A stretch of DNA of 64,000 nucleotides, taken from the NCBI GenBank assembly GCA_004335835.1, contig RWJK01001247.1:3027-67026 (forward strand). Reading direction: 5' to 3'. The translations under genes and the position numbers were made by a program. The notes beneath the pieces are model-generated. The model saw nothing but the letters and a program-made list of their open reading frames with translations, was not told where the DNA came from and made no database searches. Of the stretch, positions 1 through 64,000 are shown in pieces; within the stretch, counting starts at the first letter, position 1; the number at the start of each line of letters is the position of its first letter. The DNA is from Scenedesmus sp. ARA3. Taxonomy: Eukaryota; Chlorophyta; Chlorophyceae; Sphaeropleales; Scenedesmaceae.

Positions 1-792
1 TCCACCGTTTACCCCTCCGCTACAAGGGGTGTGACAGGAGTTAAGGGGAGTCAACAGGACCTTTTATACACATGTGATGTAGGTGCTTGCTGCTAGCAGC
101 AACACGGGCCAGACCCTGCGCACCGAGCTTTGAGCTACAGCAAGATAGCAGGTCAATTATGTAGGTTTCGTCATAATCATGCTCGCACTCCCGCATCGCT
201 GCCGTAGGGCGATCTCAGTGCCGTAGCTGACTGGCTTGGCCGGTGGTTGCAGAAGGCGGACGCGTTGGTCACAAGCGCGTGTGGAACATGTCTAAACCGA
301 GAGGCTGACAACATGGCGATAGTTGCGTATCATAGACCATCACCATGGGCAGCCAGACCACGACCAAAAGTAACACGTACGATTGGGCTCAGCCGATTTG
401 GGCTGTCGTGTTGATGTTGTTTGGACAGCTGCCACGGAGAACAAACCCAAAGAGAAGATTGTTTTGGACAGCTTGCTGAGCCCGAACGTACACGGACTTT
501 TGGTCCTGCCTCTGAAGATGGGCAGTCACAAAGTTGGTGTGGTCAGCACCTGAGCTGCGCGCGCACAGGAAACAGGCAATCTGTAGCAAGCTACATACTA
601 CAGAATGATCACCGACAGCAGCCCGCATCAATCAAGCCAGACAGACAGTAACACCTTTTTATGGACACCGTCCGCCGACGGCCGCGCTGCGGCGCACACT
701 GTGCAGTGCATTGCTGCTTTGACTGCCAATGGCCAGCCACCCATGCCATGATAAAATTGGAAATACCGAACATAAAGAACAATCCTAAACAG
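1..792. other. Left-edge region without a recognised gene
   Basis: No open frame here shows a recognisable domain or splice pattern. It lies immediately downstream of the MSH5 stop codon on the minus strand, so part of it is probably MSH5 3' UTR. I found no minus-strand TGTAA poly(A) signal (TTACA on the plus strand) in it, so the transcript end cannot be placed. Confidence 0.5.
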
Positions 793-3700
793 CTAGCTAG
801 CCGCCGCCTCCACAGCCATCATTGCAGCTAGCAGCCGCACCACTGCCCCCTCATCACTCAGCTCCACAGCAGCCAGCTGCTGCATCAGCTGCCAGTACTG
901 CTCGTCACGCTGCTGCAGCTGCGGCAGCGCCAGCCTGCTGACTGGCTGGCCAGCCTGCTGCAGCGACAGCACATCTGATGCGCGCACCAGCACTGCCCTG
1001 TCCACGCCACACATGCGTGCGCAGTTGAGCTGCGGGAGCAACAGCAGCAAGGCAACAGGGACAGTCAATGGCGTAAATCAGTGGCATCTGTGCGTCTGCA
1101 GTCGTGGAGCGCTAGGTACTGTGGCGAGCAGCCCCTGTGCTCGCCAGCAGCAAAACAATAGGATCCAAGGCAGACATCACCGGCCTCGCAAGCAATGCGA
1201 ACACCGGCCAGCAACAAGCAAGACGTGTGTCATGCTCGCAGCACGCGCAGGCTGAAAAGAGGGCTTGCAGGCACACACATAATCTGCCCTGTAAGCCCTA
1301 AAACCTACAGGTAGCCCAACAATCTGCACTCACCCCATAGCTGGCAGCCACCTTCCCTTGCACCAGCTTGTACAGAAACACGTGCTCCTCATCAATACCA
1401 GCAGCAGCAGCAGCGTCCTTCTGCTCCTCCTTTTCCACACCCCTTGCTGCTGCTGCTGCCTCATCATCCCCGCTGCTGCGCCCAGCCACCAGCACCTGCA
1501 TCGTGCAGAGCTGCAGCTGCGGGTGTGGTGGCAGCACCTCAGGCCCCAGAAGCTCCACAAAATGTGTGCAGGCCAGCAGCATCGGCGGCACCGGCTGCGC
1601 TGTGTAGTGCTGCAGGATGGATGCCAGCAGGCCCACCCCGTCTGAGGTGAGGGTGCCTTTGCCAAACTCGTCTAGCAGCACCAGGGAACGGCTGGTGGCC
1701 CTGTGCAGGATGGTGGAGACCTGCAGCAGTGTCCAAAGCAGGCAGCAGAGCACTGTGATGGGGTGCTGCACGCTACCCAGACATCTCACGGTTGACCAGC
1801 GGACGGCCCATGCAGTCGTGACAACAAACATGTGGGGCAGCTGGGGTGGAATCGTTGGCAGCGACACAGCAGCGGCGCGGCAGCTTGCACTAATTGATCC
1901 TGCACTGCCCCGCCACGACAACACATACAGAGCAACTGTGCAAATGTGTATTGCAAACAGGAGCAGTCTGTCGAAACAGCCTGCACTCATACACACGTGG
2001 CCCAGGCCTGCCATGAATATGCTGGCATCCTGCTGCACGTCCCCTGCACTGTCCTGCTGGATTTAGTAACACGATTTGCAGCAGCCTGTTGCTAGCTTGT
2101 CTGTTATATGTATGATTATGACGCGCCTGGCCCAGGTCTGCCATGAAGCTGTTGACATGCTGTGCTATCACTCGCTACGCTGCTGGATTACATGACAACA
2201 TTGCCTTTGCACTGCTGGCGGCAGCCTGTTGCTGGCCTGTCATCTCATCTGCGTCCGGTCTGCCATGAAGCTGCTGGCGTGCTGCGCCGCTGCCCGCCAT
2301 GCTGCTGGATACCACAGCCAACAAAGCCATTGCACTGCTGGCGGTAGACTGTTGCTGGCCAGTCCTCTCACCTGGCCCAGGTCTGCCATGAAGCTGCTGG
2401 CTGACTTACAAACATCAGTACTTGCTTTCTTTAGAGGCGTGTTACGCATATCAGCCGGCACATGCTCTTACCTGGCCCAGGTCTGCCATGAAGCTGCTGG
2501 CATGCTGTGCCACCGCCTCCATGCTGCAGCAGGGCAGCCGTGTGAGGATGCGGTCGCGCAGCCCGACTATGGCGCGCTGCGCTGGCACGAAGCTGCCCAC
2601 ATGCGCCAGGTACACCAGCAGCGCCACCTGCATAGTGCAACACAATTTGAACAAAGCAGTGTGAGGATGCGGTCGCGCAGCCCCACTATGGCGCACTGCG
2701 GTGGCACAAAGCTGCCCACATGCGCCAGGTACACCATCAGGGCGACCTGCAGTTGCATAATGACACCAGCATGCCAACAAACCATCGTGTCAAACCAGCA
2801 TGTCAGCTGTGGTCAAGTGTCACAAGGCGCTCTGCTTTCATACCTGCAAAGCGCGCGTGCACGGATGCAAAGCAGCCGAAGGGCAGAAGTTTGAACAGGA
2901 AGGCAGAATTTAGCAGAGGCCCTTTGCCAGTGATGCATTGACATGCAGCTGTGCTGGTTGCGGTTCCCGTTCAAAGTGGAAAGGTTGCAGTATAGCAGTA
3001 CCGAGGCTCCCAAACAACCCACCTGCTTCATGTACACAGACTTGCCAGATGCATTAGGCCCTGTGATGAGTATCATGCGGGGCCCTGCTGCCTCACTGCC
3101 TTGCTGCTGCTGCTGCTCTGCTGCTGTTGTTTCTGCTGCCGGCATGCCTAAGCAAGTATCGTTTGGGATGAAGCGCCCGTCTGTCAGCAGCTCAGTCAGA
3201 GGGTGGCGCCCTGTTTGGTGGCAGCAGCAGCAGCAAGCATAGCAGGCGGCAGGCTTCAGCTGCTGCATCAAGCCGCTGACACCAGTACTACCTGGCTGCT
3301 GGCGCTACTAGCATACATGCAGCACTGCACAACTGTTGACAGCACTGAGCAGACCGTCCACTTTCCGCACAGGACTTCAGCACACGCTTCTGTTTGCTGA
3401 TGCCCCACCTCCTTTGATCAGCAGTACATCGTCAGTCGTCAGCGTGGGCCGCACGTATCCCAGTTCCCTCGCTGCTGCAGCGAAGCTGGCCAGGCAGTCC
3501 AGCTCAGCCACTGCTGCCGCTGCTGCTGCCAGGCGGGGGCCAAACTCCAGCAGGCGCTTGATGAGCTCCGTGCAGATGCTGGTCTGCAAGCGTGCAGCAA
3601 CGCAAAGAACCAATGCATCACGCTGAATGATATGCACAACAGGGTAGTGAGTGAGATTCACAGCAGTCCACCATCCTTGAACACTTGACAGTGCTGAGCT

Positions 3701-6700
3701 CAGAGAGATCTGCATGTCAGGTGTATCTAAAGGCGGCGTGTATTGATGTGTCTGCCTGAGCGCAAGACTTCAACATCGGACTCATCGGCCTCATCTGTCA
3801 TGAACGTGGGGGCGCATAAACTCTCTGGTCAAGCGGCGAGGCAACTTGCACAGCAGGCAACCCACCTCCAGGTCCTGTATCTTCTGCTGCAGGTCCCCGT
3901 ATTGGCTATTGAGCTGCTGCGTGCACTCGCAGTAGTAGTAGGCGCAGCTGCCATCGCCTGCCTGCCCTCCCATGTCAGCACCTGCAGCAGCACAGCAGCA
4001 GCAGCAGCTATGTGGTCAATCCACAGGTGCCTCGGTGCTGCTTAGCGCGTCTCCACCAGATACAGCCAGTTGCTGGCTATGCTGCGTTTTTGTCAAACAC
4101 CATGATCCAGCTTGTCAGCTAGCTGCAGACCCTGATGCACAGCAACAGGCGAGTGCTACACAGCAGATGCCTAGCGCGCATGGCAACAGCAAGCGCGCCT
4201 GCCGCTGCTGCTGCTGCCGCCGGCCCCTCATCCCTCATGCATGCCAATCCGAACAGCCAGAACTGCGCGAGCAACCCTAGTAAACGCCCACCTGCCGCCG
4301 CTGCTGCTGCCGCCGGCCCCTCATCCCCCATGAAGGCTAGGTCATAGTCAGGCAGCAGCTCCAGCAGCTCCTCAGCCAGCCGGCCCCCAGTCACACACAT
4401 GGTGAAGCCCACCTGCACGGCACAGGGCGTACAGCTGTACAGCTGAATGCGTGAACACCCACCTACAAGTTGCACACTCATATGAGCAGCTCCAAAACCT
4501 CCTCAGCCAGCCGCCTGCCAGTCACACATGGGTGCTTTGTTATATGCTTTGATTCCATCGGGACACACAGAATGCAGAGTTGCAGCTTTTGATGCTCGGC
4601 GGTGATTGTCTTGGTGTGCACAGAGTTGAAGGGTAGCAAACCCTTGGCGTTGAACAGGCGAATAAGTACGCAACACAGCAAAAGCTGCATGGCATGCAGC
4701 GCCCACCTGAGATGTACACGATTGAGCACAGCTGACTGCAGATGCTGTACAGCACTGTGAGGCCACACACGTCTCAGCCACCGCTAACGTGCCAGTAAAT
4801 ACAGCGCAAGGGTTCGCACCTGAGGAATGTACACCATTGACCACAGCTGGCTGCTGTAGCGGCGCGCAACCTGCGCTGGCACGCGCTGCAGCTCAGACTC
4901 CACCACCTGCAGCAGCACAAGAGTAGCACTGTCCCGCGGCATTAACATGGACCCCCATGTAGCCATGCTGGCACAGCTGATGCACACATTGCGCACACAT
5001 GAATTGCAGTGCAACGCACTGCCTACAGCGCCGAGTCAGCCATGTACAAGCGTGGCCGGCCCAGTCTAGATGCTGCGCTATGCAAATGCAGCATGCCACG
5101 GCAACCCTCGCACCTGTGTCAGCAGCTCCGGCAGTGCTGCATGTGTGGCCTTCAGCTGGTCCAGTGCGTCACACACACCAGGCTGCACCAGGCAGCCATC
5201 AGCAGGCGGGCTGCTGAGGTCCAGCACATCACCTATAAGTGTGCCACCTGTATGCAGCATAAAGCAAAGGTTTGCCAGTCAGCAATCATTAGGCAAAGCG
5301 AGCAGACAGTGTGGTGGACAGCCAACGGCAGGCCGGCTGCTGAGGTCCAGCACGTCACCGATCAGCGTGCCACCTGTGCAGCATATAGAAGAAGCCCGCC
5401 AGTCGGCCCACCAGCCAGCAGGGTTACACATATATGCAAACAGGCAAGGGAATGCATCACATGAACACCGCTAAGCAGCGTGACTTCTAGTTTTGGTATG
5501 CGCACGTCTTGTCGGCCACAAAGCGAGGACTGGGGCATTCTCACACCCACACTCACATGCGGTGAGCTGGGGGCCAATTGCAGCCAGCAGCTTGAGGATG
5601 ATGGCCAGCTTGTCCCAGGGGCTGGCTGCAGGCTGGTGGCGTGCCTGGAAGCTCGCGCCGCCACCAAACCCTGCAGCAGCGGCATCATCATCTTCTGGAT
5701 CCAGCTGCAACCAAGGCTCCAGCCCATCCTGCAGCCACGAGGGGCAGGACGTGCACACAGTGTGCACGTTCAGTCTGGCAGGTGCAGGCAGCGGCTGCTG
5801 CTATGCTGATAGGCTGGGTGGCTGCTGCTGGCAACAGCTTTGGGTCTCTATTACCCATCATTAAGCACACACGCTAGCAGCTGCTAGCACAGGGCAAGTT
5901 GTACATCGTACATCCAGCTATGGCAGAGCTGACGGGGTATGTACCACAACTCACCGCTGAGGCCCTGCCATTGCCTGCGCCACGTGGCCGCTGCGGCATG
6001 TAGCCGCCAGCTGCTGCCGTGCCCTCAGCGTCTCCTATCGCTGCTGCTTGTGCTGCAGCTGCGGGCGCCAGCGCTGCCACCATCTGCTGCAGCTGCATCA
6101 GCTGGTTGATGCTGTTCGCAAGCTGCTTGAAAGCTGTCAGCCTGGGCCGTGACTGGCTGAGGCGCAGCTGGGCCAGTAGGCGGGGCACATCCAGCACCTG
6201 TGACATGCACATGACAGTGTAACAGGAAAGCACGGGATGAGAAGTTTGGATGCTCCGAAAGTATTTACTAGCCCTGCAGTCCTAGGGAACTACTGCTTGA
6301 AACAACAGAGAACGAGGGGCTGCTTCTGCACGATACACGCGCAGCACCGTTTTGCTGCAGTTGATGAAGAAAAAAAAATGTATGTGCTATTGCAGCAACC
6401 GTGTTGTGGCATGCTTGCCAGCCCACCTGCTTCATCACTGCCCGCAGCGCATCGTTGGTGCTGGGGGCCTCCAGCAGCAGCTCAATCGTGTCGTGCCTGT
6501 CTGCCAGCACCTCCAGCTGCACCACCGGCCGCAGGAACCACTGCCGCAGCAGCCGCTTGCCCTGAAGGCAGGCAGCATCGGAACACGGCAGTCACACACA
6601 GCAGCAGTATGCACGACAATATGAACAACCACTGTCGCAGCAGCCGTTCGCCCTGCAGGGTGGCGCACGTGCAAAAACAGCTGACAAGACATCAGGGAGA

Positions 6701-8873
6701 AGGGCTTCAACTCTGCGGCAGCTGGTGAGATGAGTGCGGCTTGCAGGACGCTGGCTGTAATGCTGGAGGCCGCCAGTGTGCATGCACAGAAGTTGAAGGA
6801 TGCGCCGTACCGCATGGCTGCCACAAGCTGAACTTGCTGAGCCACGGCTGCAAATATCTACAACCGTATAGTGCTGTCATTCGAGGCCATGCATAGCAAA
6901 CCAAACTACAGCGCACCATGCCAGTCACGCAGCGCTGCAGCAGGCCGTACACGCTTGCTCCCTCTTTGCTGCTGCCTATGCCCATGGCGCTGGGATGCTC
7001 CTCTTCCTTGAACACGTCCAGCGCTGACAAGCTGGGGCCGTCTATGAGCAAATGCCTGCAAGCACAACCCACACAAGACAACGTGACTGGTGGCCTGCTG
7101 CAACTATGCATATGATCTAGGCCCAAGTACAGCGTGCACAAGTGCTGCATTGTCAGGATATGCTGCCCACATGCACAGCAGAACGCAGGCAGCTGAAGCA
7201 GTATTGGCAAAAAGCGAATCCGATTGCGCCATCCCAGACACTTGACGCACAAACACAGCAGAGTCGTGCAGCAACTGGACGATAAGATATCATTCTTGTG
7301 CAGCAGCAGCATCAAGCTCACCCCTCCAGCTTCATCTCTGTCAGCTTGTCCACCAGCAGCATGCCTTCCCCGCCACCCGCATCTTCTTGCTGCATGCACA
7401 CAGGCAGCAAGGTACATTACCATGCCAACGGCGGTGACTTGGCAAGCCGGCGATGCAGCATTTGCACATTCAGTTGGTTTGAAGACGCTTGATGCACAAT
7501 TCCCGTGCACGTGCTTGCAGGACCGACACAGGCGAGTGGTGTCATTCACAATACAAGTATGCTTCAAGCCAACAACAGCAGCTTTTGCAGCGCAAAGTTG
7601 CTCTGTTGCCGCTTGCACAAACCACTGGCTTGCAGTAGGGTGCATGCCCGCACCTGCACTTGCAGCAGCACTGCCACTAGTGCTCCCAGAGCTGCAACCT
7701 GCTGCTGAGCTGCCAGGTCAATCAGGTCAGCTGTTGATGCCATGGTGCTGCTGCCTTGATGCCCTGCCCTGCCTGCAGCGCCTGCTGCATGCAATTGGAG
7801 CTGCTGCTGGTTGTATTGGTTGCCGCTGTGCTCTCTCACGGCCACGGCTGCAAGCATTTTCAGCGCCTGGGTTGCATACATAGCAGCAGAGGTAGCAGAA
7901 GCAATACATGAGGGCGAACTGTGCTTGAAAGACAATAGCATCGTACGGATGCGTCATCATGCAATGCAATCACGAACGGGTGTTTGTATCTTGTATCTGG
8001 TAGCCGTGCTGCAAAGCAAGGTGTACAAATGTCACCAACATGCCAGCTACGCTCCATGCACATGCTTAGCTGCAGCGACTTGCAGGAAACCGTCCTGCAA
8101 CCACATGTTCATGGCAGCCCAGAGGCTATACACACCCCTCACCCTGTCATATGTGAACATGCTGGGCCGCTGCAGCTGCACGACCACCTCTGCATCTCCC
8201 TCAATGCCATCACCGGCAAGTGCTGCTGCTCCTGCAGCTGCAGCAGCTGGCGCCTTGGCTGCCGCAAGCAGGTCTGCCTCTGCTGTTGCTGGCAGCACGA
8301 TGACCTGTGGGTTGACTTGCAGCTTGACGTACTGCAGCATCTGATAGGCGCAGGCGCCTTTGCTGTCATCTGGCACTTGCATGACAGACAGCTGCGAAGC
8401 GGCAGTTGCAGCAGCAGGCAGCAGCAGCGAAGTCAGCACAGCAGAGCAATGCAATATCGATTGCATCTACGGCAGCTGTGTTGATCTGTGCAACTCCTGA
8501 GCTTTGTCTTATGGCGGTGGTGTGCTGTCTGTCAGGTCATCATCCATCCTGCAAGTGCTGCGCATGCCAGCCAGATGTTACGCACCTCATTGCTCAGCCT
8601 GTCATACGCTGCCAGCCCAAGTTGGCCTGCCTTGTAGCAGCACGCTAGCCAGCGGCATCCTGGCAGCGGCTCAGCACTTTCTTCTGCCTCCTGCTCGTCT
8701 TCCTGCAGCTGATCAACGCTCGCTGCTGGTCCTGCTGCTGGTGGCAGGGCAGGACCAGCCAGCCAGCCATTCTGCTGTTTGTGCCGCTGCTGCTGCGCTA
8801 ACGGTGTCACACAGCCAGTAGTGGTGAGTGGTCTTGCAGGTGCTGCCCTGATTGGGTTTGTTGAAGCATCCAA
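793..8873 (-). CDS. MSH5: MutS homolog 5 (meiotic MSH5), 17 exons
   Basis: MSH5 pairs with MSH4 as a clamp that stabilises meiotic crossover intermediates. Joining 17 exons keeps one frame and gives 1035 aa (human about 834): 8873-8586, 8391-8143, 7866-7654, 7389-7322, 7055-6917, 6561-6427, 6197-5955, 5728-5557, 5247-5114, 4906-4820, 4412-4292, 3981-3866, 3583-3409, 3210-3023, 2627-2472, 1720-1334, 1029-793. The ATPase core is intact: Walker A TGPNASGKS (exon 14), the LAHVGSFVPA and SFMADLGQ segments (exon 15), Walker B LVLLDEFGKGT and a THF switch motif (exon 16). The N-terminus (QLGLAAYD), the lever segment GKRLLRQWFLRP and the GRLAEELLELL region follow the MSH5 order and not that of MSH2/3/6. 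Extra length comes from Ala/Gln-rich insertions. The start is the first ATG before the conserved N-terminal segment. The introns hold at least ten partial exon copies, annotated separately. Confidence 0.93.
1990..2405 (-). repeat. Four tandem 3' fragments of MSH5 exon 15 with donor-like ends
   Basis: Downstream of the intact exon-15 donor at 2472/2471, the segment encoding roughly SSFMADLGQ plus its donor recurs near 2371-2400, 2251-2280, 2121-2155 and 1991-2030. Spacing is about 100-130 bp. The intervening spacer (GCCTGTTGCTGGCC-like) is shared, so these are true tandem repeats. Copies decay with distance: ASSFMADLGQ, then ASSFMADRTQ, VNSFMADLGQ and ASIFMAGLGH. Confidence 0.9.
2664..2746 (-). 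repeat. 5' fragment of MSH5 exon 15 with its own acceptor
   Basis: A CTGCAG acceptor followed by a near copy of the first 83 bases of exon 15 (encoding LAHVGSFVPP and GLRDRILT) lies about 120 bp upstream of the intact exon at 2627. The copy stops matching after the RILT codons and would not encode the rest of the exon. Confidence 0.9.
4185..4255 (-). repeat. 3' fragment of MSH5 exon 11
   Basis: Downstream of exon 11 (4412-4292), a partial copy encodes MRDEGPAAAAAAAG and resembles the exon's end MGDEGPAAAAAAAG. Confidence 0.8.
4484..4532 (-). repeat. Fragment of MSH5 exon 11 upstream of the intact exon
   Basis: This copy encodes CVTGRRLAEEVLELLI and matches CVTGGRLAEELLELLP of the intact exon. 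It breaks off before the rest of the exon. Confidence 0.8.
4660..4775 (-). repeat. 3' fragment of MSH5 exon 10 with donor
   Basis: Downstream of exon 10 (ends 4820), a copy encodes SQLCSIVYIS followed by GTGGGC. It matches SQLWSMVYIPQ followed by GTGCGA at the intact donor. Confidence 0.8.
5320..5386 (-). repeat. 5' fragment of MSH5 exon 9 with acceptor
   Basis: Upstream of exon 9 (5247-5114), a copy of the acceptor and the GGTLIGDVLDLSSRPA segment is present (intact exon: GTLIGDVLDLSSPPADG). It diverges afterwards. Confidence 0.85.
6625..6665 (-). repeat. 5' fragment of MSH5 exon 6 with acceptor
   Basis: A CTGCAG acceptor followed by codons for GERLLRQW lies about 95 bp upstream of the intact exon beginning GKRLLRQW at 6561. 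Homology ends within about 25 bases of the acceptor. Confidence 0.75.
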
Positions 8874-9428
8874 ATTGTCTGTGCCTGCATCAGCAGAAAC
8901 AGATGTGCATAGGATGTGGCGGCTTGCTAGGGGGTGTAAGAGGCAGTGTCCGCATCACCGCGTTTGATAACTGTGCAGCACACCTTCAAAGAACAGCCGT
9001 TGGCGCTGTGGTAACCTGCGAGCGTAGAAATCTGCCATTTTGGGGTTTCGGCACCTACTCCATACAGCAGCAGCGTGCAGAGGAGCTCAAGAGCCGTAGT
9101 GATGGTTTTGCTCTGTGAAGCTCTGGTAGATTACGGCAGTATTTTTTGTGCATCTCCTTGTCGTACGCTGCCGGGCTGCTTTTCAAATAATGACGCAGTG
9201 ACAATCAATGTGTTTCACGGCCACGATGATCTGATGCCAAGGCAGTGGCACACGTTTTCGCGGAAGTTAAGTTGAGCTTGTTTCAGCTGTTCGCGAGCAT
9301 CCGGCTGGTTCGTATCTGGCGTGCTGATGTCCATCCTTAGACTGTCTTCATCTGTCCTTGTGGCGTCCCTGCCAGCTCGTGATTGAACCAGCACACCTGT
9401 CAGGCACAACTTCGGAGCGTAACAAATC
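8874..9428. promoter_or_regulatory. Divergent intergenic region between MSH5 and the LRR gene
   Basis: These 555 bp separate the MSH5 start codon (minus) from the proposed first ATG of the LRR gene (plus). They should hold both promoters if that start is right. I see no clear TATA box or other recognisable element. Confidence 0.4.
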
Positions 9429-11566
9429 ATGGAGCTGGGTGTTGCCGCCATGCACCTCGAGAGGCACCCCCAAGACGAGGTAAGCAGAGCATGCTACCAG
9501 TAGTAGCTGCTTGCTGCAGCAGAGGATTTGGTGGCAACGTAAGACGACCAGCAGTATTCTGCTGTCGGCACAGCTGGGATCAAACGTCTACCATGTATGT
9601 GAAGGCTTCAGCTGCTCTGGCGGGTGGGATCGTTGCTGTGTGACTTGATGTGCTTAGCAAAGTGCTGCCAGGACAGCCAGGAATGCCTTGCCAGGGTCCG
9701 TGGTGTTGCATTGATCACTTATATCACAACGGCTGGACTCAGCAGCAGCTTTGTTGAAGCACACATCGCTAGGATCCATGCTCAGGTCACAGTGTCCGCG
9801 TGTTGCCATACTGTACTGCACAATTCTGGCTGCCTATGCTCTGCGACTGCTGCATGCGTTTCAGGCACAAGAGGCAGCAGAGAGGGCTCTGCTGGCACTC
9901 TCCATTGCCATTGACCACCCAGCACTCAGCACAGACCCCTAAGTCCTGTGTGCAGCAGCGCAAGCATGCAAGGACTGGAGGGAAGCAGTGCAGCTGTGCG
10001 GCGTCTGCAACACAGCTGTAGTGCTGTGTTTGACGCCGCAGCTGGACCAGCTGCACAGCTTCAGGAGCTGGCTGCCCAGGCACGCCGCACTGATAAGGAG
10101 CTTGACAGTCAAAGGATCGCCTGCAGGCTGGTCAGATGCATGTCAAATCAAGGATGCTAAGAGACTATTGCAGCGAGCACTGCAGCAGACGACGGCCCAG
10201 CAAACAGGAGGTCCCTCCACTGCAGCAGCACCAACAGCAACAGCTGCTGCTGTCTCGGATGTCCAGCAGCAGGAACAGACACAGCTTGCTAAAGCCTGCA
10301 GCAGCAGCAGCAGCAGCCACAGCCACAGCAGCAGCAGCCACGGCAGCAGTCGCGGCAGCATGGCCTGCGCTTGGCCAGCTTCTCATCAAACATCTGCAAT
10401 GCACCTAGCCTGCTGGGTGCACTGCCAGCCCACAGCTTGCTGCAGCTGGAGCTAAGCACCTATGCCAAGAGTATTGATGGCAGTGCTCTGTCAGTAGCAC
10501 TGGCACGGCTCAGCCAGCTGCAGCAGCTGAGTCTGACTGGCGCTCATCCAAAGGACCTGACAGGCAGCTGCCTGTATGGAGTGGCACAGCTCAGGCAGCT
10601 GACATCGTTGACACTGTCAGGATACTGGGCTGACTTTGATCGGCCGCTGCAGCAGCTGCTGGCACAGCCGCTGCCGCTGCGCAGGCTGCAGCTAGACATA
10701 TTCAGCCGCTTGCCAGCGTTGAAAATGGCTGCAAATACCCAGTTGACGCACCTGGGCACTTTTTATTGCGGCGTAGATCAGCTAGGGCAGGGGTCCGGCT
10801 GCCGCCGCAGCTGCGAAGCCTTGAGCTAGGTGTATGCAGACAGGCCTATACCTTGGAGGCAGCTGCATCTCTGCAGTGCTTGCAGCGCCTCAGCTGCTCC
10901 TTATTCTACGCAGCTGGCTGCCAACTGGAGCGCCTGGCGCAGCTATCTTCGCTGCAGCACCTGGATCTTGTGTACAGGAGTCATGCTCATGAGTCAGCAC
11001 CAGTTTGGGCGAAGCTGCCGCTGCGCAGGTTGCAGCTGTGCAACCTCGATTTGCGGGACTCCCGGAGCTGGGCCGGCGAGCAAACAGCAGTGCTGTTCAG
11101 TGGTCTAGCAGCAGCAACTACGCTTACGAAATTGGAGATGGAAGGGTGGCCAGTACAGACGCAGCAAGGGGCTATGCAGGCAGGTGTTGCTGCATGCAGC
11201 AGCCTGGCGCGCCTGCAACAGCTGCAGCATTTGTGCATTCAGCATGTTTCGCTCGTGCCTGGCGATGCGCTAGCTCTCACAGCCCTCAGCAACATCACCC
11301 ACCTTGCCCTGCACAGGTGCTGTTGTGGTGTTGACGAGGGGGTAATAAAGGCGCTTGCATGCAGCTTGACAAACCTGCAGGATTTGCGGCTGCAGGCACA
11401 TGCCAACATTACTAGCGCAGCCTGTCTGGCTTCTGTGGGGCATCTGACGCAGCTCACAAACTTGTTTCTGGCGGGCTGCCGTGATGCAGGTGCTGAGGCA
11501 GTGGCGCTGCTGAAAGTGCAGCTGCATAAGCTTCAACGCTGTGATATTATCCGCATGGGGTCGTGA
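9429..11566 (+). CDS. Leucine-rich-repeat protein, possibly F-box-like, with broken frame
   Basis: An LRR protein of the large green-algal LRR family; its function is not known. A possible first exon (ATG at 9429, MELGVAAMHLERHPQDE, donor GTAAGC at 9480) lacks a clear partner. Around 9955-10200 the frame reads like a short F-box-type lead (AAQACKDWREAVQL, then SWLPRHAALIRSLTV). From about 10300 it enters LRRs (LSQLQQLSLTGAHP, LRQLTSLTLSGYW, LPLRRLQLDIF, LQHLDLVYRSH, ITHLALHRCC, LTQLTNLFLAGC). It stops with TGA at 11564-11566. Two frame changes are needed. One near 10290, in CAG repeats, may be an intron. One near 10780, between TFYCGVDQLGQG and VRLPPQLRSLELG, has no usable intron and looks like a 1-base deletion or assembly error in a G run. 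A young pseudogene is possible. Confidence 0.6.
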
Positions 11567-12082
11567 GAGTTGGCTGTCTTGCTGCTTTGGATGCCACAGC
11601 TAGTAGCTGGCTGGTGCATAACGCTTCTACAGTGGGCCGCCCAGTGGTGGCAGTACCACTTCTGGAATGTTGCTGCATGCTCATATCATGTGGTTGGGTA
11701 AGGATACTTTGCATTGGATTGCTGCCGTGCATGGGTGTGTATAGCCCACAGCCACAGTGGCTGGGCTAGCCCCGGCATGTGGCTTCACCTGCACCAGGCG
11801 TGCAACACCTCATGAAGAGTGAACAGGCCAGAAAGTATGCACACTGCAATCACGTGCCTGTATGTGTAAGGACGCAGCTGGCATTGCTGTGTCTGGCATG
11901 TGGTTTGACCTTCTGTTGGGTTCAGGTGTCTGGCAGATGACGCAACTGCTGACAGCAGCCTGCTTTGCAAGCAATGACTTTGCCTTGCTGCTGTGCTGCG
12001 CATTGTTATACTCCTGGAAGCTCTAAATGTACTTTCAATTGCTCCGGTTGTGATCTCGCTGCCCTGTACGCCACTAGCGATC
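11567..12082. other. Intergenic region between the LRR gene and CGI121
   Basis: No gene seen. A plus-strand TGTAA at 11865-11869, about 300 bases after the LRR stop, is a plausible poly(A) signal for that gene. The remainder should hold the CGI121 promoter; no distinct element is recognised. Confidence 0.4.
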
Positions 12083-13889
12083 ATGAGCACCGGCCCGCAG
12101 CCAGCTGTTTTGAAGTTTGAGACACATCCCAGCCGTACCCTTACGCTTTTGCTATTTAAAGGCGTCACCAACGTCGAGTAAGACTATCACTGTTCACAAA
12201 CGCTGTGCGAGGAAGCTGCCACAGCGTGCTCAGTACTTCACTTGCGTGGGCTGCAGGGATGTTCGCAGGCACATCACAGAAGCCAAGGATCCGGTGTTTT
12301 CGTTCCTCAACGCTGAAACGGTAATCTTAGGTCATGCTGCACACCTTAGAACGCAGCTGCAGCGCCCTGGTAGCAGCTTGCCCGTGCTGGAGCTGCTCCT
12401 GCTGCTGCTGTTGGCCCCAACCATCACCAGGCAACTCTGCCGCACTTCCTCTTCATCCCACCTTCAATGTTGCAACTGCTGCTGTCTGCAGGTTGCTGAT
12501 GTGTTCCCGTTGCACCTGGCTGGCCACAAGAGCCTCACCGCCCAGGCCAGTGGCAGCATGGTCACCAAGGGCTTGCACACAGAGCTGGCTTACAGCTTGT
12601 CAGGCACCAAGCATGTGAGGCATCAGGCTGCAAATCTTTAAGTTTTAGGGCTTTTGATGGGATATATATCATCACTGTTTGCAGGTCGTGTGAACTGGCG
12701 GCTGCAGCTGGCCTGTAGCAGCTGCAGCCATGCCAGCACACAGTTTGCTGTTCAGGAGGCATTGCTCCGCTGCCACAGCCCCCAAGGTCCTGGCAGCATC
12801 ACACCATTATAGTCACAGCAACTGCTGTTTCCTCAGAGCTTCTTTGGATCTCAAGTTTTCCATCAGCACCTGTGAGCAGCGCAGGTGTCATGCAGGTGGC
12901 TTGTGTGCTGTCATACAGGCAGTGCTGTGCCCTCTCACATCCATGCAGACAAATCTTGCTTATCCATATCTGCTTTACTGCTGTGCTGGCTTACTTCTGC
13001 TGTGCTGACCATGCACTACTGCAGATTGGCGAGTCACTGAAGCGCTTTGGTGCCACGGAGACCACCAAGCATCTGCTGGTGGCGCGCTTTGATGCGGCAC
13101 CTGAGGATGTGAGCACACGGCAGCTGCTTTCAGCGGCAGCAGCAGCAGAAAGCAGCAGCAGCAGCATGCAGCAGCAGCAGCAGCATGCAGCAGCAGCAGC
13201 AGCATGCAGCTGCGGCAGCAGCAGCAGCTACACACTCAGCACCACGTTTGTTCATGGCTCCAACCCCCGAGAATTGCTGACGGCGTGTGCTGGCAACACA
13301 CTTCAGCAGCTGCCAGCTGCACAGTGCACGCATCTGCTCCACTTGCTACTTTTGCGTTGTCCTGGTGCGTCTTGTGCATTTATAAGTCGCTGATTTTGTG
13401 CTGCCGATTGCTTTGTTGCAGGTGGCATTTGCTCAGCAGCTGGTGCAGGGCGAGCAAGTGGATGTTGAACAACTCAAGACGCTCGCCAACCATGAGCTCA
13501 TAAGCAAGGTAAATCCATTAACTGCTATATCGTCTGGGGATGCACACTTGCTGATGTAGACCAGTGCGGTGTTGACTTTGAGGGTGCCTGCCGTTGCATA
13601 TGTCCAGTAGCAAACGGAAATACAACACACAAAGTGCCTACTCAATCTTCGTGGTTACTTATCAGGGCTGCCAACAATCCGAGTTAGACAGCAGCTCTTT
13701 AATTACACAGTTTCAAACAAAGAAATTCGTTCTTCACGCTGCTGAATGCGTGCACTGAGCCGCCACCTGTTCTGCTGCTGCAATGCCTGCTGGTGCTCGC
13801 AGAACTACAAGGTCCCTCCCGAGGAACTAAAGGCTGGCAGCATGGCTGATGCCGTGGCCTGCCGCATCGCAAGCAGGGACGTCGTGTAA
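12083..13889 (+). CDS. CGI121: KEOPS complex subunit Cgi121 (TPRKB), 6 exons
   Basis: Cgi121/TPRKB is the KEOPS subunit that binds the Bud32 kinase and helps recruit tRNA for N6-threonylcarbamoyladenosine (t6A37) synthesis. Exons 12083-12177, 12257-12320, 12492-12614, 13025-13108, 13422-13508 and 13803-13889 join in frame to 179 aa, close to human TPRKB (175). Family features appear in order: LTLLLFKGVTNVEDVRR, VADVFPLHLAGHKSL, MVTKGLHTELAYSLSGTKH, IGESLKRFGATETTKHLLVA, then the C-terminus MADAVACRIASRDVV. The start is the ATG just before the first conserved strand. Intron 4 (13109-13421) contains CAG/GCA repeats and stays open from exon 4 until 13393, so its retention would add about 95 Gln/Ala/Ser-rich residues and then terminate. 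The stop codon TAA overlaps a TGTAA pentamer at 13885-13889. Confidence 0.92.
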
Positions 13890-14262
13890 CAAGCTGGCAG
13901 GATCATGGCTGCACTGTGCACGCAGTTTTTGCTCTAGGGTTTCGTGACGTCCGGCTTTGCGTACCAGCCTTCTGCTCAGGCAATGCATGCTCAGACGCAC
14001 ATGTACGGCTTTTATTTAGGTGGTTTATCGAGCCGTATGCAGCCTTTGACAGAAGTCGACGCCGGCCTATGTACGTGTGCGTGGGCTGATGAAATCATGG
14101 GTCACTTGCATGTGTGGCTGTTACATGCCGAATTTCGGAACAAAGGCAGTTTGATGATGGATGCAGTGATCAATCTTTGGTACCCCTGCGCGATTATACA
14201 GTCGCTGCCTGCAGCTGATTGTTTTTGCGCCAAAGCAGCTCGAGTTGTACAAGCTTGCTCGA
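13890..14262. promoter_or_regulatory. Short spacer between CGI121 and the oxidoreductase gene
   Basis: These 373 bp separate the CGI121 stop from the oxidoreductase ATG on the same strand, and must contain the 3' UTR of one and the promoter of the other. Open frames here show no recognisable domain. Confidence 0.4.
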
Positions 14263-14961
14263 ATGATCAGCAGCGCCACCAGACGTTGCAGCACTCTCGG
14301 TCAAGCCCCAGCGAAACGTTTAATAGCCTCAACACGCCGCAGTGCCCTCCAGCCGTTCAGACCTGGGCAGCTGAGCAGCAGCAGCAACATGGCAGATGTA
14401 TCATCTGCATCAAGGCAGTCTGAGCTCAGGGAGCCACTGAAGCCTGCTGCTGCATTTGCTGAAGGAGCAGCAGCATACCCAGCCGGTGCCCCTGCAGGTG
14501 CGGCAGAGCTCTGTCAGCACATGTAGTACACACAGCCAGCCGATCCTGCACGGCGCCGGCAAGTCCTGCATGTGATGCTGCAGCACACACCGCAGCTCCT
14601 GGACAACGAGTGCATTGCATCACGTATGGTCGCTATTGATGTGTGCAAACCTGCTGCAGTGTACATGAAACCCAAGTCAGAAGGCCGTTCAGTGATTGTC
14701 TCTGTGCATTGCACATTGCTGGTGGAGCCAGCATCGATGCTGTTGACCTCACCCAGGCAGCACTGCAGTACCACTAGCCAGCAGTAGCACCTGAACTTCA
14801 GACAAGGCTTGTCTTTGTTGCATGGTGTGTGCTGTGTCCTGCATTGAACCTTGCAGGCCCTGCTGACGTGGCACATGAGGATGACGGCCCAATGCGCTTC
14901 AGGGGCAACGGGGGCGAGAGCACCACACGGCCACGCAGGGGAGCAGCAGTGCCAGGTGCGC

Positions 14962-15002
<41 letters not shown>

Positions 15003-15688
15003 ACGGCAGCAGCTAAATGCACAGCTTCATGTGCCGCAGTGACTGCAGCTGCACATGCATCTGCATTGGCGCGCACTATCTGCCATAATTCCTTCACGCA
15101 AGAACCTCAAAGTGCGCTGACACTGCGGCGTGTCTGCTGCTGCTGCTGCTTCTCAGGGCTTGCTGCCAACTGCTGGGGTCAGGATGAGCTCAAGCAGCGC
15201 TACCCGCAGCTGACCGAGGATGTGGATGCTGACGTGTGCATTGTGGGCGGGGGCATCAGCGGGCTTACCACTGCCTACCTGCTGGCCAAAGCAGGTGAGT
15301 GGGTCAGGCTGTGTGATGGTGTTGGCATGCGCATATGCCTGAAGACGTGGATGCTGACGTGTGCATTGTGGACGGAGGATTAACGCACTCACCACTGCTT
15401 ACCTGCTGGCAAAAGCAGGTGGGGTTCTGGCTGTGTTGTTGTGTGGGCTTGGCAGTGTGCCTCTGTGCAGTTGTACTCGCTTGACAGCGCAATGCAGCTG
15501 CTGCACGCATGTGACATGTAGCCCAGACGCACTGCGTTGGTGGCACCAATAATGATAGCATTGCAAATACCCCCGCCGCTGCCCTGCAGGCAAGCGTGTC
15601 GTAGTTCTTGAGTCCCGTCTGATCGGCTCAGGCCAGACCGGCCGCAGCCTGGGTGACACGACTCCCTGGCACACCAGCTGCAACTGAC

Positions 15689-15738
<50 letters not shown>

Positions 15739-15846
15739 CCTCCTGCAGGCAAGCGTGTCGTAGTTCTTGAGTCTCGTCTTATTGGCTCCGGCCAGACTGG
15801 CCGCAGCCTGGGTGACATGACGCCCTGGCACACCAGCTGCGACTGA

Positions 15847-15931
<85 letters not shown>

Positions 15932-17700
15932 ACTGCAGGCAAGCGTGTCGTACTTCTTGAGTCTCGTCTTATTGGCTCTGGCCAGACCGGGCGCTCCCTG
16001 GGTGACATGACGCCCTGGCACACTGGGCTGTTCAGCAGCCTGGAGCGCTGGACCAACAGGGAGCAGCGCCAGCAGGTGTGATGATCAAAAAGATGATGAG
16101 CTCATTCAAAAATAAACAACATGCATGAACAGATGAATGTATTGCATGCACCTGTTGTGCCTCACGGGGGTGTTCAGCAGCCTGGAGCGCTGGACCAACA
16201 GGTAGCAGCGCCAGCAGGTGTGGGGCGTAGGACAGTTATCGTTGACTCTGTGTTTTACAGACTTCTAAACTGATTGTTTCCCATTCAAATTTGAAATCGT
16301 TTTGATGCGTTGCGGCACACTGAGCTGTTCAGCAGCCTGGAGCGCTGGACCAACAGGGAGCAGCGCCAGCAGGTGTGGGCCAGGATGACATGATATTAAT
16401 TTAATCATGGATGTACGACGATCAACTGTTCAATGTATCCACTTCACCTGTTGTGCCTCATGAAGCTGTACGGCAGCCTGGGGCGCTGGACCAGCAGGGA
16501 GCAGCGTCAGCAGGTGATGTGGCGGGGGCTTAGGATGGAATGAACCAACCATTCCCCTTGCGTGGTGCGGTTTGAAGACATTCCCTGTGGCTTTGACCGG
16601 GTTCTTGCAGCTGGTCAAGCCTCTCTCTGCCTGCACATCGCCACCACTGATGTCACGCGCCTCCAACGCCCTCCCAGCATACAACACATGCTGAACATGA
16701 AACCTTGCTGCGTGCACTCCTCCTTTTTGCTGCGCCTGATCACTGCATCGCCTGCAGGTGGCTGTCAGCAATGCAGAGGCCATCAACTTTGTGGAGTCTG
16801 TCGTTGAGTCAGAAGGCATCTCCTGCGGCTTCTCCCCCTGCCCCAACTTCCAACGCAACAACACTTGCACAAAGCAGTACTGCTGCGTTTGTTTTTTGTT
16901 TTTGCAGGTGGCCGTCAGCCACGCCGAGGCCATCCACTTTGTGGACTCTGTGGTTCAATTGGAGGGCATCTCCTGCGGCTTCTCCCGCTGCGCAAATCTC
17001 CACTGCAACAACCCTGATACAATTCAGTGCTGCTCCCAACAAATTATATTGTGCAGGTGGGCGTCAGCAATGCAGAGGCCATCAACTTTGTGGAGTCTGT
17101 TGTCGAGTCAGAAGGCATCTCCTGCGGCTTCACCCGCTGCCCCAACTTCCTGCTGGCGGCGCCTGCCGTGGCGGTGCCTGGCGACAGCAGGGACCCCCGG
17201 AGTGTGAGCAGCAGGAGCGGCGACGCCAGCGTGCGCGAGGGAGGTGCGTGTTTGCTCGGCTGGCGTGTTTGTTTGTTGCAGAGGCTAGCTGCTTTGTAAT
17301 TTGACCAGTGAAACGTAGACATATAGGAGGGCAACAGTCGGGCAGTGCTTGTCGTGGCTACTGGCATTTGATATGGTTTGGGCTGTTGCAAGGACTGCAC
17401 GTGCCAGTGGGCGGTGCCTGGGGACTTTTGCAGCGTGAGCACCAGGAGCGGTGATGCCAGTGTGCGCAAGCTTGAGGGAGGTGTGTGTGTGTGTGTGCCT
17501 GGCCGGCTGCCCTGGCAGATACTGCTGCATGCAGATCTGCAGTGAGCCAGCGGTTCACGTCTTTGCAGTCTTGCAAGCTTTGCCAGGAATGTTGAAATCC
17601 TGCTCGGAACAACGCCGGCACTGCGAACACGCCTTGTGACAATCGTGCAGTCATGTTATTAACTCGACTTGCACCTGCCACTGCTGCTGCTGCGGCTCCC

Positions 17701-17733
<33 letters not shown>

Positions 17734-18146
17734 GCAGAGCGCGTGCTGATGCAGGAGTATGAGGCCTCCAAGGTGGCAGGCCTGGACGTGAACATGGTGC
17801 GCAATAACAACTGAGCAGTTGCATTGGCATCGATGTTGTTGAACGTGCACTTGCTACATCAAAGTGGCCGGCCTGGACGTGAACATGGTGCGCTGCAAGC
17901 TTGGTTTCACAAGCAGGGTGCATTGCGGGAATGATGTAACTGCAGTGCTAGCCCAGCAAGGTGACAGCTGTAGCTGCATGCTCTTTTGCAAGTGGACGAC
18001 ATGGATTGAGAACAAGTCGGCAGAGGAGCTCCTGGCAGCTCCTGGCAGCTCCTGACAGCTCCTGGCAGTAACGGCTGCCTGAAAAAGCAAACAAGCTGTG
18101 TGAACTCTGCAGCAGGGAGGGATGTTGTGAAGATTCTTTTCACACA

Positions 18147-18177
<31 letters not shown>

Positions 18178-18651
18178 TTAGGTTGAGCTGGACCGCAAGG
18201 CTGCTGGTGGTGGCAGGGCGCTGCAGCTGCCTGATGGCGCGGTGATGAACCCGCTGCTGTATGTGCAGGGCCTGGCTGCAGCTATTACAGGTGGGACAAT
18301 AAACTGTATGAGCTTTGGTGGGCTACACATGACCTCAAGCATGATATGTGGGACATCCTACTGCTGCACATGCGGGGCCTGGAGGCAGCCCTCACAAGTA
18401 GGCTGAGCACACAGATGTCCAAGGTGTTTCTGAGGTTGACAAGCAGCTATCAGATAGTGTGCAAGAGCTGCAGGTAGTGAGCACCAGGTAGGTGGCTGCG
18501 CTACAGCTTGCTGACAGACACTACATGCATCTGCTGGTTCCTGCAGGCAACTATGGAGACATGATGTACAAGACCACCCGCATGCACAAGGCCAAGCCTT
18601 CTGCCACACCGTGACATCATCTCTGCAGCTGGTTTGCATACAAAACGTATA

Positions 18652-18696
<45 letters not shown>

Positions 18697-19478
18697 ATGC
18701 AGGCAGGCAAGTACGGTGGCAGGATCTACGAGACCACGCGCATGCGCAAGGCCAACTCCTCTGCCACACCGTGACCACATCTCTGCAGCTGGCTTGAAAA
18801 CATTCCACACATGCTGCTGCTGCTGCTGCTGCATGCAGGCAAGTATGGAGGCAGGATCTACGAGACTACCCGCATGCGCAAGGCCACCCCCTCAGCACGC
18901 ACACTTACTACCATGGAGGGCCACACAGTGACAACACGCCAGGGCTATGTGCTGGCCACTGCCTCTCCAGTGACCAGCAGCATCCTGGACTCCGCACTGC
19001 ATGTACTGGCGCTGCACGGCAAGCAGCATGTGCGCCGCAGGTGAGCACATTGCACTGGCTGTTTCACTTGCTTCGCCTGATTAACATTTCTAAGGGGTCG
19101 CTGTCAAGACCAGTGACAGGTTTTGGGTTGAGGAGTGCCACCAGGTTCAAGTGGTCGTTTTGTTTGTTAGCGTGGACGTGCAGTTCATTGGGCAGGGCTG
19201 CGTGCTGGCCAGCGCCTCTGCAGTGACCATCAGCATCCTTAATTCTGCGCTACACGTGCAAGTGCTGCTGCTGCTGCTGCTGCCGCAGGTACGTGGTTGC
19301 CCTGAAGATCCTTAAGAACAGCGGCTACCAGCCGGGTGTGTACTACAGCATATCTCTGAGCCCCAGCGCTGCTGCTGCTGCTGCTGCTGCTGTTGCTGTT
19401 GCCGCAGGTATGTGGTTGCCCTGAAGATCCAGCGGCTACCAGCCGGGTGTGTACTACGGCACACATCAGGATGCCAAG

Positions 19479-19514
<36 letters not shown>

Positions 19515-21375
19515 AGGTATGTGGTTGCTCTGAAGGTCCCCAAGAACAGCGGCTACCAGCCAGGTGTCTACTACGATGCAGGCGAGCCGCAGCACACTGC
19601 ACTGATCACACCTGGCAAGGCCAGCACCAAGATGCGGGCTGGCTACCACGACCTGCTGCTGGTGTCAGGCGAGGCACACGACCAGGTGTGGTGTGTTGCA
19701 AACAATGCAGTTTTCAGAGCATTGAAGTTGAACAAGGGGCACGTGCATGTCAGTGAAAGCAGCATCTGATGACATAAATTGAAGTGTGCATGAATTCAGC
19801 TACCCAGGCTAGCATGTTGTGTTATTTTGATCATTTAAGTTCAATGCCAGCAGCACCATTCCCGTCAGGCGTCCTGCTGCTGCCACTGCTGCTCCTGCTG
19901 TAGCTGGTCTTCAAGGCTTTCTGCAGTGCTAATGATCTCGTTACTGCCGATGCTGCTGCTGATGCTGCTGCTGCTGCTGCTGCCCTGGCTGCAGGGCAAG
20001 CGCCCCTCTCAGTACGGCCAGCCGCTGCAGCAGCTGGAGTCATGGGCCCGCACCCGCTGGCCTGCAGCAGGGGAGCGGCTGTACGCCTGGAGCTACAACG
20101 TGAGTGCTGACAGGGCAGCAGCAGCAGCAACAGCAGCAGCAGCGGTGCCGGGGTGGCCTGGTTGCAGCGCTGTATGGATTTGGCATGTATGAAGCGGCAA
20201 GTACAGCATGATGGACATAGGCCTTGAATGTTGCGTGCTCTGTACTTTGACCAGGTACAACGATCTGCCTGACAGTTCAAACTTGTAGACGACATACACC
20301 GAGTATGGAGAGATGGCTGCATGCCTTGCCGTGCCTGTGCAATGCAAGGACATGCAGCCATCTCACTGTATTTAGTTGCCTTGACGTAGTGCGTTGCATA
20401 TTCTGATCACAGCAGTGGCAGCTCTCACATGCAGCCCTTGCAGCACATAGCACTGTTGGCTCTAGACCTTATCTGGTCAGGAGTATTTTTGAACTCTGAG
20501 ATGTTTTTTGCAGCTGCAGTTCTCTTGTCCGAACCTGCAGTCATCACACACAGCAAACAGCAACTGATGCATGTTGTTGTCTTGCGCAGTTTGTGAGCTA
20601 GGTTGGGGCGCCCCTTTGGCCTTGTTGCCGTTGCTTGTTGTCATCATTGCATCTTTACTTGTGAGCTGGGTTGCACTTGTTCTTGCAGAAATGGGCTTGC
20701 CAGCAGCGGTGCCTCCTTCAAGAGCAGCTGCAACCCAGCTCATAATGCAGCTGCTGCAAGCAGTAGCCAATGCATAAATGTGCATGGCCAATGGCCCCCC
20801 TAAGAAAAGTGGTTGATTGTTTGATCAAAACTGACACCCAGGTAATTTTATTCCCTCCTTGCCCGCCATGCGTATTGTGACGTAAGCTTGGTGCAATGCT
20901 TGAAGAGCTGTCTGTGCCTCAAACGGTTTCTGCAGTGAGATGTTTGCTGTATGGATTTGAGCTGTGGTTGCTGCCGCTGCCGTTGCTTGCAGTATTTTCA
21001 AACAGCTGAGGACCTGGGCCTGTATGGCAGCGACCCAACCATCACCACCACAAAGGACGTGTACGTGGCAACAGGTGAGGCGACATCAACCATGGTTGCT
21101 GCAGCTGCAAGTTCAGCTGATGCTTGGTGCAGCCAGAAACGCTGCAACGTCAGCTGACGGGGAGCCAGAAGCTGTGTCCAAAGACAGTTGCCAAATACCA
21201 GCCTGAGTGGCTGCTCTTCATGGTGTGCCACAGCCGCAGCAGGCACACCAGCAGCATTGTGTGTGAAATTGATGTTTGGTCGGTTTGACAATGCAGATGC
21301 AGCAGTTGCACGGCAGTGCTGCCATTGCTGCAACTCCAGCTCTGCCTGCTGATCTGCTGATGTGTTGCGGCTACT

Positions 21376-21474
<99 letters not shown>

Positions 21475-23504
21475 GCCAGGCGACTGCGGGCGGATCATGA
21501 CTGGTGGCACGCTGGGCGGCAACATCATTGCCAGCCAGATCCTGGGCTGGCCCGCTGCGCAGCTTTACAAGGACCTGTACAACCCCTCGTGAGTTTCATG
21601 ATCTTTTCAATGTCAAGATGAACCTGATTTCTTGGCAAAAACAATACTCAACACCGTCATTGCCAGCCAGATCCTGGACTGGCCCTCTGTGCAGCTCCAA
21701 CAAGACCTGTACAACCTGTTGTGAGCTTTTGCCCATCACTCTCTGCAGTGTCAGCTTCTTCTCTCAAACCCACATGTTTGTGCTGTTGCTCTGCTGCATC
21801 TACCTCCTCAACTGCTGACGTGTTGTATTACACGGGCTGTGGATTTGACATTACCCTTTCAGCACTCTCTCACTATGATCCTGCTTTGCATGTGGTTGCA
21901 GGCGCAAGCTGCGGGGCGGCATCCCAGGTCTTCCTGCCTGGTCTCCCCGCTACTTCAAGAACACCATCCAGAGCGCGCTGGACATGCTGCTGCCGCTGCC
22001 GCACTACGTGAGGGCAGCTGGTGACATTGAAAACCTTGCCAGGGGTGAAGGGGCCATCATCAACAGTGGCCTGCGCAAGGTGAGAATGTAAAAGGGCACC
22101 AATCGCTGCTGGTTTTGGATGAACGCCTGGTTTACTTCTTTGGTTACTGTTCTGTTGTGTGGTTGCTTATGTTATTGGAGTAATGTTGAGCGTGCCAGAT
22201 GCTGCCGCACTACGTGAAGGCAGCGGGTGGGATCGAGAACCTTGCACGGGGAGAGGGAGCCATCATCACCAGCGGCCTGCGCAAGGTGTTTTGTTGGATG
22301 TCATGAGATTTTCATTTGCAGCATTGTTGTTACTTTGCGGCTGCGGATCATCACTTGCATTCACATAGCAGTTGAAGCCCGCGTCGATGCTTCCAAGGGG
22401 CTGAACAACAGGCTGCGCACCATGGAAGACCCGTCAGGATCGGTTTGACGTGTGAGCGGCACACACAGACCTGTGGTGCCAGCCCTGCTGTAGCATATGT
22501 TGCGGCAGCTGCTATGCTTGGCTAGTGCTGTCCACAGAGCTCTGCTTGTGGAGTAGTGCGTTGGCTGAAAGCCATGATGCATCATACCTGATGCAGCTGT
22601 GTTGCTTGCTTCTTCTGATCATCATCGGTACAGCTTGCAACGCAGCTGCAGCATGTGTGCACCAGGGCACAGCCCCAGCATGCAGGTCATGTGATATTAC
22701 AACTCCCACACCAACACTCTCCCCGCACGCAAACAAATGCCACATGCATGCACAGCTGCATGTAGACCCACTGTGACATGATAGCACATCTTGCGCCATG
22801 AGTTCATGGGGGCACTCGCTAACTTCTGCGTCCAGAAGCAGCAGGTAGAGATATACACGCACACTGTAGATGCTGCAGCTGCTTGGCGTGCGGTGAATTG
22901 TGGAACAGCTTGTTTTTATATTATATAAACTATATATATAGTCAAACAGCTAGGGATTGTGTACAGCCTGCTGAGCTCGTGCACCAGGCTATTGACTCTT
23001 CTGTGAACGTGTAATATGCAAGCCTGCAGCATGAGCCTCCAGCGCCTTGACCAGCAACAGAGGCATAGCTGAACTATGTGTGCCACGCTGCTGCTGCTGC
23101 TGGTGCCCTCAGGCACTTGACAGCGCACAACGATGAGTTGCGGCAGGTGCAGCGTTGCACATCTGCTGTACGCTTGCTGCCTGCCCCAAACTCTTGTTCT
23201 TGTTCGGTTGCGGGTACATTTGTGTTGTAACAAAAAACCTGATGAAAGCGGCGTGCTTGGGCTTACTAACAGCCCTTTCATCTGCGCTGCACTGCTATCT
23301 TTCCTGCAGGTTGCTGTGTACAAGGATGACGCAGGTGAAGTCACGCGCATGAGCGGGCTGTGCCCTCACCTGGGCTGCCTGCTGCAGTGGAACCCCGAGG
23401 ACAAGGAATGGAACTGCCCTTGCCACGGCTCATGCTTTGACAAGCAGGGAGCAAACATCTGCGGCCCGGCGACAATCGACATGACGCAGCTGAAGTCCAA
23501 GTAA
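14263..23504 (+). CDS. FAD-dependent oxidoreductase with C-terminal Rieske domain, 14 exons
   Basis: A DAO-type flavin oxidoreductase fused to a Rieske [2Fe-2S] domain, the same layout as bacterial YhfW-type proteins; the substrate is unknown. Exons 14263-14497, 14857-14955, 15157-15294, 15939-16075, 17057-17243, 17738-17796, 18182-18290, 18839-19040, 19517-19685, 19995-20099, 20993-21074, 21480-21588, 21902-22079 and 23310-23504 join in frame to 667 aa. The N-terminus (MISSATRRCSTLGQ..., rich in Ser/Arg/Ala, few acidic residues) resembles an organelle transit peptide. Next comes the Rossmann motif VCIVGGGISGLTTAYLLAKA (exon 3), VVLLESRLIGSGQTGRS (exon 4) and a late FAD-contact segment GRIMTGGTLGGNIIA (exon 12). 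Exon 14 carries the Rieske ligands CPHLGC and CPCHGS. The gene is the richest here in duplicated exon fragments; the intact copy was chosen by frame and completeness. Confidence 0.9.
15338..15419 (+). repeat. 3' fragment of oxidoreductase exon 3 with donor
   Basis: A copy of the end of exon 3 (DVDADVCIV..., then LLTCWQKQ in a shifted frame) lies 50-130 bp downstream of the intact donor at 15294/15295 and keeps a GCAG/GT junction. A deletion in the GGGISG region would destroy the FAD motif. Confidence 0.88.
15590..15843 (+). repeat. Two upstream 5' fragments of oxidoreductase exon 4 with (CTG)n between
   Basis: Copies at 15590-15686 and 15749-15843 each start after CTGCAG and encode GKRVVVLESRLIGSGQTG, matching intact exon 4 at 15939. 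Both continue to PWHTSC and then hit a stop. Each is followed by a (CTG)n run (about 15690-15737 and 15848-15931) leading directly into the next acceptor. Confidence 0.93.
16160..16515 (+). repeat. Three downstream 3' fragments of oxidoreductase exon 4
   Basis: Near 16166-16218, 16318-16374 and 16462-16514 the codons for FSSLERWTNREQRQQ plus a GTG(T/A)TG- or GTGTGG-type donor recur after the intact donor at 16075. Sequence decays progressively; the last reads YGSLGRWTSREQRQQ. Confidence 0.92.
16758..17010 (+). repeat. Two upstream 5' fragments of oxidoreductase exon 5
   Basis: Copies start after acceptors at 16757 and 16907 and encode VAVSNAEAINFVESVV and VAVSHAEAIHFVDSVV, then ISCGFS. The intact exon begins at 17057 (VGVSNAEAINFVESVV). 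Each copy loses homology after the CPNF/CANL position. Confidence 0.92.
17408..17480 (+). repeat. Downstream 3' fragment of oxidoreductase exon 5
   Basis: The end of exon 5 (GCGGTGCCTGG, SRSGDAS, donor GAG/GTG) recurs about 235 bp after the intact donor at 17243, followed by a short (GT)n run. Confidence 0.85.
17862..17893 (+). repeat. Downstream 3' fragment of oxidoreductase exon 6
   Basis: Codons for VAGLDVNMV with donor GTGCGC recur about 95 bp after the intact donor at 17796. Confidence 0.85.
18037..18068 (+). repeat. Ten-base minisatellite in an oxidoreductase intron
   Basis: Four near-perfect units of CAGCTCCTGG (one with a G-to-A change) lie in intron 6. Confidence 0.8.
18547..18780 (+). 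repeat. Two upstream 5' fragments of oxidoreductase exon 8
   Basis: Copies from 18547 and 18717 encode GNYGDMMYKTTRMHKA and GKYGGRIYETTRMRKA, matching intact exon 8 at 18839. Both are followed by the same GTGAC(A/C)...TCTCTGCAGCTGG segment; the second is preceded, and the intact exon is also preceded, by (CTG)n and GCATGCAG. Confidence 0.92.
19186..19262 (+). repeat. Downstream 3' fragment of oxidoreductase exon 8
   Basis: Codons for GCVLASASAVTISILNSA recur about 150 bp after the intact donor at 19040 (intact: GYVLATASPVTSSILDSA). Confidence 0.88.
19289..19470 (+). repeat. Two upstream 5' fragments of oxidoreductase exon 9
   Basis: Copies from 19289 and 19408 begin after (CTG)n-CCGCAG acceptors and encode RYVVALKILKNSGYQPGVYY and a shortened RYVVALKI...SGYQPGVYY. 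The intact exon starts at 19517 and continues to the ALITPGKASTKM segment, which both fragments lack. Confidence 0.93.
21378..21472 (+). repeat. Long (CTG)n microsatellite ending at the exon-12 acceptor
   Basis: An almost pure CTG run of about 95 bp (over 30 units) ends in TGCCAG at 21479, directly before oxidoreductase exon 12. It occupies the position where a polypyrimidine tract is expected. Confidence 0.95.
21655..21724 (+). repeat. Downstream 3' fragment of oxidoreductase exon 12
   Basis: Codons for IASQILDWPSVQLQQDLYN plus a TTGTGAGC donor recur about 70 bp after the intact donor at 21588 (intact: IASQILGWPAAQLYKDLYN). Confidence 0.9.
22199..22285 (+). repeat. Downstream 3' fragment of oxidoreductase exon 13
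   Basis: Codons for MLPHYVKAAGGIENLARGEG and then IITSGLRK recur about 120 bp after the intact exon 13 end (22079) and keep the AAG/GTG donor. The copy is long and clean enough to be spliced. Confidence 0.92.
22905..22942. repeat. AT-rich stretch in the last oxidoreductase intron
   Basis: A short block of TATA-type alternation lies in the 1.2 kb intron 13 and stands out from the GC-rich surroundings. No function can be read from it. Confidence 0.6.
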
Positions 23505-24719
23505 AGGGCGCAGGGGTGGAGGGGTGCCTTGGGCTGCCTGCTGTGATAAAAGCTGCTGTGGAGGCGGCGCGGCTGAAAATGCCAGGCGCAGCTGTTAACA
23601 TGCTGCGCCACAGCATGCAGAACGTGTTGCTATGCAGGCGGCCGCTTGCACCCCGTGAGTGATGTTGGTATTGGGAATTTGCCGATGAACAGGCCAGACA
23701 TGCATGCAGCCGCTGGTGGCACCGATGTGCACCAGCTGTTGAGGCTTACATTAGTACAAGGTTGTGGCAGCAGAGGCTGAAGATTGGCGCGCAGAACTGT
23801 TTGTACCAAGAAAAGACCAGCTGAGCAAGCTGTCAACGGGGTGTGGCGGGCTGACAAGCATACTAGTGTTGTGCATTGTTGCACACAGTAGGGCAAGTTG
23901 CATGTTGAGTTGAGCGTTTTGCCACCATTTGGCGCGCACTGTGTACGTGTGCAGTTGCAGCGCACATGCTCTGGCCCTGGTGCTATTAAGCATCGATGCT
24001 GAGCCTCGGGATGGAGGGTGATAGCTGGGTCCAAGTGGCTCTGCATTGCTGATTTTGCATGTGGCTAGCACTGTGCTAGGCTGTCCCTGCTCAAACTGGC
24101 ATAGCTGCCAGTCAGGGTTGCTAGTTTGTTTGATACGCTGGGCATGTGAGATAGCAAACAGATGTGGTTGCGTGCTGTCCCTGGCATGGAGTCATGCTGC
24201 ATGACAGCGCCTGCAGAAGGAGCCGCTAGCGGGGTTGCTTATGCATAGTTGTAAGGAGACACGAATGAAGCTGCAGAGGAGTAATACTCTAGTGCATTTT
24301 GTAACATGCGTTGTTACATGCACTTGCCACCTTTCTGTGGGGCCCAAGGTTCAAAGAAACAGGTGCCCACTGCAAGCCGGCTGCACAGCTGCGGAATGCA
24401 CAACCTGAGCTTGATTACATGCATTGCACACTGACGAGCAGCAGCTGAATATACTGCTTTGTAAATCATGCAACTGCATGCTGAGAAACGACAGGAAGGG
24501 AACCGCGTTCGACCTGCAATTCAGCCAGCGATCCACACAAGCATGGGGCAAATGGATGCACCCCAGGCTGAGCTCACACACGAGCCCAGATGGCATGCAT
24601 TTTGCCAGTGCAACCTGTGTGTAGCTGCAGAGATACCAATGGGTGTGACAGCTGCACATCAGCTAATCAGACATCAATAGTCTACAAACACACAGCAGCA
24701 CCAAACAGAATGGTGCCTG
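23505..24719. other. Convergent 3' region with opposed TGTAA signals
   Basis: This 1.2 kb lies between the stop codons of the oxidoreductase (plus) and the giant protein (minus). No coding region is evident. TGTAA occurs on the plus strand at 24300-24304, and on the minus strand at 24314-24318 and 24415-24419, so both transcripts probably end here with overlapping 3' UTRs. Confidence 0.6.
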
Positions 24720-27700
24720 CTACTGGCCCCTCAGGCTGCGCAGGATCTCCTCTGTGCATCCCAGAAGCTCAGCTGCACCCACAGCCCCTCCACTGCTGCT
24801 TTGTGCTGCTGCTGCTGCTGCCGCCGCATCACCAAATGTTCGGCGCTGCTGCACCAGCTCGAAGCTGCTGGCTGCAGCACTCTTTGCTGCTGCTGCTGCT
24901 GCTGCTGACCCAAAGCAACGTTGCTGCTGTTCACTCGCAGCTGCAACCTGGTCCTGCCCTTGAGCCTGCTGCAGGCCGAATGCACCTAGGCCTTGGCCCA
25001 TGTCATTGGCGCTGCTGCTGCATTTGCTATCTTTCACTGCAGCCTTTCCATCGTCAGCCCTGCCAAAGCTTATGCTGTGTGCTGTTGCCCAGGCAAGGCT
25101 GCCAGGCAGGGTGCTGGCAACACCTCCTGCACTGCGGCTGGAATGCTGCTGCCACTGCTGCTGCTGCTGCTGTTGCTGCTGTTGCTGCTGCTGTTGGAGT
25201 ACAAATGATGTGATAGGGAAGCTACCCCCAGCACTGCGCGCACCTTCTCCACCAACACCCATCAATCCAGCAGCAGCAAACCTGTCTTCCTGCTGCTGCA
25301 GCTGCTGCTGCAGGAGCAACGGCGCAGCGCCAGCTGCTACATTAGGCAGCGCCCCATTCAGTGCCAGTTGCAGCTGCAGCTCCTGCTGCTTGATGGTCCT
25401 GCGCTGCTGCTTGATGATCGCCTTTGCCTGGGACCAGCCGCTGCGCATCGCAGCAACCTCAGCCAGCACCTGCGGCAGCACGACACAACAGCAGCAGCGA
25501 CAGCCTCAGCAATTGATCCATGGCTGTTGTAAGGACACATAAGAAACACTGCTTGGTTCTCCTGCTGTAGCCAAGTGCAGTAGCCAAGTGCCGCACCTTG
25601 TTCTGCTGGCTGGCCAGCCGCCCCTGCAGCGCTGCCAAGCTCCCCTGCAGCTGCTGCACTGCCTGGTCCTTCAGCGCCAGCTGCTCAGCCAGCCGCCCAG
25701 CCTCCAGGCCATGCTGCGCTGCAGCAGCCTCGCCAGCTGCCCGCTGCTCCTGCAGCTGCTGCTGCACGCCCTGCAGCTGCTGCTGCAGCTGCAGCACGGC
25801 GGCCTGCTCGCTGTGCAGCTGCTGCTGCGTGCGGAAGCGCTCCTTCTCTGCTGCGATTGCCTGCTGCGTGATGCTCATGTTCTGGTCACGCGTAGCATTG
25901 GTAGCAAATGCCAGCTGGCCCTGAGTTGAGTCCAAGCTCTGTTTCAGCGCATGAACTGCTTGCGTTTGCTGGTTGAGCTTGTCGCTGCACCTCCTGAGCT
26001 GCCCAGCCAGCTCCTTCGCCTGAGCCTTGCTGGCTGCCAGCTGCTGCTGCAGCTCGGCTTCCCGCGCCTCCTGCTGCTGCTGCCGCTGCTGCGCCTGCTG
26101 CAGCTGGTGCTCCAGCGACTGCTGCTTCAGCTGCTGCTCAAGCTGCTGCTGCGCCTGCTGCAGCTGCATCTGCTGCAACTGCTGGGTAGCCTCGTCAGCG
26201 CTGCTGGCTGCCTGGTCGAGCTGCTCCTGCATCACTGCTGCTGCTGCTTGGTGCTCCCTGGCAAGCACGGATAGCTGCTGTGTGTGGCTGCTGGATTGTT
26301 GCTCCAACTCCTGCTGTTGCTTCTGCACCACCTGCAGCAGGCATCCAATATGTGGTCATTTGCCGTTGCAGTGGAAAGCTAGGAACATCTTGTACCGACC
26401 TGCGTATGTTTGCTAAATGTGTGCAGGTGGTGTAAATGTACCGCAGCATGCTTTTCAATGTCACATGTCCACGCACTGCTTAACCACTGCACCTTGTGCC
26501 AGAGCAGAGCTGCACATCAGTGTGCCTGCACATCCCACCAAACTCACCAGCTCTAAGCCAGACTTTCCGGCCAGCGCTGCTTCCAGCTGCTGCTGCAGAT
26601 CTACAAGCTGCTGCTGCAGCTCCACCATGCCTGCCACCTGCTGCTGCTCTTGCTGCTCCTGCTGCTGCAGCACAGCCAGCTGCTGCTGAGCCTGCTGCAG
26701 CTCTGTGGCTGCTGCAGCCTTGCTTTCCTGCAAGGCCCAGCACCGCCACTTCCCAAAGCAGCTCAACAAGAAGCCATGCTCCCGCCGCGCCTGCAGCTGT
26801 TGTAACCGCACATGCCGCGAGTGTGCTGCGGTTGCTGCAGCAGACAGCCGCTGCCAGCGCAGTGCTACCCGCAGCATCAGCTGCTGCGACTCCTGACTGC
26901 GCTGTGCAGCACCCACTCGAGCCTCAACAATGCTTTGGCTCCATGCAGCCCAGCAGCTGCGCATCAGCTGCGTAGTGCAGAGCTGCTCTGCCTTTGCCAG
27001 CTGCTGCTTCTTATGGCTGCGCTGCTGCACGATGCGCGCCAGCGCCTGCAGCACCTGCTGCAGCAGCCAGCGCTGCCGCTCCGCTGCCATGCCCTCTGCT
27101 GTGCTGCGAGCCGCAGCAGCACGGTGCGTCTGCAGCCACCACGCCTGTGTTACTCGCAGCAGCAGCACCTGCTGCTTCATGCGGCGGTACTGCTGCGCAA
27201 GGTGCAGCAGCGCTGGCTCGTCAACGCCCTCCGGGTGCTGCTGCTCAAACTGTGCTTGCTGCACATACTGCTGCCATGCCGACCACGCTTTGCGCTTACA
27301 GAAGCGCTTGCAGTGGACTGAGGCAGCTGCCAGCCGCAGCTCCTGCTCATCCCTCACCTGCAGGCACAAGGCCAGAAGCAGCAGCCAGAGAAAAGTACAG
27401 GGTCAAGCAGCATTCTCACACACTGTGGCGCTTGACAGTTCGCACCAACTACAAAGAGCTTAGCAAAAGCAAGCACTGCACCAGCAAAGAAAGCACCAGT
27501 TGTGCACCAGCAAGCGTGACACAAAGTTTCCAGTGACTCACTGAAAGGCACTATCCACCTCCGCACAGCATGGCTTGCCCACCTGCAGCAGCTGCTGCCA
27601 CCTGTTCCACGCCTTCACCAGCAGCCAGCGCCGCCGCAGCTTCTGCGCCCGAGCCACACCTAGGAAGCTCATCTGAAGCTCCACAGGCACATTTGCCACA

Positions 27701-28793
27701 TTTGGCACCAAGCTGCTGCCAGCAGCAGCAGCAGCAGCAGCAGCAGCACCTGCTGCTGCAGTAGGCCTGGTGGTGGTGTGGCCTGAGCTTAGGGAGTGCT
27801 GCCTGCTGAAACTTTCCTGCAAGCTGCCAGTGCTGAGGCTCAGGTGGCGGCTGGAACGCCTGCCAGCAGTGCTGAGCTGCTGCTGCTGCTGCTGCGGGCT
27901 GTGATGTGGTGTGTCAGCAGCGCCGTGGTCAAACCATGCAGCTGACCTGGGGCTGTTGGCAGCTGACTGGCGAGATGCCCTTCGCAGCAGCGCTGCAGCA
28001 TCCTCCACACCAGGTGCTGCTGCTGCTGCTCCTCGCATTAAGCTGCTGCCACGCTGCTGCTGCCAGCTTACTCTGGCACTGCTGGGCAGTGATGCCGCTG
28101 CTGCAACTGGTGTGTTGGCTGCTTCTGTCGTGCCCCAAGATGACAGCCTGGGGCTATGCTGCTGCTGCGTGATGCGAGGCGACATCGCTGCTAGTGCTGC
28201 TGCCTCAGCTTCAAGCACCATGCTCCTGCTGCTCTGCCTGCCAGGCTGGCTGAATGCCCTCTTGCCCTCAGCTACATCAGCCCAGGCAGCAGCCACTGCT
28301 GCATCACTCGCTGAAAGCCTCTTGCTGCTGCCAGCAGCAGGTGCTAGCAGCGCACTGACTTCACTGTCACTGGATGAACCAGATGATGCAGCTCTTGCGG
28401 CAGACTGCCTCTGCTGTTGCTGATGAGTGGAGCTCCTAGACAGCACTGGGCTCAGCCTTGCTGACAGTGACCGCAAGCTGCCCTGCTGGCTGCCAGGTTT
28501 GGGGCTCAGCGCAGAGATGGCTGCATCTAGGGCAGCAGCAGCTGCTGCTGCAGGCGATGGGGCATATGAGGAGCCGCCCTGTTGCTGTTGCTGGCTGCAA
28601 GGAGGCAGCTCGACAGACAGGGACAGCGACTTGGATCGCTGCGCTGCTTGCCGCTGCTGTTTCAAAGCAGCGCTGCTGCTGCTCCAGCTCCTCGACAGCT
28701 GCCCAGCACCAAACTCACTGCAGCCGCCACCTCTGCCTGCGTTACTCGCAGGAGTGCTACACCTGTTGCTGCTGCTTCTGCCTGCACACGCTG

Positions 28794-28824
<31 letters not shown>

Positions 28825-31800
28825 TTGCTGCTCCGCCTCTGAGCAAGAGGATGGTGATGATGGCAGCTGCACACCCAGTTGCCGTGCTTGCTGTGCGTAG
28901 AAGCCCCAGTGGGACAGCACGCGGCGGCAGCTGCGAGCAGCCCAGTGGCTGATGGCGGTGTTGTTCTGAGCCACTGCCAGCCTGCATGCACAAACAACAA
29001 CACGCATGCATTGTTGTTCTGCTTCAGTTGGATGCTCACATGCAATCGAGAGCGTGCATGTCACGTGGTGAGCCTGCTAGCGGTCTGTGCAGGTGGAGCA
29101 CATTCCTGGTGCAGTGCTGTTACAGTACATGAGCTGCATTTTGCATTGCAAGCAGCACCCACATCGCGCAGGTTTGGCTGCAACACGCGCAATGTTAGTT
29201 GTTCCTCACTTTATCAATCAAGGGCACCGCAGGTCCATGCTCACCGTTGCATCCACACCAGCTGCAGCCATGCTGTCATCACTGCACGCCTCTGCAGCCG
29301 CTGCCGCCTGAGCTGCAGCACCTGCAGCTGCCGCTGCTGCACAGCAGCAGCCTTCCATGACCTCACAGCCCGCCGCTGCATGGCGCGCTGGCACTGCTGG
29401 CTGGCTTGCAGTTTCACAGCACGCCATGCTGCCGCTGCCCCTGCAGCTTCCCTGAAATGCCCACGGATGCGGCGGCACAGGCTGGCTTTTGCCAGTGCCT
29501 CTGCTGCTGCTTGGCGTGCTTGCTGCGCCTCCTGAGCGGTTAGCTGTGCCCGCACCTACGGCAGCAATCATCACCAAGCAGGCACTAAGCAAGCAATCGA
29601 CAGCAAAAAGCAGTGTTGACACGGCTGCTGCCCTTTCCTGCTGTGCCACCTTTGCTGCTATACACTACCCCTTGAAGTCGTGCCGTCTCTCACCTGCTCG
29701 ACTTGTTCTCGAAGCTGCTCGTTCTGCTGCGCCTGCTGCACTGCCAGGCCTCCAGTCTCGTGCAGCATCTGCTCAGTGGCCTGCAAGCTGGCTTGGGTGT
29801 GCTGCAGGGCTGCCTCCAGCTGCTCGCTCAAAACAGCCTGCAGCACAGCACAGTGCGACAAGAGCACATTTCTCACAAGCGTGCCCGCCAGTGCTCTTAC
29901 ACTTATGCAGTACAGCTGAGAACAGACCATAGCATTGGCAGGTCTGACATGCACGCCTCGAACAACAGCAAAGCACGTATCCCAAGGATTGTGCAGCCCC
30001 TCATCAGTCCATATCATACCTTGTGCTGCAGCTGCTCCACCTGGCCTCTCCCAAGCTCTAGCTCCTTTTCAAGTGCAGCCTTCTCCACAGCCAAGGCCAC
30101 CAGCCGCTCCTGCAGCTCAGCTAGCAGCGCAGCCCTGCGCTCGCCCGGCGAAGCAGGCCTGGCAGCACCCAGAGCCGCTGCTGCCTCACTGCTTGGCCGT
30201 AGCACAGCTGGCCCCGCCTCTGCAGCGGCAGTTGCTGCTGGGGCGACATTTGTGCTTGGCAGTCTGCCCGAGCTGCTGCCATCCGCTGCTGCTGCAGCAA
30301 CAGCTGCAGCCACGGCTGCGGTGGCTGCGGCGGCGCTGTTGCGGCCTGCGTGTGACGCATGCTGCAGTGGAGATGCTGACGGCAGCACAACTCCAGCCAG
30401 CTGCCGCGCCAGCAGCCCTCCAGCATCACCTGTCAGGCTGCTGGACCTGCGGCCAGGAGATTGCACTGGACTAGCTACTATGCCAGCTGTCCCGTCAGCA
30501 ACTGCTGTCCCTCCTCCTGCTGCTGTTTGTAATGATGTGTTTGGTCCTTGCACAGATGCGCTGCCAGGCGTCCACGTGGCAGCTTCATTTGCTTGTACCG
30601 ATGCCCTTCCAGCAGCGACAACACTGTCCCTTCCTGGGCTGTCTGCCGCAGCAAGCACTGGCTGCAATGCAGCGAGCAAAGCAGCAGGCAGCCGCATCAG
30701 CTCTGCAGAAGTCGGCGCGCTGCTGCTGTCAGTTGCTTTGGTGCCAGCTGTTGACTGGGCTGCTGTAGATGCTGCAGCGGCTGCAGCAGCTGCAGCAGCA
30801 GCGGCATGCAGATCCAGCGCAACCCCAGCTGCTGCTGCAGCAGGCGCTGACGCATGCCCAAGCGATGCTGTCCCTGCACTTCCAGTGAAGGGGCTACCAG
30901 CCGTAGATGCTGCAGCTGTAGATGCAGCTGCAACAGCAGCAGCAACTGCGGCAGCAGTCTGTGGATCCAGCCCAGCCAGAGCCTGCTTGAACAGCGCCTG
31001 CTGATACATTGCTGCATGACCTATTGAACCAGGGGCACTGCTGCCTGCTGGAGTGCTGCCATTAGTTGAAGGAGCAGCACTCGAGCTGAGCGCTGCAGTA
31101 GAAGAGCCTGCTACAGCAGCTGTCCTTGAGCTAGGTGCTGCTGACGGCAAGTTGGCGATCATTGAGACACCACTGAGTGATGACTCAGCGCTGCGCACCC
31201 TGCGCAGTGCTGCTGCTGCTGCAGCTGCTGCTGCGTCACCCTGCTGCTGCGACATAGGCGGTGGCGGCGCAAGAGCCAACTGCTGCTGCTGCTGTTGCTG
31301 ACTGCCTGCGGCTAGCTGCTGCTGCAACTGTTGGAGCTGCCCTTGCTGCAGCTGCTGCAGCAGCTGGCCCATGATCTGCTGCTGCGGCTGCAGGTTCCAA
31401 TCATCTAGTGTGAGCCTCTTCGCGCCAGCCGGCCCAGGCCCAAGCGGGCTGCTGCTGCCTGTTACTGAGCACGCGGCAATAGAAGAGTCTGGCCCAGGCA
31501 GTAGAGCAACATCAGCTGGCTGCTGCTGCAACAGCACCAGCTGCTGTTCCGTCTGCTGCTGCTGCTCCTGCTGAGCAGTGGCAAGGGCTGGCAGATCTGC
31601 AGTGGCCTGCTGCTGCTGCTGTTGTTGCTGCAGTGCTGCAGCCAGCCTGCTGATCCCTGCGCCCTGCAGATTCATGGAGCTGGACACTGCCACCGACTGG
31701 AACAGCCGCTGCCGCAGTGGGCTCAGATCCACGCTGCTGACAGTGCTGCTGGGCCTGCTGCCATCACGGCTTCTGTTTCCATGTGTGCCAGGGCTGGCAC

Positions 31801-34800
31801 CAGCACAGAAGCTTGGGCTGGGCACCTCAGGCATCACTTGAAGAGTGCGGCTTACGCCCATGGCCCCTGCCTCGGGATGCTCTGCTGCTGCTATCACTGA
31901 TGGCTGTGCAGCAGCAGCGCCAGCAGCAGCAGCGCCTGCTTGACCTGTGAGGCTGTTTCTAGGGCTGTCTGCTAACAGCGCAGCAGGTGAAGCTGCTTTC
32001 CTGGGTGATACAGCAGGCCGCGGCTCTGGTGGTGCAGCTGCGTGGCTGCCAGGGGCCGTTGCACCCTGCAAAGGCAGCACCTCTTCCGACTCGTCAGCAC
32101 TGCTGAGCAGCGACCATAGCAGTTGCTGATGCTGCTGGGCTGCCTGGTACTGCTCTTGTAGCTGCTGCTGCTGCTGCTGCATATCAACAGCAGCTGCTGC
32201 TGGTGTTGCTCCTTGGCAGCTCTCAGGAGATGATGCCACAGAGCCACCCACAGCAAAGCTGAACTCCTCGCCTGCGGCAGCAAGTGTGCCGCTGCCCTGG
32301 ACCTGTTGCGCTGAGGCCGCTGTCCCCACATGCTGTTGCTGATACACCAGACCTTGTGCTGCAGCGGCAGCTGAGCCATTGAATTGACAGCTGCCACCTT
32401 CCCACGCTGCTTGCTGCGCCAGTGAAATGCTGCTACCGCCAGCAGCAGCTGCTGTTCCCTGTGCGAGTGGCCGCTCCACACCGTAAGGGCTGTAGAAAGC
32501 ACACGAGCCTGGCACCTCTTGGACAGCAAACAGCTGCCTCGCTGTCGACTCTGCTGCTGCCACCATGGCGCTGACGTCAGTTTCAGCAGCATCATGTTCT
32601 TCCTCCTCCTCTGCTATGGCTGTAGCAGCAAGTCCGCCTCCAGCCGCACCACCAGCAGCAGCAAGAGCAGCAGCCATTGCACCTGGTGCCATCAGTAGCT
32701 GGCCGTCTGCTGACACCCGTGCACTGCCAGGCGCCAGTGAGTTGACAGTGTAGAAGGAGGAGTCCTCTGTGTTGGGTGAACCAGAGCCACTGGTACACCC
32801 AGGCTGTTGTTGCGCTGCAAACTCCTGCTGCTGCTGCCATGCTGCCTGCAGTGCTGCCTCCAGGCTCTGGGCTGCTGGCATCCCTGGCTGCTGCTGCTGC
32901 TGCTGCAGATCTGCCAGCTCCTGCTCGCTGCTGCTCAAGAACGCCGCGGACCTGTTAGCAGCACCAGCTGCTGTCGCAGCAGGCTTGGCAGCGCTGCTGC
33001 AGCTACTGGCAGCACAGGCAGCAGCCAGGTTGGCTGCAGCTACAGCTTGAGAGTCACCCCTGCCCAGTCCATCCTGCCGTAACGCTGCTGCTGCTGCAAT
33101 GGGCGACTCTGGACGCGAGCCGCTGCTGCCAATTGGTGTAAACCTTTCGATGCGTTCATACATCATACCTGTCTCTGATAGGTGGGTGAGGTCCTCCGGC
33201 AGCTGCAACATAGAGCCTGAGAGTGACCTGCGTACACCCTGCTGCTGCTGCTGCTGCTGCTGCCGCACTGGTGAGTTGGGCACTGACCGCGCCCCTGCGA
33301 CTTGCTGTTGCTGCTGCTGCTCAGACCAAGCGAAGTGCGCAGCTGTGTCGACATGACTTGGTGGTGTGCTGCGGCTGCCGCTGCTGTGCTGCCCCATAGC
33401 TGCTGCATCTGCTGACAGCCTGCCAGGAGAGGAGAAGGGCAGCACCAGCCCTGGCGATGCTGGCCCTGCAAATGCTGCTGCTTGTGGTTGTGCTGGTAGC
33501 ATCCCTGTGGCCAGCAGCACCTCTTCGCCTGGCATGGTCTCTGTAGAGTCACCAGAGTCCTCTGCTGCTGGCGCTGCTGCAGGCTCCGGCGCAGCCACGG
33601 CGATGTATGGTGCATGCATTTCAGGCTGCTGTTGCTGGATCCAGCCCTGCTGCTGCTGCTCAGAAGAGCCAGGCCAAGGCCATGGTGACACCTGCTGCTG
33701 CTGCTGCTGCTGTGCAGTGACCATGGCAGCACTCTTCAACAGCCGCTGCGCTGTAGGACTCAGCGGCTGACCGGGCGAGCCCCCAGCGCTGTTGGGGCTG
33801 CGGGCACCTTGCTGAGCGTGCGGATCTGACCAAGCCAGCTGCTCATCCTGCCCAAGCTGCTGCTGCTGCTGCTGCTGAAGAGGAAAATGCAGTGGCCTGC
33901 CAGGAGCCCCGTCGCCTGCCAGTGCCCCTGCAGAAGCCTCTCCTGCAATGATTGCTGGCGCGCGCACGTGGCTGGGGCTGCCGTGACTCCTCTGCTGCTT
34001 TGCTGCTGTTTTGATAGCTCCCAGCTTGCTGCCAGTAGGCTGCGCAGCATCCAGGCTGGTGCCAGCAGCAGCTTGAGCAGGAGCTGCTAGCGGATACTGC
34101 TTTGGTGGCCGTAGCCTGAGTGAACCTGAGTCTGAAGACCTCTTTGGAGGCTTGCCGTACTGCCGTGCTTCAGGCTGCTGCTGCTGCTTGGTGCGCCTCT
34201 GCTGTTCAGGCGAAGGCGGAAAGGACGGCAGCTGCTGTTCTTGCAGTGCCACATGAAGCCGCTGCTGCTGCTGTAGCTGCTGCTGATATATGATATACTG
34301 TGCTTGCTGCTGTTGCGGTGATGGCATTGGCTGCTGCTGCTGGACTTGCTGGGTGTGCTGCTGCTGTTGTGATGATACATGCTGCTGCTGCTGGCCTTGC
34401 TGCTGTTGCAACATCAGCAACTGCTGCTGCTGCTCCTGCTCCTGTTTTTGCTGTTGCTGAGCCAGCAGCTGCTGCTGGTACTGCTGCTGCAGCTGTGCCT
34501 GCATCATCTGACTTGACTGCTGCTGCTGCTGCTGCGCTGCCTGCGCCTGCAGCATGTACTGCTGGGGGCTTGCAGGCATGCTGTTGCTGAGGTTGCCGCC
34601 GTCATCTAGCACCATTTGTGCCCTGCTGGCCAGCACCCCAGCCAGCTCCAGAGCAGCATCCCGCAAGTCCACAATGAGGCCCTCCCTGGTGACGCATGGC
34701 CGAGCAGCAGCACGAAGGGCGTGTTAATGTACACAAGTTGCCAGTGGGAAGCATTGCAAAGAACAAAGTTACCACAGCAGCACCGAGATGTTCACGCACC

Positions 34801-37162
34801 CACACCAATCTACACAGTATGCACAGTCCAGTTTGATCATTGCAGCAAGCACTGCCCTGCGCTCTGTGCTGCTGTATCGGATGCTGATGTTTTACCTCTC
34901 ATTTGCCATCTGCTGCTCAGCGTCCTCCTGCTGCTCCAGCTCAAGCTTGCTGGGGCTGCCTGGTGCCCTGCCGCGTGTGAGCGCCACCACCAGCCGTGCT
35001 GCTTCATCGTGCAGCACGTTGACCAGCTCCACCAGCTGGATGATGGTACGCTGCTGCGCCAGCATCACCTGCAAAGGAATGTGTGTTGATCAACAGCATT
35101 TTGTAATTGAAAACAATCCGACTGCCACTGCGCCAACCTATGGCGCCAGGCTGACGTCACGCTGTATCCCTGATGCAGGCGCTGGTGCGTAGCAAGCATC
35201 AGGTCGTGTGCAGCTGTTGCGTATGCGCCGCCCTACCAGCCACTGACCCAGGCAACAGAAAGAGTGTGGCCCTGGCACCTCATCTTTTTAAACCCACATT
35301 GAGCTCACCTGTGAGAATGCTGCATCCCAAGCCTGCAGCGCTGGCAGCTGAGCAGGTCCTTTGAGCTGGATGGCCGCATGCTGCAGCTGCCGGTGCACCC
35401 GCACCACTTCCCGCGTGAGGGCATCATCAATGATGCGGCGGTCCTGCAAGCACGACAGCAGCGGCAGGCCAAGCAGCAACATCATGCAGGTATCCGGAAG
35501 GCCACACAATCTGAAATGCAGCATACATTATGTGGTGCTGTGCACACGACATGCTCGAGGCAGGTGCACAGCAAACGCCTCGCACATGCTCACATCAGCC
35601 TACACTCTGCAACAGTGATGCAAGCAGTGCCACCAGCATGCGTGCACTTCCTCACCGCTGGTGACAGCCCTCCCTCGTAGTCCCACAGCTTGAGGAACTT
35701 GAGCAGGTCCAGGGGGATGGCACTAGGCAGGATGGACCTGGCCAGGACACTGGAGGAGCCAAACAGCGTGCGGCGCAGCTCCGTGTGCAGCTGCAGCAGC
35801 TCTGCTGTGCGCGCCTGCATGCATCAAAGACAATACTGTTGCAGTGGGGTGCCCGTCCACTGCTCTGCTGCTGTTGCTGCCGCCTTGGCACCTTTGTAGC
35901 TGCACGCAAGCACCAGCATCACTGCAGTCAGCTGCACATCTATTGCAGCTGACATGTTGCACAAAACAGCGGTAGTTGCTGCTGTTGCTCACTCACCAGC
36001 TTGTGCACCATGCATGCATTGCTCAGCATGACAGCCATGCATGCTGCCTCCTGCTTGAGTGCTGCCCCCGCGCGCTGCCTGTCCTGGCCGCTGATGCCCT
36101 GGCCATCCAGCATCTGCAGCCGCGGTAGCAGCTGCATCAGCTTGTTGCGGTAGTTTGGCAGGCACGCGAGCGGGTTACGCTCAAAGCTGGCCACCTGCAA
36201 ACGTACAGAGTGTAAAGCCGGTGGTGAACACACCAACAGTGCACTTGCAGCTGTACGGTGGCAAAGATGCAGGAAACGTTGCGCATCTTTGCTCAGCATG
36301 GTATGTGGACTCAGCCAAGTTGTGTGCGTTCCAGGCACACATTCAGCAGCATGTTGTCTTTGTAGCTTGCATGCGAACAGCCACTGCTGACAGTGCGGTC
36401 ATCTGAAGTGGCACTTCCTGGGCATCACCTGCAAGTTTGGGCATGCCTCCAGCACTTGCAGCTGCTCAATGTCTTCCAGCAGGTTGTCTGAGGCTGACAG
36501 CACACGCAGGAATGGGAACTGCTGGATTCCTGCAAGGCTGCGCAGCGAGTTGCGGCTGAGGTAAACGACCTCTGCGCTGTGGTACTGCTCTGGCAGCTCG
36601 TCAATGTGCGTGAGGTAGCGCTCCACACAGGCCACCTGCAGGTGCAGGTGCAGGAGGCAGCAGTTGTGCAGCATTGCTTGCATGGTGCGCAGCTACATGG
36701 TGGTAAGGCAACTGCCACATGGTTTGAGGAGCTGCATACTGAGAGCAGCGATCAGAGGACGCAGGTTCTGCTGCAAAGCAGTCACATGCCGCTGTCTGCC
36801 GCAAGGTAAGCATATGTTGATACTAGCCGCTCCACCGTCATGCTGGTGACACAGCCAAACATCCACAGCAGAAGGCAAGCAGGAATTGCACCTCACAGCA
36901 GCAAGCTCGCCACAGGGACTGGCTTCAAATCGTGTTGAGTTACATCACACCCTGCATATGTTACCTTGAAGCTGTCAAACATCTGTGGAGTCTGCGCCAG
37001 CACTGACGACAGCAGCACTGGCTTTGCAGGGTGGTTGCCACTAAGCCTAGCAGCCGGCCCTGCCTTGCTGCCCCTTTTCTGCTTGGCCAGGTGGTGCAGC
37101 TTAGCATTCCTGGCGTTGGCAAAGCCACGCTGCTCATCACTGTGGCCTGCCTGCTGCTGCAT
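24720..37162 (-). CDS. Giant LRR / low-complexity / Sfi1-like coiled-coil protein, 13 exons
   Basis: Exons 37162-36965, 36635-36429, 36194-35997, 35814-35656, 35443-35309, 35068-34896, 34685-30020, 29837-29694, 29555-29245, 28981-27583, 27357-26548, 26331-25597 and 25469-24720 join in frame to about 3294 aa. The N-terminus has SDS22-like LRRs (VVYLSRNSLRSLAGIQQF, FLRVLSASDNLLEDI) with a cap (NPLACLPNYRNKLMQLLP). Short helical exons follow, then a 1555-codon exon of Gln/Ser/Ala/Pro low complexity. Exons 9-11 carry Trp repeats like Sfi1 centrin-binding repeats (AVRSWKAA, VMTAWLQLVW, LVKAWNRWQQ, RKAWSAWQQY, SCWAAWSQS, CFGKWRCWAL). Exons 12-13 are Gln-rich coiled coil. LRR plus coiled coil recalls VFL1/LRRCC1-type centriolar proteins and Trp repeats suggest centrin binding, so a basal-body or centrosome role is inferred. 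More 5' exons may exist. Confidence 0.8.
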
Positions 37163-37626
37163 CCCACTTGGCCTGTCTTTGACACTGTCTCAACAGCCCT
37201 GCTGTGTGCACATGTGCCTGCTCAGTGCATGACTGCACCGCAGCGGCTGCTCCTCTGCGTCATCGTGTGCAATAAGCAAATGGCACCGTGTTTTCTTCAC
37301 TTGTGCCATTGTTCGAGCAGTCAGGCATCCGGTTCTTCTCCGGTTGTGAGCTGTGGTGACTGTAACAGCTTGCCCGGCAACATTCATTCACTCTTATCAA
37401 GCATAAAGCAAGCAAGACAGAACATGCACCTTGAACGACGCAGCTGTAATCGGTTTGACTTACTGTGGACCGTTATGTGACATGCGATGCATTTCAAGAC
37501 AAATACCAAGATTCTGCGGTGTCTAAGGTCACGGGACATCCATCTTGTAACTGTTACGGTTGTGCGTGCCGTACCGTCGGTTGATCACGGTCATGGTGGT
37601 AGCAGCAGCAGTACTCACTGAACGTG
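37163..37626. promoter_or_regulatory. Divergent spacer between the giant LRR/Sfi1 gene and membrin
   Basis: These 464 bp separate the two proposed start codons and should hold both promoters. Open frames here show no recognisable domain. Confidence 0.4.
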
Positions 37627-40063
37627 ATGAGTGACCTGCCTGCACTGCACGCGAGAGCCACCAAGCTGATATTGGCACTTCGAGCAGGTCTAGGAAGGCT
37701 TGAATCTGTAGAGGTATGAAGGAGCCAGGCAGCAAGTTGAATCCAGTACACAACCTAGAAGCTGCCTGGAGAGCAGCTGTTGTCTTACCAAATTCAACTG
37801 CTTCTGCAGCATGGAGAAGGGCCAGGAGACCCAGCAGCATTGGCGAGGGACCTGCAGCAGAAGCTTGCAGAGCTGCAGGTGTGCGAAGGACAGCATGCGA
37901 CACAGCAGTTGTTGCGGTTGGCTTGCGCTGGAGCTGCCTTGCATGCAGTCCTTGGGATGTGAGAGGGACCTGCCTTGAGCCCCAGTCATGTGTGCGATTC
38001 AAGTCAACGGCTCTGATTCAGGAAGGCATGGCTGACCCGGTATCTGTGCATGCAGAGAATCAGCAGAGAGCTAGACAGCTCATGGCGCATGGCGCTGGTA
38101 CGGCAGCAGACAGCAAAGCACGACGTATGGAAGAGGCAAGTGCAGAACCGGATCTGCAACAGCAGTGTCAACGGCAGTTACATCAGCTTGTACATTGCTA
38201 CAGGGTGCTGTCATTGTCAGGCAGTATCCGCTCGCCACCACAGCTGCGCTGGCGTTTGCAGCTGCGGCCTGGCAGCTGCTGTGCCAGCATGCTTGCGATA
38301 TGCGTCACCTTTACATGCTGCTTTCTGCATTAGAAGCCACCAGCGTCTGCGTGGGCACGACGGTTGCTGATCCGTCAGGCATTGTATGTTCAGCAAAAGC
38401 AGCGCTAGCAGCAGCAAGCGCATGCCAAGTGCAGGGAGTTGCTGCAAGCTTGGCTGCAAGCTCATTTACATTTGTGTTCTAATGCAGCCTGCATTCCGAA
38501 TGTCTTGCAGGAAAGTGGAGCAAGTATCGGATGAAGCAGACTTCCTGCGGCAGTCGCTGGACCGCTTTGGCGGGCGGTGCGTGCGCACAAGACAGCACAG
38601 GAACAGCAGCGGGTGCAAGCATACAACAGCAAAGCAGCATAGCAGACATATAGGCCAGCGCTGATGTATTCCTGCTCATCAGCAAAGTTTGTGAAGCATG
38701 TATCAACACACACTGTGCAACCCAACACACCGCCGCAGCAGCAGTCCAGGTAGAAGGATTGCTGGCATCCTGCGTGTCATGTGCCGCTGCGAGCTGCAAC
38801 AAGCACTGCCAACGCACACACTGTGCTGCGCCCGTGCTCTCCTGCAGGCAAGTTGCGCGGCAGCGGGAGGCAGCAGACAGGGAGGAGCTGCTTGCGCGGG
38901 CAGAGATGGGCCGGCAGATAAAGGATGCAATGGATGAAGAGGCTGCAGTGATGGGCCATGTCACGCGCTCGCGGCGCATGATGTCTGAGATGTTTGAGCA
39001 GGGCGGCAGCATCCTCGCAAACATGTCGCAGAACCGGGAGCGCATCAAGGTAGGTTTTGAAGGCAGCCGGGCGGCACGTACGCATAGCTGTTGCTGGGCG
39101 TTGGCAGCAGCGACCACAGCAGCAGCGGGTGGTTACAGTCTTGCTGAAACGGTTGCTGCTGGAAGTAGGTGCAACACCGCAGATACAGCACCAATGAACA
39201 TCAGAGCAGCTACGCATGTGGACGATGGCCTTCATTGCCTGTGGTTGCCTGCTGTTTTCCATGGTCCTGCTGGGATGAGGGCAGCGGGCGCAGAAGAAGA
39301 TGCTTGACATGCTGAGCAGAGTGGCATGTGCAAACTCTATTCAATTGATGACTCTCGTTGCCTGCGTTGCCTGCTATTTGCGGTGTTATGATTGCAGTGG
39401 GCGCAGAAGAAGATGCTGGACGTGCTCAACAGTGTGGGCATGTGCAAACCCTATTCAATTTATGACTCTCGTTGCCTGTGTTGCCTGCTGACATTGTGAG
39501 TGCAGCGGGCGCAGAAGAAGATGCTGGACGTGCTCAACAGTGTGGGCATGGGTGAGAGCGTGCTGCGCATGATTGAGCGGCGGCACAAGGCAGACGTGTA
39601 CCTGGCGCTAGGCGGCATGGTGAGTGCGCTAAACAATACAAGTGTACAGCAAAATCGGATTGCACTTGAAGTTGTTGCTAATGGGACATGCACTTTGCAG
39701 ACAAGTTTTTGATGTACATGCTGCAGAGGCCCACATAGCCCGGCAGCTGCATCGAAATCTCTCAGCACGAGTGCTTGCACATGCTTGTATCAGGGTGAAC
39801 CCGAGTAACTATGCATGTCAGTGAGTGACAGCAATGCATGCAGCAATCTGCTGCCGGCCAGGATTAAGTGTCCTGCTATGGGATAATGCATGGAGTATAG
39901 TGCATGCATGCAGCATCTGCTGCATCCTAAGGCGACGGTGAATCCAGCAATGCACTTACTGGTTGCTGCTGCTGCTGCTGCTGCTCTGTTTGCACGCATA
40001 TGCTTGCTGCAGGGCACTATAGGCCTGCTGACATTTGGGCTGATCTGGTGGCGATGGTTCTAG
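37627..40063 (+). CDS. MEMB: Membrin (Golgi Qb-SNARE, GOSR2/Bos1 family), 7 exons
   Basis: Membrin is the tail-anchored Qb-SNARE of ER-Golgi vesicle fusion. Exons 37627-37713, 37759-37878, 38056-38135, 38511-38576, 38848-39049, 39506-39619 and 40013-40063 join in frame to 239 aa (plant and animal membrins are about 210-225). The N-terminus MSDLPALHARATKL starts the Habc-like helices (RISRELDSSWRMALVRQQ, then VEQVSDEADFLRQSLDRF). The SNARE motif follows: GGSILANMSQNRERIKRAQK with the likely zero-layer Gln in MSQN, then KMLDVLNSVGMGESVLRMIE. The C-terminal anchor VYLALGGMGTIGLLTFGLIW ends in WRWF. Exon 3 ends in a GC donor (AAGAG/GCAAGT), required to keep the WKRKVEQ reading. Exon 6 is preceded by two partial copies. 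A TGTAA at 40821-40825 could end the transcript. Confidence 0.92.
39285..39442 (+). repeat. Two upstream 5' fragments of membrin exon 6
   Basis: Copies from 39285 and 39398 start after GCAG acceptors and encode RAQKKMLDMLSRVA and AQKKMLDVLNSVGM. Each then runs into a shared spacer (TGCAAAC...CTATTCAATT, GACTCTCGTTGCCTG). Repeat spacing is 113 and 108 bp, and the intact exon is at 39506. Neither fragment contains the ESVLRMIERRHK segment. Confidence 0.93.
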
Positions 40064-40868
40064 CTGTGCTGCTCAGCTGCGACGGCAGCGCTTCCATCGA
40101 GCTGCACTGTTCTGGTTCATTTTGTGGTGGCAGTTTGCTTGCCTCATGATGTACATACCTGGTGCTGCTGCAACATGCAGCCCGTTGAGCAAGCAACTTG
40201 CTTGTGTTTTTTTCTGAGGGCACAGCACGTGCACGCATTGCACGATGCATGTGCTGCGTAAAGAGGGACTTTGGGTGGCCTGCTGGCATCCAGCCTTGTC
40301 CAGAGTTTGCTGGGACTCCCAGCTGAGCTGCCCGCACTCCTTGACAACTGGTGGTGCACGGTACCCAAACAAAGTCGACATTTTTGTGAAATTTTGTGCT
40401 GCTGGGTGGACTTTTGGATGTTAATATAGGCTGGCTTGAGCTACTGAGCACCACCTGGAGATGGCAACGGCTGGCAGCTGCTGCGAACAAGGTCCGTCTG
40501 CAGCACGCTGCCGGACTTTGAAAGTCGTGCATCGTGGTGTTTTGCTGCCGCACATGGGGCTATGCGCGCCGACGGCTGTCAAACAAGGTCGGGTAGCAGC
40601 GGCTTCTTGCGACTTCCCTAGAAGTTCTGTCAGCAAACCCTAATAAGCAGGTCACGCTTGTAGGTCACACTGCCGTTTGATGTTAGTCAGCTCAGCGTTA
40701 AATGTGCATCTATCGACTGCTTTCCACCTGTCCAGCAGTCTCGACTTCCAACAGGCTTTCAAGCGTAAATACTCGGCAGTCACGAACACCGCTGTCTCTG
40801 CTTCCACATACTCAGTTGCTTGTAATATTACGTGTGCAGTTCTGTCTAAGACGGGTGCGCACGGCGCC
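40064..40868. other. Spacer between membrin and the C2-domain gene
   Basis: Contains the membrin 3' UTR and the C2-gene promoter (same strand). Plus-strand TGTAA at 40821-40825 lies only about 45 bases before the next start codon, so the transcripts may overlap. Apparent open frames on both strands have no recognisable domain. Confidence 0.45.
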
Positions 40869-42543
40869 ATGAGGAAACTGAGCTTAGCAGGTGCTGTCAC
40901 TCGGCATCAGCCAGCATCTTCCCGGCTGTGCCTTACGTATGCGTGCATACTAGTTATCATTCATGTTCCAAACAAACGTTCACCGTTTACGGTCACCCAT
41001 GCATGTGCTTTCTTGTATCTCCTGCAAACGTTGCTGCTGCTGATGTCGCTGCTGCTGCTACTGCTGCTGCTGTCATGCAGTGCTCAAAGCCCATAGGCTT
41101 AGGAACACAGCTGCCTTTGGATCCAAGCAGCATGTCTACTTGAAACTAGTGGCCGGAACTGCTGTGAAGGTATCTGATGTGGTTCCAGGTGCGCTGTCAG
41201 CAGCAGCAGCAGCGCATGCAACTGACTCCAGCCTGGAACACATAATGTGTTACACATAAAATATACATGCGCCTCAGCCCCACACCAGTTGTTAACAGGG
41301 AGATTGCAGAGTTATCAGCTTGTAAAGCAGATGGAAGCATTTGACCGAAGTTGTGGCACTTGGGCATGGCTCGTGATGGCTGGCTCAAGCTTCAGCCTCC
41401 TCTAGTAACACCATGCATGCAGGAAGCACTTGGGCCGGTGAATCTGCAACCACGTGGCATTTTGATGATGGATGCATATGATATGTATACGCATACGTAT
41501 ACATCATTATGCTCATTGATTACACCGTGTCATACATCCGCCTGTCCCTGTTGGTGATGGTGTGTCTGCAGATGCCGGCACTGATTGTGCTCTTGGCGAA
41601 ATCTTCAGCCTTGACCTGCCCCCAGGCGTTGACTCAGTCAACATTGAGGTCGTTTCAAAACACAACCTGACAGGTGGGTGGCAGGTGGCACGAGATGCAG
41701 GCAGCTGCACTGCTTGATAATGAGGCACCCTGCCTATATGTATTAGAACTAACTACTGAGCGCAACATGGGTACCTGTTGATACGCTGCGAGGCATGCTG
41801 GCCTAGATAAACACACACAAGCTCTGCATTGCACACAATGCATGCAACTCTGTGCTTGCCGCCACCAGACTGCAGTGCCCTGCATGCACTCATCGTGTGT
41901 TACGCAAGCCCTGGATTGAATATCGACTTCCTCCTGTTATATCCTTCCCTCCAGATAGCTGCTGCATGCCCATGGCATGCACTGATGTGCCACATATGTC
42001 AGCCTGACATCATCTAGTCCACATCTGCTGCATTCGCAGGTGATGAGCTCATAGGCACAGCCACACTGTCACTGGAGCAGATCCAGGAGTCAAACGGGGA
42101 TGTCATCCGTGCACCTGTCATGTCCAAGAAAGGCATGGCAGGGGAGCTGGAGGTCACCGCAAGTGTGGCAGATGCAGCAGCAGCGGCTTCTGCATTGCAA
42201 GCAGCAGCAAAGGTAGGCGTGCTTGATCTATTGTGTTTGGTTTGATTGCACTCCGCCATTATGCGTAGACCTGGTGTTTGTAGACAACTGGGTTGATGAC
42301 AGGCTCGGCAGCAACAGAAGCTGGCACGTGTCTACTGCAGGAGGTGGATATGAATTGACAAGCGTGAGATGCCGACAGCACGCATGCTGCCCCTGCCACA
42401 TGGCAAAGTCCAACAATAGGCGTATGTATGATGTATGTGCCTGTATCCTGCTCTGTCTGCTGCTGCATGCAGTCTCCCTACCCCGCGGCAGCTCCTGCAG
42501 GGCCGTACCCCAACAGCAGCAGCCCTTATGGCAGCCCCTACCC

Positions 42544-42576
<33 letters not shown>

Positions 42577-43369
42577 ACGCATGGGCCCACCTGGCCCTGC
42601 CACCTACCCTCCAATAGGAGCCATGCAGCCAATGCAGCAGCAGCAGCCGTACCCAGCAGCAGCAGCAGGATATGCGCAGCCTGCCGCTGGTCCCTACCCA
42701 CAGCAGCAGCAGCAGGGGCGGCAGCCGGTGGGTCCTTACCCAAGCCCTCATCCACCACAGCAGCAGCAGCAGCCGGGGTATGGCCAGCCTCAGGGTGGCT
42801 ACCCTGGGGGTTACCCCCCTGCTGCTCCTTACGCACCTGCTGCTGCTGCTGCTGCTCCTGGTGCGTATAACATTCCACCTGGCTACCCGCAGCCAGCAGG
42901 GACGCAGCTGCCACTGGTACAGCAGCAGCAGCAGCAGCCGCAGCCGCAGCCGCAGATGGCACCTAGCACTGGTGCTGGTCGGGGCAGTGGTATGATGGGG
43001 ACTGCACTGGCGGCAGGGGCCGGTGCTTTGGGTGGTGCTGTCATTGGCGGCGCTGTTTCAAACGCCATGTTTGGTGGTCATCACGGCGGCTGGGGCGGCG
43101 GCGGCGGCGGCGGCGGATGGGGCGGCGGCGGCGGTTACGGCGGCGGCTACGGCGGCGGCGACACCGTCTTTGTTGAAAATAACACATTTGTGACAAATAA
43201 CACAACGCAGGATTACAGCTCGGTGACGGATGTGAATGGTGGCGGGGGCGGGGATTGGGTGGCGATGGATAATGCAGGCGGTGGCGGTGACTGGGTTGAT
43301 ATGGATAATGGTGGAGGGGACTTTGGGGGTGGAGGCTTTGATGACTTTGGGGGTGGGGGAGACTGGTAG
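40869..43369 (+). CDS. C2-domain protein with Tyr/Pro/Gln-rich linker and glycine zipper (SRC2-like), 5 exons
   Basis: Exons 40869-40890 (a 22-base start exon), 41081-41188, 41572-41673, 42040-42212 and 42473-43369 join in frame to 433 aa. Residues 1-135 form a C2 domain: MRKLSLAVLKAHRLRNTAAF, SKQHVYLKLVAGTAVKVSDV, VNIEVVSKHN, LIGTATLSL. Exon 5 encodes a linker of YP repeats and Gln runs, a glycine zipper (TALAAGAGALGGAVIGGAVS), a Gly/Trp/Tyr-rich block (WGGGGGYGGGYGGG) and a tail repeating GGGDW(V/.)DMDN. The order C2, YPP-rich linker, glycine zipper matches plant SRC2-type membrane-associated cold/stress proteins. Acidic Ca2+-binding loops are weak, so Ca2+ dependence is doubtful. It converges with the NFKBIL1-like gene; TGTAA at 43911-43915 is the likely end signal. 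Confidence 0.85.
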
Positions 43370-44354
43370 CCGGAATAGGGCCTGCCAGAGCTTCTACTCG
43401 GAGCATCAGTGTACAGTCTTGCATTTTTTTGCAGTATTGCGCTGTGCTGTACAATATTCACCGGCTAGTGTCTTCGCCGCCAGGCTGGGGCAGGACGTTG
43501 GCGTGGTGGAACAGTGTCTGATCATGACTAATGGTTTAAGAGTTTGACACATGGCAGATGCACAGCATAATTTGAAGCCGTCAATTGGGCTAAGCTATAG
43601 TTGGTGGCGTCATGTGAAGGGTGGATGCCAGATGCAGCACGCTCGTCCATGGATTGTGTCATCATTGGTAGCTGTGAGAGCTGTTTAAAGAACTACAAGG
43701 ATTGACTAATAAATGTCTTCTTGTTCCTCATCCTCATTGCTGACCGGGCTTGATGCATCAGCACCTGATGCCCCGCCGGGGACAGACTGCTGTGCTTTGG
43801 GGCTTGGAGCCCCCAAGCCTGTACGGTACAGGGTGTATCTAATGTATAAGAACGAATTTACACATCCTCCGAGCCCTCACGAACCGCAGTGGATGCGAAA
43901 CTAGCTAATGTGTAAATACTTGCAGGATACGTGTGTATTGCCTGCTGACTACTGTCAGGTTACTGTTTGCAGTCGCACATGACGCATGTGATATGAGGTG
44001 TTGCAACGATGGAAAGATACTCAGTATCGCCAAGCTCTCGGGCAACGCACCTTCTTGAATAAACAGTTGACTCAGCCCAACTCAACCAACCCAACCATGT
44101 TACAGCTATGCCGTCTTCAGCGCTGTCAGCTGCTGCGCCACCGCCTGCACCCCGCCAACACTGCCTCCCTCTCCCCTGGCACTGACCGCCTACCAAAGCG
44201 CGCCCCAAACTTATCTGGATGCCAGCGCATGAGCTCCTTACGCAGGGCCAGCCTCATTGCATCAAGCCCCGAGGCACCTGGTGCCGGCTGCCATGTCTAA
44301 GCCTGGCTAAATTCACTCTCGTAATAACACATTTTGCAACGCGCCATGTAACAG
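43370..44354. other. Convergent region between the C2 gene and the NFKBIL1-like gene
   Basis: No independent gene is evident. It contains TGTAA on the plus strand (43911-43915) and on the minus strand (44100-44104), so the two 3' UTRs overlap. It also holds a decayed copy of the NFKBIL1-like last exon at about 44095-44290, annotated separately. Confidence 0.5.
44095..44290 (-). repeat. Tandem copy of the NFKBIL1-like last-exon end, including stop region
   Basis: About 190 bp here repeats 44342-44535 at an offset of roughly 247 bp. It contains MRLALRKELMRWHPDKFGARF, then drifts out of frame before a copy of the TAG stop and downstream bases. It lies downstream of the real stop and so is 3' UTR or intergenic. 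Confidence 0.9.
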
Positions 44355-45825
44355 CTATGCCGTCTTCAGCGCTGTCAGCTGCTGCGCCACTGCCTGCACC
44401 CCTGCCAACACCGCCTCCCGATCCCCTGGCACTAACCGCCCACCAAACCTCGCCCCAAACTTGTCTGGGTGCCAGCGCATGAGCTCCTTACGCAGCGCCA
44501 GCCTCATTGCATCAGGCCCTGATGCACCTCCAAACAGCAGGCTGCGCAGCTGCTGCGGATCCAACTGGATCTCTCCATGAGCTATTTGTAGCTGAGGCCC
44601 TCGCGCTGCTGCTGCTGCCGGCGGCCAGGGGATGTCTGCATAGCCAATGGGCTTGTGCTTGGGCCAGGCGTCGAGCGCTGCCCACTTGGCTTCGTATGCT
44701 GCGCGTCTGTTGGGTGCAGCGGCCTGGCAAAAGCAGAACACATGTGGCACAGGGCAAGCGGAGCAGGCGCAGGGTAGCAAAAGCAGGATGTAAGAGCTTG
44801 CAGGAGACACACAGCAGGAGGGACAAGCATGGCAGAAGACAGCAGCACAAAAAGGCCAGCAGAGTCGATGAGGATGCATAGTTAAGGAGGCAATACGTGT
44901 CTTAAACAAGAGAGCCTGAGCGCAATTACTGTCGTGTTACTAGAGCCGTTTCTGGGAGAGCACAGCTGTGACAGCAGTCATGACATGACAGCAATCCTCG
45001 CATGACAGCAGACATCGCATGATCATGCTGTCTGAACCTCCGCAGCTCACCTGCTCGATCTGCTGCATCATCGCTGCTCTCCAGTTACTGTCCTTGGCTT
45101 GCTCCTCCTTAGACCCTAAACCTGGAACCCTAACCCCAATCCCTAAACCCTCGGCTGAACCTCCACCAGCTCACCTGCTCGATCTGCTGCATCATTGCTG
45201 CTCTCCAGTTACTGTCCTTGGCTTGCTCCTCCCTCAGAATCCTCGCAGACTCTGCTGCCGCTGCCTCAGCCTTACGCTGCCGCTCTTTTGCTGCCGCATC
45301 CCGCCCTTCAGCGCCCCTGCCAAAGCCAGCAAAGGCTGACCGGCCGCCTGAGCGTGCGGCTGCAGCAGCGGCAGCAGCAGCAGCCACCTTACGGCCGTGG
45401 TCCTGCAGACAGCAGCGGCAGCGCAGGTACAGCAGGAAAGGCGGGAAACTCAGTGCCTGCCTAGCTTCTCAAACCAGCTTTGCTTGTGCGCCCATGGTCC
45501 TGCATAGCAAACACCAGCTGCAGCAACAGCAGCAGCGGAGTTGCAGCAAGGACAGCAGAGAGCTCAGTGCATTGCTATCGCCTAAATGCAGCTTCGCTCC
45601 AGCTGACGGTGCATTACACATGCAAACCTAACATGGCACATACCCTGCCGCTCACAAACAGGTTCCTATCGATGCCTTGCACAGAAGCCCGCCAGGCGTT
45701 GTGTGACTGGTGTGAGAGCATCTCCATCGGCTATCAGCACACACAAGCCACTGAGTAGCTGCCCGCAAGCCCCACCTGCATATCTTGCCACAGCCTGTCC
45801 GCCCATGCTTCATCATCGTCCTCGT

Positions 45826-45860
<35 letters not shown>

Positions 45861-48800
45861 CCCCCAGCAGCTGGCTTGCCATACTGCGCAGCAGCAGCAG
45901 CAGCGCCACCCCAGCCTGCACCAGACAGACTGCAGCAGCGGCAGCAGTGGCAGCAGAAGCACAATGAGTGTGCGGCTATGTCGTGTATGCACGTGCATTG
46001 CCACTTCACAACAGTTGTTGCGATTGTGTGATTCGAGTGACGCCACCAGCAGTGATTTTAAGCAGGAGCTGTGCGATGGTGCTGAGCCTGCGGGAGTGTT
46101 CGCCCATGTGTCCAAATCACATTGCTGAGCCAGCACCTGGTCGCCTAAGCCCTGAAGAGCATCTATCTCAAAGAAATCTTGCTGAACATAACATCACAAT
46201 GACGCACCCGCCCCAGCCTCCTTCATCATCACTCATCTCCTCCGCAAGCCGAGCCCTCCAATCATCGTCATCATCTCCAGCAGCACCACCAGCAGCAGCA
46301 GCAGCACCAGCAGCAGCACCAGCACCAGCAGCAGCGCCGGCTGCAGCCAGGCCTCTGCTGCCACTACCTAGGCTGCTGTCGCTGCCGCTGCCGCTGTGTG
46401 CGGCAGCGTGTGGCAGTGGAGAGCCTTCGCTCTGGTTGTGCCGCTGCATGATCTGCTGAATAGAGAGGCCTGCATTATTGGTGACAGACAGGTCAACTGG
46501 CTGCTCTGCACCCTGCACAGCAGCAGCGAGCGCATCAAAATGGCTGTGTTACTTGTTTTGTTTCGATCGTCATCTTTGCGGCAGATGCTCTTGGTGGTCT
46601 CCCCCGACAAACATGTAACATGACAACAGCCAGTGACAAGGAAACATCAAGCACGTGATGAGCGAACACACTCATCGCCAGCAGCTGCTGCAGCAGCAGC
46701 AGCATCAGCAGCAGCAGCTAGTTTGTGGCTCGCACCTGTATGGGCTCTGACAGTGCCAGCCAATGGGCATGCATTGCAGCCAAGTGCCCAGGTGTGTTGC
46801 CGGCAGAGAAAACATCAAGCACATGATAAACGTAAACATAACGCAAAACATACTCAGCACCAGCAGCCTGCTGCAGGTGCGCACCTGTATGAGCTCTGAC
46901 AGTGCCAGCCAGTGGGCATGCATGGCAGCAAGGTGCCCAGGTGTGTTGCCAGCAGCATCCTGGGCAGATGGATCGGCATGGCGCCTGCAGGGCAGCAGCA
47001 GTGGATGCGCGGCATGCGTTGGTTAGCATCGTGAGTAAATCAATGACGCTCCAAATAACAATGGCGTGCTAACTCTCAGGTCTTTGTCTCCTCCAGATGT
47101 CGGCCAGCAAGAGAATAACAGATGACTCATCCCTCAGGGTTGCCCCTGCCAGCCATGGCCATCGCTGCAGCGCCTGCGAGGCTCAGCGCCCACCAAGGAG
47201 ACCTCTAGCCCCTAACCAAATGATACATGTTGCAGCCAGAGAGGCTGAAAGAAGCAGAGCCGGCGTTTGCAGCCGCTGTGGATTTCTGCGATGGTTGGTC
47301 AACCACTTTTGGGCCCAGGCTGGGCGTCACAGCCCAGCAGAAGAGTGACCCTGCTCGCACTTCTTGAGGAAGCAGACAACGCCCGTTTGCCAGCAACCTG
47401 AATCATACTATGGGCGAATCAGCCAGCATACACCGCGACACGGGCTTTGCCCTGCATCCATCAAGCGCGTTCGACCGACACTGACTTGCCACCGCTTGCC
47501 AAATCGACTGCGTGTTGTCTTTAATCAACGCTGATGTATGAGATAGCAAGTGAAGTCACGGTGATTGTTTGCCTGGTGTCGTGGGCTTGCCTTTGCTCAG
47601 GTGGGTGAGGCACGGGTGATCACAGCAGGACCGTAGCATCGAGACAAGTCCACCGCCTGATCCAAAACGATTTTTAATCTTAACAATATCTAAGCATACA
47701 GTGATATAGTATGTCTATGTCTTTGTCACACCACGTCAGCATGCATGTCGAACCAAAGTTGGTCCGGTTCGTACTTGAGCACAGCCCTGCGGTAGCCTGG
47801 CAGCTGAGTGCAGCACAGTGCTATTTCCTCCTCTCTGCAGCCATGCAACGAGCATTATATTACGTCTCTGGAGAAATGCGACCTGACAATTTCAAACCAG
47901 CTTTCAGGTTCAAGTTTCCTATGTGCTGGCACTCAACAGGCTTCATGTTGACAGCTGCCTCGTGCTGCCCGCCCCTCGTGTCTGCCTGCTGCCAGACTGT
48001 GCTGCAGACATTCAGCTGGGCCCCAGAAGGCTGCTGCAGGCACACCAGGCAACTGAGCTGCAGCTGCCTACCCACGATGTGCTGCAAACAGCAGGAACTG
48101 TGGCCACGCAAGGACCCCAGGCTGTGCAGGCAGAAGAACTGCCTGCAGCAGCAGCAGCAGCAGCAGCAGCGGCAGCCACTCCACCTGCTGTACATCGCTA
48201 CAAGCCCAAGAGCAGCACAGCTGCCCTACCCAGAAATGCAGCAGCACCAGCCATGCGGCTGAACCGCTCATCCATGTTTGCTGAGCCTCCTGCGCCTAGC
48301 GTTGCTGCACCTTCACACACAGGCCACAAAGGCCATGGGAAGGCTGGCAATGGTGGATCTAATGGCAACCGGCTGCTCAGCAGGCCTATGAGGCTTAGCT
48401 TGGCAGAGGCAGAGCAGCAGCTGATGCAGCCCAGTGCATTAGTGTCCCATAGGTGTGCACATGAGCATGGCCGTTTGCCCACACTGTTGCTGATTTGATT
48501 GTGGTTGAGGCTGTCTTGGTTACCGTGCTTTGTTGTCTAGAAGGTGCACTTTGCAGTGCGCAAGGAGACATGTTCAATTGCAGTCTTGCAGAGTTTGGTG
48601 CGGCAAGTCAAGGATACTATTGAGGCGATGCATGTTCAGCCGTGCAGTTGTCAATTTAGTTCTACAGGGTTGATTGCTCTGTTGGGAGGATATGCATTGT
48701 TGAATTGATACGCATGAGTAGCCCCTCATCAAATGGTTGCAGCACAACAGTTGAGTCAGCGCAATGGCAGCACAGCATGCTGTTTCACACACAGCACAGC

Positions 48801-51098
48801 GCACGCATATGCTTAGTGCATTGCTTGCTGTGCGTGGTTTGCAGCACAGTAGGTATGCACGCAATACACTATGGTTGGCGGTCATTGCAAGCATACAACA
48901 CACGGTTTGGGTGGTGACAAGCATCAAATGCTGAATAGACACACGCGAACAGCCCCTGTTGAACTGCATGTGCTGAATTGCATGCAATGTATGGGACGCG
49001 GTGCATAGGGCAGGGCAGCACACGCATATGGGGCAGGGGAGCATTCTGTGGGCTGCGGAAGTGTGCAAATCAGCTGCCTACTGGGTGGGGCACTGCTTGA
49101 TGATACTGCCACCAGGGTCCCTACTGCCACCAGGGTGGGGCACTGCTTGATGATACGACTTGTTTGAACATTACTTATGTACTTGTACATTTGTGTGCTC
49201 CATCATATGCTTCCGACTTTCAGCAGTGTCAGCTGTTGTGGCAGCTGGTGGCAAGAACGCACCAAGCAATCATCACCTGCACTTGTGATGTTAGCTGAAC
49301 TGGGCATGAAACCCTCACACTTGAACAGAGATCGACATGAATACAGACCATGAGCTGCTGGATTGAGGATTAGCGCTGCCCTGCTACAAGCACATGTTGC
49401 TAGTTGTACATTGTGGACTGTTGTTTGTGTCACATTATAGCAGCACCATTGCACTGTGCACTGGTGCGTCCCATCCCTTGCAGGATGCGTCATTTACTGG
49501 ATATATTAATCTAGTACCTCCCTTGAAGTGGTATAGATAAGAGATATTTTGTATATGGATGGGTGTGGGTTGTGAGCTGTGAGTTGAGATGTGAGTTGAA
49601 GTGTGGGTTCCTGAAGTCCATTGTTTGGCAAGCACGCTACATAGTGATGCCTACGGTGCGCCAGCAGACCATGGCTGTGCATACATGGTGCTGAGAATGT
49701 GTTGAACTGTCAGAACAGAACCTTGCGTGCGTTGCTGATCTGCGGTGTTGCAACAGTCACCACATAATGGTACTGCTCATCACCATTTACCTCGGTTCTT
49801 TGAAACACAGGAACTATTTAAATCCGTGTATTTTCTTTTTCATGATGCCAATATGCGATGCACATTTTTGTAATGTGCGCAGGCCATGTCCCCTGCTTCC
49901 TGCAATGCATGTGTCAGAGGCGATTCTGTGGCGGTGCAGCACAAGGCTGGACCGTCTTACTGTCTAATCGTATGTTCGGAGAGATCAACGCGACTGCTGC
50001 ATTAGTACTGATCTACGGGTGCAAAGCACAAGGCTGCAATGAGCTGTTTTGTAGAGTTTAATGCTGCCACTGTGCTTTGCCACCGCTGCTGGGTGTTTGC
50101 ACATCCACAGCTGCTGATGAATGCCCGGGGCTTGGCTTTCTTGTGGGTTGGTTGCTGTCTGCAATGTGGCTGCGCAAGCAACTGTGCCGTTGCAGGCAGT
50201 TGCATGAGGTGTTCCAAAGAAGTTGTCTGATGGGAAAGCATTGCTGCGCAGCTCCCAATCGATACTTACCTACGTCAGGATGCCAGTCATGCTGCTGCAT
50301 GCTCATAGTCTGGCAACGTGCACGCTTTGACTGGCAAGCGTACACCATCTACCAGATGCTGGGTGTAGTAGGCAGGCGGGAATTGCGTTGCCTGTGTTCC
50401 TGCAAGCTGCACTGGCTGCTCATCCACTGCTATCACTCCAGTACTTGTAACAACCACACATGCCATGACTGTGATGTTGCTGCTGCTGCTGGTGGTTGCA
50501 AACAACAGTTGGCTTCCTTAGACAGCTGTTGCCAAGCAACGGCAGTGCTTGGTTGCATGATGATACTGATTATTTTCAACATGAGTAAGACATGTTGTGA
50601 CAAACCCCACTCAGCTGCCGGCCTACGACAAGAAAAGCATATATTGCTTTAGTAGTACACAGTACTGGCCACACTGCTCACCTCAGCAGCAGGCCGACGA
50701 CATCAGCGTGACCATGCCTGCAGGCCTGTTTGAGGGTTCATGCGGTGCAGATCAGTTGCACAACGGAAACAGAGTCAGCTGATTTTGTTGAGATAACACT
50801 TTTTAAGGTTTATGAGTGACTTGCATGTTTAATGGTGGTACATAATGCATTGACTAGCCGCATAGGTGGCTGCAGCGGCTGTAGTGCACCCGCTGCCGGC
50901 TGTACACACCTGGTGAAGGCCGGTGTTTCCACTGTCAGGGTCCTTGTAGTTGACAAGCGCAGGAGCAGCTGCAAGTGCTGCTCTTATCCTTCTTGCTTTG
51001 CCCAGTGCTGCATATTTCAGCAGCTTTGGACCATCCACTGGCTCAGCAGAATGCCTGCGCTTCGGCTTTTGCTTCTTCTTGCTGCTGTGTTTGCCCAT
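44355..51098 (-). CDS. NFKBIL1: NFKBIL1-like ankyrin / J-like protein, one internal exon not found
   Basis: The C-terminal exons join cleanly: 46984-46885, 46512-46208, 45929-45776, 45402-45175, 44723-44355. They encode an ankyrin segment (ADPSAQDAAGNTPGHLAAMH), an IQQIMQRHN link, acidic blocks DDDDDWRARLAEEMSDDEGG and DEDDDEAWADRLWQDMQ, a charged helix (RILREEQAKDSNWRAAMMQQ) and a C-terminal part with IGYADIPWPP and RKELMRWHPDKFGARFGGRL. The PWP and WHPDKF landmarks are typical of NFKBIL1 and absent from ordinary J proteins. A Lys-rich start plus first ankyrin half at 51098-50910 (MGKHSSKKKQKPKRRHSAEP, LVNYKDPDSGNTGLHQ) fits the N-terminus, but phases do not join directly. An exon of 3n+2 bases is missing, or the two parts are separate loci across a 3.9 kb gap. 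Mammalian NFKBIL1 is linked to nuclear mRNA processing. Confidence 0.78.
45041..45112 (-). repeat. 3' fragment of the NFKBIL1-like helix exon
   Basis: Codons for EEQAKDSNWRAAMMQQIEQ plus the GTGAGC donor repeat the end of exon 45402-45175 about 125 bp downstream of it, separated by telomere-like sequence. Confidence 0.92.
45112..45157. repeat. Interstitial telomere-like block (CCCTAAA-type)
   Basis: Contains two CCCTAAA motifs and one CCCTAA with degenerate copies between (CCTGGAA, CCCCAAT). CCCTAAA is the plant/green-algal TTTAGGG telomere repeat on the complementary strand. It sits exactly between the two copies of the NFKBIL1-like exon end. Confidence 0.7.
45478..45505 (-). repeat. Short 5' fragment of the NFKBIL1-like helix exon
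   Basis: A GCAG acceptor plus GACCATGGGCGCACAAG repeats the start of exon 45402 (GACCACGGCCGTAAG) about 100 bp upstream. Confidence 0.6.
46735..46808 (-). repeat. 3' fragment of the NFKBIL1-like ankyrin exon
   Basis: A copy of AGNTPGHLAAMHAHWLALSE with a CAG/GTGCGA donor repeats the exon 46984-46885 about 150 bp downstream. Flanking sequence, including an ACATCAAGCAC...TGATAA segment, is also duplicated. Confidence 0.92.
47711..48716 (+). other. Possible plus-strand coding sequence nested in the NFKBIL1-like gap
   Basis: I do not recognise this. ATG at 47711 opens a frame to about 47890 (MSMSLSHHVSMHVEPKLVRF). Another open frame from about 47905 runs to 48498 with an Ala run, a segment KPKSSTAALPRNAAAP and LLSRPMRLSLAEAEQQLMQ. 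A third block after a CTAG acceptor at 48540 encodes VHFAVRKETCSIAVLQSLVR and VKDTIEAMHVQ before a stop at 48710. The blocks have coding-like composition and plausible splice sites, but I cannot join them in one phase. It could be an unrecognised multi-exon gene on the opposite strand, or chance. Confidence 0.35.
48717..50909. other. Mostly featureless 2.2 kb with a short direct repeat and a late plus-strand ORF
   Basis: A 22-base unit (GGTGGGGCACTGCTTGATGATA) is repeated at about 49085-49107 and 49134-49156 with CTACTGCCACCAGGGT between. A plus-strand segment at about 50611-50782 (QLPAYDKKSIYCFSSTQYWP, then DDISVTMPAGLFEG) looks coding and could be the last exon of the unrecognised plus-strand gene. 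Otherwise nothing is recognised. Confidence 0.35.
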
Positions 51099-51700
51099 GG
51101 CTGGGTACAAGGGCCAAATTCACTTCAGAAGCCATTTGGCATAAAGTAGGTGGTTTGTACGAGAAACAAGCAGTTGATCAGGGCCCGACCGGCAAGACAA
51201 CAACACTCACTCAGCAACACTGCTGCTGGGCGCGAACAGCTGCAGGGGTGCATGCAGCTGCCTGTGCCGTTTGCCTTTGAATTAGGAGGTAACAGGCACT
51301 TACCTTGTCATATCACCAACGTGCTATGTGCTACTACTGAAGCCCTGCACCCTGGTCAGTTGTTGGTTCGCTGTCGTCATCAAGAGCACGTGCAGCGCAT
51401 CCCGCCACACGTAAAACAGTTTCATTGCGTTTTCTCGCGTTCATCAAAATACATTTGTGCACGTAGCGTTCACCTGAGCCCCTATCTGCTCATTGTATTC
51501 ATCAACGTAGCATCGCCTGTGCGGCCTTTCCAGCATCAAAAACGTAATGTCTAGCTTATAGCTAGACTCTCACGCAGGCAAAATGCCAGCAGAGTCTCTA
51601 CTCAGTAGTGCACAGCCCAGCAAAAGTCTCACACAAGCAGCAAGCCCGTTCGGCAGCAGGGAGTCTCGGTACATAGCTCAAGGCAGCCTAAGTCAATCTC
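51099..51700. promoter_or_regulatory. Divergent spacer between the NFKBIL1-like start and RSH
   Basis: These 602 bp separate the minus-strand ATG at 51098 from the RSH ATG at 51701 and would hold both promoters. A short inverted pair, GTCTAGCTTATAGCTAGAC, lies about 51549-51567, roughly 135 bases before the RSH start. Confidence 0.45.
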
Positions 51701-54700
51701 ATGATGGTGTACAACGTGCAGCTGAGCTCTAGCCCTTCTTCTGCTGCATGGGCATCCAGCCCGCCAGCGAAGAGTCCTAGCCTGCCCATCGCGCGCAGAC
51801 TCAGCAAGAGCTTGCCGTTGGGTGCACAGGATGCGGCTCCAGAAGTGCAGCGGCGCACGAGTAACGATGCAGTGGGCAGTCGCAGCAAGTTCTCGTTCTC
51901 GCACAGTTTCAGCAAGCCAAGCAACACGCCAGCTGCATCTATGGCCTCTGGCAGTGTGACTTCGTTTGCGAAGCCTCCTGCAGGGCCCAGCGCGTGCGCC
52001 AAGGTGCAGGTCGGGTTTGCACCCAGCCTGGCAGTCCCCAGCGATGCTGGTGCAGCCAGTGGCTTAGCGTCTCCCGGCAGGAGGGCTACAAAGTCCAGTC
52101 TACTCAGCAGGGCGCTGCTGGACACGCCGACCATCAGCAGCGAGTTGTATGGAGCGGCAGCGCCAACGCAGGCCTTCTCGGTGAGTGCTCGCACGTGTCG
52201 CTGTCGGAAGGGCTGATCAAGCACTGGTTGTGCTTGATCAAGGTTGATTGAGTTATGGAGGCCTGCTCTGACCCTCTGTGTGCTGTTTGCAGGCCCTGCA
52301 GGTGCTGCCAATGCCTGATGCCACTGAGGCAGTAGACATGGCCCCACTGCTGAAGCTTCAGGTGCGCAGGCAGACCCAGATGGCCATGTGCCCATGTTGT
52401 TTTATATAGCAGCAGCGCCTTTGGCTTGCATGAGCGTTGTATGCTTGTACTGCTACACTGCTTGCGCCGCAACACTGACTGCAGCAGGACACAGCATCAG
52501 CACGTGCAGCCTCAAGTCTGCAGCTCATTGCTGGGCAGCAGCTGGTGTGTTCCAGGGTATGTGTACATAAACAATCTTAAAACACCGCTGCAGTTGTGAC
52601 ACGCTGCACCAGCCAACTTATATTTCCATCCCTGCATCCGCCGTGCTTGCACTGTATGCTTGCAGGAGCTGCACTCCGTGTTCCGCGCCAGCAACGTGAC
52701 AGCAGCATACGCACTCGCAGCGCGCGCGCACGCCGGCCAGACGCGCAAGAGCGGCGAGAGCGTGCTGGCGCACTGCTGCGCCACCGCGCTGATCCTGGCA
52801 GAGCTCGGGCTGCCAGAGGATGCAGTCGCAGCAGGCCTGCTGCACGACGTGCTCTGTGACACGCCCATGCAGCAGTGGCAGCTGGAGCAGGTGCTGCCAG
52901 CGTCTGTTGTCTCGCTGGTGTCCAAGGTCTCGCAGCTGAACCAGCTGAGCCAGGCGTACCGCGACAACACGCACAGCCTGGAGGCGGAGGCCATGCTGGA
53001 CATGCTCACAGGCATGGATGATGTAACGGCGCTGCTGATCAAGCTGGCGGACCGCCTGCACAACATGCGCACCATCGGCGCGCTGCCGCGCTGCAAGCAG
53101 GTGAGCGATCAATGGCTAGGCATGGGCTGTGTGTCAGCCTGCCGCATGTCATTCGCTGTTGAATAGGATCCAGATACAGAAAGTGAGCAGCAGGGCCAGC
53201 AGTAAGGAGTGCTCCATGCTTGTGACGGTCTGCGTTGATAAAAGTGCCCTCCAGCTATTCAGCACCTACGCGGGGCATTCCAGCTTTTCACTAACCCTGC
53301 ACTTGTCACTTGCCTCTTCTTGCTGCTGCTGCTGCTGCTGCTAGGTGCGCATGGCCAGCGAGACGCTGGATGTGTTTGCTGTGCTTGCCAACCGCCTGGG
53401 TGCCTGGGCCATCAAGGCAGAGCTGGAAGACCTATCCTTCAAAACCCTCAACCCTGAGGAGTACCAGATGGTGGCAGATGCCGTCGCAGCGCGCGCAGCA
53501 ACAGCAGCAGCAGGCGCTGAGGATGGCAGCGGCAGCAGCCCTGGCAGCCTCGCATCTGGCATCGACGAGCTCACAGCAGCACTTTCAGCAGCAGGCCTGC
53601 AGGTGGTGGATGTTTCCGGCAGGGTGAAGAACGTGTACGGGGTGTGGAAGAAGGTCCAGAAGGCGCTGCGCGGCGGCACCCGCAACAGAGGCAGCGCAGC
53701 CGAGGCCGCAGCGGCAGTCAGCGCAGCAGGCGGCCTCAGCAGCGGCAGCAGCAGCGACGGCGAGGAGCTGGCGTCGTCGCCGCTGTCGCCGGCTGCTGCT
53801 GCTGCCGCCAGCGGCATCGGCTGCGCCAGCAGCGAGCAGCGTGCAGCGGAGCTGCGGGAGGCTGTGAACCGCGTGTATGACATCCAGGCGCTGCGCGTGG
53901 TGGTGCCGCACAAGCATGACTGCTATGCGGCGATGCGCGTGGTGCAGGACCTGTGGACGGCGCTGCCAGGGCGCCTTAAGGACTACATCAGGCAGCGCAA
54001 GGCCAACGGGTACCAGGTGAGAGCTGGGGACGAGCGTGGGTGCTGTGTTGGTGTGCAGTTTGGCTTGTCAGTGGCCAGAGCACGTGCTGATAGTCTTGTC
54101 TGCTTGGCATCTTACAGTGCTCTCGCTGATTGCAGTTGCATGGTGGCAGCAGTAGCAGGAGCATGGCAACTAAGCACCTGCTGCACAGCTGCAATGGACA
54201 GAGTGCTGGCTCCCAGTGTCCGCTTTCACACATCTGTCCGCACTGGCGACCCTGCTGCGTGCCGCACTGCCTTTACTTACTTGATTCTGTTCCTGCTCCT
54301 GTCCCTGTTCCTGCAGTCGCTGCACCTCACGGTGCGTGACGGCCGCGGCCAGCCGCTGGAGGTGCAGATCCGCACGCCCAAGATGCACTACATCGCCGAG
54401 TACGGCTTCGCCGCGCACTGGCGCTACAAGGAGCGCCTCGGGCGGCAGGACCTGTGGCTTGACCGGCTGGTGCAGTGGAAGAAATGGGTTGCCAGTGAGA
54501 AGCTGGGCATCGTGGACAGGAAGCTGCGGCCCTCTGGCAGCCCTGGCGCAGCGGGAGGGGATGCGGCGCTTGCAGGACTGGCAACACGGCTAGGGCTAGA
54601 GGCGGGCGCAGGAGGGGATGTGTCGGCATCGCTGCCAGTTGGGGAGGGCGGCAGCGGCAGTACGGCGGCCTCTGAGGGTGTGCCGCTGCGCAGCATTTCT

Positions 54701-55447
54701 GCTGGCGATGCTGTTGCTGCTGAGCTGGCGGATCTGATGCAGCGCGAGGCGGCAGCGGCATTTGCAGATGTGCCGGCGCGCAGCAGCGGCGCGTTCTTCT
54801 CTCCCTTTGCAGACGCAGCAGCAGCAGCAGGCAGCGCTTCGGCAGCAGATGAGAAGTTTGCGGCGCGCTTCCGCATGCAGCCCATCAGCGAGGCAGAAGT
54901 GGACCAGCACGGGGCCTCAGTTATGATCAGCGGCCCCCGCGGCGTTGCCATTGCGCAGCTGCCGGCGCGCTGCACTGTGGCGCAGCTGCTCGGCAGCAGG
55001 GAAGTGCTGGAGCAGCTGCGCCGCACTGGCAGCGGCGGCCTGAGCAGCGCGCTGCGGGGCGGCAGCAGCATCAGCTTCGCGCTGGCGGCTGTTGCCAGCA
55101 GCAGCAGCTGCCGCCTGGCTGTGAACGGCGTCGTGGTGATGCTCAGCCAAGCAGAGCAGGTCGTGCTGCGCAGCGGGGACCAGCTGCAGCTTCTGGAGGA
55201 GCCGCCGCTGCTGCCGCTGCTGGGTTTAAGCGGCGAGCCGGGGCTGGGCGGTTTAGCGAGCGACATGGCTGCGGAGCCGCTGCAGCGCATTGGGTCTGGG
55301 GGCCTGCCGAGCGTGATGGCGGATGCTGGCGAGAGCTTGCAGCTGTTTGTGCCAGGGCAGCGTGAGGCGATGGAGGTGGCCCTGCAGCAGAAGCTGGCAG
55401 TTGGCGCGAGCAGGGTGCCGGCGCGCGCATCTGCGCTTGTGTCTTGA
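51701..55447 (+). CDS. RSH: RelA/SpoT homolog, plant RSH2/3-like (p)ppGpp synthetase/hydrolase, 5 exons
   Basis: Makes or degrades the alarmone (p)ppGpp, in algae usually in the chloroplast. Exons 51701-52180, 52293-52361, 52666-53100, 53345-54016 and 54317-55447 are all phase 0 and give 928 aa. The Ser/Ala/Lys-rich N-terminus suits a transit peptide. The HD hydrolase region has LAHCCATA, GLLHDVLCDT and LIKLADRLHNMRTI; the usual HDxxED motif reads HDVLCD, losing the Glu. The synthetase region has the G-loop SGRVKNVYGVWKKVQ, YDIQALRVVV, KDYIRQRKANGYQSLH, EVQIRT with its Glu, and AEYGFAAHWRYK. About 70 low-complexity residues separate G-loop and YDIQALR. The C-terminus holds a weak TGS-like segment (GVAIAQLPARCTVAQL, VNGVVVMLSQ, LRSGDQLQLLEE). 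The exon-4 acceptor is a (CTG)n run ending CTAG. Synthetase looks intact; hydrolase is uncertain. Confidence 0.94.
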
Positions 55448-58400
55448 GGGGTTAGGGTTTGTGTCGTTGGGTGTGGCACGCACGCTGAGGCGTGGGGTAT
55501 GTGTGGTCAGCATGCATGGCCTGGAAGAGCTGTTGGCGGTTGGCGTGCACGTTATGACGAATCATTCGCCCTGCGCGTGTCTTCATGCGTCAAGGCTTTA
55601 GAAGGGGTTGCGCTGCATAGTGGCAAGGGCTGCAACTGTCCTGTGCATGCATTGCACAAGCAAGCGAGGCAGGGGTGCTGACACGCATGTCTGCTTGCAG
55701 CTTGGTTCTGCGGCTAGCAGCCTGGGAGCTGGGTGACTGGGCTGGGAGTCTACTGCCATGGTGTGTTATGGCAGCTGACATACAAAGCTCAGCTGCTGTG
55801 TGGCTGGCAGATTGTCAACGGGCCCGCCATCAAGCTTCGACCTGTGGGCATGGCTGCGGACTGCAGCTGCTGTGCATTCGGTTGTGCGTCCGGGGTGGGG
55901 CATCAGGAGGGGCGGGGGCTGTTTATCTTTCTTTTGTGAGTTTGCTGACGTGCATTTCATGGCACATGTGTGCTGCTGCAGGGTGGATCTCGATTACTTG
56001 AGGGTTCAGAGGCGGGTGGTGTTTGCCACCAGTACACCCAAAACAGCGGGAGCGTGTGTGATCGCTCTGTGGGCCGTGCTGCACAGCCATGTGCAGCCAC
56101 CAGCCACCTGCGTGATGGTTTATTCTTTACCTGTGCACCTGTGCCTGGCGCGCTGTGCTGCTGCAGCAGGGTCTGCTTGCAGCCAGCCCGGATGCTGCCG
56201 ACTTGACAACTTGCCCCTGCATATGCTACGTGCACACTGCATGTTACATACAGGGGTGTTATGCGTTATTCTTTGAGGGCGTGTACTGGGTCGGTGTTGT
56301 GTGTCTATTGGGCGGTTGCATGGTGAGGGGTGTCTAGCTTTGTGGTTCAGGGTTGGGGTGTGTGCAGAGGAGCAGGCGTGTATTACTAGCAGCTGTGTAT
56401 CTATGAAGAGGCGTGTGCGGTGCAAGCTGTTTGCAGCTTGCCGCCATGTCGACTGCCGTGACACCAGCCGTGCATATGCTCCCTGCAGCGATTGCGGCGG
56501 TGCAGTATCGCTGGCTTGGTAGATGCGCAGCAGTGATTGCTGGCACAGGCAAGTTGTGATGTACCTGCAATGGGGTGAGCAGCTGCCAACACAATGCACG
56601 CGTGCAGGGTGGCAGCGCACCCGCTGCGCCTTATAACAGCACATCTTGGATCAAGATGGGTGTTTTGGTGTGGGATGTTTTGGGCCCTTGCAACGTTGCA
56701 TAGTACTTTGTTGCTGTGCATGCTGCGTTGGGTGTGTGCAATCCCTGTGGGTGTTGTGCAGGCGGAGGCGGCCACAGGACAATATTCTTTTGGTGTCTGC
56801 CGTGGTGTCTGGCAGTGGCGTTGATTGCTGCATGATGTGGTGCGTGTATGTGCTTTTGCTGCCTGCCAATTGAAGCAGTGTTGCCTTGGCAGTGCAGTTG
56901 CTAAAGCACGCAGAGCTAGGCACAGGAGCGGCGTGCGTGCGGGGCGGGCAGTGTGTCAGTCATGGCTGCAACCCCGTGTTGTATATCAGATCATCAGTTT
57001 CCCTTGCTGGCTTGGCCGGTGCTGGGCTAGCGTAACTATTGCGTCTGCTATTGACCGCCTGCTGCTGCTTTGTGCGATGTACAACAGTATATCGTTGCAG
57101 GCAGCAGCAGCAGCGGTGCGAGTGCGGCGCAGCAGTTGCTGTACACTATGCGCTTCAGCCTGCTGTGACTATTGCTCCTGCAGTAGGTTGTTGCTGCCTG
57201 CATCGTCGTGTGTATTGTATGTGTAGCTGCCAGGTTAGCATGCTGCTGTGCGCTTGTGCCTCCTGCACATTCGCTGGCACATGTCTGGCAGGTCTACTAG
57301 CGGAGGACCTGTTGTGGATGGTATGCAGTCATTTATTGATGGTCGACCATTGTGGAGCTTGATAATTGCGACATCCCCATTGGACCACACAGCATAAACA
57401 AGCAACACTGTTGTATGTACCTTGTCCCTAGTACCAAGCAAGATGATGGCTGTAGAGATGCGTGGCTGCGCCTCTGCTGCTTGTTGTTCTGCATTCGCAG
57501 ACGGCAGCAGAGCGGCACCGCGCAGTGTACCAACATGTGCCGGGTATCGTCACGCGCTGCGGGCGCTGTGGATTCAAGCACCTATGTATTTTCGCATTGC
57601 ACACGGCCAGTGAGCTGCAGGCAAGAGCACGCATTGTCTTGCGCGGTGGGGGCAGTACCTTTCTCCACAACCTGTTTGGGTGTGGCAGCTGCTGGTTGCT
57701 GAACCAGGTGCCATGACTGCTTGGTGAGGGGTGTGGCCACTCGGGCTGGTTTGGATGATGAGAGCAGAGTGTGCGTGGTGTGTTTGTAGTGCGCTGTGGT
57801 GTGACACTGCTGTGTCTGCGTCACCTGCAGCACTGCTACATGTTGCCCGCTGTGGTTTGTGGCCCGCAGGCCAAACTGGTGTTACCAGCAGTCATGAAGT
57901 GTGCGTGCTTGCATCAGCGTCAGGTCGGGGTGTGCCCGGTGCGCCTGTACTACTAACCATGTGTACATACACACTCTCCTGCAGATGTGCGCACTCAATC
58001 TCACGCGGTCCTTCGGTCTCTCCCATGTATGGCGCAGCTCCTGATGTGGCTGGCAGATGGCAAGATCAGATGCGTGGTGCAGAAATCTTTGGCACCGACT
58101 CGCGCCAAACTTCTTAGCGCGTGATGAGCAGGGTGGCATGGCTTTGTGGTTGCGACGTGAACAAACGTCTGTGGCGCAACTTGCACTTTGTTTGGTTTGT
58201 ACGTGCAGCATGCAGGCGTTGGAAGCCGAGCGAACAACTGTTTTGGAAAGGCGGCTTCCTGTTGAGAACGTGACCAGGGGATTGTGCACCCATGCTGGGG
58301 ACCCTTTGCATCCACTGGTTGCCCCGCGCTGTTTATTGTTGATGTCTGAGAGCAATTTACATCACCTTGGACAGCTTGACAGCTTTAAGCTGTCTTAAGT

Positions 58401-58682
58401 TGTTTGTTGTTGTGCGTGCTGTATTGCTTTCGCTGTGACCTGACTCACGTGACTGCTTCTGTGTGGGTTGGTCACATCGACTGGCACACCGCGCTGCTGC
58501 AACAGCAGTGCGAGACATCAGTACTTTCGTTTGCACTTGGGACACACATCGATCCTGTAACATCTTGACATCATGCCACCACAGTCGGCGCTTGCAGCCC
58601 TTTAAGGCTAGGCTATGAAAGCAGGTTCAGCCAAGAATGTAATTGAAGGCTTGAACAGCACAGGGCCCGATGTGATTGGCTG

Positions 58683-58701
58683 AATTTAGTAACTAAATTC
58701 T
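58683..58701. repeat. Perfect inverted repeat with one-base centre
   Basis: GAATTTAGT and ACTAAATTC flank a single A, in a locally AT-rich stretch of the convergent region. Confidence 0.8.
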
Positions 58702-59204
58702 AAGTGAGAACGAATTTCAGTTGCGACGCTGTAATAGCACAGGGCACCTGGGTACACCCTTACTAAGTCAACGCTGGCAGTGAGCCTCTGTTACTTCACC
58801 CACCCTGTCAACCTGCAGCGCTGATAGAACACCGTGCTGTTGCCAGCAATAAGCAAGCCAACTGCCAACTGACATGCTGAACAACAACAGCAAGAGCACA
58901 AAGCGCTCAATAAATAAATCAAAATGCCATGCCAACCAACATGCCGCGGCGGCATGGCTGGAAACGCTGCATTATACCTGTACATATGCATGTAGCAATC
59001 TTTCAGCACATGCTGTGATTCAAATACTGGAGAAAACTGCGACTCCATGCGCATGGTAGTGGCTGTTGATTCCATCCAGCAAGGTAGGCAGATGTCTGCT
59101 TGAATTACACTACAGCTGCCGCCAGCTACAAGACTGCAGCCAACCATATGTCTGAACGTGACAGGGCGGCATGGCAGCAGCACTGCTGCATGCTTACCTC
59201 TGCT

Positions 59205-59231
59205 ACAACATATATGTTGTCTATATAGACA
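59205..59231. repeat. Two overlapping perfect palindromes
   Basis: ACAACATATATGTTGT (59205-59220) and TGTCTATATAGACA (59218-59231) are both perfect palindromes and share three bases. They lie about 120 bases beyond the binding-protein stop codon on the minus strand, next to its candidate TGTAA signal at 59105-59109. Confidence 0.85.
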
Positions 59232-59350
59232 GCTGCTGAAAAAAGCACAATGATCAGCTGAATTGACGTTGCATCCGGGACTCCCACTGCAGTTGCTGCG
59301 CTTTCTGCAGACGAGGCTGCTATACATCGATCTGCTCGACCATCTTCTGG

Positions 59351-60565
59351 CTATTTGGAGACAAAGCCTTGCACCAGGCGTGCTCCAGTTGTGCTGTTGA
59401 ACTTCACAGCCACGTATGTCTGGTTGTCCGGCACTAAATCACCAAACACATCGAACCTGACGCGGCCGCCAACACCTGCACAACACAGCCAAAAAGAGCA
59501 AAGCAGGGCAGGCGAGCGCAGCGGAGTGAGGCACGAAACAAATGTTTTGTAAAGGTGCCTCCTGATGGAGTGCTAGCATGACAATGACTCAAGTTGTTTG
59601 GCGCGCAGCGCTCCCGAAACAGGTGTCGGCGTATAGTACGAGACACATTAAATATCAGCCTTGAGCTCGCTGCAACAGCAAACAAAGTGCCGGCCGCCGC
59701 ATCATCAATGCCAGCAAGCTCGGCTCCTGCTGACCCTGCAGCATGCACAGCCGCCGCCAGCAAGCAAGCTGCCTTTTGATCTCTGCTGCAGCAAGCAAGT
59801 CACTTCAAAAACAAGAGAACGGAGCTGACCCCCACCTGGGAAATCCAATTTGCCGAGTGCCGCCTTCACAGCTGGACCGTCCTTCGGCGCTGCCGCAGCC
59901 TTGTACGCCCGCAGCAGCGCGGCAACCGCGTCGTACGCGTGCGCGGCATATGCCTGGTAGCTCGTCTTGGCGTCGCCTCCTGTGAAGTTCGTAAAAGCTC
60001 GGACGTAGTCTTTGCTGCCTGGCGAGACGCTCGTGGTTGTTAGTTTTCCGATGAGCGAGGGCCGGCCACGCAGCTTTTCGTAGAGCATGTAGTCAGCCAG
60101 AGCATCACCGCCAAAGATGGGAAGGGAGAGGTTGGCGGCCTTTGCAGCAACCAGGAAGTCTGCAAAATACGCATATAGCAGCAGCAGCAGCAGCCAGCGG
60201 CAGGTTTGCCAGGTGTGGCAGCAGCATTCCGGCAGCAGCAGGTGGCTGACACCTGACAAGAGGTGTCCTGTAGTGCGTACGCCACGCCAAATAGCGGCAG
60301 GCACGTGTTGATACAAACCATTTTCATGGCTGACTCAAGCCAGCCTGCAGCCGGCATTTAGCTGCAAGCAACCATGCCAGTTGCGTTCCCTGCTGCCTGT
60401 TTCGATGCTTGCTCACCAGCAACAAATGTAAGGTTGTTTGTCGACATGAACACTGCCTGCACTCCCTTGTCCCTCACTCCAGCCACAACATCTGCCAGAG
60501 CTGCTTGAGGGTTGCCCTGGCCCGACTTAAACTGATATGTAACAGGCACAGTGCCGCGCTCTGCA

Positions 60566-60601
<36 letters not shown>

Positions 60602-63600
60602 TCAGCGCAGTTCGTTTGGTGTGTGCTTGATGTGTTACAATACCTCACTGTACAGCATGCATGTGACGAGCCATCCCAACGCCTGTGCTGCACGTTTTTT
60701 ACACAAGAGATGGAGGTTCAGGGCGTGCAAACCCAGATTTGCTCGCTCACCCTTGCTCAAGCCTGAGATAAAGTTAAAGCACAGGCCGCATCCAAACATC
60801 ACATACAGTTTTCAGTGCTCAGGAGGTTTGCAGGCTTCAGAGTATGATCGCTCACCTCTTGTGAAGCCCGCACTGAAGTTAAAGGCCAGGCCGCATCCAA
60901 ACATCACATACAGGTTATAGTGCTCAGGAGGTTTGCAGGCTTCAGAGTATGATCGCTCACCTTTTGTGAAGCCCGCAATGAAGTTGAAGGCCAGGCCGTA
61001 GCCGTAGGCATTGTCCTCGTATATCAGCGCCGTGACGGTTGCGCCACTCTTGCGCACGAGATTGGCCGCAGTCACGCCCTGGAACTTGTCCGAGGGCACC
61101 TGCAAGCGAGAATAACAGAAGAAAATAAGGGGAGCTCCATTTGCATGCTGTGCTGTGCTGTGCTGTGCTGTGCTGTGCTGTGCTGTGCTGTGCTGTGCTG
61201 TGCTGTGCTGTGCTGTGCTGTGCTGTGCTGTGCTGTGCTGTGCTGTGCTGTTCTGTTCTGTTCTGTTCTGTGCTGTGCTGTGCTGTGCTGTGCTGTGCTC
61301 GTGCTGTTGTTTGCTGGGTTACAGCAGCAGCAGGTGTGGCTGGTGGGGTGTGAGTAGTTGTGCCAGGTGCTACGCTTGTGTGCATTGTAGCAACGGCACA
61401 CACATGAGTTGCGCTGGTTTCCAACACACTGCATGGTCTACAACATGAAGCCTAGCTTGCCCCATACACAGCTCCGTGCCATACCTACCGCCCTGAAAAG
61501 AAGTCTTTCTCCGGCAGCAATGGGCTGGTCGATGCGCTAGCATGTTATGTAAATACACTGCATGCTCATAATATGGTAAGCACGTTTTGTGCTGCAGGGA
61601 TCATGAGGACTGACAGGTGTTAGTTTGACTAGGCTGTTGTCATCAGGGTTCAAGTGCATGGTAGTGTGATTTCGCTCTATTAAAGCAGATACAGCTTGGC
61701 TTGAATGCCAGCTGTTTGATTGTACGGGAGCAACGTTTGTGCATGCGCGTTTCCCTCCCACCCACCCTTGATACTCCATTGATGGGCTGTCATTTGCCTC
61801 TGCTTGACTACATACCACCATGTCAGTACTGTGCGGGATGTGTGCTGTGTGCTGCTCAGCTGAGAATGCTGAGCTGTCACTGCTCTGGCGGCTGCTGTGT
61901 GCGCGGCACACGCGTAGCCTGCCCGCTTCTGGCCCAACCTCACTCATTGCTGGCATGTCTGTTGTTATGTTAAGTCAAGATGGGGATATTGTAACACACC
62001 TAAGGCAATCATGATCCACAGCTGATGCATGTGCATCTCTGTTCCACACGTACCGTCCTGAAGAAGAAGTCTGACAGCGATGGGCTTGTTGATGCGCTTT
62101 CTATGCTAGGCAACCCGCTGCACAGCCTGCAATATGATGTGGAGCTTCATGTATAAGCAGCTCTGCACCACACGTACCGTCCTGAAGAAGAAGTCTGTCT
62201 CTGACAGTGATGGGCTAGTTGATGCTGGGCTGATGATTAGCTTTGCTAGGTGACACACTGTATGGTCTACAACATGAAGCCTAGCTGACTGCATACACAG
62301 CTCTGCGTCATACTTGCCGTCTTGAAGAAGGAGGCTGTGTTTGACAGTGGTGGGCTACTGTGCGCGGGCCTTCACATGCAATACACTGCATGGCCTGGAA
62401 CATCATGCCCAGCTTACTGGGTACACAGCTCTGTGCCATACTCACCGTCCGGAAAAAGAAGTCTGTCTCTGACAGTGATGGGCTTGTTGATGCTGGGCTG
62501 ATGATGGGTATCTTGCGCATGTTGGCGATGCCTGCTGCTGCCACCGATGCCCGAGAGCAGATGTCCCCGATCACGCCAACTGCACAGCAGATCAGAACAG
62601 ATTGAGGTGTCAAAAGTCAAGTTGTTTTGCAGATGTCTTTGATGACACCGACTGCAGGGAAAACCAGAATAGTTTGCGGGACAGGAACAGGCAGTGGGCC
62701 TCAGCGGGTACATGCCAGCTGCTTGGAAGCAACAGATGATGAGGTGCCTGGTACATGGGCAGGTGATGGTGTGGCGTGACGGTCATGGCTGGACACACTG
62801 GAAACAAGCACACCAACAACGAGTGCAGCATGTAGCTTCTAGACATCAAAGACAGTTGGGTCGGGGAACTTTAGCAAACAAACAAACACAGATCATGTGT
62901 GCCGTGCTACTCACTTGCTCCCTCAGCAGCAAACTTGCTGACAGCCATGTGGGCCGGAATATCCTCACACTTGCTGTTGATGCATGTGATGTTCACTGCC
63001 ACACCCGGAAGCTCCTTAGGAACTAACTCAGTGACCGCCATCTTCATTGCATTCAGCACGGCAGCTCCAACCAGCTGCTGAGATCCCTCAAAAGGCACCG
63101 AGCAGCCGATGAGGAGCGTCTGCTTTGCATCTTTTTGGGTAAACAGGAACGGCGGCGGTGCTTTTACTGAGGGACCTGCCATTGGCATGGGCGGCGGCTG
63201 GCTGCCGCCGCCGCTGCTGCTGCTGCTGCTGCCAGCTGCTGGTGGCACTGAGGTCACTGGATTCAGCCCAGTAGGGGTAGTTACTGCGCCTGTTGCTGCT
63301 GCTGGCGCTGCCGGTGTCAGCTGCTTGAAAATGCCAGAAGCAGGCGCTGTTGCAAACGCTGGCTTTAGCAGCGGATGTGAAGTCATTTCAGGCGCTGCAG
63401 TGGGTGCTGCTGGCGCTGCTGCCGGCGGGATTCCTGCGGGCGTTGCAACCACTGTTGCTGATGTCGCCCCTGGGTGTTTTGCTGGCACTCCTGCAGGTGC
63501 GGCGGCTACTGTTGCTGCTGCTGCTGCTCCTGGCTGCGTTGACACCACTGTTGCCACTGCCGCCGCTCCTGGCAGCGTTGGTAGTACTCCAGCAGGTGTG

Positions 63601-63887
63601 GCAACTACTGTTACTGCTGGTGCTCCTGGCTGCATCGCTGGCACTGTACTGACAGGCAAAACAGCTGTGGGGGTGCCTGCAGGTGCTTCCGTGGTGGTTT
63701 TTGTCACAGTTGTAGTGGTGGTGGTTGTGACTGTGGTTGAGCCTGCCAATCCTGTGGCAGCTGCATCTGCTTCTGTGACAGCCATACCACCAGGCACTTG
63801 GACTGTTACTGTTTCCGGGTCCGTAGGCGCCTCTGCTGCTCCAGCAGGATAGGCTGGCAGGCTGGCTCCTGCTGCTGCTGTTGCTGA

Positions 63888-63927
<40 letters not shown>

Positions 63928-64000
63928 GGGAGCTGCGGAAGCTTTACTACTGTTCGAGGTGGCGGGTTGCGCTGTATCAGGATGCCGATTCCAAACAAGT
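59351..64000 (-). CDS. Type-1 periplasmic-binding-fold (LivJ/LivK-like) protein, 5' end beyond window
   Basis: Exons from the right edge to 62915, then 62579-62446, 61099-60961, 60560-60417, 60159-59836 and 59475-59351 join in frame and end TAG. The binding domain reads LLIGCSVPFEGSQQLVG (first strand), IGVIGDICSRASVAAAGIAN, PIISPASTSPSLSETDFFFR, DKFQGVTAANLVRKSGATVT, LIYEDNAYGYG, DVVAGVRDKGVQAVFMSTNN, LSLPIFGGDALADYMLYEKL and SYQAYAAHAYDAVAALLRAY, as in branched-chain-amino-acid-binding proteins and receptor ligand-binding domains. It ends 40 residues later (GDLVPDNQTYVAVKFNSTTG) with no kinase, cyclase or channel after it. Before the domain are over 250 residues of Ala/Pro/Thr/Val low complexity with Thr and Ser runs, resembling cell-wall or extracellular stalks. 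An extracellular ligand-binding role is inferred; a signal peptide would lie outside the window. Confidence 0.82.
60746..60901 (-). repeat. Two downstream 3' fragments of the binding-protein exon 61099-60961
   Basis: At about 60851-60901 and 60746-60799 the codons for GCGLAFNFSAGFTRG and CGLCFNFISGLSKG recur with GTGAGCGA donors (intact: YGLAFNFIAGFTKG). The intervening CATCACATACAG...CTCAGGAGGTTTGCAGGCTTC spacer is shared; unit length is about 105-110 bp. Confidence 0.92.
61147..61299. repeat. (TGTGC)n pentanucleotide tandem repeat
   Basis: About 30 units of TGTGC (CTGTG register), interrupted near 61250-61270 by four TGTTC units. It lies in the intron upstream of the 61099-60961 exon. The five-base period rotates through all frames, giving artefactual Cys/Ala/Val/Leu/Gln-rich ORFs on both strands. 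Confidence 0.97.
61488..62356 (-). repeat. Four downstream 3' fragments of the binding-protein exon 62579-62446
   Basis: Near 62314-62356, 62178-62240, 62053-62100 and 61488-61540 the codons for SPSLSETDFFFR (or decayed forms such as SPLLPEKDFF) recur. Each is followed by a donor-like GTACGTG, GCAAGT or GTAGGT and by a conserved intron stretch containing TGTATGCAGT or GTGTACCCAG and AGCTAGGCTTCATGTTG. The intact exon ends at 62446. Confidence 0.92.

Follow-up and report, generated by a model that had tools for sequence, protein, structure and literature searches.

Partial copies of exon ends in the introns of a Scenedesmus genome and their probable origin by recurrent short local duplication

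Genes and repeat pairs of the window

The window, by which we mean the whole 64-kb stretch of contig RWJK01001247.1 of Scenedesmus sp. ARA3 that was analysed, carries genes for MSH5, an FAD/Rieske oxidoreductase, membrin, a putatively NFKBIL1-like protein and a ligand-binding protein. Among the window genes, Pfam matches above the cut-off were obtained for MutS_V, Rieske, V-SNARE_C and ANF_receptor, DAO scored slightly under the cut-off, and the NFKBIL1-like gene was without a Pfam match. With its simple repeats masked, the window was compared against itself (at least 50 bits, spacing of 30-1000 bp, matches under 50 bits dropped), which yielded 38 nearby direct matches versus one nearby inverted match. 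When collapsed (spacing of 40-600 bp), the direct matches gave 29 non-redundant direct-repeat pairs in 17 loci, all of which lie in the five genes: MSH5 (2.1-5.4 kb), the FAD/Rieske gene (15.2-22.3 kb), membrin (39.2-39.6 kb), the NFKBIL1-like gene (44.1-47.0 kb) and the ligand-binding gene (60.7-62.5 kb). The partial exon copies that the first-pass annotation had reported in the introns of these genes were thus recovered by self-alignment; its count of about 39 copies was not reproduced. At the threshold of 50 bits, none of the 29 pairs lies at 22.3-39.2 kb or 47-60.7 kb. Matches below 50 bits are present in the giant gene of the window and near MSH5.

In MSH5, which is read on the reverse strand, self-BLAST and the exon model revealed an array of three related exon-edge copies at 2126-2527 (2126-2305, 2257-2401 and 2471-2527). 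Self-BLAST, on which all of the following features rest, placed two copies 119 bp apart at 2536-2751 (2536-2632 and 2655-2751; 92% identity over 97 bp) and a pair 93 bp apart at 4198-4332, in which 42 bp are 95% identical and the spacer is 51 bp long. At 5193-5407, the acceptor end of the predicted exon 5114-5247 is accompanied by a decoy, as we call a copy set apart from the real exon end, which lies transcriptionally upstream (5319-5407). On the forward strand, the FAD gene combines the donor end of the predicted exon 15157-15294 with a downstream decoy at 15330-15462 (15205-15462 as a whole); copies at 15592-15673 and 15751-15832, with CTG tracts between them, precede the exon copy 15943-16023 (15592-16023), and decoys at 16777-16851 and 16927-16991 precede the predicted acceptor end at 17076 (16753-17150). 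At 21525-21728, an exon end with its donor, which was missed by the predictor and read from the sequence, is followed by a decoy 132 bp downstream. In membrin, also on the forward strand, the acceptor end predicted at 39506 has two decoys upstream of it, at 39285-39328 and 39399-39442 (39224-39550). The NFKBIL1-like gene, on the reverse strand, has a 91% copy (44095-44279) of the stop-codon end of its last exon (44344-44529) past the gene, without a splice site (44095-44529), and a 96% copy (45032-45108) of the donor end 45155-45232, with a 46-bp spacer of TTTAGGG-like units (45032-45232). At 46731-46955, the donor end of an unpredicted exon, read from the sequence, and its decoy are 149 bp apart with a 73-bp spacer. 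In the ligand-binding gene, likewise on the reverse strand, an exon end with its donor, again read from the sequence, is followed by two downstream decoys with a period of 105 (60740-60998), and the predicted donor end at 62446 by four, three of which are at a period of about 124 (61422-62505).

Abundance and direction in the genome sample

Recurrent short local duplication was also found beyond the five genes. In a sample of 313 kb in 19 pieces from the same 87 Mb genome, from which the all-N stretches L004 and L011 were left out, we identified 148 direct-repeat pairs in 93 loci, which corresponds to one locus per 3.4 kb. The distribution is uneven, as had been proposed earlier for the window, with 14 of the 93 loci in a single 10-kb piece and four of the 19 pieces without any; the accompanying statement that the giant gene has none holds only at 50 bits or more. 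At spacings of 90-170 bp, exact 14-mer repeats were direct in 31-76 and inverted in 1-2 cases per 20-bp bin, an excess that excludes a chance origin. The copies lie within a few hundred bp of their source, and their spacing peaks at 90-160 bp with a second rise at 220-260 bp. A fixed unit length was rejected because the spacing was not tighter than after random re-pairing of copies and spacers (p = 0.24). Among the 41 pairs with a spacing of 195-300 bp, a further copy was flagged in the spacer in 18 and not in 23.

The direction of the copies was counted against exon ends predicted over the 313 kb by a gene predictor built for this analysis; the count covers 112 of the 148 pairs, the other 36 being left out for containing less than 12 bp of predicted exon. 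Exon-related pairs were more frequent than under random placement (101/148 versus 49%). Copies of acceptor ends lie upstream in 33 cases and downstream in 2 (n = 35), and copies of donor ends lie downstream in 34 and upstream in 4 (n = 38), so that 67 of the 73 single-end pairs obey the direction. The earlier claim that every copy follows this rule therefore stands as a strong tendency and is too strong in its wording, given the six contrary pairs and one clear exception to the splice-site rule, the stop-codon-end copy at 44095-44279. The remaining exon-related pairs comprise 12 whole-exon pairs, 11 with both copies exonic, 10 internal ones and six that involve the start- or stop-codon end of a predicted gene. 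Internal fragments, which the first-pass annotation had named as refuting evidence if they were as frequent as splice-spanning ones, are the rarer class (10 versus 73 single-splice-end and 12 whole-exon pairs), so that its idea passed this check. Within the window, the pairs at 4354, 15596, 15755 and 18940 were classed as internal and those at 18542, 18705 and 44095 as gene ends, with the reservation that the predictor mishandled the FAD gene at the pairs so classed between 15.6 and 19.2 kb. Some of the six start- or stop-codon-end pairs of the sample also lie at predictor errors.

The directional rule is largely automatic because only the exon-side copy of a splice-spanning duplication stays joined to the exon. 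A special process is unnecessary; local duplication together with selection for intact splicing would largely give the same pattern. Moreover, repeats cover 8-12% of the noncoding sequence however far the nearest exon is (a fraction of 0.099 within 1-60 bp and of 0.085 at more than 500 bp), and therefore splice sites are not obvious targets, although the excess of exon-related pairs over random placement stands beside this.

Structure of the copies and competing explanations

In the 47 pairs of at least 90% identity, the median share of the spacing taken up by the repeated block is 0.41. Among the 113 pairs classified at spacings of 60-300 bp, 79 were gapped (block at most 0.65 of the spacing) and 34 were full-unit (at least 0.85). 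Many spacers match nothing else in the sample and others contain an older copy or a CTG tract; the lengths of copy and spacer are uncorrelated (r = -0.10; 44 gapped pairs with a spacing under 200 bp). Of the full-unit pairs, the sole 100% pair is intergenic and the next reaches 93%, very young exon-edge pairs being absent. In the comparisons of real exon ends with decoys, from which low-complexity copies were left out, intron identity exceeded 0.70 in 30 of 87, was at most 0.58 in 33 and lay between in 24; in 20 of the 41 comparisons with at least 90% exon identity, the intron part was no more alike than in unrelated introns. The idea of tandem duplication of 100-150 bp across splice sites thus captured the short and local nature of the events and was too simple as to their structure. 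Copies that stop near the splice site share about 90% exon identity, the same as those that share their flank, and usually have a foreign spacer between them. The intron-side edge lay -1 to 9 bp from the junction in 24 of 35 spacer pairs of at least 88% identity (a hand count of masked-BLAST edges), which argues against uniform breakpoints. A fraction of 0.17 of the flanks past these edges still scored above the 95% control.

Because inverted pairs were few against 148 direct ones, the direction was so consistent and noncoding coverage was flat, we lean towards recurrent duplication of short stretches, local and partly tandem, such as has been reported from rice and attributed to break repair, dense in this alga and enlarging its introns, as the probable, if far from certain, origin of the copies. 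A block of about 35-170 bp of noncoding DNA would frequently be copied beside itself, presumably in the imprecise repair of breaks or offset nicks. In the true tandem case, the copies would abut and may grow to 3-5 with a period of mostly 90-160 bp; in the partially tandem case, which would arise often, about 70 bp of other sequence would separate them. Where a splice site falls within the duplicated stretch, the exon-joined copy alone could serve and the other would sit in the intron and decay. Selection would purge duplications within exons and freeze the exon-side copy; with that side frozen, exon echoes would stay recognisable after purely intronic echoes have faded, and the directional rule would result. 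The introns would gain DNA and extra splice-like sites, decoys that splicing presumably ignores. In the 27 comparisons selected for an intron flank more than 0.80 alike, exon (0.903) and intron (0.886) parts have both diverged, which fits a tandem copy drifting as a whole. The splice-consensus endings of many copies remain unexplained by duplication, as does a silent-site bias: dN/dS was 0.31 (0.25-0.38) between real ends and decoys and 0.30 (0.19-0.53) between decoys (0.33 and 0.40 without L014), where we would expect 0.5 and 1, respectively, under neutrality. The absence of very young full-unit exon-edge pairs, the 20 of 41 comparisons with unlike intron parts and the full retention of GT or GC in donor decoys without intron similarity also speak against this reading.

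It is possible, in our view doubtful, that the copies are old tandem arrays whose exon parts were re-copied from the real exon by short-tract gene conversion while the unlike intron flanks drifted; conversion would end together with the similarity, at the splice consensus. Exon parts of decoys are 0.886 identical to each other with 0.30 gap openings per 100 bp (34 comparisons, in which the decoys were found by the exon part, favouring this outcome), and the adjacent intron parts reach an identity of 0.672, versus 0.497 in the unrelated control, their gap openings numbering 7.33 per 100 bp. Exon identity is also alike (0.903 and 0.897) at the two extremes of intron identity, the four copies of one exon end in L003 (4189-4604) have poorly similar flanks, and the real exon in L014 (4555-5051) lacks a flank common to three decoys. 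However, conversion does not predict the silent-site bias, about 60 bp is a short tract for conversion at 90% identity, and in the shared-flank cases exon and intron have diverged to a similar degree. Splice-respecting copying of exon ends into nearby introns, for example by repair templated by partly processed transcripts, would yield copies ending at GTGAG/CTGCAG; we consider it unlikely, and if it were true, the introns of this alga would still be growing through splice-bounded copying. A cDNA template was rejected: of the matches to 302 spliced-junction probes, one off-locus match (L014) extended at least 15 bp to either side of the junction at an identity of 85% or more, and six others were extensions at their own locus. 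A looser search returned 108 matches, and identity was low in many of the 40 listed.

An assembly artefact or a mosaic of diverged haplotypes, in which exon pieces of a second haplotype were put into introns of the first, appears quite unlikely. It would account for the silent-site bias and for similarity ending at splice sites, and consensus errors could lie behind some of the one-base frame differences, but it agrees poorly with arrays of 4-5 copies at 70-93% identity, with the absence from the sample of short gap-like N runs (all N blocks are at least 1.8 kb) and with a 401-bp MSH5 probe that matches the genome once. A public protein matched 6710-7312 at 97.5%, a stretch in which no decoy was found, and two decoy-spanning frames had no same-species match. 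We regard it as improbable that the copies are partly functional, i.e., selected as alternative or mutually exclusive exon ends. The low dN/dS would agree with this, as would the decoys without intron similarity, in which all 14 donors are still GT or GC (12 GT, 2 GC) with a median score of 4.6 versus 4.3 for real donors; acceptor sites were kept in 15 of 19. Against it, canonical GT/AG was retained in 68 of 87 decoys overall and GT in only 8 of the 15 donor decoys that share intron, 33 of the 37 indels in exon-derived parts are frameshifts, and dN/dS is the same with and without a frameshift or stop (0.32 and 0.30). The far end of the decoys carried the opposite splice site no more often than did control windows (18/40 and 16/47 versus 20/40 and 16/47), which gives no support to mutually exclusive exons, and spacing showed no preference for multiples of three (remainders 0/1/2 of 72/69/54 and 36/40/25 in two counts). 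Judged from sequence, the copies look mostly non-functional. The Rogers model, in which an intron is born when exon sequence containing AGGT is duplicated in tandem, is already contradicted for the bulk of the copies and is highly improbable as their source: of the 531 introns that were predicted, six (L003 with three, L006 with one and L019 with two) have both ends at matching positions in the two members of a repeat pair, but the other 525 do not, and most copies are intronic beside their own exon end.

Related systems and intron length

Work by Gao and Lynch from 2009, which PMC4974935 cites, is reported to treat internal gene duplication and intron creation; the algal case shares the intragenic duplication including splice sites and differs in that its copies are mostly partial and intronic. 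According to PMC7407515, which cites Vaughn and Bennetzen 2014, insertions of 10-1000 bp in rice can be tandem or partially tandem duplications or can include sequence from less than 200 bp away from a break, and PMC8355091 describes small tandem duplications made at breaks by Pol alpha-primase and CST. These events resemble the algal ones in that short copies arise locally and either abut or are separated by other DNA; however, the algal copies occur at high density at exon ends, many of them break off at the splice consensus, and arrays reach 3-5 copies. In the potato RdRp gene (PMC4974935), a tandem duplication likewise crosses an intron-exon boundary, so that the duplicate contains the 3' portion of one intron together with the 5' portion of the exon after it, but a single event made a new intron, whereas in the alga many events mainly enlarged existing ones. 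The direct repeats around splice sites described by Rogers and Bendich 2025 (PMC11782384) are 4-30 bp at intron borders, in contrast to one-exon-end blocks of about 33-185 bp. Introners (PMC9860276) also represent recurrent gain of intron DNA, green algae included, but form families across many genes, whereas for none of eight algal spacers, out of nine chosen, was a second genomic copy found. Spacers as mobile elements or introners were rejected on this basis, as the eight matched only their own place genome-wide at E ≤ 0.001, with simple repeats and common words passed over in the search.

Among open-licence literature, no report of genome-wide exon-edge copying as an algal pattern was found. 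The copies provide a natural experiment on how the spliceosome ignores decoy sites beside a true site and call for caution in gene predictors. Introns are conspicuously long in Chlamydomonas and related algae. A 2021 comparison left the driver of intron length in the Chlamydomonas group open (PMC8226300). In our sample, 10% of the predicted intron bases fall in recognisable direct-repeat copies, and the median intron length is 271.5 bp with copies versus 235 bp without (p = 0.026), bearing in mind that longer introns offer copies more room; local duplication is therefore a testable contributor to intron length.

Exon-edge copies in the window and the wider sample

A comparison of the window with itself, in which simple repeats were masked, gave 38 nearby direct matches of at least 50 bits versus one inverted match, and the 29 non-redundant direct pairs each lay inside one of five genes (MSH5, the FAD/Rieske gene, membrin, the NFKBIL1-like gene and the ligand-binding gene), which confirmed the first-pass annotation that the introns of these genes contain partial copies of the adjacent exon. 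Its statement that the other window genes have none holds for matches of 50 bits or more, but weaker ones were also found outside the five genes, e.g., in the giant gene. MutS_V, Rieske, V-SNARE_C and ANF_receptor scored above the Pfam cut-offs in the window genes and DAO scored just below; the Pfam search of the gene that we take to be NFKBIL1-like gave no match. Of the arrays read by eye, which are the clearest ones, that in the ligand-binding gene repeats an exon end, its donor and some 70 bp of intron sequence at about 124 bp, and that in membrin repeats the acceptor and about 45 bp of exon twice upstream. A (TGCTG)n pentanucleotide array of 162 bp (window 61146-61307, 97% matches) lies in an intron that also bears exon echoes.

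The wider sample consisted of 290 kb fetched from the same genome (87.3 Mb, 1567 contigs) and the window, of which 313 kb, 0.4% of the genome, were readable. A home-made gene predictor trained on the same DNA found 577 exons with a median of 102 and 523 introns with a median of 244, and its proteins included ones that match MutS_V, V-SNARE_C and Rieske; because it overlooked exons, e.g., in the ligand-binding and FAD genes, the class counts are approximate. There were 148 non-redundant pairs in 93 loci, spread over 15 of the 19 pieces, with 14 loci in the piece L014 by itself, and 131 of the 1054 predicted junctions lay inside a repeat block. The exon-edge copies are a real and widespread pattern in the sample examined, and the high repeat density together with the splice-bounded copies is worth pursuing.

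Direction and placement of the copies

Among the predicted exons of the 313 kb, acceptor-end copies were upstream in 33 of 35 cases and donor-end copies downstream in 34 of 38; the rule was obeyed in 69/87 by a looser count and in 46/50 by a strict single-junction count. The rule had been proposed as exceptionless, and in this form it fails, as the window pair 44095-44279, which duplicates the end of a final exon at its stop codon and contains no splice site, clearly breaks it. Another six window pairs received the class internal or gene end; one of them (4354) is in MSH5, and the remaining five fall where the predictor handled the FAD gene badly. The directional rule is largely automatic: after a local duplication spanning a junction, only one copy would keep its join to the remaining exon, and the predictor, presumably also the cell, would take that copy as the exon. 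Since any such duplication would produce it, the rule is no independent evidence for a special process.

Exon-related pairs made up 101 of the 148, versus 49% expected from random placement. The 36 intron-only and intergenic pairs comprised 12 related to a nearby exon, one coding-like and 23 without relation to a predicted exon, at least three of which (window pairs 21525, 46731 and 60740) were, by eye, overlooked exons. Much of the exon-related excess could arise because a frozen exon copy can still be recognised for about twice the time. Repeat coverage of noncoding DNA by distance to the nearest exon (0.099, 0.081, 0.093, 0.122, 0.085 and 0.085, from 1-60 to >500 bp) argues against splice-site targeting, with the caution that overlooked exons would flatten this curve.

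Shape and origin of the copies

Spacings were most frequent between 90 and 160 bp and became more frequent again between 220 and 260. Median identity was 80% in the 34 full-unit pairs (block at least 0.85 of the spacing) and 88% in the 79 gapped pairs (block at most 0.65, spacing 60-300), which have the form U-spacer-U with independently varying lengths of U and spacer. Among the spacers listed, many had no match in the sample and others contained a CTG tract or a further, older copy; a whole-genome search for a second place for eight spacers found none. In the NFKBIL1-like gene, two exon-end copies of 96% identity are separated by a 46-bp spacer (45109-45154) of TTTAGGG-like units, which resemble a telomere repeat that a repair junction may have taken up. 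For the algal copies, the nearest described process is the repair of breaks with tandem or partially tandem duplications left behind (PMC7407515, PMC8355091). In one potato gene, according to PMC4974935, a tandem duplication across an intron-exon boundary created an intron; in contrast, intron birth by duplication looks to fit only 6 of 531 introns in the algal sample. On contig C1520 (33342-33594), outside predicted genes, a 100-bp unit is present about 2.5 times at 100%, the sole 100% full-unit duplication among the 34.

The cause suggested by the first-pass annotation, short tandem duplication across splice sites, accords with the copies that share intron flank with the exon end and would account for only part of the copies. 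In 87 comparisons of an exon end with its intronic copy (decoy), made on unmasked sequence, intron-part identity was at most 0.58 in 33, 0.58-0.70 in 24, 0.70-0.80 in 12 and above 0.80 in 18; as a yardstick, unrelated introns reached a median of 0.50 and a 95th percentile of 0.58. Exon identity was the same at both extremes when real-decoy and decoy-decoy comparisons were pooled (0.903, n = 27, for intron parts above 0.80; 0.897, n = 44, for those at or below 0.58), and thus, on these alignments, about one third to one half of the copies lack a recognisable intron flank even though their exon part is no older. Conversion confined to the exon parts of old arrays could have produced such splice-bounded copies; a more speculative source would be a copying process tied to splicing. 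All 14 donor decoys that lacked intron similarity had GT or GC, a small sample, and those sharing intron retained GT in 8 of 15. In 6 of 302 spliced-junction probes, the match of one exon end and its adjoining intron ran 15 bp or more past the spliced junction; these are short direct repeats at intron borders (C800 47735; C1520 4349 and 27592; L009 9644; L013 6006 and 9503).

Possible function of the copies

The ratio dN/dS was 0.31 for real-decoy and 0.30 for decoy-decoy comparisons (0.33 and 0.40 without L014), which counts in favour of function, being below the approximately 0.5 that we expected when a neutral decoy is compared with a constrained exon and the approximately 1 for two neutral decoys, expectations uncalibrated for mutation bias. 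Against function count the retention of GT/AG in only 68 of 87 decoys, the frameshifting nature of 33 of 37 indels, opposite splice sites at decoys no commoner than in the control, and the absence of a reading-frame preference in copy spacing. The ratio did not differ between decoys with (0.32, 24 decoys) and without (0.30, 76) a frameshift or stop, which speaks against a current function; the low ratio may then reflect a mutation bias or divergence of the source alleles. Within L014 6631-6969, an exon end that resembles a WD40 repeat is present in two copies of 95% identity, which differ by one-base indels that are either compensating frameshifts or consensus errors. At L003 4259-4601, donor-end copies each carry GCAG|CAG|GT, so that the predictor places 3-base exons in them, and the copies could serve in recursive splicing.
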